DNA of 64,000 nucleotides from Flavobacterium luteolum (GTDB lineage Bacteria; Bacteroidota; Bacteroidia; Flavobacteriales; Flavobacteriaceae): the NCBI RefSeq assembly GCF_027111275.1, contig NZ_CP114286.1:3644501-3708500 (forward strand), given 5' to 3'. This document shows positions 1 through 64,000 of this stretch, piece after piece; the first letter of the stretch is position 1; each line of letters opens with the position of its first letter. The notes beneath the pieces are model-generated. The model was given only the letters and a program-made list of their open reading frames with translations, ran no database searches and was not told where the DNA came from. The position numbers and the translations under genes were made by a program.

Positions 1-532
1 TTTTGGTGTTTTTGTAGCCAGGATTAATGCTTTCCAAATACGCAAAATCGTCGTATGCTTTTCTGAAATCCAATTTGTTGTTTGATTTTAAAAGTGTCGA
101 AGCATTTTCATATAAATACTTCGAAAGCGCATTTTTACTGTTTACAATCTCATTCGAATAATTATCAAACGGAAAATTTGCATTTCTTCCCAGCTTCAAT
201 AAAGGCAGAGGCAAAATTGGTCTAATTTTTTCTTGACGATTATTCAGCTGTACATAAGTATTGTAGATACGTTCAGCGTTTGCAGGATTATTTTCTTTAT
301 TCAGCATTTCCAAATTACGCAAATCGCGATCTTTGGCTTTTGCAAAAGCTTCTTCAAGCAGATAAACATAATCTTGTTTTCCTTTAGAATCTTTTTTGGT
401 ACGAAGTGCTTCAACCGCACGATCAATTGCGCCGTCGTAATTTCCATCGCTAAGCATTGATTGTGTTGTTTTTACCCCACAAGAAGAAAGGGCTAAAAAC
501 AATATAGAAACTAGAAAAGTAATTTTTTGCAT
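1..532 (-). CDS. Lipoprotein, C-terminus beyond window edge
   Basis: This reading frame starts with ATG at 532 and stays open to the left edge, so about 177 residues are visible and the C-terminus is missing. It opens with a lipoprotein signal (MQKITFLVSILFLALSSCG, lipobox LSSC), followed by a charged, helical-looking region with segments such as GAIDRAVEALRTKKDSKGK and LEEAFAKAKDRDLRNLEML, which resembles tetratricopeptide-like helices. I infer a membrane-anchored periplasmic or surface lipoprotein with a helical repeat fold. No family is recognised with certainty. Confidence 0.8.
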   Translation of the reverse strand, partial: MQKITFLVSILFLALSSCGVKTTQSMLSDGNYDGAIDRAVEALRTKKDSKGKQDYVYLLEEAFAKAKDRDLRNLEMLNKENNPANAERIYNTYVQLNNRQEKIRPILPLPLLKLGRNANFPFDNYSNEIVNSKNALSKYLYENASTLLKSNNKLDFRKAYDDFAYLESINPGYKNTK

Positions 533-656
533 AGTGTGTTTTTTGAAGTTGCAAATATATTTTATTTAACTTTCAACAACTATGCCTTTTTCTAATTTAT
601 TTAAGGAGCAGAAAAAGCTATTTTCATAAGAACTTTTAGTCCCGCTGTCCGCTAAA

Positions 657-710
657 TTCCCGATTTATAAAAACTACGGCTGAAATAGCCTTGTTTTTCT
701 AAATCGGGAG
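657..710. repeat. Intergenic hairpin repeat
   Basis: The arms TTCCCGATTTA and TAAATCGGGA pair across about 30 nt, and a smaller GGCT/AGCC hairpin lies inside. Outside them, AGAACTTTTAGTCCCG (near 630) and CGGGGCTAGATTAGAACTT (near 725) form a second, imperfect pair. The structure fills most of the gap between two minus-strand genes. It may be a dispersed flavobacterial repeat; it is not followed by a clear T-run, so it is not a standard terminator. Confidence 0.55.
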
Positions 711-776
711 ATACCGCTTCCATCGGGGCTAGATTAGAACTTTTGTTTTTCAGAAGAAATGTAAAATAAAACTAAT

Positions 777-1142
777 TTATTCTGAGACCTTTTTATATTC
801 AAAAGTACCCACTTCAGGATTTGTTATGACCCTTTTTTGACTGTCAAAAGAGTTTATAGTAAACACAACTGGAAGTATAACAGAAATAATTGTCAATTGA
901 GAATTGTTTTTAGATAGTTTCCATTTTGCTTTGTGTGATTCTTCTCCAATAACACTTTCAAAATCGCCATTTTCTTTAAAAACCTGAAAAACCTGATCTG
1001 TTTTAAAACGTTTTTCAATGCTTTTTTCTTTTCCGTTTTTGGTCCATTTTACCAATTGCCATTTCCCGATTAGTTCTTTAGAAGTTTGAGCGGAAACAGA
1101 TAAACCGATTAAAAAGACGAAAGCTGCAATTAATTTCTTCAT
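777..1142 (-). CDS. Exported lipocalin-like small protein
   Basis: 121 residues with a Sec signal peptide ending near SVSAQT. The mature part begins with ELIGKWQLVKW and continues with alternating strands (VFQVFKENGDFESV, KAKWKLSKNNSQLTII), the layout of lipocalin-like domains in Bacteroidota. The fold is inferred from this GxW start and the beta-strand pattern. No ligand or role can be deduced. It lies upstream of no obvious partner and appears to be a single-gene unit. Confidence 0.65.
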   Translation of the reverse strand: MKKLIAAFVFLIGLSVSAQTSKELIGKWQLVKWTKNGKEKSIEKRFKTDQVFQVFKENGDFESVIGEESHKAKWKLSKNNSQLTIISVILPVVFTINSFDSQKRVITNPEVGTFEYKKVSE

Positions 1143-1201
1143 TTTTAAAATTTTAAAGTTGAATTCTAATTTAATGACTTTTAATGATTTGAAAAGGAAA
1201 T

Positions 1202-1675
1202 TTATGTTAAGTTGTTAAGCTGTTTTTTAATCAAAACAATCTGCCCTAAATGATAATAGCTATGTTCAATCATGGCTTCAATGTTTCTTTTGTAAGTTCC
1301 GTATTTGGCATCTACAAAAACTTCATCGAGGTTTTCGTCGGACAATTTTTCGACGAAAGAAGCAAACTCTTCGGCGTCATTCCAAAATTGATGTAGAAAA
1401 CTATTCCATTGTTCTTGCGAATGAATTGGCGGAAAATCAAAACTAAATTTGTCTTTTATATCCAAAGTTCCACCCTTAAAAACCTGATTTATTCCTTTTA
1501 TATAATAATGAATATGCTGAGCCAGAACTGCAATTGTATTTAAGTTCTTTATTGGACTAACTGCAATTTTCCAATCCAGATTTTCTAGCTGATTTTTAAA
1601 ATTGGTGTTTGCAATCCAAGTTCCATTTAAAATGACTTCTCTAAAACGATTGGCAATTTCGGTTGTACTTTTCAT
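1202..1675 (-). CDS. DinB-family four-helix protein
   Basis: About 157 residues. Histidines expected for the DinB/YfiT-like metal site are visible in AQHIHYY (middle) and EHSYYHLGQ (C-terminal), the positions used for the metal triad in this superfamily. Members are small-molecule transferases or hydrolases, often thiol-related, but the substrate cannot be read from sequence. The frame can be opened at a TTG at 1681, but ATG at 1675 (MKSTTEI) is the more likely start. A second DinB-type protein lies at 47851. Confidence 0.8.
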   Translation of the reverse strand: MKSTTEIANRFREVILNGTWIANTNFKNQLENLDWKIAVSPIKNLNTIAVLAQHIHYYIKGINQVFKGGTLDIKDKFSFDFPPIHSQEQWNSFLHQFWNDAEEFASFVEKLSDENLDEVFVDAKYGTYKRNIEAMIEHSYYHLGQIVLIKKQLNNLT

Positions 1676-1709
1676 ATTCAAATAGTTTAGAAGTTAAATT
1701 ACGATTAAT

Positions 1710-2267
1710 TTATTCCTGCTGAATCCATTCGTATTTTCCATTTTTAAGATAAATAACCCCGCCACCGCAACTTTCTTCGGCGTGAATAAAGATTCCGTCG
1801 TTTGGAAGTTTTATTTTGTCTTCTTCTGCAACTTGTTCTTCGCCAATGATTTCTCCGTCTTCATTTACATTTTCAAAATAAACCTCATTTTTGGGTGCTT
1901 TTTCAAATATTCCAGCCCAATCAATTTCGTCAAAACCTTGTCCTAAAATATCATTTCCAAAGCCTAAATAATCAGTTCTTTTTCCGTTTCCAAAAGTTAT
2001 TTTTAGACCGCTTTTATCATTTTTTGTGCTTCTAAAGATTTCTACAGTTTCATCTAAATTATCTCCGTCAAGATCACATAAGATTTTGTTGGTTTTATGT
2101 TTTGTAGATAACACAATTGTATCTGCTTTTTCTGTTTTTGGCTCTTCTTTTTTAACGGCTTTGAGAGAATCTTTTGCGGTGATTTGAGCAGTTTTGACTT
2201 CTGTTTTTGTTTCTTTTTTACAAGAAATGGTAAGTACAGATAAAAGGAGTAGAGTTCTAATTTTCAT
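1710..2267 (-). CDS. Lipoprotein with acidic calcium-type motif
   Basis: 185 residues. The N-terminus is a lipoprotein signal with lipobox LTISC at residues 12-16, followed by a Lys/Glu/Thr-rich linker of about 40 residues. The remainder includes CDLDGDNLDETVEIF, a DxDxDxxxE pattern seen in calcium-binding or FG-GAP-like repeats, and a Gly-rich CGGGVIYLKNGKYEW end. I infer a cell-envelope lipoprotein. The family is not recognised. Confidence 0.7.
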   Translation of the reverse strand: MKIRTLLLLSVLTISCKKETKTEVKTAQITAKDSLKAVKKEEPKTEKADTIVLSTKHKTNKILCDLDGDNLDETVEIFRSTKNDKSGLKITFGNGKRTDYLGFGNDILGQGFDEIDWAGIFEKAPKNEVYFENVNEDGEIIGEEQVAEEDKIKLPNDGIFIHAEESCGGGVIYLKNGKYEWIQQE

Positions 2268-2413
2268 ATTAGGCTTAGATAAATTTTAAAATGCTAATAT
2301 AAAAAATTACTTACGAAAATATTAGGTTTTCTATTGTATTTAAAGAGTTTTTTAAACTTGTTTTTCAATTTAAGTATTGAAAATGAATGAATTATTTGTT
2401 TTTGAAATAACTC

Positions 2414-2860
2414 TCAAATTTTTGAAGGTTGAAATTTTTCCCTTAAAAGTGCTCCTAAGAGAGGCAATATTCCAATTATAATAATTTCGATTAAATAGAA
2501 TCCAGTTCTTTCTATAAAAGAAGGGTATTTTAAAAAGTTAGGAAATATTGTAAAAAGGGGCCATTCAAAAGGAAATAAATATAATTGCATACCAGTCCAG
2601 ACATAACTTGATTCTATGTTCTTATTTGGAAGCTGATTTGGACTAATAATAAGAGAAGCAATAAAAAAGATTATGCCAATTAAGCCAAGAATACAGTATT
2701 TTATTTTTTTATTGTCCTTTATTATAGTAATAAATCCTGAGTAGATATATATCATCAAGGTCATAAAGAAGAATAAAAAAACCAAAAAAGGATTAGTCAC
2801 CGCTAGCATTGTAAATATAAAAATGCAAACTAGAACATGAGCTAGAATTAGATTTTTCAT
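2414..2860 (-). CDS. Multi-pass membrane protein, unknown
   Basis: About 148 residues with roughly four hydrophobic segments (starting MKNLILAHVLVCIF). The ATG at 2860 is favoured over an upstream in-frame start at 2896 because it overlaps the stop of the preceding gene in an ATGA arrangement, which suggests translational coupling. It lies third in a leftward group of membrane proteins. No family is recognised. Confidence 0.65.
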   Translation of the reverse strand: MKNLILAHVLVCIFIFTMLAVTNPFLVFLFFFMTLMIYIYSGFITIIKDNKKIKYCILGLIGIIFFIASLIISPNQLPNKNIESSYVWTGMQLYLFPFEWPLFTIFPNFLKYPSFIERTGFYLIEIIIIGILPLLGALLREKFQPSKI

Positions 2861-3216
2861 TTTTTCCAAATCTTTACCTGATATACAATTTCCCAAAAGA
2901 TAATTGAGAAAACAACATTAGCAAAAATGGCAGTTTGGACATTCTCAGTGAATGTTTTAAACAAAAGCATTTCTCCTGCTTTTATAGCTAAAAATACACT
3001 TAAAAATGCAATTAGGAACGAACAAATAATATTTAATAATAAGCTCCATTTCAAAACAAAACAAGCATAAATAATATTTAAGAATATATATCCAAAACTT
3101 ACAGTAATAAAAAAATCAATATTTAATCTATCGGAAAGTTCAAATAAAAAGGGAGCAGCAAAAAAATACACTATAAGCATTATCAAATAGATGAAGATTC
3201 TAGCTTTTAATTTCAT
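2857..3216 (-). CDS. Four-helix membrane protein, paralogue A
   Basis: 119 residues, mostly hydrophobic, with four predicted membrane spans. The C-terminal stretch TAIFANVVFSIIFWEIVYQV is nearly identical to that of the next gene upstream (3253-3618), and the length and span pattern are the same, so the two are tandem duplicates. The stop codon overlaps the start of the following gene by 4 bp, implying an operon. The function is unknown. Confidence 0.7.
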   Translation of the reverse strand: MKLKARIFIYLIMLIVYFFAAPFLFELSDRLNIDFFITVSFGYIFLNIIYACFVLKWSLLLNIICSFLIAFLSVFLAIKAGEMLLFKTFTENVQTAIFANVVFSIIFWEIVYQVKIWKK

Positions 3217-3252
3217 TTTTGCTTTTTCTTTTTTTAGTAAAATTTCAAAAAA

Positions 3253-3618
3253 TTATTTAGATTTTCTAATCTTCACCTGATATACAATTTCCCAAAAGAT
3301 AATTGAGAAAACAGCATTGGCAAAAATGGCAGTTTTAACCTGATACGGATCGTAATTTACGAGCAGATGCAAATTGGTAAACTGTAAGGCCAAAAACATA
3401 GCCAAAGCCGCGATTCCAACAGCGCAAAGTACATTAAGCAGAGGTTTCCATTTTAGCGCTGTGAAAGCATAAATAAGATTCAGAATACCAAAGCCAATTC
3501 CTAAAGTTACAAAACCATCACCTTTAAATTTCTCATTTAATTCAAGAAAAAAATGCGTAGAAGTAAGGTATAAAAAGAAAAGAATAGAATAAATTAGGAT
3601 TCGTACTTGTGGTTTCAT
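3253..3618 (-). CDS. Four-helix membrane protein, paralogue B
   Basis: 121 residues with four hydrophobic spans. It is the tandem paralogue of 2857-3216, sharing the end TAIFANAVFSIIFWEIVYQV and the motif ALKWKPLLNVLCA versus VLKWSLLLNIICS. The gap between the two genes is only 36 bp. This is likely the first gene of a three-gene membrane-protein operon running left. The function is unknown. Confidence 0.7.
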   Translation of the reverse strand: MKPQVRILIYSILFFLYLTSTHFFLELNEKFKGDGFVTLGIGFGILNLIYAFTALKWKPLLNVLCAVGIAALAMFLALQFTNLHLLVNYDPYQVKTAIFANAVFSIIFWEIVYQVKIRKSK

Positions 3619-3699
3619 TTTGTATTATTTAATATGATAATTTTTTAGATACGAAGATACTATTTAATGTCTTAAAATGTCGTTAAGATAATTTTAGAC

Positions 3700-4236
3700 C
3701 TATTTCCAAAAATTCTTTACTGTGTTAAAATGCTCTTCATTATCTTCTGCGTCAGTGTATACATATAAATTATCCCAATAAATAACACCTCCAATTTTAA
3801 CGAAAATTTTATAATATCCTGTAGTAAGGGTTTTTATATCAAGTTTAGGATTACTTGTAGACAATTCGTTTAAAGAAAGTTTAGAACTTGATATAATAGA
3901 TTGTTCGCTATACAAGCTGCTGTTTAAAATAGTGCTGAAATCAACACTTTGATAATTTTTTTCGGGAGTTGCAGGAACTAACCATATTGCTGTAATGTTT
4001 TCTTGAGCAGAAATGTAAAGATTGTTGTTGTTACGTGCAGGATTAGGGAAAATTAAAAATTTGTTTTTTACAAAAGTATTTGGGTTACCTAGTTTTAATC
4101 CCATATCGTCTGTAGTTTGTCTAAAATCAACTCCTGTTACAAGATTTATAGAAGTCTTATCGGTTTCAGTAGTTTTATCGTCATTGCTGCAGCTTATCGC
4201 TAAAAGAGATATAAAAATAAAAAGTAATTTTTTCAT
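3700..4236 (-). CDS. Lipoprotein, unknown
   Basis: 178 residues from the ATG at 4236, which places a clean lipoprotein signal at the N-terminus (MKKLLFIFISLLAISCSND, Cys at 16). A longer in-frame start at 4269 would bury this signal and is rejected. The mature protein has a beta-rich look, with IFPNPARNNNNLYISA and LTTGYYKIFVKIGG resembling the strand pattern of C-terminal sorting or Ig-like domains. The family is uncertain. Confidence 0.65.
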   Translation of the reverse strand: MKKLLFIFISLLAISCSNDDKTTETDKTSINLVTGVDFRQTTDDMGLKLGNPNTFVKNKFLIFPNPARNNNNLYISAQENITAIWLVPATPEKNYQSVDFSTILNSSLYSEQSIISSSKLSLNELSTSNPKLDIKTLTTGYYKIFVKIGGVIYWDNLYVYTDAEDNEEHFNTVKNFWK

Positions 4237-4288
4237 GTTTAATTTATTTCGAATGTTTAAAAAATGCAAAATAGCTCTGATTAAGGTT

Positions 4289-4741
4289 TTATGGCAAAAG
4301 CGTTTCTATTTTGGTTTCCGATTTTTCTTTTAGCGGACTATCTGCCTTCAAACTCCAAATGATAAGAAATTTTCCTTTTACAACATATTCTTCCGGATGT
4401 TCATCTGTTGGTTCGCCAGCTTTTCCCCACAATAAACCTTGCAGGAAACGATCGCCTTTAAAAACGTGGTCAAACTCAAAATACATAATAGAACCACGAT
4501 CTGCTTTACTTTTAAAACTCTGAATCGCTTTATTTTTCAAAGTTCCAACCATATTGGCGTAGGTTTCAATATCGTTATAAAAAGTGCAGGCTTGTGGCGT
4601 AATGCAAATATTACCGTCGCTTACCATATAACCGCCTTTTGGAATTTCTTTTGGTTTTAGTTTTAAATCGGCTAGGGTTTGGCTGAATGAATTGCTTGCT
4701 AATAATAGTAATAGTGTTGATAGTAGAATTGTAGGTTTCAT
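4289..4741 (-). CDS. Exported protein, unknown
   Basis: 150 residues with a Sec signal (MKPTILLSTLLLLLASNSFSQ). The mature part includes two cysteines (NICITPQACTFYND), probably a disulfide in the periplasm, and a hydrophobic strand near the end (GKFLIIWSLKADSPL). No family is recognised. It is followed leftward by the lipoprotein at 3700, with a short gap. Confidence 0.6.
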   Translation of the reverse strand: MKPTILLSTLLLLLASNSFSQTLADLKLKPKEIPKGGYMVSDGNICITPQACTFYNDIETYANMVGTLKNKAIQSFKSKADRGSIMYFEFDHVFKGDRFLQGLLWGKAGEPTDEHPEEYVVKGKFLIIWSLKADSPLKEKSETKIETLLP

Positions 4742-4774
4742 TTGATTTTTGGGGCTTGATTGATTTCTATAATG

Positions 4775-5170
4775 TTATAATTTGTTATCTAAATATATTA
4801 AAATAATAATGCATGTGGAGAAAAGAAAAATTTGAAATGCAACATTACTAATTCTATATAGCATTCTGCTTCTTTCGGTTTCTTGTAACCATTCAGCTGT
4901 ATATTCTTTATCTTTTTTGTTGAAAACCAGATTATTGAAATATTGAAAAACAAAAGAAAGAATGAAAAAAGATATAAAAACAAATGGAAAATCAACTTTT
5001 AAATTAGGTAGAAAAATTTTCTTAAGAATTACAAAAATTAAAATGATAAGTATTGATTCATGTATTGAAATCAAAGTGGTGGCTTGCCAGCTGTTTATTG
5101 ACCTTGTGTTGATATAAAAGAATCTTCGGTATATTTTTTTTACGTCCAAGAGTTTTTTTTTATTTGCCAA
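4775..5170 (-). CDS. Membrane protein, TTG start
   Basis: 131 residues with about three hydrophobic spans (ILIILIFVILKKIF, FPFVFISFFILSFVF, FQIFLFSTCIIILIYL). The only plausible start in frame is TTG at 5170, since no ATG occurs before the first span, so the exact N-terminus is uncertain. It lies 20 bp from the next membrane gene and probably shares its transcript. The function is unknown. Confidence 0.55.
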   Translation of the reverse strand: MANKKKLLDVKKIYRRFFYINTRSINSWQATTLISIHESILIILIFVILKKIFLPNLKVDFPFVFISFFILSFVFQYFNNLVFNKKDKEYTAEWLQETERSRMLYRISNVAFQIFLFSTCIIILIYLDNKL

Positions 5171-5190
5171 GTTTTATTTTAAAATTCGAA

Positions 5191-5586
5191 CTAACTTCTA
5201 AAAACATTAATCGTTTTTGATAAAATTAAATACAATTGAAAGGCAGTTATAGAGACCGTAATAAGTGTGAGATAAGCAGAAGAATTAATAAGTTTATTGT
5301 TTTCTATCTGTAATTGTTTTGCAATATTTACTCTTCTGTTATTTAAGGTTTTTAAGAAATGCATTAATACGATTGACCAGCTAAACATTAAAAGTATAAA
5401 AAAGGCAAAAGCATTTGACATTCCTTCGATGTTTAGTAAAGTATAAATTTTGGTAAAAACTATTGCAATTACAAAATAGACTAATGCGTACAAAAGTATT
5501 TTTTTTAACCCATTTTCAGGTTTTAGAAAATAAAAAATGGAGCAATTTACTAAGACAATAAAAAGGGCAAGAAGAAGATATGACAT
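5191..5586 (-). CDS. Membrane protein, unknown
   Basis: 131 residues with four hydrophobic segments beginning MSYLLLALFIVLVNC. A short polar stretch (KTLNNRRVNIAKQLQIENNK) separates spans three and four. It is adjacent to the XRE regulator gene and to another small membrane protein. No family is recognised. Confidence 0.55.
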   Translation of the reverse strand: MSYLLLALFIVLVNCSIFYFLKPENGLKKILLYALVYFVIAIVFTKIYTLLNIEGMSNAFAFFILLMFSWSIVLMHFLKTLNNRRVNIAKQLQIENNKLINSSAYLTLITVSITAFQLYLILSKTINVFRS

Positions 5587-5604
5587 TTTGTTTCTGGGCT
5601 TAAA

Positions 5605-5633
5605 AAAAGCACAAAGTAAATCTCTGTGCTTTT
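5605..5633 (-). terminator. Intrinsic terminator after the XRE gene
   Basis: A 9-bp perfect stem, AAAAGCACA / TGTGCTTTT, with an 11-nt loop. On the minus strand the stem runs into a row of T, as expected for termination of the gene ending at 5657. Confidence 0.75.
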
Positions 5634-5656
5634 GTAAAATTTATATTTCTAAGGAA

Positions 5657-6046
5657 TTATTTCCCTTTTAGTAATTTTTCTAAATACTCCACTTTGTCTT
5701 TTTCAGCTTGAACCAAACGTTCGTAAAGTTCTACAACTTTATCAAGTGGATTGAAATTACAAGAATTATTTGTTATAAAACTTCCAGTAACAGATTCATT
5801 AAAAGTATTGAAATAATTAAATACGTTTTCTTCTGAAAAGCTTTCGATTGCCTCAATAGAAACTCCAAGTGCTTTTGCAATTTCTATAAGTTTTTCTTGT
5901 TCAATCGTTTCGCTCGCTTCCCAATTAGAGACAGATTGCTGGCTTACGCCAATTGCAATTGCAAGCGCTTCCTGTTTCATACCTTTAAGCTCTCTAATTC
6001 GGCTTATGTTTCTGCCGATATGTTTTGGTTTTGATGTCGTGCTCAT
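5657..6046 (-). CDS. XRE-family helix-turn-helix regulator
   Basis: 129 residues. An HTH_3 domain occupies about residues 10-70: RIRELKGMKQEALAIAIGV followed by the recognition helix SQQSVSNWEAS. The C-terminal part ends in a helical, charged segment (LVQAEKDKVEYLEKLL) that may dimerise. It is a DNA-binding repressor or activator of unknown targets. It stands alone between a terminator and the repeat cluster, so it may regulate itself. Confidence 0.85.
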   Translation of the reverse strand: MSTTSKPKHIGRNISRIRELKGMKQEALAIAIGVSQQSVSNWEASETIEQEKLIEIAKALGVSIEAIESFSEENVFNYFNTFNESVTGSFITNNSCNFNPLDKVVELYERLVQAEKDKVEYLEKLLKGK

Positions 6047-6137
6047 AATTTCAAAGGTATTTAAAATTTTTCAATTTTTTTTAAAGAATAAATATATGAT
6101 TTTTCTGAGGTAATTTATTGTTTTAAGTTCCGATTAT

Positions 6138-6486
6138 CCACAATATTTGTCATTTCGACGTAAGGAGAAATCTTCACAAGTAGCTCCACAAAGAAAGTCA
6201 AAACACACAAAGTAATCACAATATTTGTCATTTCGACGTAAGGAGAAATCTTCGCAAGTAGCTCCACAAAGAAAATCAAATTACTCAAAAAGTAACCGCA
6301 ATATTTGTCATTTCGACGTAAGGAGACTCGAGCGATAGCGAACAGGCGAAGCAAATCTTCGCAAGTAGCTCCGCAAAGAAAATTAAATTACTCAAAAAGT
6401 AACCACAATATTTGTCATTTCGGCGTAAGGAGACTCGAGCGATAGTGAACAGGCGAAGCAAATCTTAGTAAGTAGCTCCGCAAAGA
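6138..6486. repeat. Four tandem copies of a dispersed repeat
   Basis: Copies begin near 6138, 6217, 6296 and 6402. Each starts CACAATATTTGTCATTTCG, followed by CGTAAGGAG and then CAAGTAGCTCC. Copies three and four carry an extra internal block containing CGAGCGATAG and GAACAGGCGAAGC. A small leftward reading frame across these copies is an artefact of the repeat. A fifth, inverted copy lies at 6887-6937. Confidence 0.85.
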
Positions 6487-6495
6487 TTGGAAACA

Positions 6496-6811
6496 TTATT
6501 CAAATAAATAATTTAGAAAATCCAAATCAGGATTAATGGTTTTTATTAATTCGATTTTCTTTTCTCTGCGCCAGTCTTTTACTTCTTTTTCGCGAGCAAT
6601 TGCTTCTTGAATCCAAGTGAATTTTTCGTAGTACAACAAATAAGTTGCATTGTATTTTGCGGTAAAAGTTTTGTTTCCAGTTGTGTTATTTTCTTTATGC
6701 TGGCTTAAACGGATTTTTAAATTATTTGTGACTCCTGTGTAGAAAACGGTTTTGTATTTGTTTGTAAGAATGTATATGTAGTTATGTGTGATAGCCTTCT
6801 TGTTGATGCAT
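6496..6811 (-). pseudogene. GIY-YIG endonuclease-like gene, 5' end broken
   Basis: The minus strand encodes about 96 residues of a GIY-YIG domain: YIYILTNKYKTVFYTGV, then LKIRLSQHK, then WIQEAIAREKEVKDWRREKK, ending at TAA (6496). This is the compact UvrC-type nuclease family common in Bacteroidota. The frame has no ATG, GTG or TTG near the expected start. An ATG at 811 in the neighbouring frame (MHQQEGYHT) would join it after a one-base shift near 6785, so the gene looks frameshifted. It sits between inverted copies of the local repeat. A non-standard start remains possible. Confidence 0.65.
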
Positions 6812-6886
6812 TTTTTTTCGGCTAAAGATAAATAATTATTTAAGATTTTTCTTTCTTTTGTAATGGATTTTATATGCTTGGTGGAG

Positions 6887-6937
6887 TTTCTTGCGAAGAT
6901 TTCTCCTTACGTCGAAATGACAAATATTGTGGTTACT
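6887..6937. repeat. Inverted copy of the 6.1-kb repeat
   Basis: The complement of the repeat at 6138-6486 (CTTGCGAAGATTTCTCC, then GTCGAAATGACAAATATTG). Together with the direct copies on the other side it brackets the GIY-YIG remnant with inverted repeats. A further fragment (CTTCGACTTCGCTCAGCC) follows at 6947. Confidence 0.8.
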
Positions 6938-7013
6938 TTGCGTGGGCTTCGACTTCGCTCAGCCTGACAAGACGTTGCAAAATAATCTAAAATCTAAACT
7001 CAAAAATCTGAAA

Positions 7014-7047
7014 TAAAAAAATCCCGCCTCAATTAAGAAACGGGATT
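7014..7047 (-). terminator. Intrinsic terminator of lysA
   Basis: Stem AATCCCG / CGGGATT around a 14-nt loop. Read on the minus strand it ends in at least seven T, directly downstream of the lysA stop at 7075. Confidence 0.8.
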
Positions 7048-7074
7048 AAAGTGATATTCTCTTTTTTTCTATTG

Positions 7075-8298
7075 TTAAACCGTAGCAGCAACTTCTTCTG
7101 GCAACGGAATTTGATTTTTAAGTAAATCTTCAAATGTTTCAGCTTGACGAATCAAGATTCCTTTTCCGTTCATCCAAAGAACTTCGGCTGGTTTGTATCT
7201 TGAGTTGTAGTTTGAAGACATTGAGAAACAATATGCTCCAGCGTTTCTGAAAGATAAAATGTCGCCCTCAGTAATTTCCTGAATTCTGCGGTTGTTGGCG
7301 AAAGTATCAGTCTCACAAATATATCCTACAACAGAGTAAAAACGCTCTTTTCCTTTTGGGTTTGAGATGTTTTCGATATGATGTGAAGATCCGTACAACA
7401 TTGGACGAATTAAGTGGTTGAAACCACTATCAACTCCAGCAAAAACTGTTGACGTTGTTTGTTTTACTACGTTTACTTTTACTAAGAAATGACCAGCTTC
7501 GCTCACCAAGAATTTTCCTGGTTCGAAAATCAACGTTAAATCTCTGCCATATTCTGCACAGAAAGCGTTGAATCTTTTAGATAATTTTTTACCTAATTCT
7601 TCGATGTCTGTTTCGATATCGTCTTTTTTGTAAGGAACTTTGAATCCGCTTCCGAAATCTAAGAATTGTAAATCTTTGAAATGTTTAGCCGTGTCAAATA
7701 AGATTTCAGCAGCGTACAAGAATACTTCGATATCTAAAATATCAGATCCTGTGTGCATGTGAATTCCGACAATGCTCATTTTTGTATTTTCAACAATTCG
7801 CAAAATATGCGGAATTTGGTGTACAGAAATTCCGAATTTACTATCGATATGTCCAACAGAAATATTAGCATTTCCGCCCGCCATTACGTGTGGATTAATA
7901 CGTATACATACCGGAATATGTGGATGTTTTGTTCCGAATTGCTCTAAAATAGATAAATTGTCGATATTGATTTGTACACCCATTGCGGCAACTTCTTCGA
8001 TTTCTTCTAGAGAAACGCCGTTTGGTGTAAAGAAAATTCTTTCGGGTTCATAGCCAGCATGAAGTCCTAGTAAAACTTCCTGAATTGATACAGTGTCTAA
8101 ACCAGACCCCATGTTCTTTAATAACTGTAGAATCGCAACGTTTGACAATGCCTTCATGGCGTAATTAACTCTTAAGTTTTCTACCTTAGAGAAAGCTTTA
8201 GTTAATCTGTTGTACTGAGATTGGATTTTTTCAGCATCGTAAACATACAATGGACTTCCAAATTGGTCTGCTAACTGCAGTAAATCTTTTGCTTGCAT
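7075..8298 (-). CDS. lysA: Diaminopimelate decarboxylase
   Basis: 407 residues. It converts meso-diaminopimelate to L-lysine, the last step of lysine synthesis. It is a fold-type III PLP enzyme: the cofactor lysine is K49 in NYAMKALSN, HMHTGSD follows the barrel strand, EPGKFLV binds phosphate, and CETDTFA and GAYCFSMSSNYN supply active-site residues from the partner subunit. The length is normal for the family. A good promoter lies just upstream (8316-8346) and a terminator downstream, so it is probably transcribed alone. Confidence 0.96.
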   Translation of the reverse strand: MQAKDLLQLADQFGSPLYVYDAEKIQSQYNRLTKAFSKVENLRVNYAMKALSNVAILQLLKNMGSGLDTVSIQEVLLGLHAGYEPERIFFTPNGVSLEEIEEVAAMGVQINIDNLSILEQFGTKHPHIPVCIRINPHVMAGGNANISVGHIDSKFGISVHQIPHILRIVENTKMSIVGIHMHTGSDILDIEVFLYAAEILFDTAKHFKDLQFLDFGSGFKVPYKKDDIETDIEELGKKLSKRFNAFCAEYGRDLTLIFEPGKFLVSEAGHFLVKVNVVKQTTSTVFAGVDSGFNHLIRPMLYGSSHHIENISNPKGKERFYSVVGYICETDTFANNRRIQEITEGDILSFRNAGAYCFSMSSNYNSRYKPAEVLWMNGKGILIRQAETFEDLLKNQIPLPEEVAATV

Positions 8299-8315
8299 TT
8301 TTAAATCATTTTGGG

Positions 8316-8346
8316 CAAAGTTATTACACTTTTATCTATCAGCAAA
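8316..8346 (-). promoter_or_regulatory. Bacteroidota-type promoter of lysA
   Basis: On the minus strand, TTTG (8346-8343) is followed after 19 nt by TAACTTTG (8323-8316), matching the TTTG / TAnnTTTG consensus and spacing. Transcription would begin near 8309, giving a leader of about 10 nt before the ATG at 8298. Confidence 0.75.
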
Positions 8347-8474
8347 TAATTTGTAGAAAAATAACAAATTATAACAAATTGTTTTATTTTAAACAAAAAG
8401 TTGCTGTTTTTGGAATTTTGTAACCTTTTTCTAAGATGCTAAGGTTCTAAGTTGCTAGGGTACTAAGTTTTTTT

Positions 8475-8640
8475 TAGCCACGAATTCACGAATTTGACTA
8501 ATTCTAAAATGCTTTTGAAATTGTTTTGTCATGAATTTCACGAATTAAGAGGAATTTAAAAAATAGAAATTAGAGAAATTTAAAGGAAAGAATAGTTTTA
8601 AACATCATGTAAATTAGAGTAATTCGTGAATTCGTGGCTA
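8475..8640. repeat. Long inverted repeat, TAGCCACGAATTC type
   Basis: TAGCCACGAATTCACGAATT at 8475-8494 is exactly repeated in inverted orientation at 8621-8640, with about 126 nt between. The same element is present at 16599-16662. The gap between lysA and gltD (8299-8784) holds this element, runs of a CTAAGGTTCTAAG-type repeat near 8440 and its complement near 8750, and no gene. Confidence 0.85.
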
Positions 8641-8656
8641 AAAAAAATTATAGCAA

Positions 8657-8697
8657 AAACAAAACCCCTGAATATAAATTCAAGGGTTTGTTAGTAG
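8657..8697. terminator. Terminator hairpin downstream of gltD
   Basis: AAACCCCTGAA pairs with TTCAAGGGTTT over a 6-nt loop, with T-rich sequence on both sides. On the minus strand it lies about 90 nt past the gltD stop. Confidence 0.7.
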
Positions 8698-8784
8698 TTA
8701 TGTTGTTTATCGGAATAAAGATTAAATAAAATGCTAGGGAAAAAACTTAGAACCTTAGCATCTCAGAACCTTAGAGTCTTAAAA

Positions 8785-10239
8785 TTATAAGCTCGGTAAA
8801 TCTCCTTTTCCTTTAGTAGGCAAGTTTGTAGATCCCATAAGGAATAAATCTACTTCTCTTGCTGCTTCGCGACCTTCTGAAATAGCCCACACGATTAATG
8901 ATTGTCCTCTTCTCATATCACCAGCAGTGAAAATGTGAGGCACGTTTGTCTGATAGTTATGCGCTTTGTAGTTGCTTCTCATATCAGTTTCGATTCCTAA
9001 TTGTTCGCTTAACGTTTTTTCAGGACCTGTAAATCCAAGAGCTAATAAAGCTAAATCGCAAGGCCAGATTTTCTCAGAACCTTCTTTTTCGATTAATTCA
9101 GGACGCTGACCTGGAGTCATTTTCCATTGTACTTCAACGGTTTTTAATCCAGTTAATTCGCCTTTATCGTTAGAAATGAATTCTTTAGTATTGATCAACC
9201 AGTTTCTGTCACAGCCTTCTTCGTGAGAAGATGATGTTTTTAACTGCAACGGCCAGAAAGGCCAAGGAGTTGACTCGCTTCTTCCAACTGGAGGTTTTGG
9301 TAAAATCTCAAAGTTAGTTACCGATTTAGCTCCGTGTCTGTTAGAAGTACCAATACAGTCAGAACCCGTATCTCCACCACCAATAACGATTACATCTTTT
9401 CCAGTTGCTTTAACCTGATCTAGAATAGATTCTCCGTATAAAACTTTAGTCTGCTGTGTCAAGAAATCCATTGCCTGAACAACACCTTTGCTTTCGATTC
9501 CTTTAGTTGGCAAGCTTCTTCTTTCAGTTGCTCCTCCGCATAAAACGATAGAATCGAATTGGTTTAATTCTTCAACGCTGAAGTTTACACCAACGTTTAC
9601 ATTTGTTTTGAAAGTGATTCCTTCTGCTTCAAGAATAGCTACACGACGATCGATAATTCCTTTTTCTAATTTGAAATTCGGAATTCCGTAACGTAATAAA
9701 CCTCCAATTGCGTTGTCTCTTTCAAAAACAGTAACCGTGTGCCCCGCTCTGTTTAATTGCTGAGCAGCTGCAAGACCAGCAGGTCCAGAACCAATAACAG
9801 CAACAGTTTTGCCAGTTCTTGTTTTTGGCGCTTGTGGTTTAATCCATCCTTCAGCGAAACCTCTTTCTACAATGCTTTTTTCGATGTTTTCGATAGAAAC
9901 CGGATCTTTGATGATTCCTAATACACATGATTTCTCACATGGAGCAGGGCATAAGCGTCCTGTAAATTCAGGGAAGTTATTAGTAGATTGTAAAATCTCT
10001 AATGCGCTTTGCCATTCTTCCTGATGTACCATGTCGTTGAAGTCAGGAATTAAATTTCCTAACGGACAACCACTGTGGCAAAAAGGAATTCCACAGTCCA
10101 TACATCTTGATCCTTGTTCTTTTAATTTATCTTTTGGTACCGGAATAGTAAATTCGTTGTAGTTCGAAACACGTTCTGCTACTGCTAAATTACTTTCGTC
10201 GGCTCTGTTATATTCTTTAAATCCGCCTATTTTACCCAT
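8785..10239 (-). CDS. gltD: Glutamate synthase small subunit
   Basis: 484 residues. It supplies electrons from NADPH to the large subunit for conversion of glutamine plus 2-oxoglutarate to two glutamates. The N-terminal iron-sulfur part shows CMDCGIPFCHSGCPLGN and CPAPCEKSC. An FAD dinucleotide fold follows (VAVIGSGPAGLAAA, about residues 146-160), then an NADPH fold (VIVIGGGDTGSDC), and near the end TAGDMRRGQSLIVWAI. It lies 94 bp downstream of gltB in the same direction, so the two form an operon. Confidence 0.96.
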   Translation of the reverse strand: MGKIGGFKEYNRADESNLAVAERVSNYNEFTIPVPKDKLKEQGSRCMDCGIPFCHSGCPLGNLIPDFNDMVHQEEWQSALEILQSTNNFPEFTGRLCPAPCEKSCVLGIIKDPVSIENIEKSIVERGFAEGWIKPQAPKTRTGKTVAVIGSGPAGLAAAQQLNRAGHTVTVFERDNAIGGLLRYGIPNFKLEKGIIDRRVAILEAEGITFKTNVNVGVNFSVEELNQFDSIVLCGGATERRSLPTKGIESKGVVQAMDFLTQQTKVLYGESILDQVKATGKDVIVIGGGDTGSDCIGTSNRHGAKSVTNFEILPKPPVGRSESTPWPFWPLQLKTSSSHEEGCDRNWLINTKEFISNDKGELTGLKTVEVQWKMTPGQRPELIEKEGSEKIWPCDLALLALGFTGPEKTLSEQLGIETDMRSNYKAHNYQTNVPHIFTAGDMRRGQSLIVWAISEGREAAREVDLFLMGSTNLPTKGKGDLPSL

Positions 10240-10333
10240 GACATTTAAATAAATTTAGTTGTGAGTTGTAAAATGTGAGAGGTGAGTTAAAAAACTTAGC
10301 ACCTCTGCACCTTTGTATCTCAGAACCTTTTAA

Positions 10334-13300
10334 TTAAGCTATTAATTCTTCTATTTTTTTCTCTTCTGCAATTCTTTGTAATGCTTTTTTGTAATCAGTT
10401 GGCATTACTTTTACGAAGCGCTGTTGTTGGTTTTCCCAGTCTGCTAAAATTCTTTTTGCTAATGGACTGCTTGTGTACAATGAATGATTTTTGATCAGTT
10501 TTCTTAGTTTCGTAAGATCTTCTTCTTCCATTGGATCGAATGCAACCATTTCCATGTTACAAACTGTAGAATCGAATTTCTTATTTGGATCGTAAACATA
10601 AGCCACACCACCGCTCATACCAGCTGCGAAGTTTCTTCCTGTTTTTCCTAAAACTACTACTGTACCACCGGTCATGTATTCGCAACCGTGATCTCCAATT
10701 CCTTCAACAACGGCTGTTGCTCCAGAATTTCTCACACAGAAACGCTCTCCGGCCATTCCATTAATATAAGCCTCTCCGGTAATAGCTCCGTAAAGGGCAA
10801 CGTTTCCAATAATGATATTGTCTTCAGGTTTGAAAGTTGCAGTAGGAGGTACTTTTACAATTAATTTTCCTCCAGAAAGTCCTTTTCCTAAATAATCATT
10901 ACAGTTTCCGTGAATTTTAAATGACAATCCGTTTGTTGCAAAAGCACCAAAACTTTGTCCGGCAGAACCTTCAAAATCAACTAAAATAGTGTCATCAGGT
11001 AATCCTTGTGCGCCGTAGATTTTTGAGATTTCGTTACTCAAAATCGCACCTACAGAACGGTCTGTATTTTTAATTTTAAAGGTTACTCTTGTTTTCTCTT
11101 TTCTATAAATAGACGGAATCGCTTCTTTGATGATGTCAAAATCCAATACATTTTCAAGTTGGTGATCTTGAGTAGTTGTATTATGATTTGGTTCTGTTTT
11201 CGCTTTTTCCGGTTTGTATAGAATTGATGACAAGTCTAAACCATTTGCTTTATAATGTTTGATAGCTTTGTTCACATTTAATTTTTGTGACTGACCTACC
11301 ATTTCTTTTAAAGTTCTGAAACCTAACTGCGCCATAATTTCTCTTAACTCTTCAGCAATAAAATACATGAAGTTGATTACGTGCTCTGGAGTTCCTTTGA
11401 AATTTTTTCTCAATTCAGGATCCTGAGTTGCAATACCAACTGGACAAGTATTTAAGTGGCAAGCTCTCATCATGATACATCCAGAAGCTACAAGCGGTGC
11501 AGTTGCAAAACCGAATTCTTCAGCTCCTAATAAGGCTGCTATCGCTACGTCACGACCTGTTTTCAACTGTCCGTCACATTCTAAAACTACACGGCTTCTT
11601 AAATCGTTTAAGATCAAAGTTTGTTGTGCTTCAGCTAAACCAAGTTCCCATGGAATACCTGTGTGTTGTAAAGAAGTTAATGGTGCAGCTCCCGTTCCTC
11701 CGTCATAACCAGAAATTAAGATAACGTCAGCTTTTGCTTTGGCAACACCGGCAGCGATGGTTCCAACTCCAACTTCAGAAACTAATTTTACGTTGATACG
11801 AGCTTCACGGTTTGCATTTTTCAAATCGTAAATCAACTGAGATAAATCCTCAATAGAGTAAATATCGTGATGAGGAGGTGGCGAAATCAAACCTACATAA
11901 GGCGTAGAGTTTCTCGTTTCAGCAATCCAAGGCACTACTTTTTCTCCAGGCAATTGTCCACCTTCACCAGGTTTTGCTCCCTGAGCCATTTTAATCTGGA
12001 TTTCTTTAGCGTTTGTCAAATAGTTGATCGAAACACCAAAACGTCCTGACGCAACTTGTTTGATAGCAGAGTTTCTAGAATCTCCGTTAATTTCTTTCTG
12101 GAAACGTTTTGGATCTTCTCCACCTTCTCCAGAGTTACTTTTTCCGCCAATTCTGTTCATTGCAATCGCTAAATTCTCGTGTGCTTCTCTAGAAATAGAT
12201 CCGTAAGACATTGCACCCGTTTTGAATTTCTTTACAATTTCTGTCCAAGGTTCTACTTCATCAATAGAAATTGGATCTAAGTTGTTGAATTCAAATAAAC
12301 CTCTAATAGTCATTAAGTTTGAGCTTTGCTCGTTAACGGCATTTGAGTATTCTTTATAACTTTCTGGGCTGTTTAAACGAACCGCTTGTTGTAATTTAGA
12401 AATAGTGGTTGGGTTAAACATGTGTTTTTCTCCTCCACGTCTCCATCTGTAAATACCTCCAATTTCAAGAGAAAGCAAACTTGCCACTTTTGAATTTGGG
12501 AAAGCTTTTTGGAAACGTTTTTTAACCTCTTTCTCCACTTCCATTAAACCAATTCCTTCAATTCTTGATGGAGTGTAAGGGAAGTATTTAGATGTAAATG
12601 TTTTGTTTAAACCTAAAATCTCGAAAATCTGAGCAGCTCTGTACGAATGTAAAGTCGAGATACCAATTTTATTCATGATTTTCACGATTCCTTTTGCAAT
12701 CGCTTTGTTGTAGTTCACAACAGCGTAATCCGCTTTAACTTTTGTAATGAAACCTTTTTCAACCTGATCGTGAATGATTTCGTTTACCATGTAAGGGTTG
12801 ATGGCACTTGCACCGTATCCGAACAATAAAGCAAAATGATGAGGCTCTCTAGGTTCAGCAGATTCGATAATGATTCCGAATTTAGAACGAACTTGTAAAA
12901 TGTTCAAAGAGTGGTGAATGTAAGAACAAGCCAATAACATTGGGATTGGAGCTAATTCTTCGCTTACACCTCTATCAGATAAGATGATGATGTTGCACCC
13001 TTCTTCAACTGCTTTAAAAGTAGCCTGAACACATTTTTCAAGAGCTCTTTCTAAACCGTTAACTCCTTTTTCTATTTTATATAAAGTAGAAATTGTAGCC
13101 GATTTGAAATCTGGATGATCTATATTTCTGATTTTATCCAAATCTTCGTTTGAAACAACTGGATTTTGGATTTTTAATTTTTTACATTGTTTTGATTCAA
13201 TTTCGAAAATATTGAAATCTCCACCAATCGCTAAACTGATATCGGTAATGATTTCTTCACGAATACCATCCAATGGCGGGTTAGTAACCTGAGCAAATAA

Positions 13301-14848
13301 TTGTTTGAAGTAATTGTACAACAACTGTGGCTGATCTGAAAGAACTGCCAAAGGTGTATCGTTACCCATAGAACTGATTGCTTCAGCTCCGTCGCTACCC
13401 ATTGGGTTGATGATTGTTTTTAAATCTTCAATAGTATAACCAAACAAACGCTGTCTTGTTAAGAAATCTAATTTTTCAACAGGAGTAGGGTTATTTGTGT
13501 AAGGAACGCTAGCTAATGGTAATAAGTTTTCGTCAACCCATTGCTTGTATGGACGTTTTGTAACGATTGCTTTTTTAACTTCTTCGTCTTCGATGATACG
13601 CCCTTCATTCATATCAACCAAGAACATTTTTCCTGGCTCTAAACGACCGTGCTGAATTACATCTTCTGGATCGATGTCTAATACACCAATTTCAGATGAC
13701 ATAATTACGAATCCGCTTTTCGTTAATGTATAACGAGAAGGACGCAATCCGTTTCTGTCTAGTAATGCACCAATTACGTTTCCATCTGTAAACGGAATAG
13801 AAGCAGGGCCGTCCCAAGGCTCCATGATACAAGCATTGTACTCATAGAAAGCTCTTTTCTCTGGAGACATCGTTTGGTGTTTTTCCCAAGCTTCAGGAAC
13901 TACCATCATCATTGCCTCTGGAAGAGAACGGCCAGTCATTAATAAAAGTTCAATCACCATATCCATAGAAGCAGAATCTGATTTTCCTTCTAAGATAATT
14001 GGGAATAATTTTTTAATGTCTTCTCCGAAAACTTTGCTTTGCATAAGCTCTTCACGAGCACGCATACGGCTTACGTTACCACGAAGCGTGTTGATCTCAC
14101 CATTATGACACATGTATCTAAATGGTTGAGCTAAGTCCCAAGATGGGAATGTATTTGTAGAGAAACGTTGGTGTACAAGCGCTAAACGTGTCACCAAGTC
14201 TGGATCTTTCAAATCTATATAATAACGGCTGATGTCTTCTGGCATCAATAGACCTTTATATATTATAGTAGTTGTCGATAAACTAGTAAAATAAAACATG
14301 TGGCTTTCTGAGGTTTTAGATCCTCTTACGGCATGTTCAGCAATTTTTCTAGCTGCAAAAAGTTTTGCATTAAATTCTTGTTCAGTTAAATCTTGTCCGT
14401 TTTTAGAAACGAAAACTTGTTTAATTGTTGGTTCTTTTTCTGCGGCAATTTCACCTAGATTTTCAACGTCAACAGGTACATCTCTCCAACCTAAAACTTT
14501 TAAGTTTTGGTCTTTGATAGTTGCTTCAAATGCATTAATACAAAAAGAAACTTGGTTTTTGCTTTTTGGTAAAAAAACCATTCCTACTGCATACTCACGC
14601 GCTTCTGGGATTTCAAAGTCACATACTTTCTTAAAAAAATCATGAGGAATGTCGAATAAAATTCCGGCTCCGTCACCAGTTCTTCCATCAGAACTTACGG
14701 CACCACGATGTTCCAATTTAATTAAGATGTCTAATGCTTTGTGAATAATATCATTTGACTTAATACCATTCAAATTACAAATAAATCCTGCACCACAATT
14801 GTCGTGTTCAAATTCAGGCAGATAAAGCCCTTGTTCTTTAACTCTCAT
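10334..14848 (-). CDS. gltB: Glutamate synthase large subunit
   Basis: About 1504 residues, normal for the family. The start is placed at 14848 because [22 protein letters not shown] sets the catalytic Cys18 of the N-terminal glutaminase domain after a typical short propeptide; the frame remains open to 14977 but that extension is not family-like. The synthase domain carries the FMN-binding region ([14 protein letters not shown]) and the 3Fe-4S cysteines ([19 protein letters not shown]). The C-terminal GXGXG beta-helix is visible ([20 protein letters not shown]). It partners gltD immediately downstream. Confidence 0.96.
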
Positions 14849-14865
14849 TCTTGATATTTTTTTTA

Positions 14866-14873
14866 CAAAAATA
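14866..14873 (-). promoter_or_regulatory. Possible gltB -7 element
   Basis: TATTTTTG on the minus strand fits TAnnTTTG and lies 18 nt upstream of the gltB ATG. No TTG was found at the proper distance upstream, so this is only a candidate. The 416-bp gap between gltB and sucC (14849-15264) holds the promoters of both genes and no other gene. Confidence 0.35.
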
Positions 14874-15208
14874 AAGATTTCATTAAACATAATGTATTGA
14901 AATAGTGTTTTTGCTTTCATTTTTGCTGTAATATTAGAAAAAGCATTCTTAATTATTAATATTATTATATAAGGCATCCCGAATTGCTAAAAATATAATT
15001 ACTCTTAAAATATATTAGGAAAAATCGTCGGCAGGCCAATAAAACCAATGAATTTTTTGTTAAATATCAAACGTTTTATGTGAATTGTGTTAACATTAAC
15101 AAATTGTTCCGTTAACGATTTGTTTGCTTTGAAAAATTATCAACGCCTAATACCTATATATAACATTTATTTAATTGAAAAAGATTTTACTATTAAGTTG
15201 TATTTTGT

Positions 15209-15216
15209 TACTTTTG
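15209..15216 (+). promoter_or_regulatory. Possible sucC -7 element
   Basis: TACTTTTG fits TAnnTTTG and lies 48 nt upstream of the sucC ATG. A clear -33 TTG at 17-23 nt is missing, so the assignment is tentative. Confidence 0.35.
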
Positions 15217-15264
15217 TCGCACTTTTATTCTGAAATAAATTCAGAACCAGACAAATTCTATATT

Positions 15265-16458
15265 ATGAACATACACGAATATCAAGGAAAAGAAATTTTA
15301 GCGAGTTACGGAGTACGCGTACAACGCGGAATTGTGGCTAACAATGCGGTTGAAGCTGTAGCTGCTGCAAAACAATTAACTGCCGAAACTGGTACAGGAT
15401 GGCATGTAATAAAAGCACAAATTCACGCAGGTGGTCGTGGAAAAGGTGGTGGAGTTAAGCTGGCAAAAAACTTACAACAAGTTGAAGAGTTAGCAGAACA
15501 AATCATCGGAATGCAGTTGATTACACCTCAGACTCCGCCTGAAGGTAAAAAAGTAAATAAGGTATTAGTTGCAGAAGATGTTTACTATCCAGGTGAAAGC
15601 GAAACTTCTGAATTTTATGTTTCTGTTTTATTGAATAGAGGTACTGGACGCAACATGATCATGTATTCTACTGAAGGTGGAATGGATATCGAAGAAGTTG
15701 CTGAGCACACTCCACACTTAATCTTTACTGAAGAAATTGATCCATCTGTTGGATTACAAGGTTTCCAAGCAAGAAGAATTGCCTTCAACTTAGGTCTTTC
15801 TGGAAATGCTTTCAAAGAAATGGTTAAATTCATCGATGCACTTTACAATGCTTACATTGGTTCTGATGCTTCTATGTTTGAAATCAACCCAGTTTTAAAA
15901 ACTTCTGATAACAAAATCTTAGCTGTTGATGCTAAAGTTAACATCGACGATAACGCTTTATACAGACAACCTAAATATGCTGAAATGAGAGATATCCGTG
16001 AGGAGAATCCAATCGAAGTTGAAGCTAAAGAAGTTGGTCTTAACTATGTTGACCTTGACGGTACTGTAGGATGTATGGTAAACGGAGCTGGTCTTGCAAT
16101 GGCAACTATGGATTTAATTAAATATGCTGGTTTTGAGCCTGCTAACTTCCTTGACGTAGGAGGAACTGCTGACGCAAAACGTGTTGAAACAGCTTTCAGA
16201 ATTATCTTGAAAGATCCAAACGTAAAAGCGATCTTAATTAACATCTTTGGAGGTATCGTTCGTTGTGACCGTGTTGCTCAAGGTGTTGTTGATGCTTACA
16301 AAAACATGGGTGACGCTATTAAAGTGCCAATTATCGTTCGTTTGCAAGGAACAAATGCTGAAATTGCAAAAGAATTAATTGACAACTCTGGTATGCCAAT
16401 CTTATCTGCAGTTCAATTCCAAGAAGCTGCTGACCAAGTTAAAGCTGCTCTTTCTTAA
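15265..16458 (+). CDS. sucC: Succinyl-CoA synthetase, beta subunit
   Basis: 397 residues. This is the nucleotide-binding subunit of the citric-acid-cycle enzyme that makes ATP or GTP from succinyl-CoA. The start [17 protein letters not shown] is the classical beginning of SucC; an upstream ATG-less extension to 15175 adds a hydrophobic stretch foreign to the family and is rejected. The ATP-grasp domain shows [16 protein letters not shown], and the C-terminal CoA-ligase part shows [11 protein letters not shown] and [10 protein letters not shown]. No sucD is adjacent, so the alpha subunit is encoded elsewhere. Confidence 0.96.
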
Positions 16459-16483
16459 TTAAATAAGAAATCAATTTATATAG

Positions 16484-16514
16484 AAAATCCCTCCATTTTG
16501 GAGGGATTTTTTTT
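16484..16514 (+). terminator. Intrinsic terminator of sucC
   Basis: AAATCCCTCC / GGAGGGATTT around a 4-nt loop, followed by a run of T, 26 nt after the sucC stop. Confidence 0.9.
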
Positions 16515-16518
16515 GTGG

Positions 16519-16710
16519 TTTAACCGCAAAGGGCGCTAAGTTTTTTTGTTAAGGATTGTGAGTACAAACGCAAAGTTCGCAAAGCTATATGTTGAAAATA
16601 GCCACGAATTCACGAATTATTTTCAAAGATTGTAAAAAATAAAATTCGTGAATTCGTGGCTAAAAAACTTTGCGAACTTTGCGTAATTCTTTGCGCTCTT
16701 TGCGGTTAAA
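16519..16710. repeat. Nested hairpin repeats, one inserted in another
   Basis: The outer element pairs TTTAACCGCAAAG and CGCAAAGTTCGCAAAGC with CTTTGCGAACTTTGCG and CTTTGCGGTTAAA. Inside its loop (16599-16662) sits a complete copy of the second element, TAGCCACGAATTCACGAATT and its inverse. The outer element is also present without the inner one at 19501-19623. No gene lies in this interval. Confidence 0.85.
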
Positions 16711-16719
16711 TCATCAAGT

Positions 16720-17517
16720 TTATTTCAAAACTGTAGATAGTTCCACAATTTCAAATTCTGGATCATGTGTTATAAATTCTCTAATTACAGCAGCATGACC
16801 AGCACCAACTAAAACCATTATTTTGTTATCTGTGCTTTCCGTTAATTTCTGAATTAAAGAATACATATATAAATTTCTTTTGTACCAATTTGAAACTAAA
16901 TGCGCTCCTGTAAAATCATCTGGATTTCCAGCTCTATTTGCTACTTCCAAATACCATTGTATATTTTTATTTTCGGTTTCTTTTTTATTGTAATGTAGCA
17001 TGAGTTCTTGTAACGAGCTTTTTGTTATTCTTTCATTATGATCTTTTTCATTCCTTTTTTTCCACTCATTATTTCTTTTCAATAAATCCTGCTGGTTTGC
17101 TTTTCCCATTGACATCATTAAACTGTCATAACGAAAAGAAGTGTAGAGATTCATTCCGTATAATTTTTTATGATTTAGTTTTTTAGCTGTGCGTAGTGCC
17201 AGTTGTGTTATTTCGTTTTTGTTAGTTTTAAAAAGACTATCGGTGTTTTTATTGTAAAACTTATCTAAATCGGCTTGTTCGTTAAATTCCCATTCTACAA
17301 ATATTTTATCGGGACCAAATTTTTTGATTTTGTCACTCATTATTTCGAGTTCCTTTTGACTTTTCTCAGACAAGATATCAAAACTGTTTAGTTTAGCAAC
17401 ATCAAGACCAGGATTGGCGTAATGAAAAGTTCCAACCAATAATATCTGTTTTTTCTTAGTTTGAGCAGACGTTAGGTTTAATGTAATAATTGTTAGTAAT
17501 AAAATAATTTTGTGCAT
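16720..17517 (-). CDS. DUF5694 (TraB/GumN-like) exported protein
   Basis: 265 residues with a Sec signal ending near TSAQT. The motif LLVGTFHYANPGLDVAKLN is characteristic of DUF5694, and the C-terminal VLVGAGHAAVIREFI corresponds to the conserved GxGH of the TraB/GumN superfamily, whose members are putative metal-dependent proteases. The substrate and role are unknown. It appears to be a single gene. Confidence 0.75.
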   Translation of the reverse strand: MHKIILLLTIITLNLTSAQTKKKQILLVGTFHYANPGLDVAKLNSFDILSEKSQKELEIMSDKIKKFGPDKIFVEWEFNEQADLDKFYNKNTDSLFKTNKNEITQLALRTAKKLNHKKLYGMNLYTSFRYDSLMMSMGKANQQDLLKRNNEWKKRNEKDHNERITKSSLQELMLHYNKKETENKNIQWYLEVANRAGNPDDFTGAHLVSNWYKRNLYMYSLIQKLTESTDNKIMVLVGAGHAAVIREFITHDPEFEIVELSTVLK

Positions 17518-17711
17518 GACGTTTTGTTTTTAAATTCATGACAAATGTATTCGGTCTTTTGACCTCTAGTTTTTGTTTTTGATGAACATAGGATTTCATC
17601 TTATAAACAGATGAAATTTGCAGAGTAATAATTTCGTGTAACGTTTTTGATAGTTCATCCCTAAAAAAGCATGTTTTGAATAAATCTAATTTTCTATTTA
17701 AGGCTTAATTG

Positions 17712-17719
17712 TATTTTTG
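17712..17719 (+). promoter_or_regulatory. -7 element of the LytS/LytTR operon
   Basis: TATTTTTG fits TAnnTTTG and ends 18 nt before the ATG at 17738, implying a very short leader. No clear TTG is present at the expected distance. Confidence 0.4.
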
Positions 17720-17737
17720 AGTTAATTATCAAAAACT

Positions 17738-18778
17738 ATGAAATCAAGAATACCTTTTTACTATCACATTGTTTTTTTCTTTTTATTATTCCTAACCTAC
17801 ATTTTCTGGGATATTGGACTTAATGATCAAAAAATAGAAATTGTAATCAAAGCAATATGTTATGGAATTACGCCAACTCATTTGTTAGCAATATTTTGTA
17901 TTTACATTCTCAACTTCTACTATTTCTGCGAATGGTTTTTAAACAAGAAGAAATTACTTTTTTATATCCTGACAATTCCAGTTTCGCTATTGCTTTTTGC
18001 GGCTGTTCGTTATTTTTTGCAAGAAGTCGTTATGTATAATATTACTGGAATGCACAATTACTATGAAGAAGCTAGAGAAATAGGTTATTACATAAAAGAT
18101 AATTTTTTCTTTGGATTACCAGCTATCTTTTTAAGTGCTTTGACCTTTTTATTTTGGCAATTTCAAACCACTCAGCATCAAAATCAAGAATTGCTTTTAG
18201 AGAATAAAAAAGCCGAATTTCAAATGCTAAAAGCGCAAGTGAGTCCGCATTTTTTGTTTAATACGCTGAACTCTTTTTACAGTCAGTTGGTTATGAAAGA
18301 GGATGAAATGGCCGATGATATTTTGGTGCTTTCTGATTTACTTCGGTATGTTATTACGGAAACTGACAAAGATGAAGCGATACTTTCAAAAGAAATTCAA
18401 TTTATTCAAAACTATATTCATCTGCAAAAGAAAAGATTTGAAGATCAGTTATTTTTAGATTTTAAAGTGGAAGGAAATTATTCAAACGAAAAAATCATTT
18501 CGTCGGCTTTGATTCACTTTGTTGAAAATGTTTTCAAGCATGGAAAATTTAATAATGAAGAAGAAAAAGCTATTATTTCAATTCAAATAAAAAACGATTT
18601 TCTAGAAATTTCAACTTTCAATTATTTCATCGAAGGAGAAAATTATTCATCAACTGGAATTGGTTTTGATAACTTGACAAAAAGGCTAGAATATACCTAT
18701 AAAGGCCAATTTATTCTTGAAAAAACAGAAGAAAATAATACCTTTAAAACTTACTTAAAAATACCGCTAAAGAAATAA
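17738..18778 (+). CDS. LytS/YehU-type sensor histidine kinase
   Basis: 346 residues. Four or so hydrophobic segments fill residues 10-145, followed by a coiled linker and the His_kinase domain, with the phospho-accepting H171 in AQVSPHFLFNTLNSF. The ATP-binding N box is FVENVFKHGKFN and the G region is STGIGFDNLTKRL. It is a membrane sensor without a recognisable periplasmic domain. It is followed after 3 bp by its response regulator, forming a two-gene operon. Confidence 0.92.
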   Translation: MKSRIPFYYHIVFFFLLFLTYIFWDIGLNDQKIEIVIKAICYGITPTHLLAIFCIYILNFYYFCEWFLNKKKLLFYILTIPVSLLLFAAVRYFLQEVVMYNITGMHNYYEEAREIGYYIKDNFFFGLPAIFLSALTFLFWQFQTTQHQNQELLLENKKAEFQMLKAQVSPHFLFNTLNSFYSQLVMKEDEMADDILVLSDLLRYVITETDKDEAILSKEIQFIQNYIHLQKKRFEDQLFLDFKVEGNYSNEKIISSALIHFVENVFKHGKFNNEEEKAIISIQIKNDFLEISTFNYFIEGENYSSTGIGFDNLTKRLEYTYKGQFILEKTEENNTFKTYLKIPLKK

Positions 18779-18781
18779 TTT

Positions 18782-19495
18782 ATGGCTTTTAAATGCATAA
18801 TTGTCGACGACGAACCGCCTGCAACTCGAATATTGGAAAATTACATTGGGAAGGTGAATTTTCTGGAGAAAGTTGGCGTTTTTAATGATTCGTTAAAAGC
18901 ATTAGAATTTCTAAATTCACAATCTGTAGATGTTATTTTTCTTGATATTCAAATGCCGCAATTAACAGGTTTACAGATTTCTAAAATCATTTCTAAGGAT
19001 ATAAAAGTAATTTTTACAACGGCTTATCCAGATTTTGCTTTAGAAGGATTTGAATTAAATGCAGTTGATTATTTATTAAAACCAATTGCATTCGAACGAT
19101 TTTATCAAGCCGTTTCTAAACTAAACTCTGAATCCAAAATAGAAGTTTCGAGTACCGCTAATAGTACTGCACCAGATTTTTTATTTATAAAAACAGATGG
19201 AAAAAATAAGTTTCAGAAAGTTTTTTTGAATGATGTTTTATACGTAGAAAGTTTACAGAATTATGTTTGTATTCATACTGTAAAGCAGCAGATTATTACA
19301 CATTCGTCATTAAAAAATGTTGTTGAATCATTGCCAGAAAAGGATTTTATTCAAATACATAAATCGTATGTGGTTTCATTGCAACATATAGAATCAACAG
19401 ATAATTTTTCTGTTTTTATAAATGGAAAAGAATTGCCAATTGGTGCAACTTTTAAAGAGGCTTTTTTTGATAAAATAGAAGAGAATAAAATTTAA
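18782..19495 (+). CDS. LytTR response regulator
   Basis: 237 residues. The receiver domain (1-120) has the acidic pair in IIVDDEPPAT, the phospho-acceptor D55 in VIFLDIQMPQ, and TTAYPDFALEGFELNAVDYLLKP near the output face, read here in two parts. A LytTR DNA-binding domain (about 140-235) follows, with VLYVESLQNYVCIH and FIQIHKSYVVSL. It is the partner of the kinase immediately upstream. Targets are unknown. Confidence 0.93.
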   Translation: MAFKCIIVDDEPPATRILENYIGKVNFLEKVGVFNDSLKALEFLNSQSVDVIFLDIQMPQLTGLQISKIISKDIKVIFTTAYPDFALEGFELNAVDYLLKPIAFERFYQAVSKLNSESKIEVSSTANSTAPDFLFIKTDGKNKFQKVFLNDVLYVESLQNYVCIHTVKQQIITHSSLKNVVESLPEKDFIQIHKSYVVSLQHIESTDNFSVFINGKELPIGATFKEAFFDKIEENKI

Positions 19496-19500
19496 TTTTT

Positions 19501-19623
19501 TTTAACCGCAAAGGGCGCAAGGATTTTTGACTACGTATTGTGAATACAAACGCAAAGTTCGCAAAGCTTTGTGAATAAAACTTTGCGAACTTTGCGTAAA
19601 TCTTAGCGTTCTTTGCGGTTAAA
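19501..19623. repeat. Hairpin repeat, TTTAACCGCAAAG type
   Basis: An inverted repeat with arms TTTAACCGCAAAG / CTTTGCGGTTAAA and CGCAAAGTTCGCAAAGC / CTTTGCGAACTTTGCG. It is the same element as the outer part of 16519-16710 but without the inner insertion. It lies between converging genes and may also act as a bidirectional terminator. Confidence 0.85.
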
Positions 19624-19631
19624 ATCCTCAA

Positions 19632-20099
19632 TTACGATTTTTTCTTATTGCCGTTTTTGAATACTACTTTTTCTACAACAGATGGTTTTCCGTTTCCTTT
19701 TGGGAATGATTTCTTTTTAGGTTTTCCAGCTGAAGAACCTGACTTTGATGAACTTTGATCACCTCTGTATTTTTCTGAATCTTTTGGAGCAGCTTTAAAT
19801 TCTGGTCTTTCTTTAGAAGTTTCCTTCTTCGGAATTTCAGCTTTATGTTTTGCTAAAACATCATTCGGATTTTTAGGATTTTCTCTCGTTCCTCTCAAAT
19901 GAATAACCAATCCGTTTAAAAAGTTTCTTAAAACCTGATCACCACATTCCATATAGTTTGGATGATCTTCGGCTCTAAAAAAAGCTCCTAATTCTGATTT
20001 TGAAATTCTAAAATCTACCAATTCTAAAATTTCAACTATTTGGTCATCACGGAGCATCAAAGCCACGCGAAGTTTTTTAAGTATATCGTTGTTTGTCAT
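19632..20099 (-). CDS. DUF1456 (YehS-like) protein
   Basis: 155 residues from the ATG at 20099 (MTNNDILKKLRVALMLRDD). One DUF1456 unit is visible (residues 1-70, including IVEILELVDF and SELGAFFR), whereas E. coli YehS carries two. The rest is a Lys/Ser/Pro-rich low-complexity tail that is probably disordered and basic, perhaps binding nucleic acid. An upstream in-frame start at 20138 adds a non-conserved stretch. The cellular role of the family is not established. Confidence 0.8.
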   Translation of the reverse strand: MTNNDILKKLRVALMLRDDQIVEILELVDFRISKSELGAFFRAEDHPNYMECGDQVLRNFLNGLVIHLRGTRENPKNPNDVLAKHKAEIPKKETSKERPEFKAAPKDSEKYRGDQSSSKSGSSAGKPKKKSFPKGNGKPSVVEKVVFKNGNKKKS

Positions 20100-20196
20100 A
20101 ATTTTTGTTTCAGGTTTTTTTTCTGTTTCAAGTTTCAAGTTTTCAATCTGAAACTAAAACTCCTAATTTATTTTACAAAGGTAGTTTTTAAAATGA

Positions 20197-21231
20197 TTAA
20201 AATCTAGAATTGAAATCATTTAAAGTTGCAACCAATTTATCCAAATCTTCTTTTAAATGATTTGCTGTAACTACAATTCGATTTAGCGGTTCGGCTTCTT
20301 TGGTGTATCTAAAACTAGCTATAATGATTTTTTCCTGTTTTAGTTTTTCAACTAATTCATTCGATAAAAGATAAATTAAAGGATAGTTTTTATCAAATAG
20401 AATAGTACTGTTTTTAGTTAAAATCGTATCGATATAACTCAAATTGTCTTTCAATTTTTGATGTTGCGTTTTATAAATTTCTTTAGCATCAAAAAGCGTT
20501 TGTACAAAAGCGGGATTCATTCCGGCAGCACTTGTAAAAGTTTCAATTTCTTTTATTGATTCTATGAATTCAGAATCAGATGCAATCACTCCGCCTGTTA
20601 AGCCGAAAGCTTTTCCGAGAGATGAAACCAATATTTTTCTTTTAATCGGAAAGTCAATTGAGGAATAAATTCCAGAACCATTTTCGCCGACAATTCCTAA
20701 TGAATGCGATTCATCAATAACTAAAGTAATTTCCTTTTCCTTAGAAATTTCTTTTATAAAAGTTAGATCGATTGGTTTTGTTTCAAAAGAAGGAACACCG
20801 TCAGTTAGAATCGTTATTTTCTCAGATTTTAAATCTAATAAACGGTCATTCAGTTTTTTATTTATAAAAACAGGATCACTATTTTCAATTTGAATAGCGG
20901 AATGAATTTCATTTAAATGATAAAAACAATCGGTTTGCTCTTTCAATTTTTCTAAAACAAGTTTTCCAGCCAGCATTCCCGAAGAAACTGTAACGGTGCT
21001 TTCTGAGCCAATATGAGATGCTAAAAAGCTTTCGCCCGCATCATAAGCCGTTAATTGAATATTCGCAGTTCTAGAACTTCCGTAAGTAGTTCCCCATTTT
21101 AAAATGTTCTGAACGGCTAAATCCTGAAATGCCGTATTTGTTGGAAGACCCAAATAGGCAGTTCCGCCAAAATACAAATAATGTTCTTGGTCAATTTCGA
21201 TTACTCGATCTGGAAATTTTTCGACTTTCAT
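20197..21231 (-). CDS. PLP-dependent aminotransferase / oxoamine synthase-like
   Basis: 344 residues, fold-type I. The PLP lysine is K207 in VSSLGKAFGLTGG, and D173 with VIDESHSLG contacts the pyridine ring, the pattern of the alpha-oxoamine synthase group (BioF/Kbl-like). The N-terminal YLGLPTN and GTTYGSSRTAN fit that group too. The gene starts one base after the dipeptide epimerase gene ends, so both are co-transcribed and may act on the same amino-acid or peptide pathway. The substrate is unknown. Confidence 0.8.
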   Translation of the reverse strand: MKVEKFPDRVIEIDQEHYLYFGGTAYLGLPTNTAFQDLAVQNILKWGTTYGSSRTANIQLTAYDAGESFLASHIGSESTVTVSSGMLAGKLVLEKLKEQTDCFYHLNEIHSAIQIENSDPVFINKKLNDRLLDLKSEKITILTDGVPSFETKPIDLTFIKEISKEKEITLVIDESHSLGIVGENGSGIYSSIDFPIKRKILVSSLGKAFGLTGGVIASDSEFIESIKEIETFTSAAGMNPAFVQTLFDAKEIYKTQHQKLKDNLSYIDTILTKNSTILFDKNYPLIYLLSNELVEKLKQEKIIIASFRYTKEAEPLNRIVVTANHLKEDLDKLVATLNDFNSRF

Positions 21232-21232
21232 T

Positions 21233-22243
21233 TTATAAAAGTGTAACTCCCGTTCCGTTTAAATCAGAATAACTTACAACACCATCTTTTATAGTAACAC
21301 CTGTTGCAATATCTTCTGCTAAAAGTAACGCACCGTCCATATCTACATAATCCAATTGAGGAAGCAAATGCGCAATAGCAGAAATCCCAACAGTAGATTC
21401 TGTCATACAGCCAACCATTGTTCGTAAACCAAGTTTTTTAGCTTCTTCAATCATGCGTTTTCCAGGTGTTAAACCACCGCATTTTACCAGTTTTACATTC
21501 ACACCATGAAAATGATTGAAACATTTAGCTACATCTTCTTCAATAATACAACTTTCGTCAGCAATTACTGGAAGAGCAGAATGTTTAAAAACCTCTTTAT
21601 GTCCTTCCCAATTATCAGCTTTCATAGGCTGTTCTAGAAATTCAACACCTAATTTTTTTAGTTCAATCGAATTATTTATGGTTTCTTCAACTGTCCATCC
21701 GCAATTGGCATCAATCCTAAAAATGGCATTGGTATGTTTTCGAAGCGCTTTTACAATTTCAATATCTTCTTTGGTTCCCAATTTAATTTTATAAATAGGC
21801 CATGGAAGTTCCTGCATTTTAGAAACCATTTTATCAATAGAAGCAATTCCGATAGTGTAATCCGTCATTGGATTTTTTTCGGTTGTGTAGTTCCATAATT
21901 CGTAAAGCTTTTTGCCTTTTTTGCGAGCATACAAATCATTATAAGCTAAATCTAAGGCGCATAAAGCAAACATATCATCTTTTAAATAGGGATGAATTTT
22001 TGCCCAAAATACTTCTGGAGTTTCATTTTCAGTATTTTCAATAATGCTTCTGATTTTTTCTAAATCCTGCATCATCATTGGCACAGTTGTATTGTAATAC
22101 GGATTTGAAGTTGCTTCTCCAAAACCCGAAAAGCCATCGCTTTGCAATTCAACAATTAACGAGGGCTGAAAATCTATGGATTCTCTCGAAATGGTAAAAG
22201 TGTGCTTTAGTTTGAGATTGTATTCTCTTAAAATTAGTTTCAT
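21233..22243 (-). CDS. Dipeptide epimerase (enolase superfamily)
   Basis: 336 residues of the muconate-lactonizing subgroup. Catalytic pieces are clear: KIK (K152, K154) and K254 in KLVKCGG as the two acid/base lysines, metal ligands D178 (RIDANCGW), E204 (EQP) and D229 (ADES), and MDGALLLAED near the end, as in L-Ala-D/L-Glu epimerases. It likely inverts a residue in short dipeptides from cell-wall turnover, but the specificity is inferred. It pairs with the PLP enzyme downstream. Confidence 0.85.
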   Translation of the reverse strand: MKLILREYNLKLKHTFTISRESIDFQPSLIVELQSDGFSGFGEATSNPYYNTTVPMMMQDLEKIRSIIENTENETPEVFWAKIHPYLKDDMFALCALDLAYNDLYARKKGKKLYELWNYTTEKNPMTDYTIGIASIDKMVSKMQELPWPIYKIKLGTKEDIEIVKALRKHTNAIFRIDANCGWTVEETINNSIELKKLGVEFLEQPMKADNWEGHKEVFKHSALPVIADESCIIEEDVAKCFNHFHGVNVKLVKCGGLTPGKRMIEEAKKLGLRTMVGCMTESTVGISAIAHLLPQLDYVDMDGALLLAEDIATGVTIKDGVVSYSDLNGTGVTLL

Positions 22244-22276
22244 TGGTATGCGATGTTTTTTTTATGTTTTTTTCAA

Positions 22277-23077
22277 TTAATAGCCAAGCCAGAGTATTGC
22301 TTCTGTAAAATGATCACGCCAAAGCTTTTCATTATGTTCTCCGCCTTTTACAATCTTGGTTTTATCGAGATGAAGACAATAACAGCGTTTGGTATCTAGT
22401 AAACGTTTCATTTTAGTTAAATCTTTTTCCATGTCGTCACTTTCTTTATCGCCGCACAGAAAATAGATTTTAGTTTTAATTTTAGATTGCTTTTCTGTGA
22501 ACGTATAAATCTCAGGTGAAAACCAGAATGAAGGCGAAAAGACACCCGCTTTTCCAAAAATTTCAGGGTATTTTAAAGCTCCGTAATAAGAAACTAGTCC
22601 GCCAAGTGAGCTTCCGAAAAGAATTGTGTTTTTGGCTTTTGTTTTGGTTCTGTAATTTTTATCGATATACGGTTTTAAGGTTTTTACGATAAATTCGAGA
22701 TAATTATCGGCATTTCCTCCACCATATTTTTCATTTTTGAAAGGAGTAAGCTCTTCGATTCGTTTTTCATTTCCATGCTCAATTCCTACAACAATGACGG
22801 GAGCTTTTAGGCTGTCCAATTTTTCGTCTACATTCCATTCACCAGAATAAGAAGTTTTGGCATCAAACAGATTTTGAGCGTCGTGCATGTAAATAACGCT
22901 GTATTTTTTCTGAATGTCTTTGGAATAATTTTCTGGAAGATAAATCCAAATTTTTTTTGAGGTATTTAGTTGAGGCGCTTCAATTGTAAATGTAGATACA
23001 TTTTTTGAAGCAGTGCTTTGTGCCTTGCCAATAAAAGTAAATAGAAGTAAAATTGCCAAGAAAATCCTCTTCATCAT
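22277..23077 (-). CDS. Exported alpha/beta hydrolase, esterase family
   Basis: 266 residues with a Sec signal ending near GKAQS. The fold is that of the Fes/esterase D group: YSVIYMHDAQNLFD, then the nucleophile elbow FGSSLGG (catalytic Ser), an acidic residue in FLCGDKESDD, and a histidine in GGEHNEKLWRDH. Such enzymes cleave siderophore or carbohydrate esters in the periplasm. The start may be either of two adjacent ATG codons (23077 or 23074). Confidence 0.82.
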   Translation of the reverse strand: MMKRIFLAILLLFTFIGKAQSTASKNVSTFTIEAPQLNTSKKIWIYLPENYSKDIQKKYSVIYMHDAQNLFDAKTSYSGEWNVDEKLDSLKAPVIVVGIEHGNEKRIEELTPFKNEKYGGGNADNYLEFIVKTLKPYIDKNYRTKTKAKNTILFGSSLGGLVSYYGALKYPEIFGKAGVFSPSFWFSPEIYTFTEKQSKIKTKIYFLCGDKESDDMEKDLTKMKRLLDTKRCYCLHLDKTKIVKGGEHNEKLWRDHFTEAILWLGY

Positions 23078-23131
23078 CCTTGTTTTGTATTTTTATTTAA
23101 AAGCAATATTTTAGCTAAAAATAATAAATTG

Positions 23132-23533
23132 ATGAATACAGAAGCAGAAAAAAGAAGTTTACTTTTAGAAATGATTACCCTCGCCACTGTAGATGGACAT
23201 TTGCACAAACGTGAGCTTGAATTTTTAAGAATTGTAGCTTTGGAATTGAATATTAGCGAAGAAGAATTTCAAGATTTATTTCATCAGGAAACAAAACCAT
23301 TGCCAATACCATCCGAAATGCAGCGTATCAATCAGTTTTATAGATTGGCTTTATTAATGCATTGTGATGGCGTTTTGCACGAAAGAGAATTTCATGCTAT
23401 TCAACAGATAGCTATCGGAATGGGACTGAATCTTTCTGCAGTAAAACGTGTTTTAGAAATGATGAAAAAAACACCAAATACAGTAATTAACCCAATTGTG
23501 CTGTTGGAAATTTTTCACGAACAACACAATTAG
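23132..23533 (+). CDS. TerB-like domain protein
   Basis: About 133 residues, all helical, with the two-fold TerB pattern: TLATVDGHLHKRELEFL and ALLMHCDGVLHEREFHAI, each an acidic helix pair that may bind metal. Proteins of this type are linked to stress responses and membrane events, but the role here is unknown. The ATG at 23132 is preferred over a TTG one codon upstream. It is transcribed divergently from the esterase. Confidence 0.75.
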   Translation: MNTEAEKRSLLLEMITLATVDGHLHKRELEFLRIVALELNISEEEFQDLFHQETKPLPIPSEMQRINQFYRLALLMHCDGVLHEREFHAIQQIAIGMGLNLSAVKRVLEMMKKTPNTVINPIVLLEIFHEQHN

Positions 23534-23568
23534 GTTAAAACCTTTTTAGTTTATTATTTGTTTCGGAT

Positions 23569-25740
23569 TTATTTTTTAGAAGGTTGAAATTTTGGATGTC
23601 CAGTATACGCATAAGCAAAACTGATTAAGTTGCTGTCTTTTTCTATAACTTTTGTTGCGCTGTCACCCATTCCATGTCCAGATTCAAAGTCGGCTAAAAA
23701 GAAGATTGGATTGCTGGAGGTGTTTGCATTTTGAAGTGAAGCTGCAAATTTTGCAGGTTGCCATGCAATTACACGAGGATCATTCATTCCCGCTGTTATT
23801 AATGTTGCCGGATAGGCAGTTCCCTTTTTAATATGATGAAACGAATCCATTTCTAAGAGCGCCTTGAACTCTGTTTTGTCTTTTATAGTTCCAAATTCAG
23901 GAATATTACCAGGACCATTTGGGGCTAATTCTGAACGAATAGTATTAAATTCTCCTACTTCTGGAATGGCAGCGGCAAACAAGTCTGGTCGCTCCGTAAT
24001 GGCTCGTCCAATTAATATACCGCCAGCACTTGCGCTCCAAATGGCAATTCTTTTAGGAGAAGAATATTTCTCTTTAATGAGATATTCAGTAACCGCAATT
24101 AAATCTTTCCATGTATTGGGTTTGGTTGTTTTAAAACCTGCTTTATGCCAAGCTTCGCCCAATTCTCCGCCACCTCTAACGTGAGCAACAACATATATGC
24201 CACCATAAGTGCAGTAAGGCAATGCAAATCCAGTACTAAAACGTGGTTCAAGAGAGATTCCGTAAGCACCATATCCAACCATAAGAATTGGATTGTCGCC
24301 ATTTAGCTTAATGTTTTTGTTATAAATGATAGAAACAGGAACTTTAACACCATCATAAGAGGGAACCATAATTTCTTTAGAGACTAAATCTTTAAATTCA
24401 GGATATTCAATAGGTTTTGATAATGGCTGAAAAGTAAATGTATTTGATGCTGGATTGTATAAATAACGTTTTTGAGGAGAAGTCCAGCCTGAAAGCGTCA
24501 TCCAAATTTCGCTTTTATTTTCGCTTATAGCCAAAAAAGAAACTGAACCTGCTTGCAGAGGTAATTTTAATTCAATCGGATCTGTTTTTCCTTTCGCTAA
24601 GAAAAATACTTTTGCCTGCACTCCGTTTTCGGTAATTGAATAATATAAGCCATCCTTTGTAAGTTTGAAATCGGTAATACTTCCATTTTTAGGTTCGGGT
24701 ATAACCGTTTTTGCTTTTTCTATATCTGGGTTTGAAATAGGAACTTTTATTATTTTATAGTTAGAAGCATTTTTATAAGTCAAATAATAAATAAACTCTT
24801 TGTCGACAAGATAATCGGTCACTTCATCTTTTTTATCTACCAGATTGGTCCATCTTACAGGTTTAAAATTATCTTTTAAATCAGTGTCGTATAACTTAAT
24901 TCGATTATCAACTGTAACAACCATTCCGTAATTTTTATTAGAATTTTTGTGATATAGATTTAATGGAAATTCTTCTGCACCTATATTAAGTTCAGGATTG
25001 GTGGCATTGGATAAAAATTCGACATCTTTGTTTGGATCTTCTCCCAATTTATGATAATAAACTTTGGAATTTAGTAATCTATTTGGATCTGTAACATCAG
25101 AAGAATTTAATCGCCCGTATGTAAATGAATTTCCGTCTGGCATCCATGAAGGATAACTGAACCAGCATCTGTCAAATACTTCAGGATAAACTTTTCCGTC
25201 GCTGTTTATAATAAGCAATTCGGCACTTTCAGAACCGCTTGGCGCAATTTCTATCGCTACTTTATCTCCTTTTTCATTGGGAGTTATAGAACTTATATTG
25301 TAGTTTACTCCAGCTGCTTTTTTATAAGTTTCCGGATCAAAAAGTAGTTTCTCGATTCCTTTATAACCAATTCTCTGGTACAGTTTTCCATTTTCTTCGT
25401 TAGCATTTCGTTTTAGATAGAAATAATGGTCATTCTCAGTAATTTGTAATTCAGAGATTGTACTTTCTTTTCTTGCGTCAAGCTCTTTGAGTTTCTTTTG
25501 AAGATTTTGCCGTTCTGGAATTTCGTTTAATTTTTGCCGAGTATAATCTGTATTCGCTTTCATCCAAGCGACAACATTCGGGTCATTTAAATTTTCTAAA
25601 TACTGATAGCCATCTTCTATCTTTTCTCCAAAATATTCGTCTGTGACAATTTTTTCTGGCGCGGGCTGTGGTTTATTTTGCCCAAAAAACGATACTACTG
25701 AGCTGAGTGCCACAGTAGTGCAAAGTAATTTCGTATTCAT
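23569..25740 (-). CDS. Prolyl oligopeptidase (S9A)
   Basis: 723 residues with a Sec signal (VVSFFGQ). The N-terminal beta-propeller covers roughly residues 80-430 and the alpha/beta hydrolase the rest. The catalytic Ser sits in WSASAGGILIG, Asp in TAGMNDPRV and His in ESGHGMGD. RGGGELGEAWH is the conserved loop before the nucleophile. It cleaves short proline-containing peptides, here probably in the periplasm. It seems to be a single gene. Confidence 0.93.
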   Translation of the reverse strand: MNTKLLCTTVALSSVVSFFGQNKPQPAPEKIVTDEYFGEKIEDGYQYLENLNDPNVVAWMKANTDYTRQKLNEIPERQNLQKKLKELDARKESTISELQITENDHYFYLKRNANEENGKLYQRIGYKGIEKLLFDPETYKKAAGVNYNISSITPNEKGDKVAIEIAPSGSESAELLIINSDGKVYPEVFDRCWFSYPSWMPDGNSFTYGRLNSSDVTDPNRLLNSKVYYHKLGEDPNKDVEFLSNATNPELNIGAEEFPLNLYHKNSNKNYGMVVTVDNRIKLYDTDLKDNFKPVRWTNLVDKKDEVTDYLVDKEFIYYLTYKNASNYKIIKVPISNPDIEKAKTVIPEPKNGSITDFKLTKDGLYYSITENGVQAKVFFLAKGKTDPIELKLPLQAGSVSFLAISENKSEIWMTLSGWTSPQKRYLYNPASNTFTFQPLSKPIEYPEFKDLVSKEIMVPSYDGVKVPVSIIYNKNIKLNGDNPILMVGYGAYGISLEPRFSTGFALPYCTYGGIYVVAHVRGGGELGEAWHKAGFKTTKPNTWKDLIAVTEYLIKEKYSSPKRIAIWSASAGGILIGRAITERPDLFAAAIPEVGEFNTIRSELAPNGPGNIPEFGTIKDKTEFKALLEMDSFHHIKKGTAYPATLITAGMNDPRVIAWQPAKFAASLQNANTSSNPIFFLADFESGHGMGDSATKVIEKDSNLISFAYAYTGHPKFQPSKK

Positions 25741-25846
25741 AATCTGTCTAGTTTAAAAGAAAGGCTGAATTTCCAGATAGATTATGGACAGGTAAAGTTA
25801 TGAAATTGTTTTAATTAATTGATATATAGTTAATTATATTTTTTAT

Positions 25847-27838
25847 TTATGGTAATTGCTCTTGTAGTTTTTTAATTTCGTCACGAAGTTTAGCCGCTTG
25901 CAAGAAGTCTAATTCTTTAGCTGCTTTTTCCATCGTTTTGCGTTTTTCACGAATCATTTTTTCTAATTCAGCTTTAGATAGATAAGCTGTTTCTGGTTCA
26001 GCTGCAACAGGAATCGGATGTCCTAATTCATATTCAACCAAAGGATTTTTAGTGAAAGCACTTTCGATTTTTTTGTTTAAAGCTTGAGGAACAATATTAT
26101 TTTCTACGTTGAAATTAATTTGTTTTGTTCTTCTGTAATTGGTTTCATCGATTGTTTTCTGCATACTTGCCGTAATTTTATCAGCATACATAATGGCTTT
26201 ACCATTTAAGTTTCTCGCCGCACGTCCGATGGTTTGTGTTAATGAACGATAATTTCTCAAGAAACCTTCTTTATCAGCATCTAAAATAGCAACAAGCGAA
26301 ACTTCTGGCAAGTCTAAACCTTCACGAAGTAAGTTAACTCCAATTAAGACATCAAAAAGACCTTTTCGTAAATCCTGCATAATTTCGATACGCTCTAAAG
26401 TATCTACTTCAGAATGTATGTATCGGCATCGAATGTTCATTTTAGTTAAATATTTAGCCAATTCTTCGGCCATTCTTTTGGTCAAAGTTGTCACAAGAAC
26501 CCTTTCATCCAATTCACAGCGAACTTGGATTTCCTCAATCAAATCATCAATCTGATTTAAGCTTGGGCGCACTTCAATAACAGGATCTAATAATCCTGTA
26601 GGGCGAATAATCTGTTCGACGTAAATACCATCCGATTTTTGTAGTTCATAATCAGCTGGTGTTGCAGAAACATATATGACCTGATTTTGCAAGGCTTCAA
26701 ACTCTTCAAATTTCAGAGGTCTGTTGTCCATTGCGGCAGGCAATCTAAAACCGTATTCTACAAGGTTTTCTTTGCGGCTTCGGTCGCCTCCATACATTGC
26801 ATGAACTTGAGAAACGGTTACGTGACTTTCATCAATAATCATTAAATAATCGCTCGGAAAATAATCTAATAAACAGAAAGGTCGCGTTCCTGCTTCACGT
26901 CCGTCAAGGTAGCGTGAGTAATTTTCAATTCCAGAGCAATAACCCAATTCGCGAATCATTTCCAGATCAAAATTGGTTCTTTCTTCCAAACGTTTCGCTT
27001 CCAGATGTTTTCCGATTTCTTTAAAATAATCAACCTGTTTCACCAAATCTTGCTGGATCTGCCAAATTGCGCCTTGTAAAACTTCTGGAGAAGTCACAAA
27101 CATGTTGGCAGGATAAATGGTTAATCTTTGAAATTTCTCTATAACCTGAGATGTTTTTGCATCAAAAGATTCAATCTCTTCAATTTCGTCTCCAAAGAAA
27201 TGAATTCGATACGCATCGTCTGCATAACTTGGATAGACTTCAACTGTATCTCCTTTAATTCTGAAAGTTCCAGGATTAAAATCGGCTTCTGTTCTAGCGT
27301 ATAAACTCTGAACTAAACTGTGTAATAATTTAGTTCTTGAAATAACCTGATCTCGTTTAATTTCAATAACGTTTTTCTGAAATTCAACTGGGTTTCCAAT
27401 ACCATACAAACAAGAAACTGAAGCTACAACCAAAACATCGCGGCGACCAGAAAGAAGGGAAGAAGTAGTGCTCAAACGCATCTTTTCCAACTCTTCATTG
27501 ATTGATAAATCTTTTTCAATGAAAACTCCAGTTACAGGCATAAAAGCTTCTGGCTGATAATAGTCGTAGTACGAAACGAAATATTCAACAGCATTATTTG
27601 GGAAAAATTGTTTGAACTCAGAGTATAATTGAGCGGCCAAAGTTTTATTGTGTGCCAGAACCAAAGTAGGTCTTTGCACTTCCTGAATTACGTTGGCAAC
27701 GGTAAACGTTTTTCCCGAACCCGTAACTCCTAATAAAGTTTGGTATTTATCTCCGTCGACCACGCCCTGTGCCAATTTTTGTATGGCTTGAGGCTGATCT
27801 CCTTTTGGACTATATTCTGAGGAAACTTGAAATTTCAT
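25847..27838 (-). CDS. uvrB: Excinuclease ABC subunit B
   Basis: 663 residues. It is the damage-verifying helicase of nucleotide excision repair, loaded by UvrA and recruiting UvrC. Walker A is GVTGSGKT (37-44), the beta-hairpin region includes YYDYYQPEAFMP, the DEAD-type box is IIDESH, and motif VI is IGRAARN. The C-terminal UVR domain (residues 625-660, KELDFLQAAKLRDEI) contacts UvrC. It is full length. Confidence 0.97.
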   Translation of the reverse strand: MKFQVSSEYSPKGDQPQAIQKLAQGVVDGDKYQTLLGVTGSGKTFTVANVIQEVQRPTLVLAHNKTLAAQLYSEFKQFFPNNAVEYFVSYYDYYQPEAFMPVTGVFIEKDLSINEELEKMRLSTTSSLLSGRRDVLVVASVSCLYGIGNPVEFQKNVIEIKRDQVISRTKLLHSLVQSLYARTEADFNPGTFRIKGDTVEVYPSYADDAYRIHFFGDEIEEIESFDAKTSQVIEKFQRLTIYPANMFVTSPEVLQGAIWQIQQDLVKQVDYFKEIGKHLEAKRLEERTNFDLEMIRELGYCSGIENYSRYLDGREAGTRPFCLLDYFPSDYLMIIDESHVTVSQVHAMYGGDRSRKENLVEYGFRLPAAMDNRPLKFEEFEALQNQVIYVSATPADYELQKSDGIYVEQIIRPTGLLDPVIEVRPSLNQIDDLIEEIQVRCELDERVLVTTLTKRMAEELAKYLTKMNIRCRYIHSEVDTLERIEIMQDLRKGLFDVLIGVNLLREGLDLPEVSLVAILDADKEGFLRNYRSLTQTIGRAARNLNGKAIMYADKITASMQKTIDETNYRRTKQINFNVENNIVPQALNKKIESAFTKNPLVEYELGHPIPVAAEPETAYLSKAELEKMIREKRKTMEKAAKELDFLQAAKLRDEIKKLQEQLP

Positions 27839-27885
27839 TTGAGTATACTGAAAATTTGGTTTTGTAAAGATACGAAGTTTGAATT

Positions 27886-28827
27886 CTAATCTAAAAAATT
27901 AATGATCGCATCATTTACCGCTTTTGGCTGATCTATGGTTAAAAAATGTCCTGCATCTTTTACCGTTTTTGTTTTACAATTGACAAGATGTTTTTTTGCA
28001 CGATCTAAACTTTCTTCGGAATTAATAACGTCTTTATCTCCGATTAAAACTAAAACCGGATTTTGAATAGATTCTAATTCTTTATCTGAAAAAGGCATCA
28101 TTTTAAGCATGCTGGAATTTGATTTCGCATATTTATTAGCCAAATAGAATTGTCTTTTATAAATTACGCTAATGTTTTCTGGATGAGTTGAAAAAGTGTT
28201 TAATGTTTTACTGAATTTCTTTTCGCTTGGAAAAAGTTTTAGCATTAATGCTGAAGTCGTTTTTCGAGGTTTATCAAGAAATTTGAAAGTCTGAGCTGGA
28301 CTTAATAAAACAATTTTATCAATCGAATTTGATTTTTGAGTGGCTAATAATGTTGTAATCCAGCCGCCTCGTGAAGCGCCAATGATATCAAATTTCTTTA
28401 ATTTGTAATAGCTGAAAACTTCATTGTAAAAAACAACAATATTATCGGACGAAAGTGGTTTTACAGTTAAGTTGGATTTATTGGGTTCCATTATAAAATC
28501 GATGGCGTAAATGCGATGATTTTTGGCCAAAGTTTTAATGTTAGGATACCACATGGTCGAACTGGCATCCATCCCGTGAAGTAAAACAAGATCTTTTCCG
28601 TTTTTTGGTCCAGCTATAATTACATGTGCGGTTCCAAAACTAGTTTTTACATCTTCTTCGGTATACGGAATATTCCAAAGTTTTAAAGCTTTATCATAAG
28701 CGGTTTGATATTTTACCTCTTCAGTTCTAGTTTTAAAAACATAATCGTCAAATTTTGCCTTTTTGGACGAAGAACAGCTTGTGACTAAAAAGAGCATAAC
28801 TGCCAATCGGAAATATAGTTTCAACAT
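27886..28827 (-). CDS. Alpha/beta hydrolase lipoprotein
   Basis: 313 residues from the ATG at 28827, which gives a lipoprotein signal (LAVMLFLVTSCSSSKK). The alpha/beta hydrolase fold is clear: LLHGMDASS (oxyanion), nucleophile elbow GASRGGW, acid in VLIGDKDVIN, and His in DAGHFLTIDQP. The substrate is unknown. A TTG start 15 nt upstream is possible but weak. Confidence 0.85.
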   Translation of the reverse strand: MLKLYFRLAVMLFLVTSCSSSKKAKFDDYVFKTRTEEVKYQTAYDKALKLWNIPYTEEDVKTSFGTAHVIIAGPKNGKDLVLLHGMDASSTMWYPNIKTLAKNHRIYAIDFIMEPNKSNLTVKPLSSDNIVVFYNEVFSYYKLKKFDIIGASRGGWITTLLATQKSNSIDKIVLLSPAQTFKFLDKPRKTTSALMLKLFPSEKKFSKTLNTFSTHPENISVIYKRQFYLANKYAKSNSSMLKMMPFSDKELESIQNPVLVLIGDKDVINSEESLDRAKKHLVNCKTKTVKDAGHFLTIDQPKAVNDAIINFLD

Positions 28828-28912
28828 AGTAATAAAATTCAATTTTCAGCTTAAAGTTACGAGTAGAGCTAGCGAAAAGTGTATCAGAATTTTATTTTAA
28901 AATATCATAATT

Positions 28913-29149
28913 TTAAGATTTATCGTTTTTGGAAGTCAGATAATAAATCTGTACAAACGCCAAAATAGCGTTGGGAATTATTACGGGCCAAAGCCATTGG
29001 TTAAAATCTCTATAGTCGTTTAAAAAGATGCCATAAATGACAAAACAGATACAGCCAAACATATTAATAAATCGGATTGCTCGGAGATTTTTCAGCAAAA
29101 AACCTCCAACAATAAATACAGATGCGAGATAACCAATATATTCTGCCAT
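28913..29149 (-). CDS. YgjV/SemiSWEET-like small membrane protein
   Basis: 78 residues with three hydrophobic helices (YIGYLASVFIVGGFLL, FINMFGCICFVIYGIFL, VIIPNAILAFVQIYYL), the three-helix unit of the YgjV/SemiSWEET type. The Asn in the third helix, where MtN3-type transporters place a conserved residue, fits. Transport of a small solute is inferred only from the fold. Confidence 0.6.
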   Translation of the reverse strand: MAEYIGYLASVFIVGGFLLKNLRAIRFINMFGCICFVIYGIFLNDYRDFNQWLWPVIIPNAILAFVQIYYLTSKNDKS

Positions 29150-29245
29150 AATCTTGATTTTAAATAGTTTACAATAAATGTAGCAAAAGCTAATTATAAA
29201 ATCAAGGTTTTGTTTTGGAAATGAGTTATTTAAGTAGAAAAAAGA

Positions 29246-29548
29246 TTATAGTTTTTTTGGATTACGACTTGTGTGACGAATTCTCAAAATATGAATCTCA
29301 TTGAAAGTTATTTTATAAGATATTCGATAACTATAAATTTCATATGCGCGATAACTTCCATTGTTTGGAATTTTCATTTCATCCAATTCGTAAATTTCCC
29401 AATTTGTTTTTAAAATTGTTACAGAATTATAAATAGTATCAATTACTTTGTTTGGGATATTTTTACTTTTAGATTCTTTAAATATATGAAAGTATATTTT
29501 TTCAAGCTGAATTTTAGCGGCTTTAGACCAAATTATTTCTTTTTCCAT
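29246..29548 (-). CDS. RelE/ParE-family toxin
   Basis: 100 residues with the ParE/RelE pattern: IIWSKAAKIQLEKIYFHI at the start, then RAYEIYSYRISYKI and IHILRIRHTSRNP at the end. It overlaps the upstream antitoxin gene by 16 bp, the standard antitoxin-first arrangement. The target, ribosome or gyrase, cannot be decided from sequence. Confidence 0.85.
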   Translation of the reverse strand: MEKEIIWSKAAKIQLEKIYFHIFKESKSKNIPNKVIDTIYNSVTILKTNWEIYELDEMKIPNNGSYRAYEIYSYRISYKITFNEIHILRIRHTSRNPKKL

Positions 29549-29760
29549 TGTTCAATTTGATCCTTCATTTCATTATGAGAATAGAAATTACCACTTTGAA
29601 TATCTTCTTCAGCAACTTTTAAATCTTCATTATATCTTTCAGAATAATTGACAGGAGTTTTACGACTATCTAAAATTGTTTTTAAAGCAGATAAAAACTG
29701 ATCGTCATCAATTTTTTCAATTTCAGAAATTAAAATATTTTTAAGTTCAAGAGTGTTCAT
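29533..29760 (-). CDS. Antitoxin of the RelE/ParE pair
   Basis: 75 residues, acidic and helical (LISEIEKIDDDQFLSALKTIL), ending with a polar tail (HNEMKDQIEQWKKK) that would wrap the toxin. It resembles the small helical antitoxins that accompany RelE/ParE toxins in Bacteroidota. Its identity rests chiefly on position and the 16-bp overlap with the toxin. Confidence 0.75.
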   Translation of the reverse strand: MNTLELKNILISEIEKIDDDQFLSALKTILDSRKTPVNYSERYNEDLKVAEEDIQSGNFYSHNEMKDQIEQWKKK

Positions 29761-29817
29761 AATTACTTAATTTTATCGAAGTTACAAAACAAAATCATAC
29801 GATTGGTTTTGAAAACC

Positions 29818-30768
29818 TTAAAATTTCCAAGAGTTGTGCTCAGTGTCATTTAGGAAACTCCAAGCTACAATTCGGCTATTTTTTTGCCCTTGCGACATTT
29901 CGATTGTTTTGACAGAAACGGCGTTTACTTTTTTCAAGATTTTGTAAATCGATGAAAGATTTTCTTTTTTAGAAACTAGAGTAGTAAACCACAAAACTTG
30001 CGATGGATATTTAGCGCTTTCGTAAATCATTTGCGTGATAAATCCGATTTCGCCACCGTTGCACCACAATTCTGCATTTTGTCCGCCAAAATTTAAAACT
30101 GGATTTGTATTTCTTTTTTCTTTCGGATTTAAATTAGAAACTTTTCTAGAAGTGCTTTTATGAGCTTCTTCGGCAGATGCATGAAAAGGCGGATTGCACA
30201 TCGTGAATGTAAAACGATCTTCGGGCGTGATAATATTTTTAAAAATGAATCGAGGTTCAGTTTGCTGCTGCAAGCTGATAGAATCAATTAATTCGGGATT
30301 GGTTTCAATAATTTTAGCGCAATTTTCAATTGATTTTTTGTCAATATCTGTTCCAACAAAACTCCAATTGTAAATTGAGTTTCCTAATATCGGATAGATT
30401 AAATTCGAACCTGTACCGATATCTAATCCTAAAACAGTGCTGGTTTCTGGAATTTGATTATTATTGCTTTCGGCCAATAAATCGGCTATATAATGAATAT
30501 AATCGGCACGTCCTGGAATTGGCGGGCAAAGATAATCTTTAGGAATATCCCAGTTTTGAATGTTGTAATACGTTTTAAGTAAAGCTTTGTTTAATGTTTT
30601 TACTGCAAGCGGATTACTGAAATCAATGGTTTCTATTCCGTGTTTATTAATGGAAACAAAAGCTTTTAATTCGGGACAATTTGAAATGAGAAGTTCAAAA
30701 TCATATCGGTTTCGATGAAGATTTCTTGGATGTAAATTGTCTTTTTGGGAATTGTTTTCTGCTTTCAT
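29818..30768 (-). CDS. rlmF: 23S rRNA m6A1618 methyltransferase RlmF
   Basis: 316 residues from the ATG at 30768. The start of the RlmF family (NLHPRNLHRNRYDFELL) follows closely, and GLDIGTGSNLIYPILG is the SAM-binding loop and CNPPFHAS the catalytic NPPF. It methylates adenine 1618 of 23S rRNA. A longer frame to 30849 runs into the cassette-array remnant and is rejected. A TATCTTTG -7 candidate lies at 30787-30794, close to the distal end of the array. Confidence 0.93.
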   Translation of the reverse strand: MKAENNSQKDNLHPRNLHRNRYDFELLISNCPELKAFVSINKHGIETIDFSNPLAVKTLNKALLKTYYNIQNWDIPKDYLCPPIPGRADYIHYIADLLAESNNNQIPETSTVLGLDIGTGSNLIYPILGNSIYNWSFVGTDIDKKSIENCAKIIETNPELIDSISLQQQTEPRFIFKNIITPEDRFTFTMCNPPFHASAEEAHKSTSRKVSNLNPKEKRNTNPVLNFGGQNAELWCNGGEIGFITQMIYESAKYPSQVLWFTTLVSKKENLSSIYKILKKVNAVSVKTIEMSQGQKNSRIVAWSFLNDTEHNSWKF

Positions 30769-30827
30769 TTTTTTTTGATTTCGATGCAAAGATAGGCATT
30801 CCTTTTTTGGAAATGATTTTAGGAAAT

Positions 30828-30871
30828 TCCCATTAGTCCTATTGCCCAAATCTGTTGTAGTAGCTATTGGC
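30828..30871. repeat. attC remnant at the distal end (half site 20)
   Basis: Only the right half is present: CCCATTAGTCC, then TTGCCCAAATCTGTTGTAG and a degenerate core (CTATTGGCGG). The left arm is absent; the rlmF upstream region begins instead. This is the terminal, inactive end of the array. Confidence 0.8.
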
Positions 30872-30889
30872 GGTAGTTTTTTTTTGATG

Positions 30890-31777
30890 CTATATTCTTT
30901 TTTTCAATGTAATCTCAGTACTTGGTGTTTTTATAAGTTCTTTTAAAGTATCAATTTCATAATCGAAGAGTTTGTCGATTCTTTTTTCTAGCAAAAACGT
31001 AAAAAAAGTTTCTATATCCTTCCTATCTTCTTTAAATTTATTTAGAAATTTTAATCCAATTGTAGTTTCATTTTCATTTCCTAAATAAAAATAAGTTGAA
31101 CAATCAGTTTCTCTTTTACGATTCGTTTTCTTTTTTAATCTTTCTATTACATTGTCTACGGCTTCAATTCCAGAATATAGACAAACTCCTTCCATAGCAG
31201 TATCTTTAATTTTTCCATTAGTTAATTCATTAATAAATAATTCCGATTCGCGTTCATCTGCAAGACGAATAATTGTTATTAATGAAGAGGTAGCAACATC
31301 ATTGCTTTTATGATTAATTTTCTTTACTAGATGAGGAATTGATTTTCTGGTGCCAGAAGTATGTAAGCAAGTATTTACTCTTTTATAAATCCAGTCACTA
31401 TGATTGCTTTCTAAAATATTAATTAGGGCATTTTCGATTTCAGAATTTTTCGAATTATGCAATAATTCTATGATAGATTCTACAATATTACTTTTTTTAT
31501 ATTTCTGTAAAATTAAGAGTAAAGATTTTACTTCAGTATTTTCGTTTTTTGTCTGTTTTCGTATCAAGCTATGAATTATGCTTTTTACATTCTCATTTTT
31601 TTCAGTTATGTACTTTTGAATTAAAAAATTTGTTATTTCATTTAATTCAAATTTCTCACCTATTTCGCTAAGTTTTATATAAGTTTCGATTAATTCAATT
31701 TCCTCAACTGAAGAGTTAATGCTATTTTTTAAAACATCAATTTTGGTTATTATATCTTGATTAAATGAATTTGTCAT
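30890..31777 (-). CDS. Cassette 20: HEAT-repeat-like protein
   Basis: 295 residues, entirely helical, with a two-helix periodicity such as VKSLLLILQKYKKSNIVESI, IENALINILES, and SIPHLVKKINHKSNDVA, like HEAT or PBS-lyase repeats that form interaction scaffolds. There is no signal peptide, so it is cytoplasmic. It is the cassette farthest from the integrase, and its flanking sites are the most degenerate. No catalytic motif was seen. Confidence 0.65.
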   Translation of the reverse strand: MTNSFNQDIITKIDVLKNSINSSVEEIELIETYIKLSEIGEKFELNEITNFLIQKYITEKNENVKSIIHSLIRKQTKNENTEVKSLLLILQKYKKSNIVESIIELLHNSKNSEIENALINILESNHSDWIYKRVNTCLHTSGTRKSIPHLVKKINHKSNDVATSSLITIIRLADERESELFINELTNGKIKDTAMEGVCLYSGIEAVDNVIERLKKKTNRKRETDCSTYFYLGNENETTIGLKFLNKFKEDRKDIETFFTFLLEKRIDKLFDYEIDTLKELIKTPSTEITLKKRI

Positions 31778-31797
31778 AGTTTTTGAATCAAAATTAC

Positions 31798-31957
31798 TAT
31801 CAACGCTCTAGTACTAGAGCTGGTTTTGGACTAAATTAAGGCTATTCGTCGGATTTGTGACACGAGCGATAGTGATCAGGCGAAGCAAATCTTCCCAAAT
31901 ATAAAAACATTATCCCATTAAGTCAATTGCCCAAATTTGTTATAGTTGCTGTTAGCA
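31798..31957. repeat. attC-like site 19
   Basis: Cores TATCAAC and GTTAGCA. The stem is partly decayed (CTAGTACTAGAGCTGG against CCCAAATTTGTTATAG). The loop contains the extra block CGAGCGATAGTGATCAGG also found in the 6.3-kb repeats. Confidence 0.75.
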
Positions 31958-31964
31958 GTAGTAC

Positions 31965-32489
31965 TTAATTTACCCATGCGAAAAAGCCTGAATAATATTT
32001 CCACTCGTCATTGATTTTTATGTATGTAGCAAGCATTCCACTTTCATTACCTTCAGAGTAAAATATGCAAAGTGTATTATTTCTTAAAAATACAGGTTTC
32101 GAAAAACTATAAATTCCATAATATTTTTCACTTTTTTCACTAGCAATAAATTCAGAATTCTCAAGTTTTCCCTTTGCCCAACCTGTTTTATTGTTGTCTT
32201 CAATTTCTTTATATACATAATCCATCTCTTTACTTGTGAATAGTATACTATTTGGCATTTCATCAATATTTTTTGCAAATCTTGTATCCCGAATTTGAAG
32301 AGTGGTTGCTTTTAAAGCATCTTTTATATATTCTAAATGGGAAGGTGGTATGTTTTCGGTATAGGTGATTTTATCTATTTTTTCTTTTTTAAAAAAGGCA
32401 ATGACAAAATTTTCAGCTTCTGATTTTTCCTGTGCTTGCATAATAAAGCAAATAAGGAGAGAAGTAATTATAATCTTTATTTTACTCAT
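31965..32489 (-). CDS. Cassette 19: exported protein, unknown
   Basis: 174 residues with a Sec signal (ITSLLICFIMQAQ). The mature domain looks like a small mixed fold, with LCIFYSEGNESGMLATYIKI and EWKYYSGFFAWVN at the end. No family is recognised. The stop lies a few bases from the GTT core of site 19, and the start about 20-30 bases inside the other end of the cassette. Confidence 0.6.
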   Translation of the reverse strand: MSKIKIIITSLLICFIMQAQEKSEAENFVIAFFKKEKIDKITYTENIPPSHLEYIKDALKATTLQIRDTRFAKNIDEMPNSILFTSKEMDYVYKEIEDNNKTGWAKGKLENSEFIASEKSEKYYGIYSFSKPVFLRNNTLCIFYSEGNESGMLATYIKINDEWKYYSGFFAWVN

Positions 32490-32510
32490 TTCTACTTTGT
32501 ATTAAGGCAA

Positions 32511-32665
32511 AAGCTTAGGTGCTACATTAGATTTGAGACTAAATTAAGCCCATTCTTCAGATTTGCCACCCGAGCGATAGTGAACAGATGAAGCAAATCA
32601 TTCCAAATATAAAAACATTTTCCTGTTAAGGTAATTGCCCAAATGCGCTGTAGTAGCTGTTACCG
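32511..32665. repeat. attC-like site 18
   Basis: The right core GTTACCG is clear, but the left core is lost (GCTTAGGTGCTACATTAG). The stem is damaged, and the loop contains CGAGCGATAGTGAACAG. The left boundary is approximate. Confidence 0.65.
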
Positions 32666-32673
32666 GCAGTATT

Positions 32674-33594
32674 TTATTTCCATTCAGTTTCTGTTGCTAA
32701 TTTGGTTAGTTTTGAATACAGAGCACTTAATCCATAAGTACCACTTAACCCGTAATCCTTTATTTTCTTAATTGATCCATCTTCAAAAGTTATGTCAAGA
32801 GTTGCTGTTGAAGCATCAGTATAATTAACTTCGTAGTAATCTTTTAATTTCTTAATTTCTATATAATTTAATAAGTCAAATATTTCGGCAACATTTTTTG
32901 GGTCAAATTGCTTTATTGATTTTCCTCTAAACTTAGTAAATTCTATACCATCAAACTCAGCTAGACCATTTTTATTAATTGTAAGTTTAAAAACTGGACA
33001 GGTTCCAAAGCAATAATCCGTTTTAACTTCTATAGATTTAATTTTATTATCAATGATGACTTTGTCGTTAAGTTCAATAAAAGAATTAAACTTATATGTT
33101 AAAGTATCTATCTTGATATATTTCTCAATGTTATCATCAAAATCAAAAGGTAAATTTACTTTTCGAATTTGTAATTCATTTTTATCTTTAACTTTAATTG
33201 GTTTCACATATTCGCAAATAGAAAAATCTATAATAAATCTAGTTAGTTTAAAATTATTACTGCCTTGATCAATTATAGCATATTGTGAATATCCATAGTA
33301 ATGCGGAATGAAAAGCAAATCAGTTAGTCCATCGTTGTTAATGTCTACTTTTTTCCAATTATTTATGTCAGATTGATTGAAAATCTTCTGACATTTTAAA
33401 TTTGTATAAATACTGTCTGTTGAAACGATTCTAAAATTTCCATAATCAAAATCTTTCCATACTTTCTTAACAAATTCAGGAGCTACAGTTTTGATAAAAT
33501 CCTCAACGTCTTTATCTGTTTTGAGTTCATCTATTTTATTTCCAAACGCTACGTTTGAAAAAATAATTACGAATATTAGAGTTAGTTTTTTCAT
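32674..33594 (-). CDS. Cassette 18: exported protein with DUF6438-like domain
   Basis: 306 residues with a Sec signal (FVIIFSNVAFG). The N-terminal half contains DINNDGLTDLLFIPHYYGY, a DxNxDG calcium-type motif. The C-terminal half contains IKSIEVKTDYCFGTCPVFKL followed by INKNGLAEFDG, the core of DUF6438. The two cysteines likely form a disulfide. Envelope location is inferred; the role is unknown. Confidence 0.7.
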   Translation of the reverse strand: MKKLTLIFVIIFSNVAFGNKIDELKTDKDVEDFIKTVAPEFVKKVWKDFDYGNFRIVSTDSIYTNLKCQKIFNQSDINNWKKVDINNDGLTDLLFIPHYYGYSQYAIIDQGSNNFKLTRFIIDFSICEYVKPIKVKDKNELQIRKVNLPFDFDDNIEKYIKIDTLTYKFNSFIELNDKVIIDNKIKSIEVKTDYCFGTCPVFKLTINKNGLAEFDGIEFTKFRGKSIKQFDPKNVAEIFDLLNYIEIKKLKDYYEVNYTDASTATLDITFEDGSIKKIKDYGLSGTYGLSALYSKLTKLATETEWK

Positions 33595-33599
33595 ATTAT

Positions 33600-33757
33600 T
33601 GGTAACATCCTACTACTACAGTGGCTTTGAGACTAAATTAAGGCTATTATCGGTTTTGCCACCTGAGCTATAGTGAACAGGGGAAGCAAATCATTCCAGA
33701 TACAAAACCATCTTTCCATTAAGCATATTGCCCAAATCTGTTGTACTAATGTTAGTT
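33600..33757. repeat. attC-like site 17
   Basis: Cores TGGTAAC and GTTAGTT. The left arm is diverged (TACTACTACAGTGGC), and the loop carries a CTGAGCTATAGTGAACAG block. Confidence 0.75.
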
Positions 33758-33772
33758 ACAGACTTTATTGGT

Positions 33773-34249
33773 TTATTTTTGCCATTTTATTTTTACTGCT
33801 GAAATTTTATCAAGTTCAAGTCTTACATCTCTTAAAATTCTAAAACCACATTTCTCATAAAATTTCAATGGCGAAATATATTCTTGTCCATTTTTTTTCT
33901 TGTCATTGTTATGGTCTATTACCCAGCCATTTAATACTAATTCAGTATTTTTAATTTTGTCTAGCATTTTTCGTCCTAATCCATTTCCTTTTATTTTTTC
34001 TGATAAAATGATAGCAAACCACTTCTCATTATCTCTGTCAAATGTCAAAGCCCACCCCAAAATTAAGCCTATGTCACTTGTCAACAAAAAATGCTTAAGG
34101 TTACTTAAGTTTTGCAGATAATTGTCAAATTCAGTCAAACTATTGTATGAAAGTTTTTCAGGATATTCGCTATTCCATAAGTCAAGCACTTGCTTTTTTG
34201 CTTGTTCGTTTAGTTCAGTTGTCTGTATAATTTCAATATTCTCTGTCAT
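33773..34249 (-). CDS. Cassette 17: GNAT acetyltransferase
   Basis: 158 residues. The acetyl-CoA pyrophosphate loop is EKIKGNGLGRKMLDKI, and YEKCGFRIL near the C-terminus is the usual strand and tyrosine of GNAT enzymes. The central strand ILGWALTFDRDNEKWFAII fits the family. Cassette-borne acetyltransferases are common in known integrons, some modifying antibiotics, but the substrate here is unknown. Confidence 0.85.
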   Translation of the reverse strand: MTENIEIIQTTELNEQAKKQVLDLWNSEYPEKLSYNSLTEFDNYLQNLSNLKHFLLTSDIGLILGWALTFDRDNEKWFAIILSEKIKGNGLGRKMLDKIKNTELVLNGWVIDHNNDKKKNGQEYISPLKFYEKCGFRILRDVRLELDKISAVKIKWQK

Positions 34250-34280
34250 TTGTCGTTTTGAGTTCTTCGCTTAAGTTTGA

Positions 34281-34429
34281 GACTAACGTTCTGACACTAC
34301 AGCGTGTTTGGGACTAAATTAAGTCCATTCTTCGGATTTGCCACTGAACAGGCGAAACAAATCATCCCAAATATAAAACCATCTTTCCATTAAGCCAATT
34401 CCCCAAATCCGTTGTAGTAGCTGTTGTGA
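34281..34429. repeat. attC-like site 16
   Basis: Cores GACTAAC and GTTGTGA. The arms are recognisable and the loop is longer than in proximal sites, holding CTGAACAGGCGAAAC, a partial copy of the extra block. Confidence 0.85.
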
Positions 34430-34437
34430 GCTGTTTT

Positions 34438-34944
34438 TTAATTTAGACTTTGTTTCTTTTCAAAAATTGTAAGTAAAGAATTTTTGCTGTTAAAGATTAT
34501 TTTGTTTCCATCGATTTTTCCTTTTCGTACATTTCTGATATAGTAATTAGTTGCACCACCTGTTGACGGATAAAACTGCTCGAGTTGTATGATATTCTCT
34601 TTTATTTTATATTTTCCACCGTAATAAATAGAATTTTTATTTCGATGAACATTTTTATCTATACCAATTAGCATAAACTTCTTAAAAAAGCCATCGTTAT
34701 GGAATTTTAAAATTTGAGGATTTTCTTTTTCTCCATTATTATAATATCGTCCTTCAAAAATTTGAACATAGTATGCGGATGTATCTATTTTTTTTAAGTC
34801 AGTTTCAGTTGGCATATCTAAAAAAGTGTATTTGACTTTTTCTTTCAGAACAGGTTCTCCATATTCGTTTTTGGGTATTCTGATGTATCCACAACTCATT
34901 AACGAGAAAAGACAAATTATAAATAAAACTTTTTTTGAAAACAT
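34438..34944 (-). CDS. Cassette 16: lipoprotein, unknown
   Basis: 168 residues from the ATG at 34944 (MFSKKVLFIICLFSLMSCGY), giving a lipoprotein signal with Cys at 18. A longer in-frame start at 34986 begins at the recombination core and would hide this signal. The mature part includes GRYYNNGEKENPQILKF and INGGKYKI-like strands, suggesting a beta-rich lipocalin-type fold. No family is recognised. Confidence 0.65.
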   Translation of the reverse strand: MFSKKVLFIICLFSLMSCGYIRIPKNEYGEPVLKEKVKYTFLDMPTETDLKKIDTSAYYVQIFEGRYYNNGEKENPQILKFHNDGFFKKFMLIGIDKNVHRNKNSIYYGGKYKIKENIIQLEQFYPSTGGATNYYIRNVRKGKIDGNKIIFNSKNSLLTIFEKKQSLN

Positions 34945-34980
34945 CTTATTAATTTTTAGCACATTTTTGATCAAAATAGC

Positions 34981-35113
34981 ATACAACGTTCTCGCGCTAC
35001 ACGCGGTTTGGGACTAAAGTAACGTTAATTTTCGGATTAGCCAAATTCTCACAAATACAAAACCATTTTCAAATTAAGCCAATTGCCCAAATCGCTTGTA
35101 GCGTATGTTAGGA
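34981..35113. repeat. attC-like site 15 (identical to site 1)
   Basis: Cores ATACAAC and GTTAGGA. The stem CGCTACACGCGGTTTGGG / CCCAAATCGCTTGTAGCG differs from the majority type by paired changes. From the GTT at 34988 onward the sequence is the same as 45391-45516. Confidence 0.92.
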
Positions 35114-35429
35114 GAGGTTGCGACACGGACGAGAAGCACGAACGATTTGCCGTTCCGATTTTCGATTCCAATTTTAGCAAGTTTTCCGCCTTCTAATTTT
35201 CCGTCCAATTAGTTTCAGCATTTGAATTTCAAACTTCTGTTAAATTTCAAAAAAAGAGACAAAAAAAATCCGCTTTCGGTTGTCCAAAAAGCGGTTTACG
35301 TTTTGTTTGTCCGCAACATTTTTTGCGCTCAATTTTGGTCAGCTTGCTTTAGATGTTTTTAGTTTTTTCCGTTTCTAAAATCCTTATTAAATTCATCTGT
35401 TGTTCGTCCACGGAGCAATCTCTCCTAAC
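35114..35429. other. Cassette 15: noncoding cassette, copy of C1
   Basis: About 316 bp with no reading frame beyond some 20 codons. The interval holds a hairpin CCGCTTT / AAAGCGG near 35270-35293. Together with site 15 it forms a 442-bp unit (34988-35429) repeated, apparently without difference, at 45391-45832. It could encode a small RNA or tiny peptide, or be inert. Confidence 0.85.
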
Positions 35430-35554
35430 GTTCTGGCACTACAGCGGGTTTGGGACTAAATTAAGCCCATTCTTCGGATTTGCCAAATCATCCAAATACA
35501 AAACCATCTTTCCATTAAGCCTATTACCCAAATCCGTTGTAGAAGCTGTTGGCA
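35423..35554. repeat. attC-like site 14
   Basis: Cores TCCTAAC and GTTGGCA. A majority-type stem with one unmatched change in the right arm (GTAGAAGCT). Confidence 0.9.
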
Positions 35555-35564
35555 GAGGTTTTTT

Positions 35565-36233
35565 TTACCGGTTAAGAACTATTTTTATGTTGCTTAATTT
35601 TCCTAATTCTTCTTCATCACGTTTTAAATATTTCGTAAGAATTAGATTTTTTTTTGTGAATTCAAACTTCCATATTTCTTTGTTAATTTCAATAGTTCTA
35701 TAATCATACCACCAACAAGTTCCAAACCTTGGATTAACTGAAAATGTTTTTAAACTATCTAAATTTTTTATTTTACCATCTTCCGTAAATTCTATGTTTC
35801 TATTTCCAAATTTGTAATTTCCTGTAATTAGACTTCTATTCAAGTATTTTACAAATTCTTCTCTATTTATGCCGTTTTCGTCAACTATTTTATCGCAATT
35901 TTTTAGTTTAATAAATTTTTGCGTTGTAAAACTATCAGGTCCAAACCCTATTTGAGTTGTTCGTAATATTATCGAATCATTAATTTTTGACTTTTTTTCA
36001 GATTCAAAATTACGCTTTGAAATATGTCCCCAAGTATTTACAGTTCCATAGCTTATTATTTTATCTTTAGTGACTTTTACAAGAAAGTAATCAATATATC
36101 TATTTTCGAAATTATCTTTATCTAAATAAGATTTAAGACAATATATTCCTTCGTCAAACTTATCTTTTTGGTTATTCTGACAACTTGAAATTATTATTAA
36201 GATTAATATTAGAGTTACTTTTTTTATCTTCAT
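35565..36233 (-). CDS. Cassette 14: lipoprotein, unknown
   Basis: 222 residues with a lipoprotein signal (LILILIIISSCQNN). The remainder contains TFSVNPRFGTCWWYDYRTIE and paired strands, but no recognised family or catalytic motif. It is a cell-envelope protein by inference. The start is about 30 bp inside the cassette end, and the stop about 10 bp before the core of site 14. Confidence 0.6.
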   Translation of the reverse strand: MKIKKVTLILILIIISSCQNNQKDKFDEGIYCLKSYLDKDNFENRYIDYFLVKVTKDKIISYGTVNTWGHISKRNFESEKKSKINDSIILRTTQIGFGPDSFTTQKFIKLKNCDKIVDENGINREEFVKYLNRSLITGNYKFGNRNIEFTEDGKIKNLDSLKTFSVNPRFGTCWWYDYRTIEINKEIWKFEFTKKNLILTKYLKRDEEELGKLSNIKIVLNR

Positions 36234-36264
36234 ATATGAGGTTTTTTTCGGTTTTTAAAATCTC

Positions 36265-36397
36265 TGCCAACGTTCTGGTACTACAGCGGGTTTGGGATTA
36301 AATTAATCCCATTCTTCGGATTTGCCAAATCATCCCAAATACAAAACCAACTTTCCATTAAGCCTATTGCCCAAATCCGTTGTAGTAGCTGTTAGTG
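36265..36397. repeat. attC-like site 13
   Basis: Cores TGCCAAC and GTTAGTG. Majority-type stem TACTACAGCGGGTTTGGG / CCCAAATCCGTTGTAGTA. Confidence 0.92.
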
Positions 36398-36934
36398 GTT
36401 CGGCTTTTCTTTATAAAGCTCATAATTTTGAATAATTAATTTTTCGAGCCTTTTGCGATTATATTTTAATCCTGCCAACCCAATCGTTAAGGGGGTTCCG
36501 TATAATTTTGTATTTAAATTTAGAAGCACTTTTTTAAATCTATTTGAGCGGTCAATATATTTTTCAGGATTATGGATATTTACTATTAACATTTTTGTCG
36601 ATTTTATTTTTTCGACCCGAATTGATTCAATGTCTTTCCATAATATCAATCCAACACTTACGGCACTAGAATTGTCATAAATTCCATTTTCATCCAGTAT
36701 CAACCCTGGCTTTTTGTCAAATAATTTTATTGGAATATAAATCCAAGCTGAGCTACAAAAAACAAGCATTAATAATCCTATTGCTTTAATAAACTCAACA
36801 CTTCTAAATCTAGGCGAAATAAATCGTTCGGGGTATTGAAATTGATAATAACTGCCTACGATAAAAATAGATGCCCCAATCAGCATTAAAATAAGTTTAA
36901 GTTTGCTGGATGGAATTTCAATTTTATGCATCAT
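36392..36934 (-). CDS. Cassette 13: STM3941-family membrane protein
   Basis: 180 residues. Two hydrophobic helices (LILMLIGASIFIVGSYY and AIGLLMLVFCSSAWIYI) precede a cytoplasmic domain with GLILDENGIYDNSSAVSVG, ILWKDIESI and LYGTPLTIGLAGLKY, the signature of the STM3941 family. The function of the family is not established. Its stop codon falls within the core of site 13, so the cassette is very compact. The start is either of two adjacent ATG codons. Confidence 0.8.
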   Translation of the reverse strand: MMHKIEIPSSKLKLILMLIGASIFIVGSYYQFQYPERFISPRFRSVEFIKAIGLLMLVFCSSAWIYIPIKLFDKKPGLILDENGIYDNSSAVSVGLILWKDIESIRVEKIKSTKMLIVNIHNPEKYIDRSNRFKKVLLNLNTKLYGTPLTIGLAGLKYNRKRLEKLIIQNYELYKEKPNH

Positions 36935-36963
36935 AATTTTTCGTTTTTCTTTTTTAAGCTGAC

Positions 36964-37099
36964 CACTAACGTTCGTCCCGCTACTACAGCGGGTTTGGGA
37001 CTAAATTAAGCCCATTCTTCGGATTTGCCAAATCATACAAATACAAAACCATCTTTCCATTAAGCCAATTACCCAAATCCGTTGTAGTAGCTGTTATAG
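36964..37099. repeat. attC-like site 12
   Basis: Cores CACTAAC and GTTATAG. The left spacer is four bases longer than in most sites (GTTCGTCCCGC). Confidence 0.9.
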
Positions 37100-37114
37100 G
37101 GCGTTTTTTTATGC

Positions 37115-37984
37115 TCAGAATATTTTCCACCATTTCTTTTTTTTCGCCACTTGAGCGATTGTTAGTTTATTTTTAGGAAGAGAATTATTTTTTTCATGCT
37201 CGATCTGCATATTTACAGCTTCTATAATTAAATGCCAGCCTCCTGAAAATGTTGGATGAAAAGGATATTTTTTGGAACTATATTCTTTGCTATCGTATGG
37301 GATTTCTATTTGTGTTTTTCCGATAAGTTCAAATGAAGGATGGTCATTTTTGGGCAAAGGAGGAAAGTACCATGTAATTTTGGGTTGGTCATTCCAATTT
37401 TTAAAGTTGCAAATTAAGACGTTGGCATTTTCAAAATCTTTTATTGTTGGCTTTGAAGATTGATTCATGGTAGTCGAAGCGATTAAATTAAGTCCATATT
37501 TTGGATCTGTATTGGTCGATAACACTAAAGCACCTCCGTAATTACCATTTATTAGTTTGAAGCAAATACAGTCACCTGTTTCATAAAGAGGTTTAATATA
37601 TTTTTGCCTTTTTCTACCTTTAGCTTTAGGTTTTTCAGTTTTTAGTTTTTCAAGAAATTTTTCAAGGATAACTTTTCTTTTTTTGATATCGTTCTCATCT
37701 GCATCAAGTTCTTTCCAGTTTTGTAGGTCCTTACCGGTTACAATAATATCTTCTACAGTTGAAAAAACGTTATTTTCAAGAGATTTTGTCTCCCATTGAG
37801 CTAAAGCTAAAGCAAACCAAAAATCATTACCACTTTCGGACTCAGTTATTAGTTCTTGGTTTTCGGCAAGCAGTTTTTTAGAAATATTTTGTGGGCTTTC
37901 ACCTTCGTTGTAAAGTTCAAAGAATTCGCCATAAATGTCTGCGAATGTATCATTGTCTTTTATTGCGGTTCCCCAAGTTCCCAT
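37115..37984 (-). CDS. Cassette 12: DUF4259-like protein
   Basis: 289 residues. The N-terminus MGTWGTAIKDNDTFADIYGEF is the mark of DUF4259. A basic linker (KTEKPKAKGRKRQKYIKP) leads to a second domain beginning YETGDCICFKLINGNYGGAL, beta-rich and ending with GGWHLIIEAVN. DUF4259 domains often appear beside toxin or immunity genes, but no partner is present in this cassette. It is cytoplasmic; the function is unknown. Confidence 0.75.
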   Translation of the reverse strand: MGTWGTAIKDNDTFADIYGEFFELYNEGESPQNISKKLLAENQELITESESGNDFWFALALAQWETKSLENNVFSTVEDIIVTGKDLQNWKELDADENDIKKRKVILEKFLEKLKTEKPKAKGRKRQKYIKPLYETGDCICFKLINGNYGGALVLSTNTDPKYGLNLIASTTMNQSSKPTIKDFENANVLICNFKNWNDQPKITWYFPPLPKNDHPSFELIGKTQIEIPYDSKEYSSKKYPFHPTFSGGWHLIIEAVNMQIEHEKNNSLPKNKLTIAQVAKKKKWWKIF

Positions 37985-38016
37985 ATCTATTGTTGTTGAT
38001 TCTTTTTCAAAATGCC

Positions 38017-38148
38017 CTATAACGTTCTGGCACTACAGCGGGTTTGGGACTAAATTAAGGCCTATTTTCGGATTTGCCAAATCATCCAAATACAAAACTA
38101 TTTTTCCCTTAAGCCAATTGCCCAAATCCGTTGTAGTGGCTGTTATAG
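38017..38148. repeat. attC-like site 11
   Basis: Cores CTATAAC and GTTATAG. The first stem pair is C-G (GGCACTACAG with GTAGTGGCT) where most sites have T-A, a compensated change. Confidence 0.92.
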
Positions 38149-38166
38149 CCAGTTTTTTGATATAGA

Positions 38167-38784
38167 TTATTTGTAAAACTCACCACTTGTAATCACTTGG
38201 AACTCGGGCATAATGTAGCACAGCACAATGATGGTAGTTATAAAAATTACAATTGCAATGATATCAAAGGGAATAGCGTGTGACTCATTGTTAAACCTAT
38301 AATGTGGCCTTTTTTTGAAAAACTGAACGATAATACAAAGTGGAATCATTGGGATAAATAAATAACCCAAAAAAAAGATACTTAATCCACGATTAGTTTC
38401 GGCTTTCGTATAGTTAAGATAGTCAACACCATTTTTTACTAATGAATGAATTTCATTAGTAGTTCTTGCTATTTCTAATGTGTCTCCTGGATTAATTTTT
38501 AGAAAATCTTCGTATTTCAAAAAGTTATAGTCAATTCCAGTAATTCGAAATTCTTGACTATAATCTTTAAAATTTAGTTTTACGAAATATTCAGTCCCAC
38601 TTTTTCCGTGACGTTCTTCCTCAAAGCTTGGTTTCGAATCGAGAATAACTGTCTCTTTAATAAATTCCTCTTGTGAAGTGTCGATTTTATTTCCGGGCCA
38701 TATTAGCAAGGCAAAGACAATAATCGATGAAGCGATTAGACCAGCTCTGAATTGTTTTTTAGTTTCTAACCATTCATTATACAT
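38167..38784 (-). CDS. Cassette 11: membrane protein, unknown
   Basis: 205 residues with three hydrophobic helices: AGLIASSIIVFALLIW near the N-terminus, and FFLGYLFIPMIPLCIIVQFF and IIAIVIFITTIIVLCYI near the C-terminus. About 100 residues between the first and second are polar and beta-rich and probably periplasmic. No family is recognised. Confidence 0.6.
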   Translation of the reverse strand: MYNEWLETKKQFRAGLIASSIIVFALLIWPGNKIDTSQEEFIKETVILDSKPSFEEERHGKSGTEYFVKLNFKDYSQEFRITGIDYNFLKYEDFLKINPGDTLEIARTTNEIHSLVKNGVDYLNYTKAETNRGLSIFFLGYLFIPMIPLCIIVQFFKKRPHYRFNNESHAIPFDIIAIVIFITTIIVLCYIMPEFQVITSGEFYK

Positions 38785-38814
38785 TGTTGTAAAGCATTTT
38801 GTTTCTAAAATTGG

Positions 38815-38946
38815 CTATAACGTCTTGGCACTACAGCGGGTTTGGGGTTAAATTAGCCCTATTTTCGGATTTGCCAAATCGTCCCAAATACAAAACCATC
38901 TTTCCATTAAGCCCAATGCCCAAATCCGTTGTAGTGGCTGTTATGC
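38815..38946. repeat. attC-like site 10
   Basis: Cores CTATAAC and GTTATGC. The first stem pair is C-G (compensated), as in sites 6 and 11. Confidence 0.92.
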
Positions 38947-39651
38947 GCTGCCACTTCTTCTTTTTTTAATTTCTTCCAAATATTTTTTTCTAACAGCTAT
39001 AACCAATGACGCGTGTTCTTTTACATAATCAAAATATCCAACATAAATATTTTCGTTTTCTTCAGGTACTAAATCTTGTTTTTCAGGATTAGTAATTCCA
39101 AGTCGGAATGGTTGAACAGTATAATTTAATATATCTTCGTGTCCTGAAACTTGCCTATTAAATAGCTCTTTCAAATAGCCAAGAATTCCCATTGTTGGAG
39201 TAGTCCAATCATCTTCGTCTATATTTACATAAATATCATACTCATTATCATCGAATACTTTTCCATATTGAAAATTGAACAATCCTTTAAAGTTTTTTTT
39301 ATGGTAATCTTCAATAGTTATTTCATTTAGAGTTATTCCACTTATTTTTCCGAATTTGTCAAGGCTAAAAGATTCTTTTTCAGGGTCTTTTCTTAAAAGT
39401 GAACGTTTAGCTTTATTTGCAATTTGATTATTTTCTTTGCGTTTTGCTATAGCTCCAATCATATTTCTAAAATCTTCATCAGTTGGACTATATTCATTAT
39501 TACATTTTAAACAAGCATAAACTGTTATTCTGTTTGTTTTGTATTTATCATCGTAACCTTCGAATAGATTTTTTGCGGGTATATGCTCTTTAGTAATTTC
39601 TTTCTCTTCAATTAGATTTCCACAATTGTAGCAAACTTGTTTTTCTTTCAT
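38941..39651 (-). CDS. Cassette 10: probable HNH-type nuclease
   Basis: 236 residues from the ATG at 39651. A zinc-ribbon and HNH-like layout is visible: C7-x2-C10 (CYNCG), then KEHIPAKNLF with H23, and CLKCNNEYSPTDEDF with C47-x2-C50 and N51. This matches the Cys-flanked HNH nucleases seen in defence systems. The C-terminal 150 residues match no known family. A longer frame starts at 39681 inside the GTTATGCGC core. The stop overlaps the core of site 10. Nuclease activity is inferred only. Confidence 0.7.
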   Translation of the reverse strand: MKEKQVCYNCGNLIEEKEITKEHIPAKNLFEGYDDKYKTNRITVYACLKCNNEYSPTDEDFRNMIGAIAKRKENNQIANKAKRSLLRKDPEKESFSLDKFGKISGITLNEITIEDYHKKNFKGLFNFQYGKVFDDNEYDIYVNIDEDDWTTPTMGILGYLKELFNRQVSGHEDILNYTVQPFRLGITNPEKQDLVPEENENIYVGYFDYVKEHASLVIAVRKKYLEEIKKRRSGSA

Positions 39652-39677
39652 ATTAGTTTCTGTTACTAAACGGTTGC

Positions 39678-39809
39678 GCATAACGTCCCCGCGCTACATG
39701 CAGGCTGGGATTAAGAAAGCCTAAACTTTCGGTTAAAAATTATTTTCCAAATACAAAACCATCTTTAAATTTAGCCAAATGCCCAGCTTGCTTGTAGCGT
39801 GTGTTGTGC
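39678..39809. repeat. attC-like site 9, divergent stem
   Basis: Cores GCATAAC and GTTGTGC. The stem is CGCTACATGCAGGCTGGG / CCCAGCTTGCTTGTAGCG: most differences from the majority stem are matched on the other arm, while the 7:3 spacer asymmetry is unchanged. Confidence 0.9.
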
Positions 39810-39816
39810 GCAGATT

Positions 39817-40488
39817 TTATATGTCTGCACCGATTGGGTTATTGTAGATTAATTCAAGTGCTGCTTCGATTCCATATGAAATAATAATTCCTGTATTTGT
39901 TTTTATTTGAATATCAATATCTTGGTTTTGATGCATAGCATTTGTAATTTCAAAACGATAACCAGAAATTATTCCTGCAAGTTTAAACGTTTGTGTCTGC
40001 TGATGAAAGTAAACAACAGGTCCACCAGAAAATCCTGGATTATTTAATCCATCTAAAAATAAAATTTTTTGCGGGTTTTCAAGTAAAAAGTTTGAAAGTA
40101 TACCTTTCTTAATAAAAGGGATAGGAAAATCAGAGTTTAAATTAGCTATATCAGACTGCAGTCCGTATGGGAATCCTAAAAAATATAAATCTTGACCATG
40201 ATAAATATCGTTAGAACTCACCTCTAAAGTTTCACCTCTAACTTTTCCCGTTGGTACTGCAAACACTGAAATGTCTGAATGTTGTGAATGTCCGATAATA
40301 ATTACTTTGTGATTATTCCATGTTTTTTGGTAATTAATTTCAATCGTATCTCCCGTAACAACTCCTTCAATGACGTGTCGAGCAGTGATGTAGTATTGTT
40401 TATTGTCAACATCAAGAACAAATGCAGTTCCTGTTGAGCCATTTCTTCTAATATGAATTGTTCGAAATATTATGCTTGTTGGTATCAT
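39817..40488 (-). CDS. Cassette 9: trypsin-like serine protease
   Basis: 223 residues. The chymotrypsin-fold triad is H38 (YYITARHVI), D72 (HSDISVFAV) and S154 (NNPGFSGGPVV), with the oxyanion loop typical of the HtrA/trypsin_2 group. There is no signal peptide and no PDZ domain, so it appears cytoplasmic and stand-alone. Such proteases are known in some defence systems, but that role would be speculation here. The start is 32 bp from the core of the preceding site. Confidence 0.85.
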   Translation of the reverse strand: MIPTSIIFRTIHIRRNGSTGTAFVLDVDNKQYYITARHVIEGVVTGDTIEINYQKTWNNHKVIIIGHSQHSDISVFAVPTGKVRGETLEVSSNDIYHGQDLYFLGFPYGLQSDIANLNSDFPIPFIKKGILSNFLLENPQKILFLDGLNNPGFSGGPVVYFHQQTQTFKLAGIISGYRFEITNAMHQNQDIDIQIKTNTGIIISYGIEAALELIYNNPIGADI

Positions 40489-40513
40489 AATTTTGGTTTT
40501 TAGGTAAATTTGC

Positions 40514-40645
40514 GCACAACGTCTTGGTACTACAGCGGGTTTGGGACTAAATTAAGCCCATTCCTCGGATTTGCTAAATCATTCGGATACAAAACCATAT
40601 TTCCATTAAGCCAATTGCCCAAATCCGTTGTAGTAGCTGTTAGGC
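40514..40645. repeat. attC-like site 8
   Basis: Cores GCACAAC and GTTAGGC. Majority-type stem. The gap from the protease gene to the next cassette gene (40489-40784) holds this site and the hairpin at 40682-40710. Confidence 0.92.
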
Positions 40646-40681
40646 GTTCGCTTTTTCTTTTGTAATAGTATGTTTTTCGGA

Positions 40682-40710
40682 ATTCAAACCTAATTTCTTT
40701 AGGTTTGAAT
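40682..40710. terminator. Perfect hairpin at the end of cassette 8
   Basis: A 12-bp perfect stem, ATTCAAACCTAA / TTAGGTTTGAAT, with a 5-nt loop, 75 bp past the stop of the cassette 8 gene. A T-run is lacking on the minus strand, so it may be an RNA-stabilising or weak termination hairpin. Confidence 0.6.
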
Positions 40711-40784
40711 GGTCGTAAATATTTAAGGTAGGTTAAATAATTAATATGTGATAAATATTATAGCTATAATTGTTTTCATGATTT

Positions 40785-41287
40785 TTATTTTTCAAATCTC
40801 CAATTTCCTAAAATTAAAGTTATAATTACATCATTCCAAGTTTCATAGTTTAGTAGATGTGGTTCGATTGGAATTATACTTGTCGGAAACCATTTGGTAT
40901 TTCCAACAATATACATTTGTGCATTATAATTTAATTTTTTGTCAAATGGATTTGTTACTTTCAACATCATTCCTTCAGGTTTGTTATTTTTAACGTTCTG
41001 CAGAAATTGAATTTGTATAGTTTTTTAGGATTCTCAATTTTTTCGACAACTTTCATTGATGATATTGTATCATTTTTAATTTCTGCTTCAATATTCAGTT
41101 GTTCGGTTGGAAAAATTTGTATAACATTTTCTTTAACAAAGTATTCTGATTTATTGATTTGTATTTGATAAAATTGCTCTTTATCAACTACTAATCTTAA
41201 AAGAAACGGCTTTCTTTCTTTAATTTCATTTTGTGAATAACAAAAATTTGCCACTAATGTTAATACTAGAAAAATTATTTCTTTCAT
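40785..41287 (-). pseudogene. Cassette 8: exported protein split by frameshift
   Basis: Two overlapping frames, 40967-41287 and 40785-40970, together make one protein of about 168 residues. The first has a Sec signal (LVLTLVANFCYSQ). Adding one base in the six-A run (41021-41026 on the plus strand) joins them as ENPKKTIQIQFLQNVKNNK and then MMLKVTNPFDKKLNYNAQM. The second part (NPFDKKLNYNAQMYIVGN, SIIPIEPHL, ITLILGNW) looks like an intact conserved domain. This is either a recent pseudogene or a homopolymer sequencing error. The role is unknown. Confidence 0.75.
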
Positions 41288-41319
41288 ACTTATTTTCTTT
41301 TCTGTTACTCCAAAGTGAC

Positions 41320-41452
41320 GCCTAACGTCTTGGTACTACAGCGGGTTTGGGACTAAATTAAGCTCATTCTTCGGATTTGCCAAATCATTCCAAATACAAA
41401 ACCATCTTGCCATTAAACCAATTGCCCAAATCCGTTGTAGTAGCTGTTATAG
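41320..41452. repeat. attC-like site 7
   Basis: Cores GCCTAAC and GTTATAG; the left core is a perfect match to RYYYAAC. Majority-type stem. Confidence 0.93.
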
Positions 41453-41461
41453 GGCGTTTTT

Positions 41462-41902
41462 TCAGTGTTGCTTTTGTGTTCCGTCAAAACCATATCTAAA
41501 GTTATTCAATTGTCCGTCCGAACTTTCAAGTCCAACTATGTCCATTAGTTCTTCAAAATAATAACAAATTCTTTCTTGGTTTTCGGAATCAATGTAAATA
41601 CCTGTAAATCTTTCAAGTCCAATTTTGATAGCATTTTGATAGTCTTTGTCTGTTGCGTTACCTGTTTTGGCAAGTTTCTCAAAATCGTCCGCCACTAAAT
41701 TTATTTTCTCTGTCAGAATAGGTTTTTGGGTTGGATCTCCAATGCCTGGATAAAATAGTTGTTCGTCTGGGATAAACTTTTCCTTGCGTTTAAATTCTTC
41801 AAATTTTGCCATTGCTTTTTCAGGTGTCTTTATTTGTCCTTGTCCACAAGCTATGAACAAAACCAAAGTCATTCCAATTAATATGTTTGTTATTTGTTTC
41901 AC
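41462..41902 (-). CDS. Cassette 7: DUF4844-like lipoprotein
   Basis: 146 residues with a lipoprotein signal (MTLVLFIACGQ). The body fits DUF4844: FEEFKRKEKFIPDEQLFYPG, then YQNAIKIGLERFTGIYID and ELMDIVGLESSDGQLNNF, ending NFRYGFD. The role of the family is unknown. The start lies 20 bp inside the cassette and the stop 10 bp before the core, so almost the whole cassette is coding. Confidence 0.8.
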   Translation of the reverse strand: MKQITNILIGMTLVLFIACGQGQIKTPEKAMAKFEEFKRKEKFIPDEQLFYPGIGDPTQKPILTEKINLVADDFEKLAKTGNATDKDYQNAIKIGLERFTGIYIDSENQERICYYFEELMDIVGLESSDGQLNNFRYGFDGTQKQH

Positions 41903-41921
41903 TATCGTTCTTTAAAATGCC

Positions 41922-42053
41922 CTATAACGTCCTGGCACTACAGCGGGTTTGGGACTAAATTAAGCCCATTCTTCGGATTTGCCAAATCATCCAAATACAA
42001 AACCAACTTCCCATTAAGCCAATTGCCCAAATCCGTTGTAGTGGCTGTTATGT
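41922..42053. repeat. attC-like site 6
   Basis: Cores CTATAAC and GTTATGT. The first stem pair is C-G (compensated). Confidence 0.92.
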
Positions 42054-42480
42054 GGGGGTTGTTTCTAGCCGATATTCCCAATTATTAATCGATTTTCAGC
42101 CTTATCTTGGCCGATTAAAAACCTAATTCTTGCCCAAATCTCGGCTAAATTTTATTCCCTTTTTCGTTTCAGTTTACACCCAAAACGATTGTTTATTTTT
42201 TATTCTCAATGAAACTTCAATATTTAAGTTTCAGTTTTCGCAATCTAATTTAAAACTCCAATTTTTAAGTTTTGTTTTTCATATTCAGTTTAGAAACCCT
42301 GAAATTCAAGTTTCTGCTTTTCAAGTTTTGCATTTCGGATTCAGTTTAGAAACTCCGACATTCAAGTTTTCAATTAAAAATCCAATTTTCACGTTTCTGA
42401 ATTTCGATTTTCTGCGCAACAATTTGCTTTTAAAAAAACCTGATTTTAGCAGTAAATTTCTTTTTCAACTCCCACATAAC
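42054..42480. other. Cassette 6: no convincing gene
   Basis: 427 bp without a minus-strand reading frame of gene size. The sequence is AT-rich and internally repetitive, with many TCAAGTTT, GAAACT and TTCAGTTT words. A plus-strand frame (42130-42510) runs straight through the next recombination site and has no coding character. The cassette may be noncoding, like C1 and C15. Confidence 0.7.
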
Positions 42481-42606
42481 GTTCTGGTACTACAGCGGGT
42501 TTGGGACTAAATTAAGACCATTCTTCGGATTTGCAAAATCATCCCAAATACAAAACCATTTTCCCATTAAGCCTGTTACCCAAATCCGTTGTAGTAGCTG
42601 TTGGCG
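42474..42606. repeat. attC-like site 5
   Basis: Cores ACATAAC and GTTGGCG. Majority-type stem. Confidence 0.92.
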
Positions 42607-42614
42607 GTAGTTTT

Positions 42615-43259
42615 TTATTTTCTTCCTACTAGTTTATCTAACCAATTTATTCGATTTTCTACAATACCAATTTTTTGCTTTCGTGGATTCCAAAGCGAAT
42701 TCTTTTCTGCTTTCGAATTCTTTTCTGCTATATCTGCAAAACTTTTTGCTTGTTCAAAATTGCCTTTAAATTCTGAAATTACTGCCAAAATGGAATACAT
42801 AATATAGTTTTGAACTGGAAAGATTATCGATTTTTTTTTAATTTTTTCAGTAATTATATTTTCTACTTCGTCGAAAAATTCTATTTTATTTTCACGAACT
42901 ACAATTTTTGAAAAGTCTAAATCAGAACCTGATATTACGTTAGGAAATTCCTTCTCATAGTCAAGTGATTTTTTATAAAAACATATTGCCATTTCTGCAT
43001 CATTTCTTAACTCATAGATTTGACCTAAAAAATTATAACACGTACTTTTTTCAATTCTATTTTCAGGATATTCTGTTAAGACTTTGTTCAGAAGTTCTTC
43101 AGCAACGACCAATAGTTCTTTGTCTTTGGTATAAACTAATTCAATGGCTTGTATTTTTAAATATTGAGCTCGTCCATCTTTTCTTGCTCGTCCAAGTTTT
43201 GCAAAGAATTCTTCTTCGTCAATTTTTGTCCAAGTTTTTCGTCTATACCAATCTGTCAT
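42615..43259 (-). CDS. Cassette 5: TPR-like protein
   Basis: 214 residues, helical, with tetratricopeptide features such as ELLNKVLTEYPENRIEKS, CYNFLGQIYELRNDAEMAIC, FYKKSLDYEK and VISEFKGNFEQAKSFADIA. There is no signal peptide, so it is probably cytoplasmic and binds a protein partner. No enzyme motif is present. Confidence 0.7.
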   Translation of the reverse strand: MTDWYRRKTWTKIDEEEFFAKLGRARKDGRAQYLKIQAIELVYTKDKELLVVAEELLNKVLTEYPENRIEKSTCYNFLGQIYELRNDAEMAICFYKKSLDYEKEFPNVISGSDLDFSKIVVRENKIEFFDEVENIITEKIKKKSIIFPVQNYIMYSILAVISEFKGNFEQAKSFADIAEKNSKAEKNSLWNPRKQKIGIVENRINWLDKLVGRK

Positions 43260-43297
43260 TTCTGTTAATTGTTAAGTTTCTTTCGTGGTAAAATTAC

Positions 43298-43430
43298 CGC
43301 CAACGTTCTGGTACTACAGCGGGTTTGGGACTAAATTAAGCCCATTCTTCGGGTTTGCCAAATCATCCCAAATACAAAATCAACTTCCCATTAAGCCAAT
43401 TGCCCAAATCCGTTGTAGTAGCTGTTAGTG
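43298..43430. repeat. attC-like site 4
   Basis: Cores CGCCAAC and GTTAGTG. Majority-type stem. Confidence 0.92.
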
Positions 43431-43450
43431 GCTGGCTTTTTTTCGTATAA

Positions 43451-43906
43451 TTAGATATCAAGTCTGTTGTCGTTACCATAAAGAATCGCCGAGCCGTCTT
43501 CTTTTTTTGCTAAATCATAAAGTTCTTTTTGAAATCTATCAATAGCACTAGGTTCTACAATTATTTCTAATTTCAACTTGTTTTTTTCTTCTTTTCTGTA
43601 TTCAGTTGATACATTACTTTCAAGGTTTATTTCCACTCCAACACGCCCACTTTTTCCAATAGAATAATATTTCATAGAAAAGTAAGCATAGCTGTCTTTT
43701 TCGCCTGCTTCATAAAATAGAACTTTGTCGTTTTCAGGAAAAGTATTTAATGATTTAGCAAATTCAGACAAGCGTTCTGATTGGTCATAAACTTCAGTTA
43801 AACCATAAAATGAAGTGTTAGATGCTGTAATTTTTAATTCAAACATATCATCATCTTTCCAGATTATTTTTAAATTCAAAAAAGATTTAGGTTTATCTGT
43901 CAACAT
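43451..43906 (-). CDS. Cassette 4: conserved protein of unknown function
   Basis: 151 residues, soluble, alternating beta strands and helices (MFELKITASNTSFYGLTEVY, LSEFAKSLNTFP, VLFYEAGEKDSYAYFSM). An internal Met at residue 21 offers another start. The last part (IDRFQKELYDLAKK) is helical. I do not recognise the family with confidence. Confidence 0.6.
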   Translation of the reverse strand: MLTDKPKSFLNLKIIWKDDDMFELKITASNTSFYGLTEVYDQSERLSEFAKSLNTFPENDKVLFYEAGEKDSYAYFSMKYYSIGKSGRVGVEINLESNVSTEYRKEEKNKLKLEIIVEPSAIDRFQKELYDLAKKEDGSAILYGNDNRLDI

Positions 43907-43958
43907 TTTTTAGGGTTTGTTTCTTGATTTTCATTATGTTGTTTTTCGCTATGCTTGC

Positions 43959-44091
43959 CACTAACGTCCCGCTACTACAGCGGGTTTGGGATTAAATTAA
44001 GCCTTATTTTCGGATTTGCCAAATCATTCCAAATACAAAACCATTTTTCCATTAAGCCTATTGCCCAAATCCGTTGTAGTAGCTGTTGGCA
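43959..44091. repeat. attC-like site 3
   Basis: Cores CACTAAC and GTTGGCA. The left spacer is GTCCCGC; the stem is of the majority type. Confidence 0.92.
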
Positions 44092-44101
44092 GTAGTTTTT
44101 T

Positions 44102-44633
44102 CTATGGAAAGTGAATGTCGCCTTCTTCATTTACATAAGTCCATTTTGCTTTATCAATTTTTGTTATGTCGATACTCTCAACAGTTTGAAAAATCACAAA
44201 TAGTGGTTTTAATTTAACAGTTCTTCTTCCACCGTAACCTAACGCTCCGACGTCAAATATTTGCTGATTAATAGTTATGTTTTTATCATCATTATTTCTG
44301 TATAATATTGTTTCGTTTGTCCAAGCACCGAAACCAATTGTAAACATAGTAAACATCAGAATGAAGAAGCAAAATCCTGCTGATAAAACGGTTAAAGTTC
44401 CAATTGTCCAATTTTTGTATTTCGAGTGGTTTCTTTTTAAAGTTCCAAAAAGTGTCAACAAAATTGCGAAAGGTAAACCTGCAAATATCAAGTTATAAAA
44501 AATGCTTTGTGTTTTATAGTTTTTAAAATAAATAGGTAAATATTGTCCAATTGTCAATGCAAAAAAGTGCAACTATAATAAAAATAATTGTTAACCAAAA
44601 AAACGTCAATCTTAAGCTTTTAATTTGTTTCAT
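44102..44633 (-). pseudogene. Cassette 3: membrane protein with frameshift
   Basis: The longest frame (44102-44572) opens at a TTG preceded by a stop. A good start, ATG at 44633 (MKQIKSLRLTFFWLTIIF), lies in another frame. Removing one base from the six-T run (44561-44566 on the plus strand) joins both into about 177 residues with a first helix LTIIFIIVALFALTIGQY, then YNLIFAGLPFAILLTLFG and VLSAGFCFFILMFTMFTIG. It is either a recent frameshift or a sequencing error. The family is unknown. Confidence 0.7.
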
Positions 44634-44669
44634 TATATTCTTGAATTCTCTTTTCTACTGCAAAATTAC

Positions 44670-44802
44670 TGCCAACGTCTTGGTACTACAGCGGGTTTGG
44701 GACTAAATTTAGCCCATTCTTCGGATTTGCCAAATCATTACAAATACAAAACCAACTTTCCATTAAGCCTATTGCCCAAATCCGTTGTAGTAGCTGTTAT
44801 GT
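44670..44802. repeat. attC-like site 2
   Basis: Cores TGCCAAC and GTTATGT. Majority-type stem. Confidence 0.92.
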
Positions 44803-44816
44803 GGCGTTTTTTTTGT

Positions 44817-45353
44817 TTAGTATCTCCATTCGCCGTCATCTTCTGCTTTTTTCTTAATTCCATCGATTAATGATTTCTCATCAATTATAATTTTTTCGCC
44901 TTTCAATCTTTTAAACTCTGTAAATATCTGATGCAAATCAAAATTATTCCAATTATTTAACTTGTTTAATGTGATTTTTTTCTTTGCGCTTTTGAATACT
45001 AACATATATCCAATTACACTTCCCGTTTTTGAGACACGCACTTTAATTTGAATATTTACTTTCTTAATTTTAAATTTTTCAATCCAATCTTTATCAAAAT
45101 TGCTACCAAAAATATTTATCTTTTCATTTTCAAATTCAATTTTATATATAAACACTTTTGACTCATCATAAGTTATAAATAAGAAAATAATCAAAAAAAA
45201 GAGAATAAATAATATTGAAATAATACTAAATTCATTAGAAGAAAATATTGGGATTGATGCAAAAATTAAAAAGGCAAAAATTTTAGTTCCAATATCTTTT
45301 TTGCATCTTTCTTTGAATGGAATTCTTTCAGTTTCAAATATTATTTTTTCCAA
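44817..45353 (-). CDS. Cassette 2: membrane-associated protein, unknown
   Basis: 178 residues. Two close hydrophobic helices (IFAFLIFASIPIFSS and IISILFILFFLIIFLF) at residues 25-60 are followed by a soluble domain (KVFIYKIEFENEKINIFG, KIKKVNIQIKVRVS, FDLHQIFTEF). The layout resembles PH-like membrane proteins such as STM3941. The only start in frame is TTG at 45353. This is the first cassette with a gene after the integrase. Confidence 0.6.
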   Translation of the reverse strand: MEKIIFETERIPFKERCKKDIGTKIFAFLIFASIPIFSSNEFSIISILFILFFLIIFLFITYDESKVFIYKIEFENEKINIFGSNFDKDWIEKFKIKKVNIQIKVRVSKTGSVIGYMLVFKSAKKKITLNKLNNWNNFDLHQIFTEFKRLKGEKIIIDEKSLIDGIKKKAEDDGEWRY

Positions 45354-45383
45354 AAATTTATTCGTTTTTTTCGTTAAAATGCC

Positions 45384-45516
45384 ACATAACGTTCTCGCGC
45401 TACACGCGGTTTGGGACTAAAGTAACGTTAATTTTCGGATTAGCCAAATTCTCACAAATACAAAACCATTTTCAAATTAAGCCAATTGCCCAAATCGCTT
45501 GTAGCGTATGTTAGGA
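45384..45516. repeat. attC-like site 1
   Basis: Cores ACATAAC and GTTAGGA. Stem CGCTACACGCGGTTTGGG / CCCAAATCGCTTGTAGCG, identical to site 15. On the minus strand the order is core, 3-nt spacer, stem, loop, stem, 7-nt spacer, core. Confidence 0.92.
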
Positions 45517-45832
45517 GAGGTTGCGACACGGACGAGAAGCACGAACGATTTGCCGTTCCGATTTTCGATTCCAATTTTAGCAAGTTTTCCGCCTTCTAAT
45601 TTTCCGTCCAATTAGTTTCAGCATTTGAATTTCAAACTTCTGTTAAATTTCAAAAAAAGAGACAAAAAAAATCCGCTTTCGGTTGTCCAAAAAGCGGTTT
45701 ACGTTTTGTTTGTCCGCAACATTTTTTGCGCTCAATTTTGGTCAGCTTGCTTTAGATGTTTTTAGTTTTTTCCGTTTCTAAAATCCTTATTAAATTCATC
45801 TGTTGTTCGTCCACGGAGCAATCTCTCCTAAC
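45517..45832. other. Cassette 1: noncoding cassette next to the integrase
   Basis: About 316 bp without a gene-sized frame, apparently identical to cassette 15 (35114-35429). It ends at CTCTCCTAAC, where the cassette joins the putative attI. The hairpin CCGCTTT / AAAGCGG lies at 45673-45696. As the first cassette, it would be the newest insertion if the array grows at attI. Confidence 0.85.
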
Positions 45833-45934
45833 TAGTATATATGTATGACAAAATCATACAAAGCTACTCAGTTTTGGGCAGATATGTATGATAAACGTCG
45901 TGCTTTATTTTTAAATCAAATATATGATAATTCT
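45833..45934 (-). other. Putative attI (primary recombination site)
   Basis: The stretch between the integrase stop and the first cassette. On the minus strand the cassette junction reads ACTAGTTAGG, a GTTRRRY-type core. A TGTATGA / TCATACA inverted pair (45842-45860, 5-nt loop) and a further GTATGAT (45886-45892) give three copies of one motif near the junction, possible integrase-binding sites. It lacks the attC stem. The function is inferred from position. Confidence 0.6.
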
Positions 45935-45949
45935 TTATAATTCGTCAAA
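45917..45949 (-). promoter_or_regulatory. Candidate cassette promoter (Pc)
   Basis: On the minus strand TTTG (45949-45946) and TATATTTG (45924-45917) are separated by 21 nt, matching the Bacteroidota TTG / TAnnTTTG promoter. It overlaps the last codons of the integrase gene and would drive transcription leftward from about 45910 through attI into the cassettes. Confidence 0.6.
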
Positions 45950-46978
45950 AGGACTCTTAATTTGTTGAATATTTTTAGTGCTTACATGTGTATAGATTTC
46001 AGTAGTTTTGCTGCTGCTATGACCTAATAATTCTTGTATATAACGCAGATCAGTTCCACTTTCTAATAAATGTGTGGCATAGCTGTGGCGCATCCAGTGG
46101 AGGGTTACTGGTTTTGTATTGCCAACTTTTTGTAGGGCTTGCTTCAAAACACTTTGCAAGCTCTGTTCTGAATACTTTTCTCCAGAATTTTGACCTTCAA
46201 ACAGCCAAATGCTCGGTTTGTATATCATATAATATTCTCGAAGCATTTGTAATATTTTAGGTGATAAGGGCGAAATTCGGTCTTTTTTGCCTTTCGCTTG
46301 TCTAATAATAACGATTCCTCTCTTGGAATCAATGTCAGAAGGTTTTAAATTTAGAAGTTCACTTCGGCGCAAGCCACAACTATAAATCAATGAAAGCATT
46401 GTTTTGTGTTTGATGTTAGAATGTGCATTCAAAATCAATTTTATTTCTGCTTTGCTCAAAACGTTGGGTAAAATTTTTGACCTTTTGGGGCGATGAATCT
46501 TGTCAATTTCTATTTTGGTGTTGCGTACCGTAATGAAAAATAATTTCAAGGCATTGACGATTTGATTTTGATAGGAAGAAGAAAGGTTGTTTGTAAGAAT
46601 ATATTCGTTGTTGTAAATAAATACGTCTTCATTGGTAATTTCTGAAATGTTTTTTTCTCGATAAAATATCAAAAAAGATTTTAAAGCTTCAGAATACGTT
46701 TTGATAGTGTTCGGACTGTATCTCTTAGAAGAAAGCCATTGAACGAATTTTTTTATTTGCTCGAAACCCTCCTCTGAAGGAAAAGAATGAGAAAGAGGAA
46801 CTAAACGAAATTTTACCCTGTTTTCAGTCGTATCAGGTAGATGCCAAACACCTAAAGTTTGACTCCAACGCGAACCTGTCAACTTTTTTATTCGAGTTAT
46901 TAAGTCAGCATTTTTTTCAAAATAAACCGCAATTCTTTTTTCTTTTTTATGGATGATAATTTTAGCTTCCCAATTCAT
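45935..46978 (-). CDS. Tyrosine recombinase of the cassette array
   Basis: 347 residues. Residues 1-60 form an extra N-terminal domain (LTGSRWSQTLGVWHLPDT). Residues 70-155 are a core-binding SAM-like domain (FVQWLSSKRYSPNTIKTY). The catalytic domain has R204 (CGLRRSELL), K229 (RQAKGKKDR), H294 and R297 (LHWMRHSYATHLL), H320 (LLGHSS) and Y329 (EIYTHV). K to H spans 65 residues, close to XerD (72) and far below IntI1 (106), so the IntI-specific insertion is absent. It ends IKSPFDEL, which resembles the IntI1 end. It is co-oriented with the cassettes. A role in cassette movement is inferred from position. Confidence 0.85.
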   Translation of the reverse strand: MNWEAKIIIHKKEKRIAVYFEKNADLITRIKKLTGSRWSQTLGVWHLPDTTENRVKFRLVPLSHSFPSEEGFEQIKKFVQWLSSKRYSPNTIKTYSEALKSFLIFYREKNISEITNEDVFIYNNEYILTNNLSSSYQNQIVNALKLFFITVRNTKIEIDKIHRPKRSKILPNVLSKAEIKLILNAHSNIKHKTMLSLIYSCGLRRSELLNLKPSDIDSKRGIVIIRQAKGKKDRISPLSPKILQMLREYYMIYKPSIWLFEGQNSGEKYSEQSLQSVLKQALQKVGNTKPVTLHWMRHSYATHLLESGTDLRYIQELLGHSSSKTTEIYTHVSTKNIQQIKSPFDEL

Positions 46979-47064
46979 AAATATAAATTTCAGGTTGTGA
47001 AAGTAAGAAAAAAGCCTCAGTATTAAAAATACTTCCTTGGAATCAGCTTGCTCAAAAGGAAAAA

Positions 47065-47727
47065 TTAATCAAAACACTCCATTAAAAGCAAATCTCCGTC
47101 GCGATGTGTTATGGTTACAATTCCGTCTTGTTCAACAGAATTACTGCTTCCGGTTCTGTAGCCCATTGTGAGCGTATCGTTTTTTAATTCGTATTTTAAA
47201 TTGGTTGAAGAAATTCCGTTAACGACACCAATTGGAATTAACGAAATAGGTGTTTTTGCGGTATACCATTTTTCGAATTTTGTTGGCAGCAAGAATATTT
47301 TAGAATGATCGTCGAGAATTACAATTTTGAGTAAATTTCTGTAGCGAACAATCTGCGTTAGGTTTGTAATCGTATGATCTGCGCGTTTTCCAGTTGCCCA
47401 AACGACATTTGCGGCAGGAATTTTTCTTTCAATAAGATAATCAAAAGCTTTTTCTAAATCTGTTTTATCTTGATCGGGTGTGTGAACGATTTCGATTGGA
47501 AATTGCGAAGTTTTATAAATTTCAGGATCAAAACCACGGTCAAAATCACCTAATAAAACATCTATTTTTATACCTAATTCAATTACTCTTTCTATAGCCG
47601 AATCTAAAACAACAACCAGTGGAGACCATTCTAGTAATTGTCCTAATAATTCAGGATCACAGGCTGCGCCATTTGCAATTATTAAAGCTGGTTCCTGATC
47701 GTCTCGGACTATATGATGTGATGACAT
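47065..47727 (-). CDS. Thiamine pyrophosphokinase
   Basis: 220 residues. It transfers pyrophosphate from ATP to thiamine. The family motifs are present: LIIANGAACD at the start, VLLGDFDRG, and DQDKTDLEKAFDYL for metal and ATP binding, then WATGKRADHTITN. The C-terminal beta-sandwich binds thiamine (LKYELKNDTLTMGYRTGSSN). It lies just beyond the integrase but is not part of the array. Confidence 0.9.
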   Translation of the reverse strand: MSSHHIVRDDQEPALIIANGAACDPELLGQLLEWSPLVVVLDSAIERVIELGIKIDVLLGDFDRGFDPEIYKTSQFPIEIVHTPDQDKTDLEKAFDYLIERKIPAANVVWATGKRADHTITNLTQIVRYRNLLKIVILDDHSKIFLLPTKFEKWYTAKTPISLIPIGVVNGISSTNLKYELKNDTLTMGYRTGSSNSVEQDGIVTITHRDGDLLLMECFD

Positions 47728-47778
47728 AAGTGTTTTTTGAATGTGGTGCTAAGTTACAGCTACAATTTTAGATTTCTA

Positions 47779-47849
47779 TTTTTTTGCCACAGATTTCACA
47801 GATTAATGGGATTAATCATTTTAATTCCTTTAATCTGTGGCAAAAAAAA
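47779..47849. repeat. Inverted repeat, possible bidirectional terminator
   Basis: TTTTTTTGCCACAGATT pairs with AATCTGTGGCAAAAAAA over about 36 nt, and inner words (TTAATGGGATTAA) add symmetry. It separates the thiamine pyrophosphokinase gene from the DinB-type gene and has T-runs on both strands. Confidence 0.7.
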
Positions 47850-47850
47850 A

Positions 47851-48297
47851 CTAAAAATCAAGCAACCTTCTATGGTAATTTATCTGTCCTAAATGATAGG
47901 CTAAATGGGTAGAAAGATGAATTAAAAAGAAACCTGTTTTCATTTCTTTTTCAAAAACAATCTGCGGATAAATTTTTTCTAAATCTGTTTCTGTTAAGGA
48001 ATCTAGAGCATTATTTACTACTAAAATCGTGTTTTCAATTTTCTGGATTAATTCTGTTTTTGAAACATCTTTTAATGAAAATTCTAAAGGACGATTTCGA
48101 ATATAACCAGTTTTGCCAATTTCAGCGCCGATGTAGGTATTTAGATTTCCAATTAAATGAAGGCATAGATTTCCTGCTGAATTGGAGATATTTTTGTCAA
48201 CTACCCAAATCGTTTTTTCGTTTTGATACGATCCAATTTCTTCTCTTAATTTGTTTAAATCTCGATTGAAAAGTGTTTTTAGAGTTTCTAGAACCAT
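47851..48297 (-). CDS. DinB superfamily (DUF1572-like) protein
   Basis: 148 residues, four helices, with probable metal histidines in LCLHLIGNLNTYI and HLSTHLAYHLGQINYHRRLL, the DUF1572/DinB pattern. The substrate is unknown. It lies 2 bp from the GyrI-like gene upstream, so they share a transcript. Confidence 0.8.
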   Translation of the reverse strand: MVLETLKTLFNRDLNKLREEIGSYQNEKTIWVVDKNISNSAGNLCLHLIGNLNTYIGAEIGKTGYIRNRPLEFSLKDVSKTELIQKIENTILVVNNALDSLTETDLEKIYPQIVFEKEMKTGFFLIHLSTHLAYHLGQINYHRRLLDF

Positions 48298-48299
48298 AA

Positions 48300-48782
48300 T
48301 TAATTTCTGCTTTTTATCGGAATCCAGATTTCTTCTTCAGAATTAGGATCGTCTTTTTTATACTTTTCATTCATTACAGCAAAATGCGGTCTATTGTCTA
48401 CCGTGTATTCAGAATTTGGAAGCCATTCTGCAAAAATATAATGATAGGTTTGATGAGCTTCTGTCGCTGGCCCTAAATGAAGAAAAACAGCATATAAACC
48501 ATGAGGAATAGTTAAAGTTTGCATTCCTTCTGGAATAGTTAAATAATCTGAAACTTCTACGGCAGCCCATTTTTGAAAACTGTCATTAGGGTCAAAATTA
48601 TCAAAATGATTTTCTGCGTAAACTTCTAAAGAATATAAATTGGCATTAATTGTATTTTTTATTTCTTTTCGATTTGGCATAAAACCATTCCATAATTGAA
48701 AAGTTTTATTCTCAATAAAAGACATTTCTATGAAATGTCCAAGGAGTTTTTTTTCGGTTAAGTTTCTAATGATAGGTTTCAT
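48300..48782 (-). CDS. GyrI-like effector-binding domain protein
   Basis: 160 residues consisting of a stand-alone GyrI/BacR-type domain: KKLLGHFIEMSF, FQKWAAVEVSDYLTIPEGM, and the acidic EEEIWIPIK at the end. Such domains bind small hydrophobic molecules. It begins 2 bp after the stop of the DUF4249 gene upstream and may be co-transcribed. Confidence 0.8.
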   Translation of the reverse strand: MKPIIRNLTEKKLLGHFIEMSFIENKTFQLWNGFMPNRKEIKNTINANLYSLEVYAENHFDNFDPNDSFQKWAAVEVSDYLTIPEGMQTLTIPHGLYAVFLHLGPATEAHQTYHYIFAEWLPNSEYTVDNRPHFAVMNEKYKKDDPNSEEEIWIPIKSRN

Positions 48783-48784
48783 AA

Positions 48785-49606
48785 TTACTTAATTTTGTAA
48801 TTTTCTGTACTGGTTTCACTTAGAGAGAAATAGCCTAACGGATAATTATCTTTATTGGTTACATTGATCATATTTCCTTTTACGGTTGCAGGAGGAGACT
48901 GAAATGGTCCTCCAACAGTGCTTCCTGCAATGCTGACCAAAATATTCATATAATTATAGTACTGTTTTGAAATCCCGTAATGTTTGATTTCAATTTCATT
49001 TCCAATTATTAAATCTTCATCGTCTGAAAGGCTAAAAAATTCATTGCCATTAAAAAATTTATCTTCGTCTACATAGAAAGTTGATTTAACTTTATTTGAG
49101 TATAAATATTTGTATAAATAAAAATTATCTGTATCGGCAGGATCAGTATAAAAAGCTTTTATTTCAATGTCTTTTCCAGTAAAACCGCCTTGATTATTTT
49201 GTTCTATGCGGGTAATGGGAGCTACTGATTTTAAAGTTTCTGTTCCGATATATCTACTTCCTCGGCTAATTACAGTTAACGTATATTGTTCATCGATAAC
49301 GGGTGTAAAATTTATGCATGAATATTGGCCAGTCTTTTTAATTTCGATAAAATTAAATCTTTCCTTTTTACTATTTTCTATATAAATAATTGCTCCAGAA
49401 ACGGTTGGAATTTTATTCTCAAAATAACCCGTTGTAGTTGTCAGCTTTATTGTCTGCTCATTTCCTGTTGTTCCTTTCTCCCAGGTAATAGCCGCTTCTA
49501 TTACCAATTTCGGAGGAGCTGTATCTAAATCAACATCCACAACCTTTTCGCAGCTTGCGAAAAATAGAGATGTGAAAAGCACGATTAAAAAAACTAATTT
49601 TTTCAT
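48785..49606 (-). CDS. DUF4249 lipoprotein, TonB-receptor partner
   Basis: 273 residues with a lipoprotein signal (LFTSLFFASCEK) followed by VVDVDLDTAPPKLVIEAAI, the DUF4249 start. It is a beta-sandwich outer-membrane lipoprotein usually encoded with a TonB-dependent receptor, as here, and thought to serve as its surface lid or accessory. It is transcribed right after the receptor with a 29-bp gap. The substrate is unknown. Confidence 0.88.
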   Translation of the reverse strand: MKKLVFLIVLFTSLFFASCEKVVDVDLDTAPPKLVIEAAITWEKGTTGNEQTIKLTTTTGYFENKIPTVSGAIIYIENSKKERFNFIEIKKTGQYSCINFTPVIDEQYTLTVISRGSRYIGTETLKSVAPITRIEQNNQGGFTGKDIEIKAFYTDPADTDNFYLYKYLYSNKVKSTFYVDEDKFFNGNEFFSLSDDEDLIIGNEIEIKHYGISKQYYNYMNILVSIAGSTVGGPFQSPPATVKGNMINVTNKDNYPLGYFSLSETSTENYKIK

Positions 49607-49635
49607 ATATATGTTTTTAGTCTCTAAACTTATTT

Positions 49636-52017
49636 TTAGAATTTGAAATTATAACTAACAGCTGGAACAATTCCGAAAATTGATAGCTGAACAGCTTCAT
49701 TCAAACCGGTGTCCGTATTTTGACGAAAATTGATTGAGGCTGCATTCATGCGATTGTAAAGGTTGTAAATACTGAATACCCATTCGCCTTTCCAATTTCT
49801 ATCTTTATTTTTGCTTGGAGTTAAAGTTGCTGAAATATCCAAATGATGATAGGCAGGAAGTCTATTTTCATTTCGCAAACCATAACTTGGCACTGTGATT
49901 CCTAAATATTCGTACTGCCCATTCGGATAAGTAACAGGCTGTCCTGACTGCAAAGCAAAGTTAGCACCAAATGACCATTTTTCGTTTAAATTATAAGCAG
50001 ATGTAATGGCAAGATTATGAGTTTTATCATAAGCTGAAGCGTACCATTGACCATTGTTAATTCCGATTTCTTCAGGAGTTCTTCCAGGAGTCTGCTGTTC
50101 AGATTTTGATAATGTATACGAAATCCATCCATTAAATTTGCCTTTGTTTTTCTTTATCATAAGCTCTAAACCATACGAACGCATGTGACCGTTTAAAATA
50201 ACTTGTTCAATGGCATTGTTGGCAATTAAATCGGCTCCATCTATATAATCTAATCTATTTTGAATTTTCTTGTAATAGGTTTCTACTTCTAAAGAATAGG
50301 CATCATTATAAATGTTTCTAAAGTATCCTAACGCCACCTGATCTGCGAGTTGAGGTTTAATGTAATTATCACTCGGCATCCAGACATCCAGCGGAGTAGG
50401 AGATGAGGTGTTTGAAATTAACTGAAGATATTGCGCCATTCTGTTGTAGCTCGCTTTTATAGATTGGTCTTCATTTAATTGGTAAGAAAGAGAAAAACGA
50501 GGTTCAAAATTATCATAACTCTGAATGACTTTGTTTTGGCTGAAGTATTTTGTTGAAGTCGGCGTGCCTTTTTCGTAAATCTGCATATCATTATTAAAAA
50601 CTACTGCTTGATTGTTGTCATAATAATTAATAGTTGAAGCTCCTAATCTGTAAAATAAGCTGTAGCGTAATCCGTAAGCCACCGTGATTTTTTTAGAAAG
50701 CTGACTTTCTGCATCCAAATAAACAGAAGGTTCAAAAGCATATTTTTTGTCTAATTGATCAGGATTTATCCCAGAATCTTCAGAAGTTGGTTTTATGGTT
50801 CCGGGATTAAAATCATAATAAATACCGTTTACGCCATAATTTAGTTTTAGTTTATCTGAAAGATAATGCTTGAAATCGTATTTGATATTGTAGTTTTTGA
50901 TTCCAGAATCCCAATTGAATCCCACAAAATCAAGATCTAGTCCGTAATAATAGTCACTGTAAATTAAAGAGAGATTGGAGAATAATTTATTAGAATACAA
51001 ATGATTCCATCTTAGGTTTAAAGTTGAATTTCCGTACGTATTGGTAAAGCTTTTGTTTAAACTGAAAACGTCACGTCCAAAATAGCCTGATAAATATAAA
51101 CTGTTATTATCATTGAGCTTATAGCTTAATTTGGTGTTTAAATCATAAAAATAGGCAGAGTTATTTTTGTTGTCTTCAGATAGTTTTAAAAAAAGATGGG
51201 CGTAAGAAGCTCGTCCGCCAATCAAAAAAGAACCTTTGTCTTTTACAATTGGGCCTTCAGCCAGTAAACGGCTTGAAATTAGTCCGATACCGCCATTCAT
51301 ATGGAAATCTTTACTGCTTCCGTCTTTTTGATAGATTTCTAAAACCGAAGAAGCTCTACCGCCATAACGTGCAGGAATTCCACCTTTATACAATTTTAAA
51401 TCCTTTATAGCATCGGGATTAAAAACAGAAAAGAATCCGAAAACGTGAGAAGAATTAAAGATAGTTGCTTCGTCTAAAAGAATGAGATTTTGGTCTGCAC
51501 CGCCTCCGCGAACATTAAATCCAGAAGCGCCTTCGCCCGCATTGGTTACACCAGGAAGTAACAAAATCGATTTTATAACGTCAACTTCTCCTAAAACAAC
51601 CGGCATTTTCTTTATGGTTGAAATGGAGAGTTTATTCACGCTCATTTCTGGCGATTTGACATTTATTTTACCTTTATTTTCAGTAATAACAACTTCTTGC
51701 AGTTCTTCGCCACCTTCTTTAATTGAGAAATTGCTTTTTGTATCTTGATGTAAAGAAATATGTTTCTGAATGGTTTGATAGCCAACATAGCTGATTTCGA
51801 TGTCGTATTCTCCTTTAGGAACAGAAAGGGAATAAAAACCATATTCGTTGGTTGTAGTTCCTATCTTTAGGGACGGAATAAAGATATTAACTCCAATTAA
51901 AGTTTCGTTGTTTTTGCTGTCACTGATTATTCCACTTAAAGTGAATTTTTCCTGCGCAAATGAGGTGAAAATCGTAAGAATAAAAAGAAAAAATGTGCAG
52001 GTCTTTTTTGTAATCAT
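49636..52017 (-). CDS. TonB-dependent outer-membrane receptor
   Basis: 793 residues. A Sec signal (TIFTSFAQE) precedes a carboxypeptidase-regulatory-like domain (residues 25-105, LIGVNIFIPSLKIGTTTNEY and VPKGEYDIEISYVGY), the plug (about 115-230, FNVRGGGADQNLILLDEATI) and a 22-strand barrel ending in an aromatic residue (AVSYNFKF). It imports a substrate using TonB energy. The downstream DUF4249 lipoprotein is its likely partner. Confidence 0.92.
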   Translation of the reverse strand: MITKKTCTFFLFILTIFTSFAQEKFTLSGIISDSKNNETLIGVNIFIPSLKIGTTTNEYGFYSLSVPKGEYDIEISYVGYQTIQKHISLHQDTKSNFSIKEGGEELQEVVITENKGKINVKSPEMSVNKLSISTIKKMPVVLGEVDVIKSILLLPGVTNAGEGASGFNVRGGGADQNLILLDEATIFNSSHVFGFFSVFNPDAIKDLKLYKGGIPARYGGRASSVLEIYQKDGSSKDFHMNGGIGLISSRLLAEGPIVKDKGSFLIGGRASYAHLFLKLSEDNKNNSAYFYDLNTKLSYKLNDNNSLYLSGYFGRDVFSLNKSFTNTYGNSTLNLRWNHLYSNKLFSNLSLIYSDYYYGLDLDFVGFNWDSGIKNYNIKYDFKHYLSDKLKLNYGVNGIYYDFNPGTIKPTSEDSGINPDQLDKKYAFEPSVYLDAESQLSKKITVAYGLRYSLFYRLGASTINYYDNNQAVVFNNDMQIYEKGTPTSTKYFSQNKVIQSYDNFEPRFSLSYQLNEDQSIKASYNRMAQYLQLISNTSSPTPLDVWMPSDNYIKPQLADQVALGYFRNIYNDAYSLEVETYYKKIQNRLDYIDGADLIANNAIEQVILNGHMRSYGLELMIKKNKGKFNGWISYTLSKSEQQTPGRTPEEIGINNGQWYASAYDKTHNLAITSAYNLNEKWSFGANFALQSGQPVTYPNGQYEYLGITVPSYGLRNENRLPAYHHLDISATLTPSKNKDRNWKGEWVFSIYNLYNRMNAASINFRQNTDTGLNEAVQLSIFGIVPAVSYNFKF

Positions 52018-52098
52018 TATATTGATTTTGATTTACATAGTTAACAAATTCTTACTACATATTCTTACGGAATTTTTGTTAAACATAAGTTAAGAAAA

Positions 52099-52127
52099 AA
52101 AAGGACAACTTTGAGAGTTGTCCTTTT
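52099..52127 (-). terminator. Intrinsic terminator of icd
   Basis: A 12-bp stem, AAAAGGACAACT / AGTTGTCCTTTT, with a 5-nt loop; on the minus strand it is followed by a row of T, 31 bp past the icd stop. Confidence 0.88.
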
Positions 52128-52158
52128 ACTTATTTAGAAATACAAAATGTATTCTGAA

Positions 52159-54390
<2,232 letters not shown>

Positions 54391-54605
54391 TTATAATCGT
54401 ATCGTCAGGAGTTAACGATGTAAAAGATATATTCGGCTCAAAATGAGCGGAGCAAATATAATAAAATCACAACGAAAACGGTTGAGTTTTGAAGAGAAAA
54501 GATGAAATTAACAGATTGTTATTTCGAGCTCGTTAAATTGCTAAATCGATGATTTTGGTATTAAAAAATTACGGTTTTGTTAGTGTTGAAAATTGAACAT
54601 AAAAA

Positions 54606-54637
54606 AAACTCGTTTCAAGCAGTATGAAACGAGTTTT
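54606..54637 (-). terminator. Hairpin terminator before icd
   Basis: AAACTCGTTTCA and TGAAACGAGTTT form a perfect 12-bp stem with a 7-nt loop and a T-run on both strands, 24 bp past the stop at 54661. The space between this and icd (54379-54605) has no gene. Confidence 0.88.
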
Positions 54638-54660
54638 TTATAACATCTCAGCGTAAATTA

Positions 54661-55416
54661 TTATCTACTTATTTCTTTTTCAATAAATTCTTTATACTTG
54701 TTAAGATTAGAAATCGAATCTTCCGTTAATTCAAACTTATACTCGTATTGCGGAAACTTACTAGGATAACCTTTGATAAATTGGGAGTTAAATATAGCTC
54801 TTATTTTTAATGCTTTCAATTTTTTTATTGAATCAAGATGTTTAGAAAGGGTGAAACTTGTACTTTTCATTTTGTTTGAAAAGTATACTATTATGGTGTC
54901 AGGATAGGATACATCTATTTTGGTTTTACATTTATATTTTTCTATTAATTTATAGCCATTTTGGTCTTTTTTAGAGCTAATCAATTGCATAATTGAAGGA
55001 ATGAAAAAGGTCTGGTTATAATATGCTCTTTTACTCAAAATAGAATCCATTCTAACTCTTTTTCCGGTTTTAGCATTCAGAGAATCATAATAGTATCCAT
55101 ATTGCTCTTTTTCTTTAAGCAGAAAGTATCTGTTAATTACTTTTTCATCAATAGTTGCTGAATCGTTTTGAATACTAAATATGTCTCCAAATTCATATAA
55201 GGCATAATTTTTATAATTAATGACCGCAGCACTGTCATTTAGTATAAAAAAACTTGCATCAGATTTAAAAACGGGAAAACTATTATGTATATATGTTTTG
55301 GTAATTTCATTTTTTTCAGTCTTTCTGATGAAAGATGATACAATAAATGAAAATATTGTAAGCCCAAAAACAGCTAATGTTATTTTTAAGCTTACAGTTT
55401 TATTAATTTTAGTCAT
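54661..55416 (-). CDS. Membrane-anchored exported protein, unknown
   Basis: 251 residues. One hydrophobic helix (ITLAVFGLTIFSFIVSSFI) at the N-terminus serves as anchor or uncleaved signal; the rest is charged and extracytoplasmic (YALYEFGDIFSIQNDSA, EKYKCKTKIDVSYPDTIIVY). No family is recognised. The start overlaps the previous gene by 8 bp (ATGACTAA), implying co-transcription. Confidence 0.65.
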   Translation of the reverse strand: MTKINKTVSLKITLAVFGLTIFSFIVSSFIRKTEKNEITKTYIHNSFPVFKSDASFFILNDSAAVINYKNYALYEFGDIFSIQNDSATIDEKVINRYFLLKEKEQYGYYYDSLNAKTGKRVRMDSILSKRAYYNQTFFIPSIMQLISSKKDQNGYKLIEKYKCKTKIDVSYPDTIIVYFSNKMKSTSFTLSKHLDSIKKLKALKIRAIFNSQFIKGYPSKFPQYEYKFELTEDSISNLNKYKEFIEKEISR

Positions 55417-56501
55417 TTATATTGAAATTATGTACAGCGCTATAATTATGTTCTTTTGAAACGGGTTTGCCACATAAAGTGCTTGAAAAAATGACGTTAT
55501 AGTTTAGATCCATAATAGAATTATATTGTCCGATGGTTGGTTGAGCGTATATTAAAGTGTTTGATATCTCCCCTCCAGCGACAACTCCTTCTTTATAAAT
55601 TGTATTGTGTGTTAAGCTTACCCATTGCCATTGCAAAGAAGGGTTAGAATTTGTGACTTTTTGATGTATGCCAGTTTCACTAGAATTTAAAGTATATCCT
55701 GGTCCTGTAAAAATTACCCATTTGTAATTTTTTCTTCTTGTTGTGTTGTTTTCTTCTTTAATTGTTGATTCTAAAAATTCTGAGGTTGGGTAAGAAGAAT
55801 TGATAAGCTCTTCCATACTTTCTTCGCATGGGGTTGGTTCTGGATTAGGATTGTCGCCATAACCACCTGATCCTCCACCATTATCGCCACCACCACCTTG
55901 GTCAGGACATGAGATTAAATAGATTACATCAAAACTACCGTCATCATAAGTTTTAACTAGATAAAGACAAACTTGTTCTTCAAGTTTCGTTTTGTTGCTT
56001 GTTGAAGTTATAGATTTTTTTGAAATTGTACTATAAGAATCTATCTTATCATCAATATTTAAGACGGTTACAGTGCCTTCAAAATCTGTTTTTATGTTGT
56101 AAAAATTAAATTTTTCATCTGTAACGTCAAAATTTTCTTTTTCACTTGTGATTAAAACATGCGATAGTTTGAATGTAAGTTTATTGTCTTTAATAAACAT
56201 TAATCTATTGTAAGATTTAATTATTTTATCTCCTTTTTTTATTTCTGTATTATTGTTTAAAGTAATAGGAACCTCTACAACCTTCCCTTTGCTACCATCA
56301 GTTATTATGGCTTGATCCCAATCAATTTGTTTAGTGTAATTCAGAATTGTTAATTTTGGATTATTTTTTTCAAGCCAATTTTTTGCTTCAATAACCGCTG
56401 GGTCGGCATTAGATTGGACTGTACTTTCATTTTCACAATTTGAAAAAATAATTGAAAAAAGTAATAAACATAAAATTTTGATAGTTTTTTTTGGTTTTCA
56501 T
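55409..56501 (-). pseudogene. Lipoprotein with frameshift in its signal peptide
   Basis: The 263-residue frame starting at 56200 continues open upstream without stops to a lipoprotein-like stretch (KTIKILCLLLFSIIFSNCEN). An ATG at 56501 lies one frame away, and removing one base from the eight-A run (56485-56492 on the plus strand) gives MKTKKTIKILCLLLFSIIFS. The complete protein would have about 363 residues. The body contains a Gly/Pro-rich stretch (CPDQGGGGDNGGGSGGYGDN) and PTPCEESMEEL. The function is unknown. Confidence 0.65.
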
Positions 56502-56650
56502 AGTGTTAATACTGTTAAATGTTTGTTAATAGCTACAAATGTAAGTAAAATTTTATGATTTAAATTTATTATTGAAAAAAAATTTCAGTTTAAAGATAAA
56601 TAAAGCGGTAGAGAGAACTTTCTAAATAGTTTCCATAAGTTTTAAAAACA

Positions 56651-56689
56651 AAAAAAGTCCCAAATCTGAAATATCAGTTTGGGACTTTT
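56651..56689 (-). terminator. Intrinsic terminator of rplS
   Basis: AAAAGTCCCAAA / TTTGGGACTTTT, a 12-bp perfect stem with a T-run on the minus strand, 21 bp after the rplS stop. A small reading frame here (56622-56807) is only a shadow. Confidence 0.9.
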
Positions 56690-56709
56690 GTACTTTAGAA
56701 AAAAATAAA

Positions 56710-57060
56710 TTATCTTCTTTTATCTTTAATCTTAGCTTTTTTACCAGTAAGTTGTCTGAAGTAGAAAATTCTAGCTCTACGTACAGCACCTTTCTTGTTG
56801 ATTTCAATTTTTTGTAAAGCTGGTAAGTTTACTGGGAAGATACGCTCAACACCAACAGATCCAGACATTTTACGAATAGTAAAAGTTTCTGTAACACCAG
56901 AACCTCTTCTTTGAATAACAACTCCTTTAAAAAACTGAGTTCTTGTTTTTTCACCCTCTTTAATTTCGTAGAAAACAGTGATTGTGTCTCCAGCTCCGAA
57001 ATCTGGGAAATCTTTTTTAGCAACGAATTCGTCTTGAACGAATTTTAATAAATCTGCCAT
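56710..57060 (-). CDS. rplS: Ribosomal protein L19
   Basis: 116 residues. L19 sits at the 30S-50S interface. The usual segments are present: PDFGAGDTITVFYEIKEG, then KGVVIQRRGSGVTETFTIRK, GVERIFPVNLP, and a basic tail (RRARIFYFRQLTGKKAKIK). It is transcribed alone, with a promoter at 57134-57164. Confidence 0.97.
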   Translation of the reverse strand: MADLLKFVQDEFVAKKDFPDFGAGDTITVFYEIKEGEKTRTQFFKGVVIQRRGSGVTETFTIRKMSGSVGVERIFPVNLPALQKIEINKKGAVRRARIFYFRQLTGKKAKIKDKRR

Positions 57061-57133
57061 GATAATTTAAATTATGGTTTTTATATTAGAGCAACATTCA
57101 CGGATCTCGCCAGAGGTTGGTCAAATTCGGGTG
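57061..57133 (-). promoter_or_regulatory. Leader of rplS mRNA
   Basis: About 67 nt between the predicted transcription start (near 57127) and the ATG. It holds GC-richer sequence than its surroundings (CCTCTGGCGAGATCCGTG) that could fold. Autoregulatory leaders are known for ribosomal-protein genes, but I cannot show that this one acts so. Confidence 0.35.
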
Positions 57134-57164
57134 CAAATATAGTTTGAAAAAAATGAAATTCCAA
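57134..57164 (-). promoter_or_regulatory. Promoter of rplS
   Basis: On the minus strand TTG (57164-57162) and TATATTTG (57141-57134) with a 20-nt spacer, matching the Bacteroidota consensus. Confidence 0.75.
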
Positions 57165-57285
57165 GAAATAAAATTCTAAATTCTATTTTTTTAATTGTCT
57201 GATTATTTGTGGGTTAGTATTTAGTCTCAATCACGGTTTGCGTTATTAAGACCGAGACTGTAAACTGAGACTGTAAACTGTAAAC

Positions 57286-58407
57286 TCACTTCGGCTGTTG
57301 CTGTGTAACACAATGAATCATTCCTCCATTTGCATATAAATTGCGAACATCAATGCCAATTACTTTTCGAGTCGGATACAAACTTTGAATTAGCTGATTG
57401 GCAACTATATCGTTCGGGTCATTATAATTCGGAACCAGAACAACCGTGTTTCCAATATAAAAGTTTACATAAGAACCTTTGTACCCTAAGTTTTTACCGT
57501 AAGTTGTCACAACATTATTTTTAGACAATGGCAATTTTAAGAAAGTAAAATTTTTACCGTTTTTATCTTTCGAATTGTATAAAGTGCTAATGTCATTTTG
57601 AGGAACTTCCCAATATTGCAAATCATTTTCATTCATGGTTACAATGGTATTTTTATTTCCAAAACGAGCAAATCCATCAATATGCATATCAGTAATTTCC
57701 CTGCCAGCTTTGCCGTCTAGCCAAATAAAATGTGTTACGCCAAGATATTTTTTAAAATTCGATTCGGCCTGTTGCTGCGTCATTGAAGGGTTTCGGTTTG
57801 AATTTAGAATCGAACTTTTGGTAGCCATTAAAGTGCCATTTCCGTCTATTTCTACAGCTCCACCTTCATTGATCATTGTTTTGTTTAAATCTAAAACCGT
57901 GATTTTTTGTTCTGCAGCGATTTCTGAAGGAATTGTATTGCAATTTTGAAAAGCGGCTTTTTTGCCCCAACCATTAAATCCCCAATCTTGAATAACCAAT
58001 TGATTGTTTTTGTCTTTTACATAAATTGGTCCATTATCTCTTACCCAAACATCATCGGTTTTATAAATTTTAAATTCTATAGAAGATAATGTGACTCCTG
58101 ATTCTTGTAATAAAGCTTCAATTCGGCTTTTTTCGACAAGGTCGTAGGCAATAATAAAAACTTTTTCACTTGTTATTAATGATTTAGTCATGGCAATCCA
58201 TGTAGCATCTAAATCATTTCTATAATCAATTCCATATTGATATTGATGTGGCCACTGAAGCCAAGTTCCTTCATGCGGAGCCGATTCTTCTGGCATTGTA
58301 TACATAACTTCGGTATTTTCTATTTTATCTGCAATTGTATTCATTTCATCTCCTTGACAAGAAGAGATTAGAGGAATTAATAATAATGTTAAAAAAAGCT
58401 TTTCCAT
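57286..58407 (-). CDS. Agmatine deiminase / peptidylarginine deiminase family lipoprotein
   Basis: 373 residues. A lipoprotein signal (LLLIPLISSCQGD) precedes the deiminase domain: WLQWPHQYQYG, WVRDNGPIYV, NEGGAVEIDGNGT, the catalytic His in ITDMHIDGFARF and Cys in GGMIHCVTQQQP. The reaction would hydrolyse agmatine to N-carbamoylputrescine. Export as a lipoprotein is unusual for cytosolic AguA, so the substrate may be external. Confidence 0.88.
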   Translation of the reverse strand: MEKLFLTLLLIPLISSCQGDEMNTIADKIENTEVMYTMPEESAPHEGTWLQWPHQYQYGIDYRNDLDATWIAMTKSLITSEKVFIIAYDLVEKSRIEALLQESGVTLSSIEFKIYKTDDVWVRDNGPIYVKDKNNQLVIQDWGFNGWGKKAAFQNCNTIPSEIAAEQKITVLDLNKTMINEGGAVEIDGNGTLMATKSSILNSNRNPSMTQQQAESNFKKYLGVTHFIWLDGKAGREITDMHIDGFARFGNKNTIVTMNENDLQYWEVPQNDISTLYNSKDKNGKNFTFLKLPLSKNNVVTTYGKNLGYKGSYVNFYIGNTVVLVPNYNDPNDIVANQLIQSLYPTRKVIGIDVRNLYANGGMIHCVTQQQPK

Positions 58408-58512
58408 CTTAGTTGTTTTATTTTTAAATGTTTAATGCCATTTTTTATCGATAATTTGACAAGACAAAAGTATTTCTAAATAGTAATTGCGAAGTTGTCC
58501 AAAATGGACAAT

Positions 58513-59349
58513 TTAAATAAGAGGAATATAAATAGCTGTAAGATAATCGGCTGGCGTTTTGCAATTTGAATCGTTTTTGATATACTGTTCAATAACTGGT
58601 AAATGAGATATTTCGAAATCATTACTAAGAAACCATCCGCCAAAAATTTGCTGATAAGTGTCTTCTAGGGTTTTATAAGATCCGTGATGAAGAAAACGCG
58701 CATATCTACCTCCAAAAAGTTTTTTTGTTGGAAGATTTCTAATAATGGCTTCAGTAACAATGCAAGCTTCATAAGTGCATTTCGATTTCTCGGTAATTAA
58801 AATATCGTCTGTAATAATACCGAAGAAATCGGAAATAGGCTCGGCTATTTCATTTTCTAATAAAGAATCCCAAAGATTTTCTATTTCAGGATTAATGTAT
58901 GAGGTTTTACAGCTGGAATAATAAGCTGTTATTTCGGGAACAAAAACAATTTCGGGTTCTAAAATACAAACAATATGTTCTTCGCTTTTGGGATAATCAT
59001 TTAGCAGCAATTCTTTTTGATTTCGTGCCGCAGAAGGAGAAGATTTAAAATGTTTTTTAAAAGTTTTGGAAAAAGACTGTACATCAGCAAAACCAATCTC
59101 AAGAGCAATATCAGAGATTTGTTCATTAGAATATAAAAGCTTTTTATATCCGTTTTCTACTTTCAGCCGAGTCTGGTAAGCGCCAATGGTTTCTTGAAAC
59201 AAAGAATAAAAAACGCGCTGTAAATTTCTGTAAGAGTAACTAGAAATATCTTCAACAGCACTTATTGAGATAATTTGATTGTAATTTGTCTCAATATAAT
59301 TGCGAGTATTATAAATGTGTTTTAGATTCATTTTTTTTCTAGTTTTCAT
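58513..59349 (-). CDS. AraC-family regulator with GyrI domain
   Basis: About 278 residues. The AraC DNA-binding domain is at the N-terminus (ISAVEDISSYSYRNLQRVF, then QISDIALEIGFADVQSFSK, FKKHFKSSPSAAR). The C-terminal half is a GyrI-like effector domain (FGGRYARFLHHGSYKTL, ADYLTAIYIPLI). The start is ATG 59349; GTG 59355 and ATG 59331 are alternatives. It may respond to a small hydrophobic compound. It is followed by the deiminase gene in the same direction. Confidence 0.85.
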   Translation of the reverse strand: MKTRKKMNLKHIYNTRNYIETNYNQIISISAVEDISSYSYRNLQRVFYSLFQETIGAYQTRLKVENGYKKLLYSNEQISDIALEIGFADVQSFSKTFKKHFKSSPSAARNQKELLLNDYPKSEEHIVCILEPEIVFVPEITAYYSSCKTSYINPEIENLWDSLLENEIAEPISDFFGIITDDILITEKSKCTYEACIVTEAIIRNLPTKKLFGGRYARFLHHGSYKTLEDTYQQIFGGWFLSNDFEISHLPVIEQYIKNDSNCKTPADYLTAIYIPLI

Positions 59350-59397
59350 TCTCACTTTTATCAGACTGAATATTGCGACTGAAAACTGAACACTTTT

Positions 59398-60078
59398 CTA
59401 ATGACCTTCCAATAAATCTGGACGTCTATTTTTAGTGTGTTCGTATGCCTTGTCTTCACGCCATTTGTCAATTTTAGCCGCATGACCGCTGGTTAAAACC
59501 TCTGGAACTTTCCATCCTTTATAGTCTGCAGGTCTTGTGTATATTGGGCCTGAAAGCAAATTGTCTTGAAAACTATCTGTTAATGCTGAGGTTTCGTCGC
59601 TTAAAACACCAGGAATTAATCGAATTAAGGCGTCTGATAAAACTATTGCGCCCAATTCTCCTCCAGACAAAACGTAATCGCCAATTGAGATTTCTTTTGT
59701 GATAAAATGATCTCTAACTCTTTGATCAACACCTTTGTAATGTCCGCATAAAATGATAATGTTTTCGTACATAGACATTTTATTTGCCATTTTCTGATTT
59801 AAAGTTTCACCATCAGGAGACATATAAATCACCTCGTCATATTCACGCTGGCTTTTCAAATGTGTAATGCAATCATCGATAGGCTGAATCGTCATTACCA
59901 TTCCCGCACCTCCGCCAAAAGGATAATCGTCTACACTTTTCTGTCTGTTTGTGCTATAATCACGAAGATTGTGAAAATGCACTTCGACCAAACCTTTATC
60001 AATGGCGCGTTTCATAATTGAAGCCTCAAACGGACTTCTTAATAATTCAGGTAAGAGAGTAATAATGTCAATTCGCAT
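59398..60078 (-). CDS. trmD: tRNA (guanine-N1-)-methyltransferase TrmD
   Basis: 226 residues from the ATG at 60078 ([13 protein letters not shown]). It methylates G37 of tRNAs to prevent frameshifting. The trefoil-knot SAM site is [14 protein letters not shown] and [14 protein letters not shown], and the [11 protein letters not shown] loop is present. An upstream start (60114) is rejected. In many bacteria trmD and rplS are adjacent; here they lie about 2.3 kb apart. Confidence 0.96.
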
Positions 60079-60259
60079 CTTTATTCGATAATTTTCTTGT
60101 CGGCAAAGATACAAATAATGCTAATGAGTCATTTGCTAATAATTATATAACATACCTATTAAATTATGTAAAAGTTAATTTCGTAACTTTATTTATCATT
60201 ACATTCCTAATTATCAGTTTATAACGACCAAAAACCAAACATAAATTCAAATGCTTATT

Positions 60260-60622
60260 ATGAAAAAAACAATAGTAATGTCCGCATTTCTTGCACTCTT
60301 TATATTCTCCTGTGCAAGTACCAGCTCAACTACAGTCGCTGTGGGGGAAGCTAAAACTAAAGTGCTAAAAAAACTGGGAAATCCAGTAAGAACTTTAAAT
60401 AATAATCAAAATGGAGAAATTCTTGTTTATGCCGATCAGATTTTTGACAGAGAGAACTCCGATGGATCAAAAATTGCTGGACCAAATTACTGGCGTTACA
60501 ATTATGTCTATATAAGCAAAGAAGGTAAAGTCACCTCGACACGTCAGGAGAAACAAAATTATCCACCACAGGCAATTGATTCTCAGAAAATGCAGGGAAT
60601 GAATTTGTTGACTGCAAAATAA
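60260..60622 (+). CDS. Small lipoprotein, SmpA/OmlA-like
   Basis: 120 residues from the ATG at 60260, with a lipoprotein signal (LALFIFSCASTSS). The mature part (VGEAKTKVLKKLGNPVRTL) resembles the BON/SmpA-type small beta-barrel-assembly lipoproteins. The likeness is weak and based on G-x-P spacing. The first ATG at 60251 is less likely. Confidence 0.65.
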   Translation: MKKTIVMSAFLALFIFSCASTSSTTVAVGEAKTKVLKKLGNPVRTLNNNQNGEILVYADQIFDRENSDGSKIAGPNYWRYNYVYISKEGKVTSTRQEKQNYPPQAIDSQKMQGMNLLTAK

Positions 60623-60693
60623 TTTTTTTTAGAAATATCTTTAAGTAATTCGTATTTTTATAGTTAATCATAAAAATACGAATTGCTTATTTA

Positions 60694-61230
60694 ATGGCTT
60701 CAACAAAAATAAAAATACTTGCCATATCGGGCAGTACCAGAAATAACTCAAGTAACTTCAAAATTCTGAAATACATTTCAAATTACTTAAAACCTGAATT
60801 TGAAGTAGATTTTTTTGAAGATTTAGAGCGTCTTCCGCATTTTAATCCAGATTTGGATACTGATAATCCTCCGCAAGAAATCACTACATTTAGAAATAAA
60901 ATCATAAATGCTGATGGAATTATCATTTGCACGCCTGAATATGTGTTCAGTCTTCCCGGAAGTTTAAAAAATGCCTTAGAATGGTGTGTGTCAACTACTA
61001 TTTTTTCAAACAAAAAAACGGGTCTTATTACAGCTTCAGCTTCTGGCGAAATGGGGCACGAACAGCTTTTGTTAGTAATGAAAACACTCGAAGCTAAATT
61101 TGATGATGCAACACAGCTTTTAATTCAGGGAGTACGCGGAAAAGTTAATGCTGAAGGCGAAATCACGTCAGAACAAACCGCAGAAGCACTTCAAAATTTC
61201 GCAAAAAACTTTAAGAATCAATTTTTATAA
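60694..61230 (+). CDS. NADPH-dependent FMN reductase
   Basis: 178 residues with a flavodoxin-like fold. The FMN phosphate loop is ISGSTRNNSSNFK, and TPEYVFSLPGSLKNALEW places the isoalloxazine. It reduces FMN, quinones or similar acceptors in the cytoplasm. It is followed by the sugar-isomerase gene with a 32-bp gap, so they may share a transcript. Confidence 0.88.
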   Translation: MASTKIKILAISGSTRNNSSNFKILKYISNYLKPEFEVDFFEDLERLPHFNPDLDTDNPPQEITTFRNKIINADGIIICTPEYVFSLPGSLKNALEWCVSTTIFSNKKTGLITASASGEMGHEQLLLVMKTLEAKFDDATQLLIQGVRGKVNAEGEITSEQTAEALQNFAKNFKNQFL

Positions 61231-61262
61231 TATATTTACTTTCTGAAATTTAAATCATTAAC

Positions 61263-62135
61263 ATGATTAGCAGAAGAAACTTTATCGTAACCACAGGTCT
61301 TGCTGCAACAGCAGTTTTGGCTTCACCATCATTTGCACTTTCTATGAATAAAAAAGAAATAGGTTTACAGCTGTATACGCTTCGTGATGAACTTCCTAAA
61401 GATGTAAAAGGAACTTTAGAAAAAGTAGCAAAAGCGGGATATACGACCGTTGAAACATACGGTTTTTCTATAAAAGATCAGTTTTGGGGATTAACGCCAA
61501 AGGAACTTAAAAAGATCTTAGATGATAATGGATTGAAAGCAGTCAGTGGTCATTACAATCTAGGAAGCTTTTTGTATGATGGAAATACGGAGGAATTAAT
61601 TGCTTTAATTGAAGCAGCAAAAATTCTAAAAAGTGAATTTTTGACTATTCCGTGGGTCGATGAACCATTTAGGAGAAATATAGAAGATTATAAAAAGATT
61701 GCGGCTCGTGTAAATGAAGCTGCAAAAATGTGCAAAAAAGCAGGCTTAAAACTGGCTTATCATAATCATGATTTTGAGTTTCAAAAACATGATGGAGTTA
61801 CAGGTTATGAAATTTTATTAAAGGAAACCGACAAAGATCTTGTTTATTTTGAATTAGATTTATATTGGGTAATTCATTCTGGAAATGATCCCTTAAAATT
61901 ATTCAAAGAAAATCCAGGACGTTTTAAAATGTGGCACGTAAAAGATAAGGATAAAAACAACAACGATTTGAATACGGAAATTGGTTCTGGAACAATCGAT
62001 TTTAAACCTATTTTTAAAGAAGCCAAACAATCTGGAATGATTCATTTTTTTGTAGAACAGGAGAATAATTTTGCTTCTGATTCTTATGATTCGATTAAAA
62101 AGAGCTGTGATTTTATTTCAGAGAATTTAGTGTAA
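61263..62135 (+). CDS. Tat-exported sugar phosphate isomerase/epimerase-like protein
   Basis: 290 residues. A twin-arginine signal (MISRRNFIVTTGLAATAVLA) precedes a TIM-barrel of the AP endonuclease 2/xylose isomerase-like type: IGLQLYTLRDELPKDVKGTL, AYHNHDFEF, YFELDLYWVIHSG, WHVKDKD and FVEQEN supply metal ligands. Exported members of this family are frequent in Bacteroidota. The substrate is unknown. Confidence 0.88.
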   Translation: MISRRNFIVTTGLAATAVLASPSFALSMNKKEIGLQLYTLRDELPKDVKGTLEKVAKAGYTTVETYGFSIKDQFWGLTPKELKKILDDNGLKAVSGHYNLGSFLYDGNTEELIALIEAAKILKSEFLTIPWVDEPFRRNIEDYKKIAARVNEAAKMCKKAGLKLAYHNHDFEFQKHDGVTGYEILLKETDKDLVYFELDLYWVIHSGNDPLKLFKENPGRFKMWHVKDKDKNNNDLNTEIGSGTIDFKPIFKEAKQSGMIHFFVEQENNFASDSYDSIKKSCDFISENLV

Positions 62136-62144
62136 TTCATATTT

Positions 62145-63008
62145 ATGAAGAAACTTCTTTTGCTGTTATTTGTGATTTTTATGTCTTGCAACTCTAAGAA
62201 AAGCGATTATTTTGAGGCTATTGCGGAAAACGATATAAAACTTTTTCCTCCAAAACCAGGTGATTGGTTGTATTCCTATAAAGAAAAGGGGCAGAGTTTT
62301 GAACAGTTTCTTACTTCAAAACATATAATTCCAACAACAGAAAATAATATTATTTATCTTCAGCCAATAGGAAAATTTGACTCGTTACAAGACAAACAAA
62401 TAAAATTAGTTGAAGAATATTTGAAAATATTTTTTCAGTTGAAGATCAAAACACTTGATAATGTCTCAAGTGATGTTATTCCGAAACAAGCTAGAAGAAT
62501 CGGTCCAGATCAAAACGAACAATTTCTTGCGGGATTTATTTTGGATAGTGTTTTGAAGAAAGAAAAGCCTCAAAATGGAATTGGATTAATGGCTTTGACA
62601 GAAGTAGATTTGTATCCAAAACCAGAATGGAGTTTTGTTTTTGGCTTGGCATCATACAGAGATAGAATTGCAGTAAGTTCAATTTACAGGTTATATGACA
62701 AAAGATTAGAGAATAAAGATTTTAATTTATGTTTAGAAAGATTATTGAAAATTTGTTCTCATGAAATTGGACATATGTTTGGCTTGCATCATTGCATTGA
62801 CGCCAATTGTGTTATGAATGGAACAAATAGTTTATCAGAAACAGATGAGCATACATTGAGACTGTGCTCTAATTGCCAGAGGAAATTAAATTCGAGTATA
62901 AAATACGATAATAAGAAAAGATTAATAGAGTTGGAAAAGTATTTTAAGAGAAATAAATTGGCTACGGGAGCTGAATTGATGGGAAAAGATTTTAAAAGTA
63001 TTGAATAA
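62145..63008 (+). CDS. Archaemetzincin-like metalloprotease lipoprotein
   Basis: 287 residues. The zinc site is HEIGHMFGLHHC (about 206-217) followed by CVMNG and CSNC, the HExxHxxGxxHC...CxM...CxxC pattern of archaemetzincins. It carries a lipoprotein signal (LLLLLFVIFMSCNSKK), whereas archaeal members are cytoplasmic. It follows the isomerase gene closely (9 bp). The substrate is unknown. Confidence 0.85.
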   Translation: MKKLLLLLFVIFMSCNSKKSDYFEAIAENDIKLFPPKPGDWLYSYKEKGQSFEQFLTSKHIIPTTENNIIYLQPIGKFDSLQDKQIKLVEEYLKIFFQLKIKTLDNVSSDVIPKQARRIGPDQNEQFLAGFILDSVLKKEKPQNGIGLMALTEVDLYPKPEWSFVFGLASYRDRIAVSSIYRLYDKRLENKDFNLCLERLLKICSHEIGHMFGLHHCIDANCVMNGTNSLSETDEHTLRLCSNCQRKLNSSIKYDNKKRLIELEKYFKRNKLATGAELMGKDFKSIE

Positions 63009-63020
63009 AAAGAAATAATA

Positions 63021-63368
63021 ATGAGTTTAGGAACTAGCAAAGAATTTATAAAAGGAGACGAAATCGAGTGGGAAGTAGTCGGTGAAGGAATCAAGCGTAA
63101 GATTTTGGCTTTTGACGAAAGAGTGATGCTTGTAAATGTATATTTTGAGAAAGGCGGAATCGGCACTTTACACGATCATTATCATTCGCAAGTTACTTAT
63201 ATCGCAAGCGGAAAGTTTGATGTAACTATTAGTGGTGTAACGCAGACTTTAAAAGAAGGAGATAGTTTTTACATTCCGCCACACGCTGTGCATGGTGTTG
63301 TCTGTTTGGAGGAAGGGATGCTTACAGATGTCTTTAGCCCTGCAAGAGAAGACTTTTTAAACTATTAA
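63021..63368 (+). CDS. Cupin-domain protein
   Basis: 115 residues, one cupin barrel. Motif 1 is HDHYHSQVTYIASGKFDV with metal-binding His residues, and motif 2 is DSFYIPPHAVHGV. It may bind a metal and a small ligand. It is probably the last gene of a group beginning with the FMN reductase. Confidence 0.88.
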   Translation: MSLGTSKEFIKGDEIEWEVVGEGIKRKILAFDERVMLVNVYFEKGGIGTLHDHYHSQVTYIASGKFDVTISGVTQTLKEGDSFYIPPHAVHGVVCLEEGMLTDVFSPAREDFLNY

Positions 63369-63386
63369 AAGCTAATAAAAAAAAAC

Positions 63387-63473
63387 AACCATATAAGTGA
63401 TTTAAGAAAATTTAAGTTTGGCTGTAAGTTTCACCAAGATATTTTTAAATGAACTTATATCTCTTATATGGTT
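63387..63473. repeat. Inverted repeat, AACCATATAAG type
   Basis: AACCATATAAG at 63387-63397 pairs with CTTATATGGTT at 63463-63473, followed by a run of A, downstream of the cupin gene. Possibly a dispersed repeat or a weak terminator. Confidence 0.65.
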
Positions 63474-63507
63474 TAAAAAAAACTTAAAAATTATATTTTT
63501 TTTAAAG

Positions 63508-63536
63508 TTTTGCTAAAGATTAGAGTGGTATTTTTG
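63508..63536 (+). promoter_or_regulatory. Promoter of the MFS gene, near-leaderless
   Basis: TTTTG (63508-63512) and TATTTTTG (63529-63536) with a 16-nt spacer. The -7 element ends only 4 nt before the ATG at 63541, so the mRNA would have almost no leader. Confidence 0.55.
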
Positions 63537-63540
63537 CAGC

Positions 63541-64000
63541 ATGAATTTATCTAAAACTAATGTACTGTTTATGGCAGTTTGCACTGGTCTTATAGTTGCA
63601 AATCTTTATTACTGCCAGCCCTTAATTGTTTTAATTGCCAACGAATTTAAAATTCCTGAAGCTAGCGCCGGAACGATAACGTATTTAACTCAGGCCGGTT
63701 ATGCTATAGGATTGTTTTTTATGGTGCCGCTTGGTGATAAAATAGAACGAAAAAGGCAAATTTTAATGACCACTTTTGCTACTGTAATTGCCTTACTGAT
63801 TGCAGCAACAGCAAAGAGTTTTCTTGTTTTGCAAATCGCTTCATTGCTAATCGGAATCACCTCGATTGTGCCACAGCTTATCTTGCCTTTGGCAGCTTCT
63901 TTGAGTGCGCCTGAACAAAGAGGAAAAGTTGTTGGAACAATCATGAGCGGACTTTTAGTCGGAATTTTGCTTTCGCGAACTTTAAGCGGTTTTATCGGCC
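63541..64000 (+). CDS. MFS transporter, truncated by the window edge
   Basis: 153 residues are visible, and the frame is open to the right edge. The major-facilitator pattern is clear: helices VLFMAVCTGLIVANLYYCQP, GTITYLTQAGYAIGLFFMV, then the cytoplasmic loop PLGDKIERKRQIL (motif A, GDxxxRK) and further helices. It belongs to the drug/proton or sugar-efflux type. The substrate is unknown. Confidence 0.9.
   Translation, partial: MNLSKTNVLFMAVCTGLIVANLYYCQPLIVLIANEFKIPEASAGTITYLTQAGYAIGLFFMVPLGDKIERKRQILMTTFATVIALLIAATAKSFLVLQIASLLIGITSIVPQLILPLAASLSAPEQRGKVVGTIMSGLLVGILLSRTLSGFIG

Follow-up and report, generated by a model that had tools for sequence, protein, structure and literature searches.

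A probable variant of the integron in Flavobacterium luteolum, with cassettes bounded by attC-like hairpins and an integrase that lacks the IntI insert

Can a row of hairpin sites beside a tyrosine recombinase gene be an integron when the recombinase lacks the domain typical of integron integrases? Two papers describe the canonical integron integrase as carrying an IntI-specific additional domain, through which IntegronFinder identifies integrases and with which recombination of folded single strands is associated (PMC9668308, PMC9024848). The question is raised by a locus in the window, a stretch of 64,000 nucleotides of Flavobacterium luteolum, where an initial annotation had described an integron-like array of 20 cassettes with 19 complete sites, each having AAC and GTT cores.

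The array was found as described. The 19 complete minus-strand hairpin sites, one of them with a degenerate GTT, and a half site added here divide 30.8-45.8 kb into 20 cassettes of 442-1094 bp, all on the minus strand, and the array adjoins a tyrosine recombinase gene (Table 1). One minus-strand gene or none had been assigned to each cassette; indeed 17 of the 20 carry a minus-strand ORF of 106-306 aa, and C1, C6 and C15 have none longer than 50 aa. The range first given for the array, 30828..46978, contains it but also takes in the integrase gene and an attI-like site. A covariance model built from the 19 window sites was searched against the 5.36-Mb genome (E<=0.1); its only matches among the best 150 of 3980 candidates were the 19 themselves and, on the opposite strand, an echo of one. 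PADLOC gave no defence match among the 10 of 17 cassette proteins tested, and NCBIfam, also applied to 10 of the 17, gave none near a cut-off; one protein had three serine-protease matches and another a single match, all far under cut-off. No Rfam family reached its gathering score within the array, and no near-identical copy of the region was found in a plasmid search. Elsewhere in the window, Rfam matched Flavo-1 and an L19 leader.

Table 1. Features of the locus in window coordinates, from the integrase gene to the distal end of the array. Complete attC-like sites are given with their 8-nt flanks.
Feature	Position	Strand	Remarks
Integrase gene	45935..46978	-	347 aa tyrosine recombinase, same direction as cassettes
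Candidate cassette promoter	45917..45948	-	pattern TTG-N21-TATATTTG; points into array, overlaps integrase gene end
attI-like site	45830..45916	-	
Cassette C1	45390..45831	-	ORF-less, 442 bp, 100% identical to C15
attC-like site 1	45380..45520	-	
Cassette C2	44676..45389	-	ORF 178 aa
attC-like site 2	44666..44806	-	
Cassette C3	43965..44675	-	ORF 156 aa
attC-like site 3	43955..44095	-	
Cassette C4	43304..43964	-	ORF 151 aa
attC-like site 4	43294..43434	-	
Cassette C5	42480..43303	-	ORF 214 aa, TPR matches under cut-off
attC-like site 5	42470..42610	-	
Cassette C6	41928..42479	-	no sense-strand ORF >50 aa; relative in L059 (82.5%)
attC-like site 6	41918..42057	-	
Cassette C7	41326..41927	-	DUF4844 ORF 146 aa
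attC-like site 7	41316..41456	-	
Cassette C8	40520..41325	-	ORF 106 aa
attC-like site 8	40510..40649	-	
Cassette C9	39684..40519	-	trypsin-like peptidase ORF 223 aa
attC-like site 9	39674..39813	-	variant stem
Cassette C10	38821..39683	-	ORF 246 aa, HNH match under cut-off
attC-like site 10	38811..38950	-	
Cassette C11	38023..38820	-	ORF 205 aa
attC-like site 11	38013..38152	-	
Cassette C12	36970..38022	-	ORF 289 aa
attC-like site 12	36960..37103	-	
Cassette C13	36271..36969	-	ORF 180 aa
attC-like site 13	36261..36401	-	
Cassette C14	35429..36270	-	ORF 222 aa
attC-like site 14	35419..35558	-	
Cassette C15	34987..35428	-	ORF-less, identical to C1
attC-like site 15	34977..35117	-	
Cassette C16	34287..34986	-	ORF 182 aa
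attC-like site 16	34277..34433	-	
Cassette C17	33606..34286	-	GNAT acetyltransferase ORF 158 aa
attC-like site 17	33596..33761	-	inner part longer
Cassette C18	32512..33605	-	DUF6438 ORF 306 aa
attC-like site 18	32502..32669	-	inner part longer, degenerate GTT
Cassette C19	31804..32511	-	ORF 174 aa
attC-like site 19	31794..31961	-	inner part longer
Cassette C20	30851..31803	-	ORF 295 aa, distal end of array
Half site	about 30826..30868	-	array stops here against rlmF-like gene

The cassettes run from TT to G, with G|TT as border, and one end is the inverted copy of the other. For 106 cassettes, taken from the window and from related loci, the first 8 bases past G|TT were compared with the reverse complement of the last 8 ahead of the AAC of the same cassette; the agreement was 6.24 of 8 positions. 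It was 2.90 when the partner end came from another cassette of the same array, 2.82 when it came from another array and 3.11 for the two sides of one site; the maximum of 1000 permutations was 3.25. The inversion of unit ends noted initially stood, but its extent of 8-10 bp is better described as 7 variable bases, one base that nearly never matches (1%) and 4 more that mostly match. The match was only 2 of 8 in 6 of the 106 cassettes, where a site in between was perhaps missed, and it was weaker in C16, C17 and C18 of the window (5, 5 and 4 of 8).

Both AAC and GTT were present in 134 of 150 model matches; since the site models were built from these same sites, and since AAC, GTT and A at +8 were required for inclusion in the A4 selection, conservation of the models' own columns is partly by construction, and their E-values are rough. 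The sites had been compared with attC, whose cores are RYYYAAC and GTTRRRY, a consensus that most of them do not fit (GTTRRRY in only 26 of 276). All 16 pairs of the L stem show two-sided changes among 78 non-redundant sites (292 cells vs 77.7 shuffled), with a covariation of 0.558 against 0.173 shuffled and at most 0.084 in slid controls. One A.C mismatch in this stem is fixed, being found in 77 of the 78 sites and replaced by a Watson-Crick pair in none. In the R stem, position +11 is A in 134 of 135 cassette starts and the opposite base is C in 117 of 141. Because A.C on the top strand is a G.T wobble on the bottom strand, the bottom strand is predicted to fold better; it was the more stable one in 171 of 183 reconstructed circle sites, by a mean of -4.6 kcal/mol, compared with 68 of 220 control stretches. 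With all 16 L-stem pairs covarying, the sites have a conserved stem and variable sequence, as canonical attC does.

In the window, the attI-like site 105 bp behind the integrase gene has the insertion point TATACTAG|TT, with its G at 45832, and the border of C1 there is exact. Of 36 loci, 24 have the insertion point 95-120 bp past the integrase match, the expected distance; of the other 12, 4 gave no candidate and 8 had theirs elsewhere. The region holds the inverted repeat TGTATGA-N5-TCATACA (45842-45860), and an inverted repeat was present in most attI regions in a search without shuffled control. The candidate promoter pattern listed in Table 1, which is of Bacteroidota type, occurs in 18 of 23 distinct attI regions vs 0.1 expected by shuffling. 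The attI-like site next to the integrase is the predicted cassette entry point, as canonical integrons require.

We consider it very probable, from the sequence evidence, that the locus is a variant of the integron, an integron-like platform on which the adjacent tyrosine recombinase captures cassettes. Cassettes sit after the G of the attI-like site or after the G of another cassette. The cassette circle would carry the hairpin site, which is predicted to fold as one strand with an R stem of AAC/GTT, 7 cassette-specific pairs and 4 more, and an L stem of 16 pairs. The integrase may then join the folded strand to double-stranded attI by recombination at G|TT, in which case a shared overlap beyond GTT would be unnecessary. 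Strand choice would be built in through the fixed top-strand A.C mismatches. Capture would take place mainly at attI, and a promoter there would express the newest cassettes.

It is also conceivable, but improbable, that the recombinase acts on double-stranded sites in the manner of Xer or phage integrases and that the palindromes serve otherwise. The best models for the window integrase are XerA/XerC-like (NF040815, 219.9 bits; PDB 4a8e and 5hxy), and the inverted repeat of most attI regions would suit such a reaction. However, double-strand exchange requires a common overlap of several bases, and the attI-like and attC-like sites of the window have only G|TT in common at the crossover; a fixed mismatch together with covarying stems in 78 diverse sites would be unexpected for a double-stranded site.

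The integrase has intact catalytic residues (R-K-H-R-H-Y), which it shares with XerA, XerC and XerD and with 33 of 34 other members of its family (L115 has R for K), and an N-terminal extension of ~70 aa. The IntI insert of ~41 residues is absent; in an alignment from which a 13th IntI row was left out for length, the K-to-H spacing is 60-61 residues in 35/35 family members vs 102 in 12/12 IntI. XerA, XerC and XerD each act at one short site in the chromosome and are not known to serve cassette arrays, and XerD- and XerC-like genes are present elsewhere in the same genome. In a tree with 12 XerC-like and 12 XerD sequences from Bacteroidota, the family and IntI group together against XerC and XerD (support 100/100), and membership of the Xer clade, covered here by these XerC-like and XerD sequences and not by archaeal XerA or other recombinases, was rejected on this grouping. 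IntI forms a separate clade (100/100). The integrase family is one side of a branch supported at only 57/42, which leaves room for IntI to branch within the family.

An ordinary canonical integron with an integrase of the IntI family would share the layout, the cassette logic and the grouping against XerC and XerD, and TIGR02249 matches the integrase with 198 bits. We nevertheless regard this identity as rather less credible still, since that score is under the cut-off of 265, the insert is absent throughout the aligned family, IntI stands as its own clade, GTTRRRY is rare, and site model R2 gave no match at 12 short loci with canonical IntI genes (44 kb total). Strict IntI membership was rejected on the first four of these grounds. 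Several relatives of the integrase bear the name 'site-specific tyrosine recombinase/integron integrase', as the canonical identity would have it.

The variant platform resembles canonical integrons, both class 1 and chromosomal, in that the integrase adjoins attI, the sites have AAC/GTT cores with insertion at G|TT, cassettes hold one gene with a hairpin site at its 3' end and have complementary ends, a candidate promoter pattern faces the array, and duplication and turnover proceed by whole cassettes. It differs in its integrase and in its sites: the R box mostly consists of AAC, 7 free bases, the fixed mismatch and 4 bases in place of RYYYAAC/GTTRRRY, and the L arms are of equal length, the fixed A.C (G.T) mismatch taking the place of the extra unpaired bases of canonical attC. 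The integron identity first proposed is thus upheld for the way the platform appears to work and not for the insert, the core consensus or the mismatches. Integrase and array also run in one direction in the window's clade, unlike canonical integrons. This co-direction is found in integrons of the Treponema denticola type, whose integrase carries the IntI insert that the platform lacks.

The initial annotation had proposed a working or recently working platform, which could be judged by comparing the locus among relatives. C1 matches C15 at 442/442 bp; both borders are at cores, beyond which the flanks differ. In L040 a cassette is duplicated (99.6% over 1088/1088), and another is common to L040 and L052, of different species, at 95.7% over its whole length (419 and 405 bp). 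C6 is common to the window and L059 at 82.5% over its whole length, the L059 contig stopping just past the core. Four of 30 listed cassette pairs served as border evidence; both borders fall at the core in three of these duplicated or shared cassettes, and the right flank of the fourth is cut by the contig end. The cassette common to L038 and L069 has one border exactly at a core and the other inside a site. The unused pairs are partial, more diverged, a repeated 1.24-kb piece (L119/L120) or genome duplicates (L008/L052, L027/L058). As in canonical integrons, the unit that moves appears to be exactly the cassette from one G|TT to the next.

In 5 of 26 loci, from five species, the integrase follows the TPK gene that precedes it in the window (89.5-94.5% aa identity of TPK), and two of these loci (L052, L077) have rlmF at the opposite end. 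Between the window and these five syntenic arrays there was no nucleotide match of at least 230, L037 being compared over 1.8 kb and L038 and L069 over part of the array; with the same three in part, one cassette was shared among all 15 pairs of the six arrays. The 8 tblastx matches of at least 70 aa between the window and the syntenic arrays are all positioned over sites. Among 29 relatives' rlmF loci of ~4 kb, TPK lies within 20 and has no match in 9, and none has an integrase match, which gives the picture of an empty site. These comparisons bear out the proposal, with different cassettes at the same place and breaks at G|TT. That the array is an old, immobile relic which only diverges slowly is very doubtful: degeneracy of the distal sites and the weaker match of cassette ends in that part would suit a relic, but an identical cassette copy lies at attI, the syntenic relatives have no cassette in common with the window in the parts compared, and the catalytic residues are intact.

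Integrons had been called uncommon in the phylum, and this could not be maintained. Of 296 genomes of the phylum, 84 have a canonical IntI that exceeds its curated cut-off, only one of them in the same class. At E<=1e-4, sites of the present type were found in 214 of 249 genomes of Flavobacterium, in 143 of 247 at the level of the class and in 61 of 148 at that of the phylum. In these surveys of more than 40 genomes, whose samples overlap, at most 13 (genus, class) or 21 (phylum) candidates per genome were scored, so that site counts are lower bounds. Site-model searches covered Bacteroidota, with the organism's own genome and the 12 short IntI loci as specificity controls. Among the best 150 of 160 matches, 113 plus-strand sites lie in 22/22 named loci, all downstream of the integrase, and two minus-strand matches overlap plus sites. 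Of 53 loci, many of which end soon after the integrase, 13 showed repeats with at least two other copies on its downstream side and 12 on its upstream side; four or more such places were present in 11 of the former and 1 of the latter. One copy of the platform is on a plasmid, and divergent arrays have 15, 9, 8 and 9 sites.

In other classes, the sites that were read have AAC, GTT and A at +8 in 26/26 (9 loci), and a family integrase is on the same contig as a site in G254, G264, G270, G280, G284, G298, G300, G304 and G342; on these two grounds, the reading of the R2 matches as canonical attC was rejected. A family integrase (E<=1e-50) is present in 20 of 36 site-bearing genomes of other classes, with none in the other 16, and in 2 of 8 without sites; the end match was low in 4 of 11 other-class cassettes. 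Judged by these sequences, related arrays extend to several Bacteroidota classes. Among 101 Flavobacterium genomes in which no integrase matched at E<=1e-40, 74 have at least one site and 21 have ten or more; these may be orphan arrays, missed integrases or looser matches. They resemble CALIN (clusters of attC lacking integrase), although the platform sites are of another type, R2 having no match in the canonical loci. A functionless family of dispersed REP-like hairpins or miniature elements spread between genes, with the recombinase a bystander, would account for repeated palindromes and for genomes with sites but no detected integrase, but it is hardly tenable and was rejected, because all sites of the genome (best 150 of 3980 candidates) form one array in one direction, the matching cassette ends lie on either side of the gene rather than of the site, every named locus has its sites downstream of the integrase (best 150 of 160 matches), and cassettes are exactly duplicated.

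On balance we lean towards a second class of integrons across Bacteroidota, with integrases that lack the domain considered necessary for recombination of folded single strands, branch next to IntI and possibly around it, and act on sites whose strand is chosen by fixed A.C/G.T mismatches in both stems; surveys keyed to the domain would have missed it. With such branching, the integron mechanism would predate the IntI domain. No description of such arrays in Flavobacteria was found among the open-access papers searched; most subscription papers and bioRxiv were outside this scope, and earlier publication is possible. An integron-like platform without the IntI domain makes it testable whether recombination of folded sites depends on that domain and whether the integron mechanism preceded it. 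Its distribution points to a large pool of cassettes in Bacteroidota.

The sequence of the window platform suggests that it works like an integron, one lying outside the canonical integrons by the IntI-domain test and by the box test. On the minus strand, from 47.0 kb downward, the integrase gene is followed by a short insertion-point region, 20 cassettes (C1 to C20, numbered from the attI-like site) and an rlmF-like gene. The cassettes are delimited by 20 sites, 19 of them complete and one a half site. In 17 cassettes there is an ORF of 106-306 aa, in the same direction and with the site at its 3' end; C1, C6 and C15 have no ORF of more than 50 aa on the cassette sense strand. C6 contains imperfect repeats of about 56 bp (window 42206-42358). 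The cassette products include Pfam matches over the cut-off to DUF6438, GNAT acetyltransferase, trypsin-like peptidase and DUF4844 and, below the cut-off, to HEAT, TPR and HNH, while the majority have no assigned identity. Rfam also places Flavo-1 RNA and a Flavobacteria L19 leader in the window (634-734 and 57092-57119, both minus strand).

Features of the window platform
Feature	Position	Strand	Place
Integrase gene	45935-46978	minus	
Insertion point	G at 45832	minus	
rlmF-like methyltransferase gene	29818-30849		far end of array
Thiamine pyrophosphokinase gene (TPK)	47065-47727		before integrase

A covariance model built from the 19 window sites and run genome-wide at E<=0.1 recovered those sites and one opposite-strand echo, the best 150 of 3980 candidates being scored. 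On the cassette sense strand, each site reads AAC, a short spacer, an 18-base left arm, an inner part, an 18-base right arm, a longer spacer and GTT. The two ends of a cassette matched at 6.24 of 8 bases over 106 cassettes; three controls gave 2.8-3.1, and the highest permutation value was 3.25. The stems of the 19 window sites showed two-sided change in 18 cells (4.5 when shuffled) and a covariation score of 0.170 against 0.076, which 0 of 500 shuffles reached. In 78 non-redundant sites, two-sided changes occurred at all 16 L-stem pairs, with a covariation of 0.558 versus 0.173, and slid versions of the alignment gave at most 0.084. The three most distal complete sites (window 31794-33761) have an inner part about 26 bases longer, and one has a degenerate core; this stretch would be an older end of the array. 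In one relative locus (L124, genome G284), GTT is followed by identical bases, GAAGAAGAATTC, in four of six sites, which sets this array apart from the others.

The stems are interrupted at constant places. In the 78 sites, which were selected for having AAC, GTT and A at +8, one L-stem column pair is A.C in 77 and Watson-Crick in none. Another unpaired column varies, with A.C in 30 sites and a Watson-Crick pair in 36. The R stem, assembled from both ends of one cassette, has seven variable matching bases, a mismatch position and four more mostly matching bases. At that mismatch, the base is A at the cassette start in 134/135 and C at the opposite end in 117/141. Both fixed A.C mismatches become G.T wobbles on the other strand. 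When the reconstructed circle-form sites were folded with DNA parameters (185, of which 183 distinct, from N-free cassettes in which at least 5 of 7 end bases match), the bottom strand was more stable in 171 of 183, by a mean difference of -4.6 kcal/mol, and in 68 of 220 control stretches. Single integrated sites did not always fold better than their shuffles (z-scores 0.06 to -3.90 in eight folds). In canonical attC the strand is marked by extra unpaired bases, whereas sites of the window type have mismatches at fixed places, and we infer that these would act as the strand signal.

Cassettes have been duplicated and shared. The cassette next to attI, C1, and C15 have the same sequence over 442/442 bp, with flanks that diverge outside the cores. 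A 1088-bp cassette is present in two copies (99.6%) in F. saccharophilum (L040), which also has a 405-419 bp cassette in common with L052 (95.7%). C6 is common to the window (552 bp) and F. swingsii (L059, 579 bp) at 82.5%, the latter contig stopping just past the right core. The ends of C2-C15 match at 6-7 of 8 bases and those of the distal C16-C18 at 5, 5 and 4, as expected if entry occurs at attI. Of 26 loci checked, five, from five species (L037, L038, L052, L069 and L077), resemble the window in having TPK in front of the integrase, and rlmF follows the array in L052 and L077. Between the window and these five there was no nucleotide match of at least 230, and the 15 pairs among the six syntenic arrays share one cassette (L038/L069, 92.5% over 946 bp), with 1.8 kb of the L037 array and part of L038 and L069 compared. 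One border of that cassette is exact and the other lies inside a site. Among 29 relative loci around rlmF, 20 have TPK inside the roughly 4-kb locus and all 29 lack an integrase match; this arrangement is the empty site.

Arrays of this kind turn up in several Bacteroidota classes. Integrase relatives (E<=1e-40), some of only 37-44% identity, were found in 148 of 249 Flavobacterium genomes and sites (E<=1e-4) in 214. With at most the best 13 candidates scored per genome, at least 10 sites were present in 93 of the 148 genomes with integrase and 21 of the 101 without (Fisher p 4.5e-11, genomes treated as independent of kinship). In the class, 117 of 247 genomes have the integrase (E<=1e-60) and 143 have sites; in the phylum sample, 61 of 148 have sites. 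Arrays adjoin even integrases of only 37-53% identity, and a Chryseobacterium sp. SNU WT5 plasmid (NZ_CP041688.1) carries an integrase of 67.7% identity together with six sites (E<=0.01) and small genes that run in the same direction. In four genomes (G030, G094, G152 and G207) the sites are scattered over many contigs, which suggests long arrays that break assemblies.

The first cassette starts 95-120 bp past the end of the integrase match in 24 of 36 site-bearing loci. Four of the other 12 have no insertion-point candidate and eight have it elsewhere, at least one (L082) because the integrase match is broken. The 24 loci yield 23 distinct attI regions. In 21 of these, the insertion point is preceded by an inverted repeat whose arms are 5 to 11 long, varying in sequence by species and counted without a shuffled control. 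A promoter-like pattern that follows the Bacteroidota consensus, TTG-N(17-23)-TAnnTTTG, lies across the integrase gene end in 18 (0.1 expected). The window attI, TATACTAG/TT, has only G/TT in common with attC-like sites such as CCAGAACG/TT.

With XerA_Arch the window integrase reaches 219.9 bits, against a cut-off of 220, and with TIGR02249, the curated IntI model, 198 bits, under the cut-off of 265. Canonical IntI over that cut-off occurs in 84 of 296 phylum genomes, one in the same class as the window. IntegronFinder takes a protein as IntI when PF00589 is joined by an IntI-specific domain (PMC9024848, PMC9668308), and the survey made with it in 2022 mentions one complete integron from Bacteroidetes proper, in Salinibacter ruber M1. 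Because the IntI-specific domain is required, IntegronFinder should not class the window platform as complete.

Two segments of the window integrase align with IntI4 (PDB 2a3v), residues 80-253 against 11-184 and residues 270-345 against 243-318, and therefore about 40 IntI residues are unmatched. In an alignment of 35 members of its family, 12 IntI (one row of odd length excluded) and two Xer, the catalytic residues are intact save one K to R. The K-to-H spacing is 60-61 residues in the family, 102 in IntI and 66-68 in Xer. One group of insert-less relatives has the canonical layout, the array standing before the integrase and running away from it, with 15, 9, 4, 3 and 8 sites in L193 to L197, 9 in L200 and 1 in L199, and none on the other strand; no sites were found in L198, L201 and L202. 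The layout has therefore switched within the integrase family. In a 71-protein tree, IntI forms one clade (100/100) and joins the window integrase family against XerC and XerD (100/100), while the single-clade status of the family has a support of only 57/42. Because the tree joins the two, the mechanism may come from ancestry shared with IntI, predating the insert, rather than from convergence.
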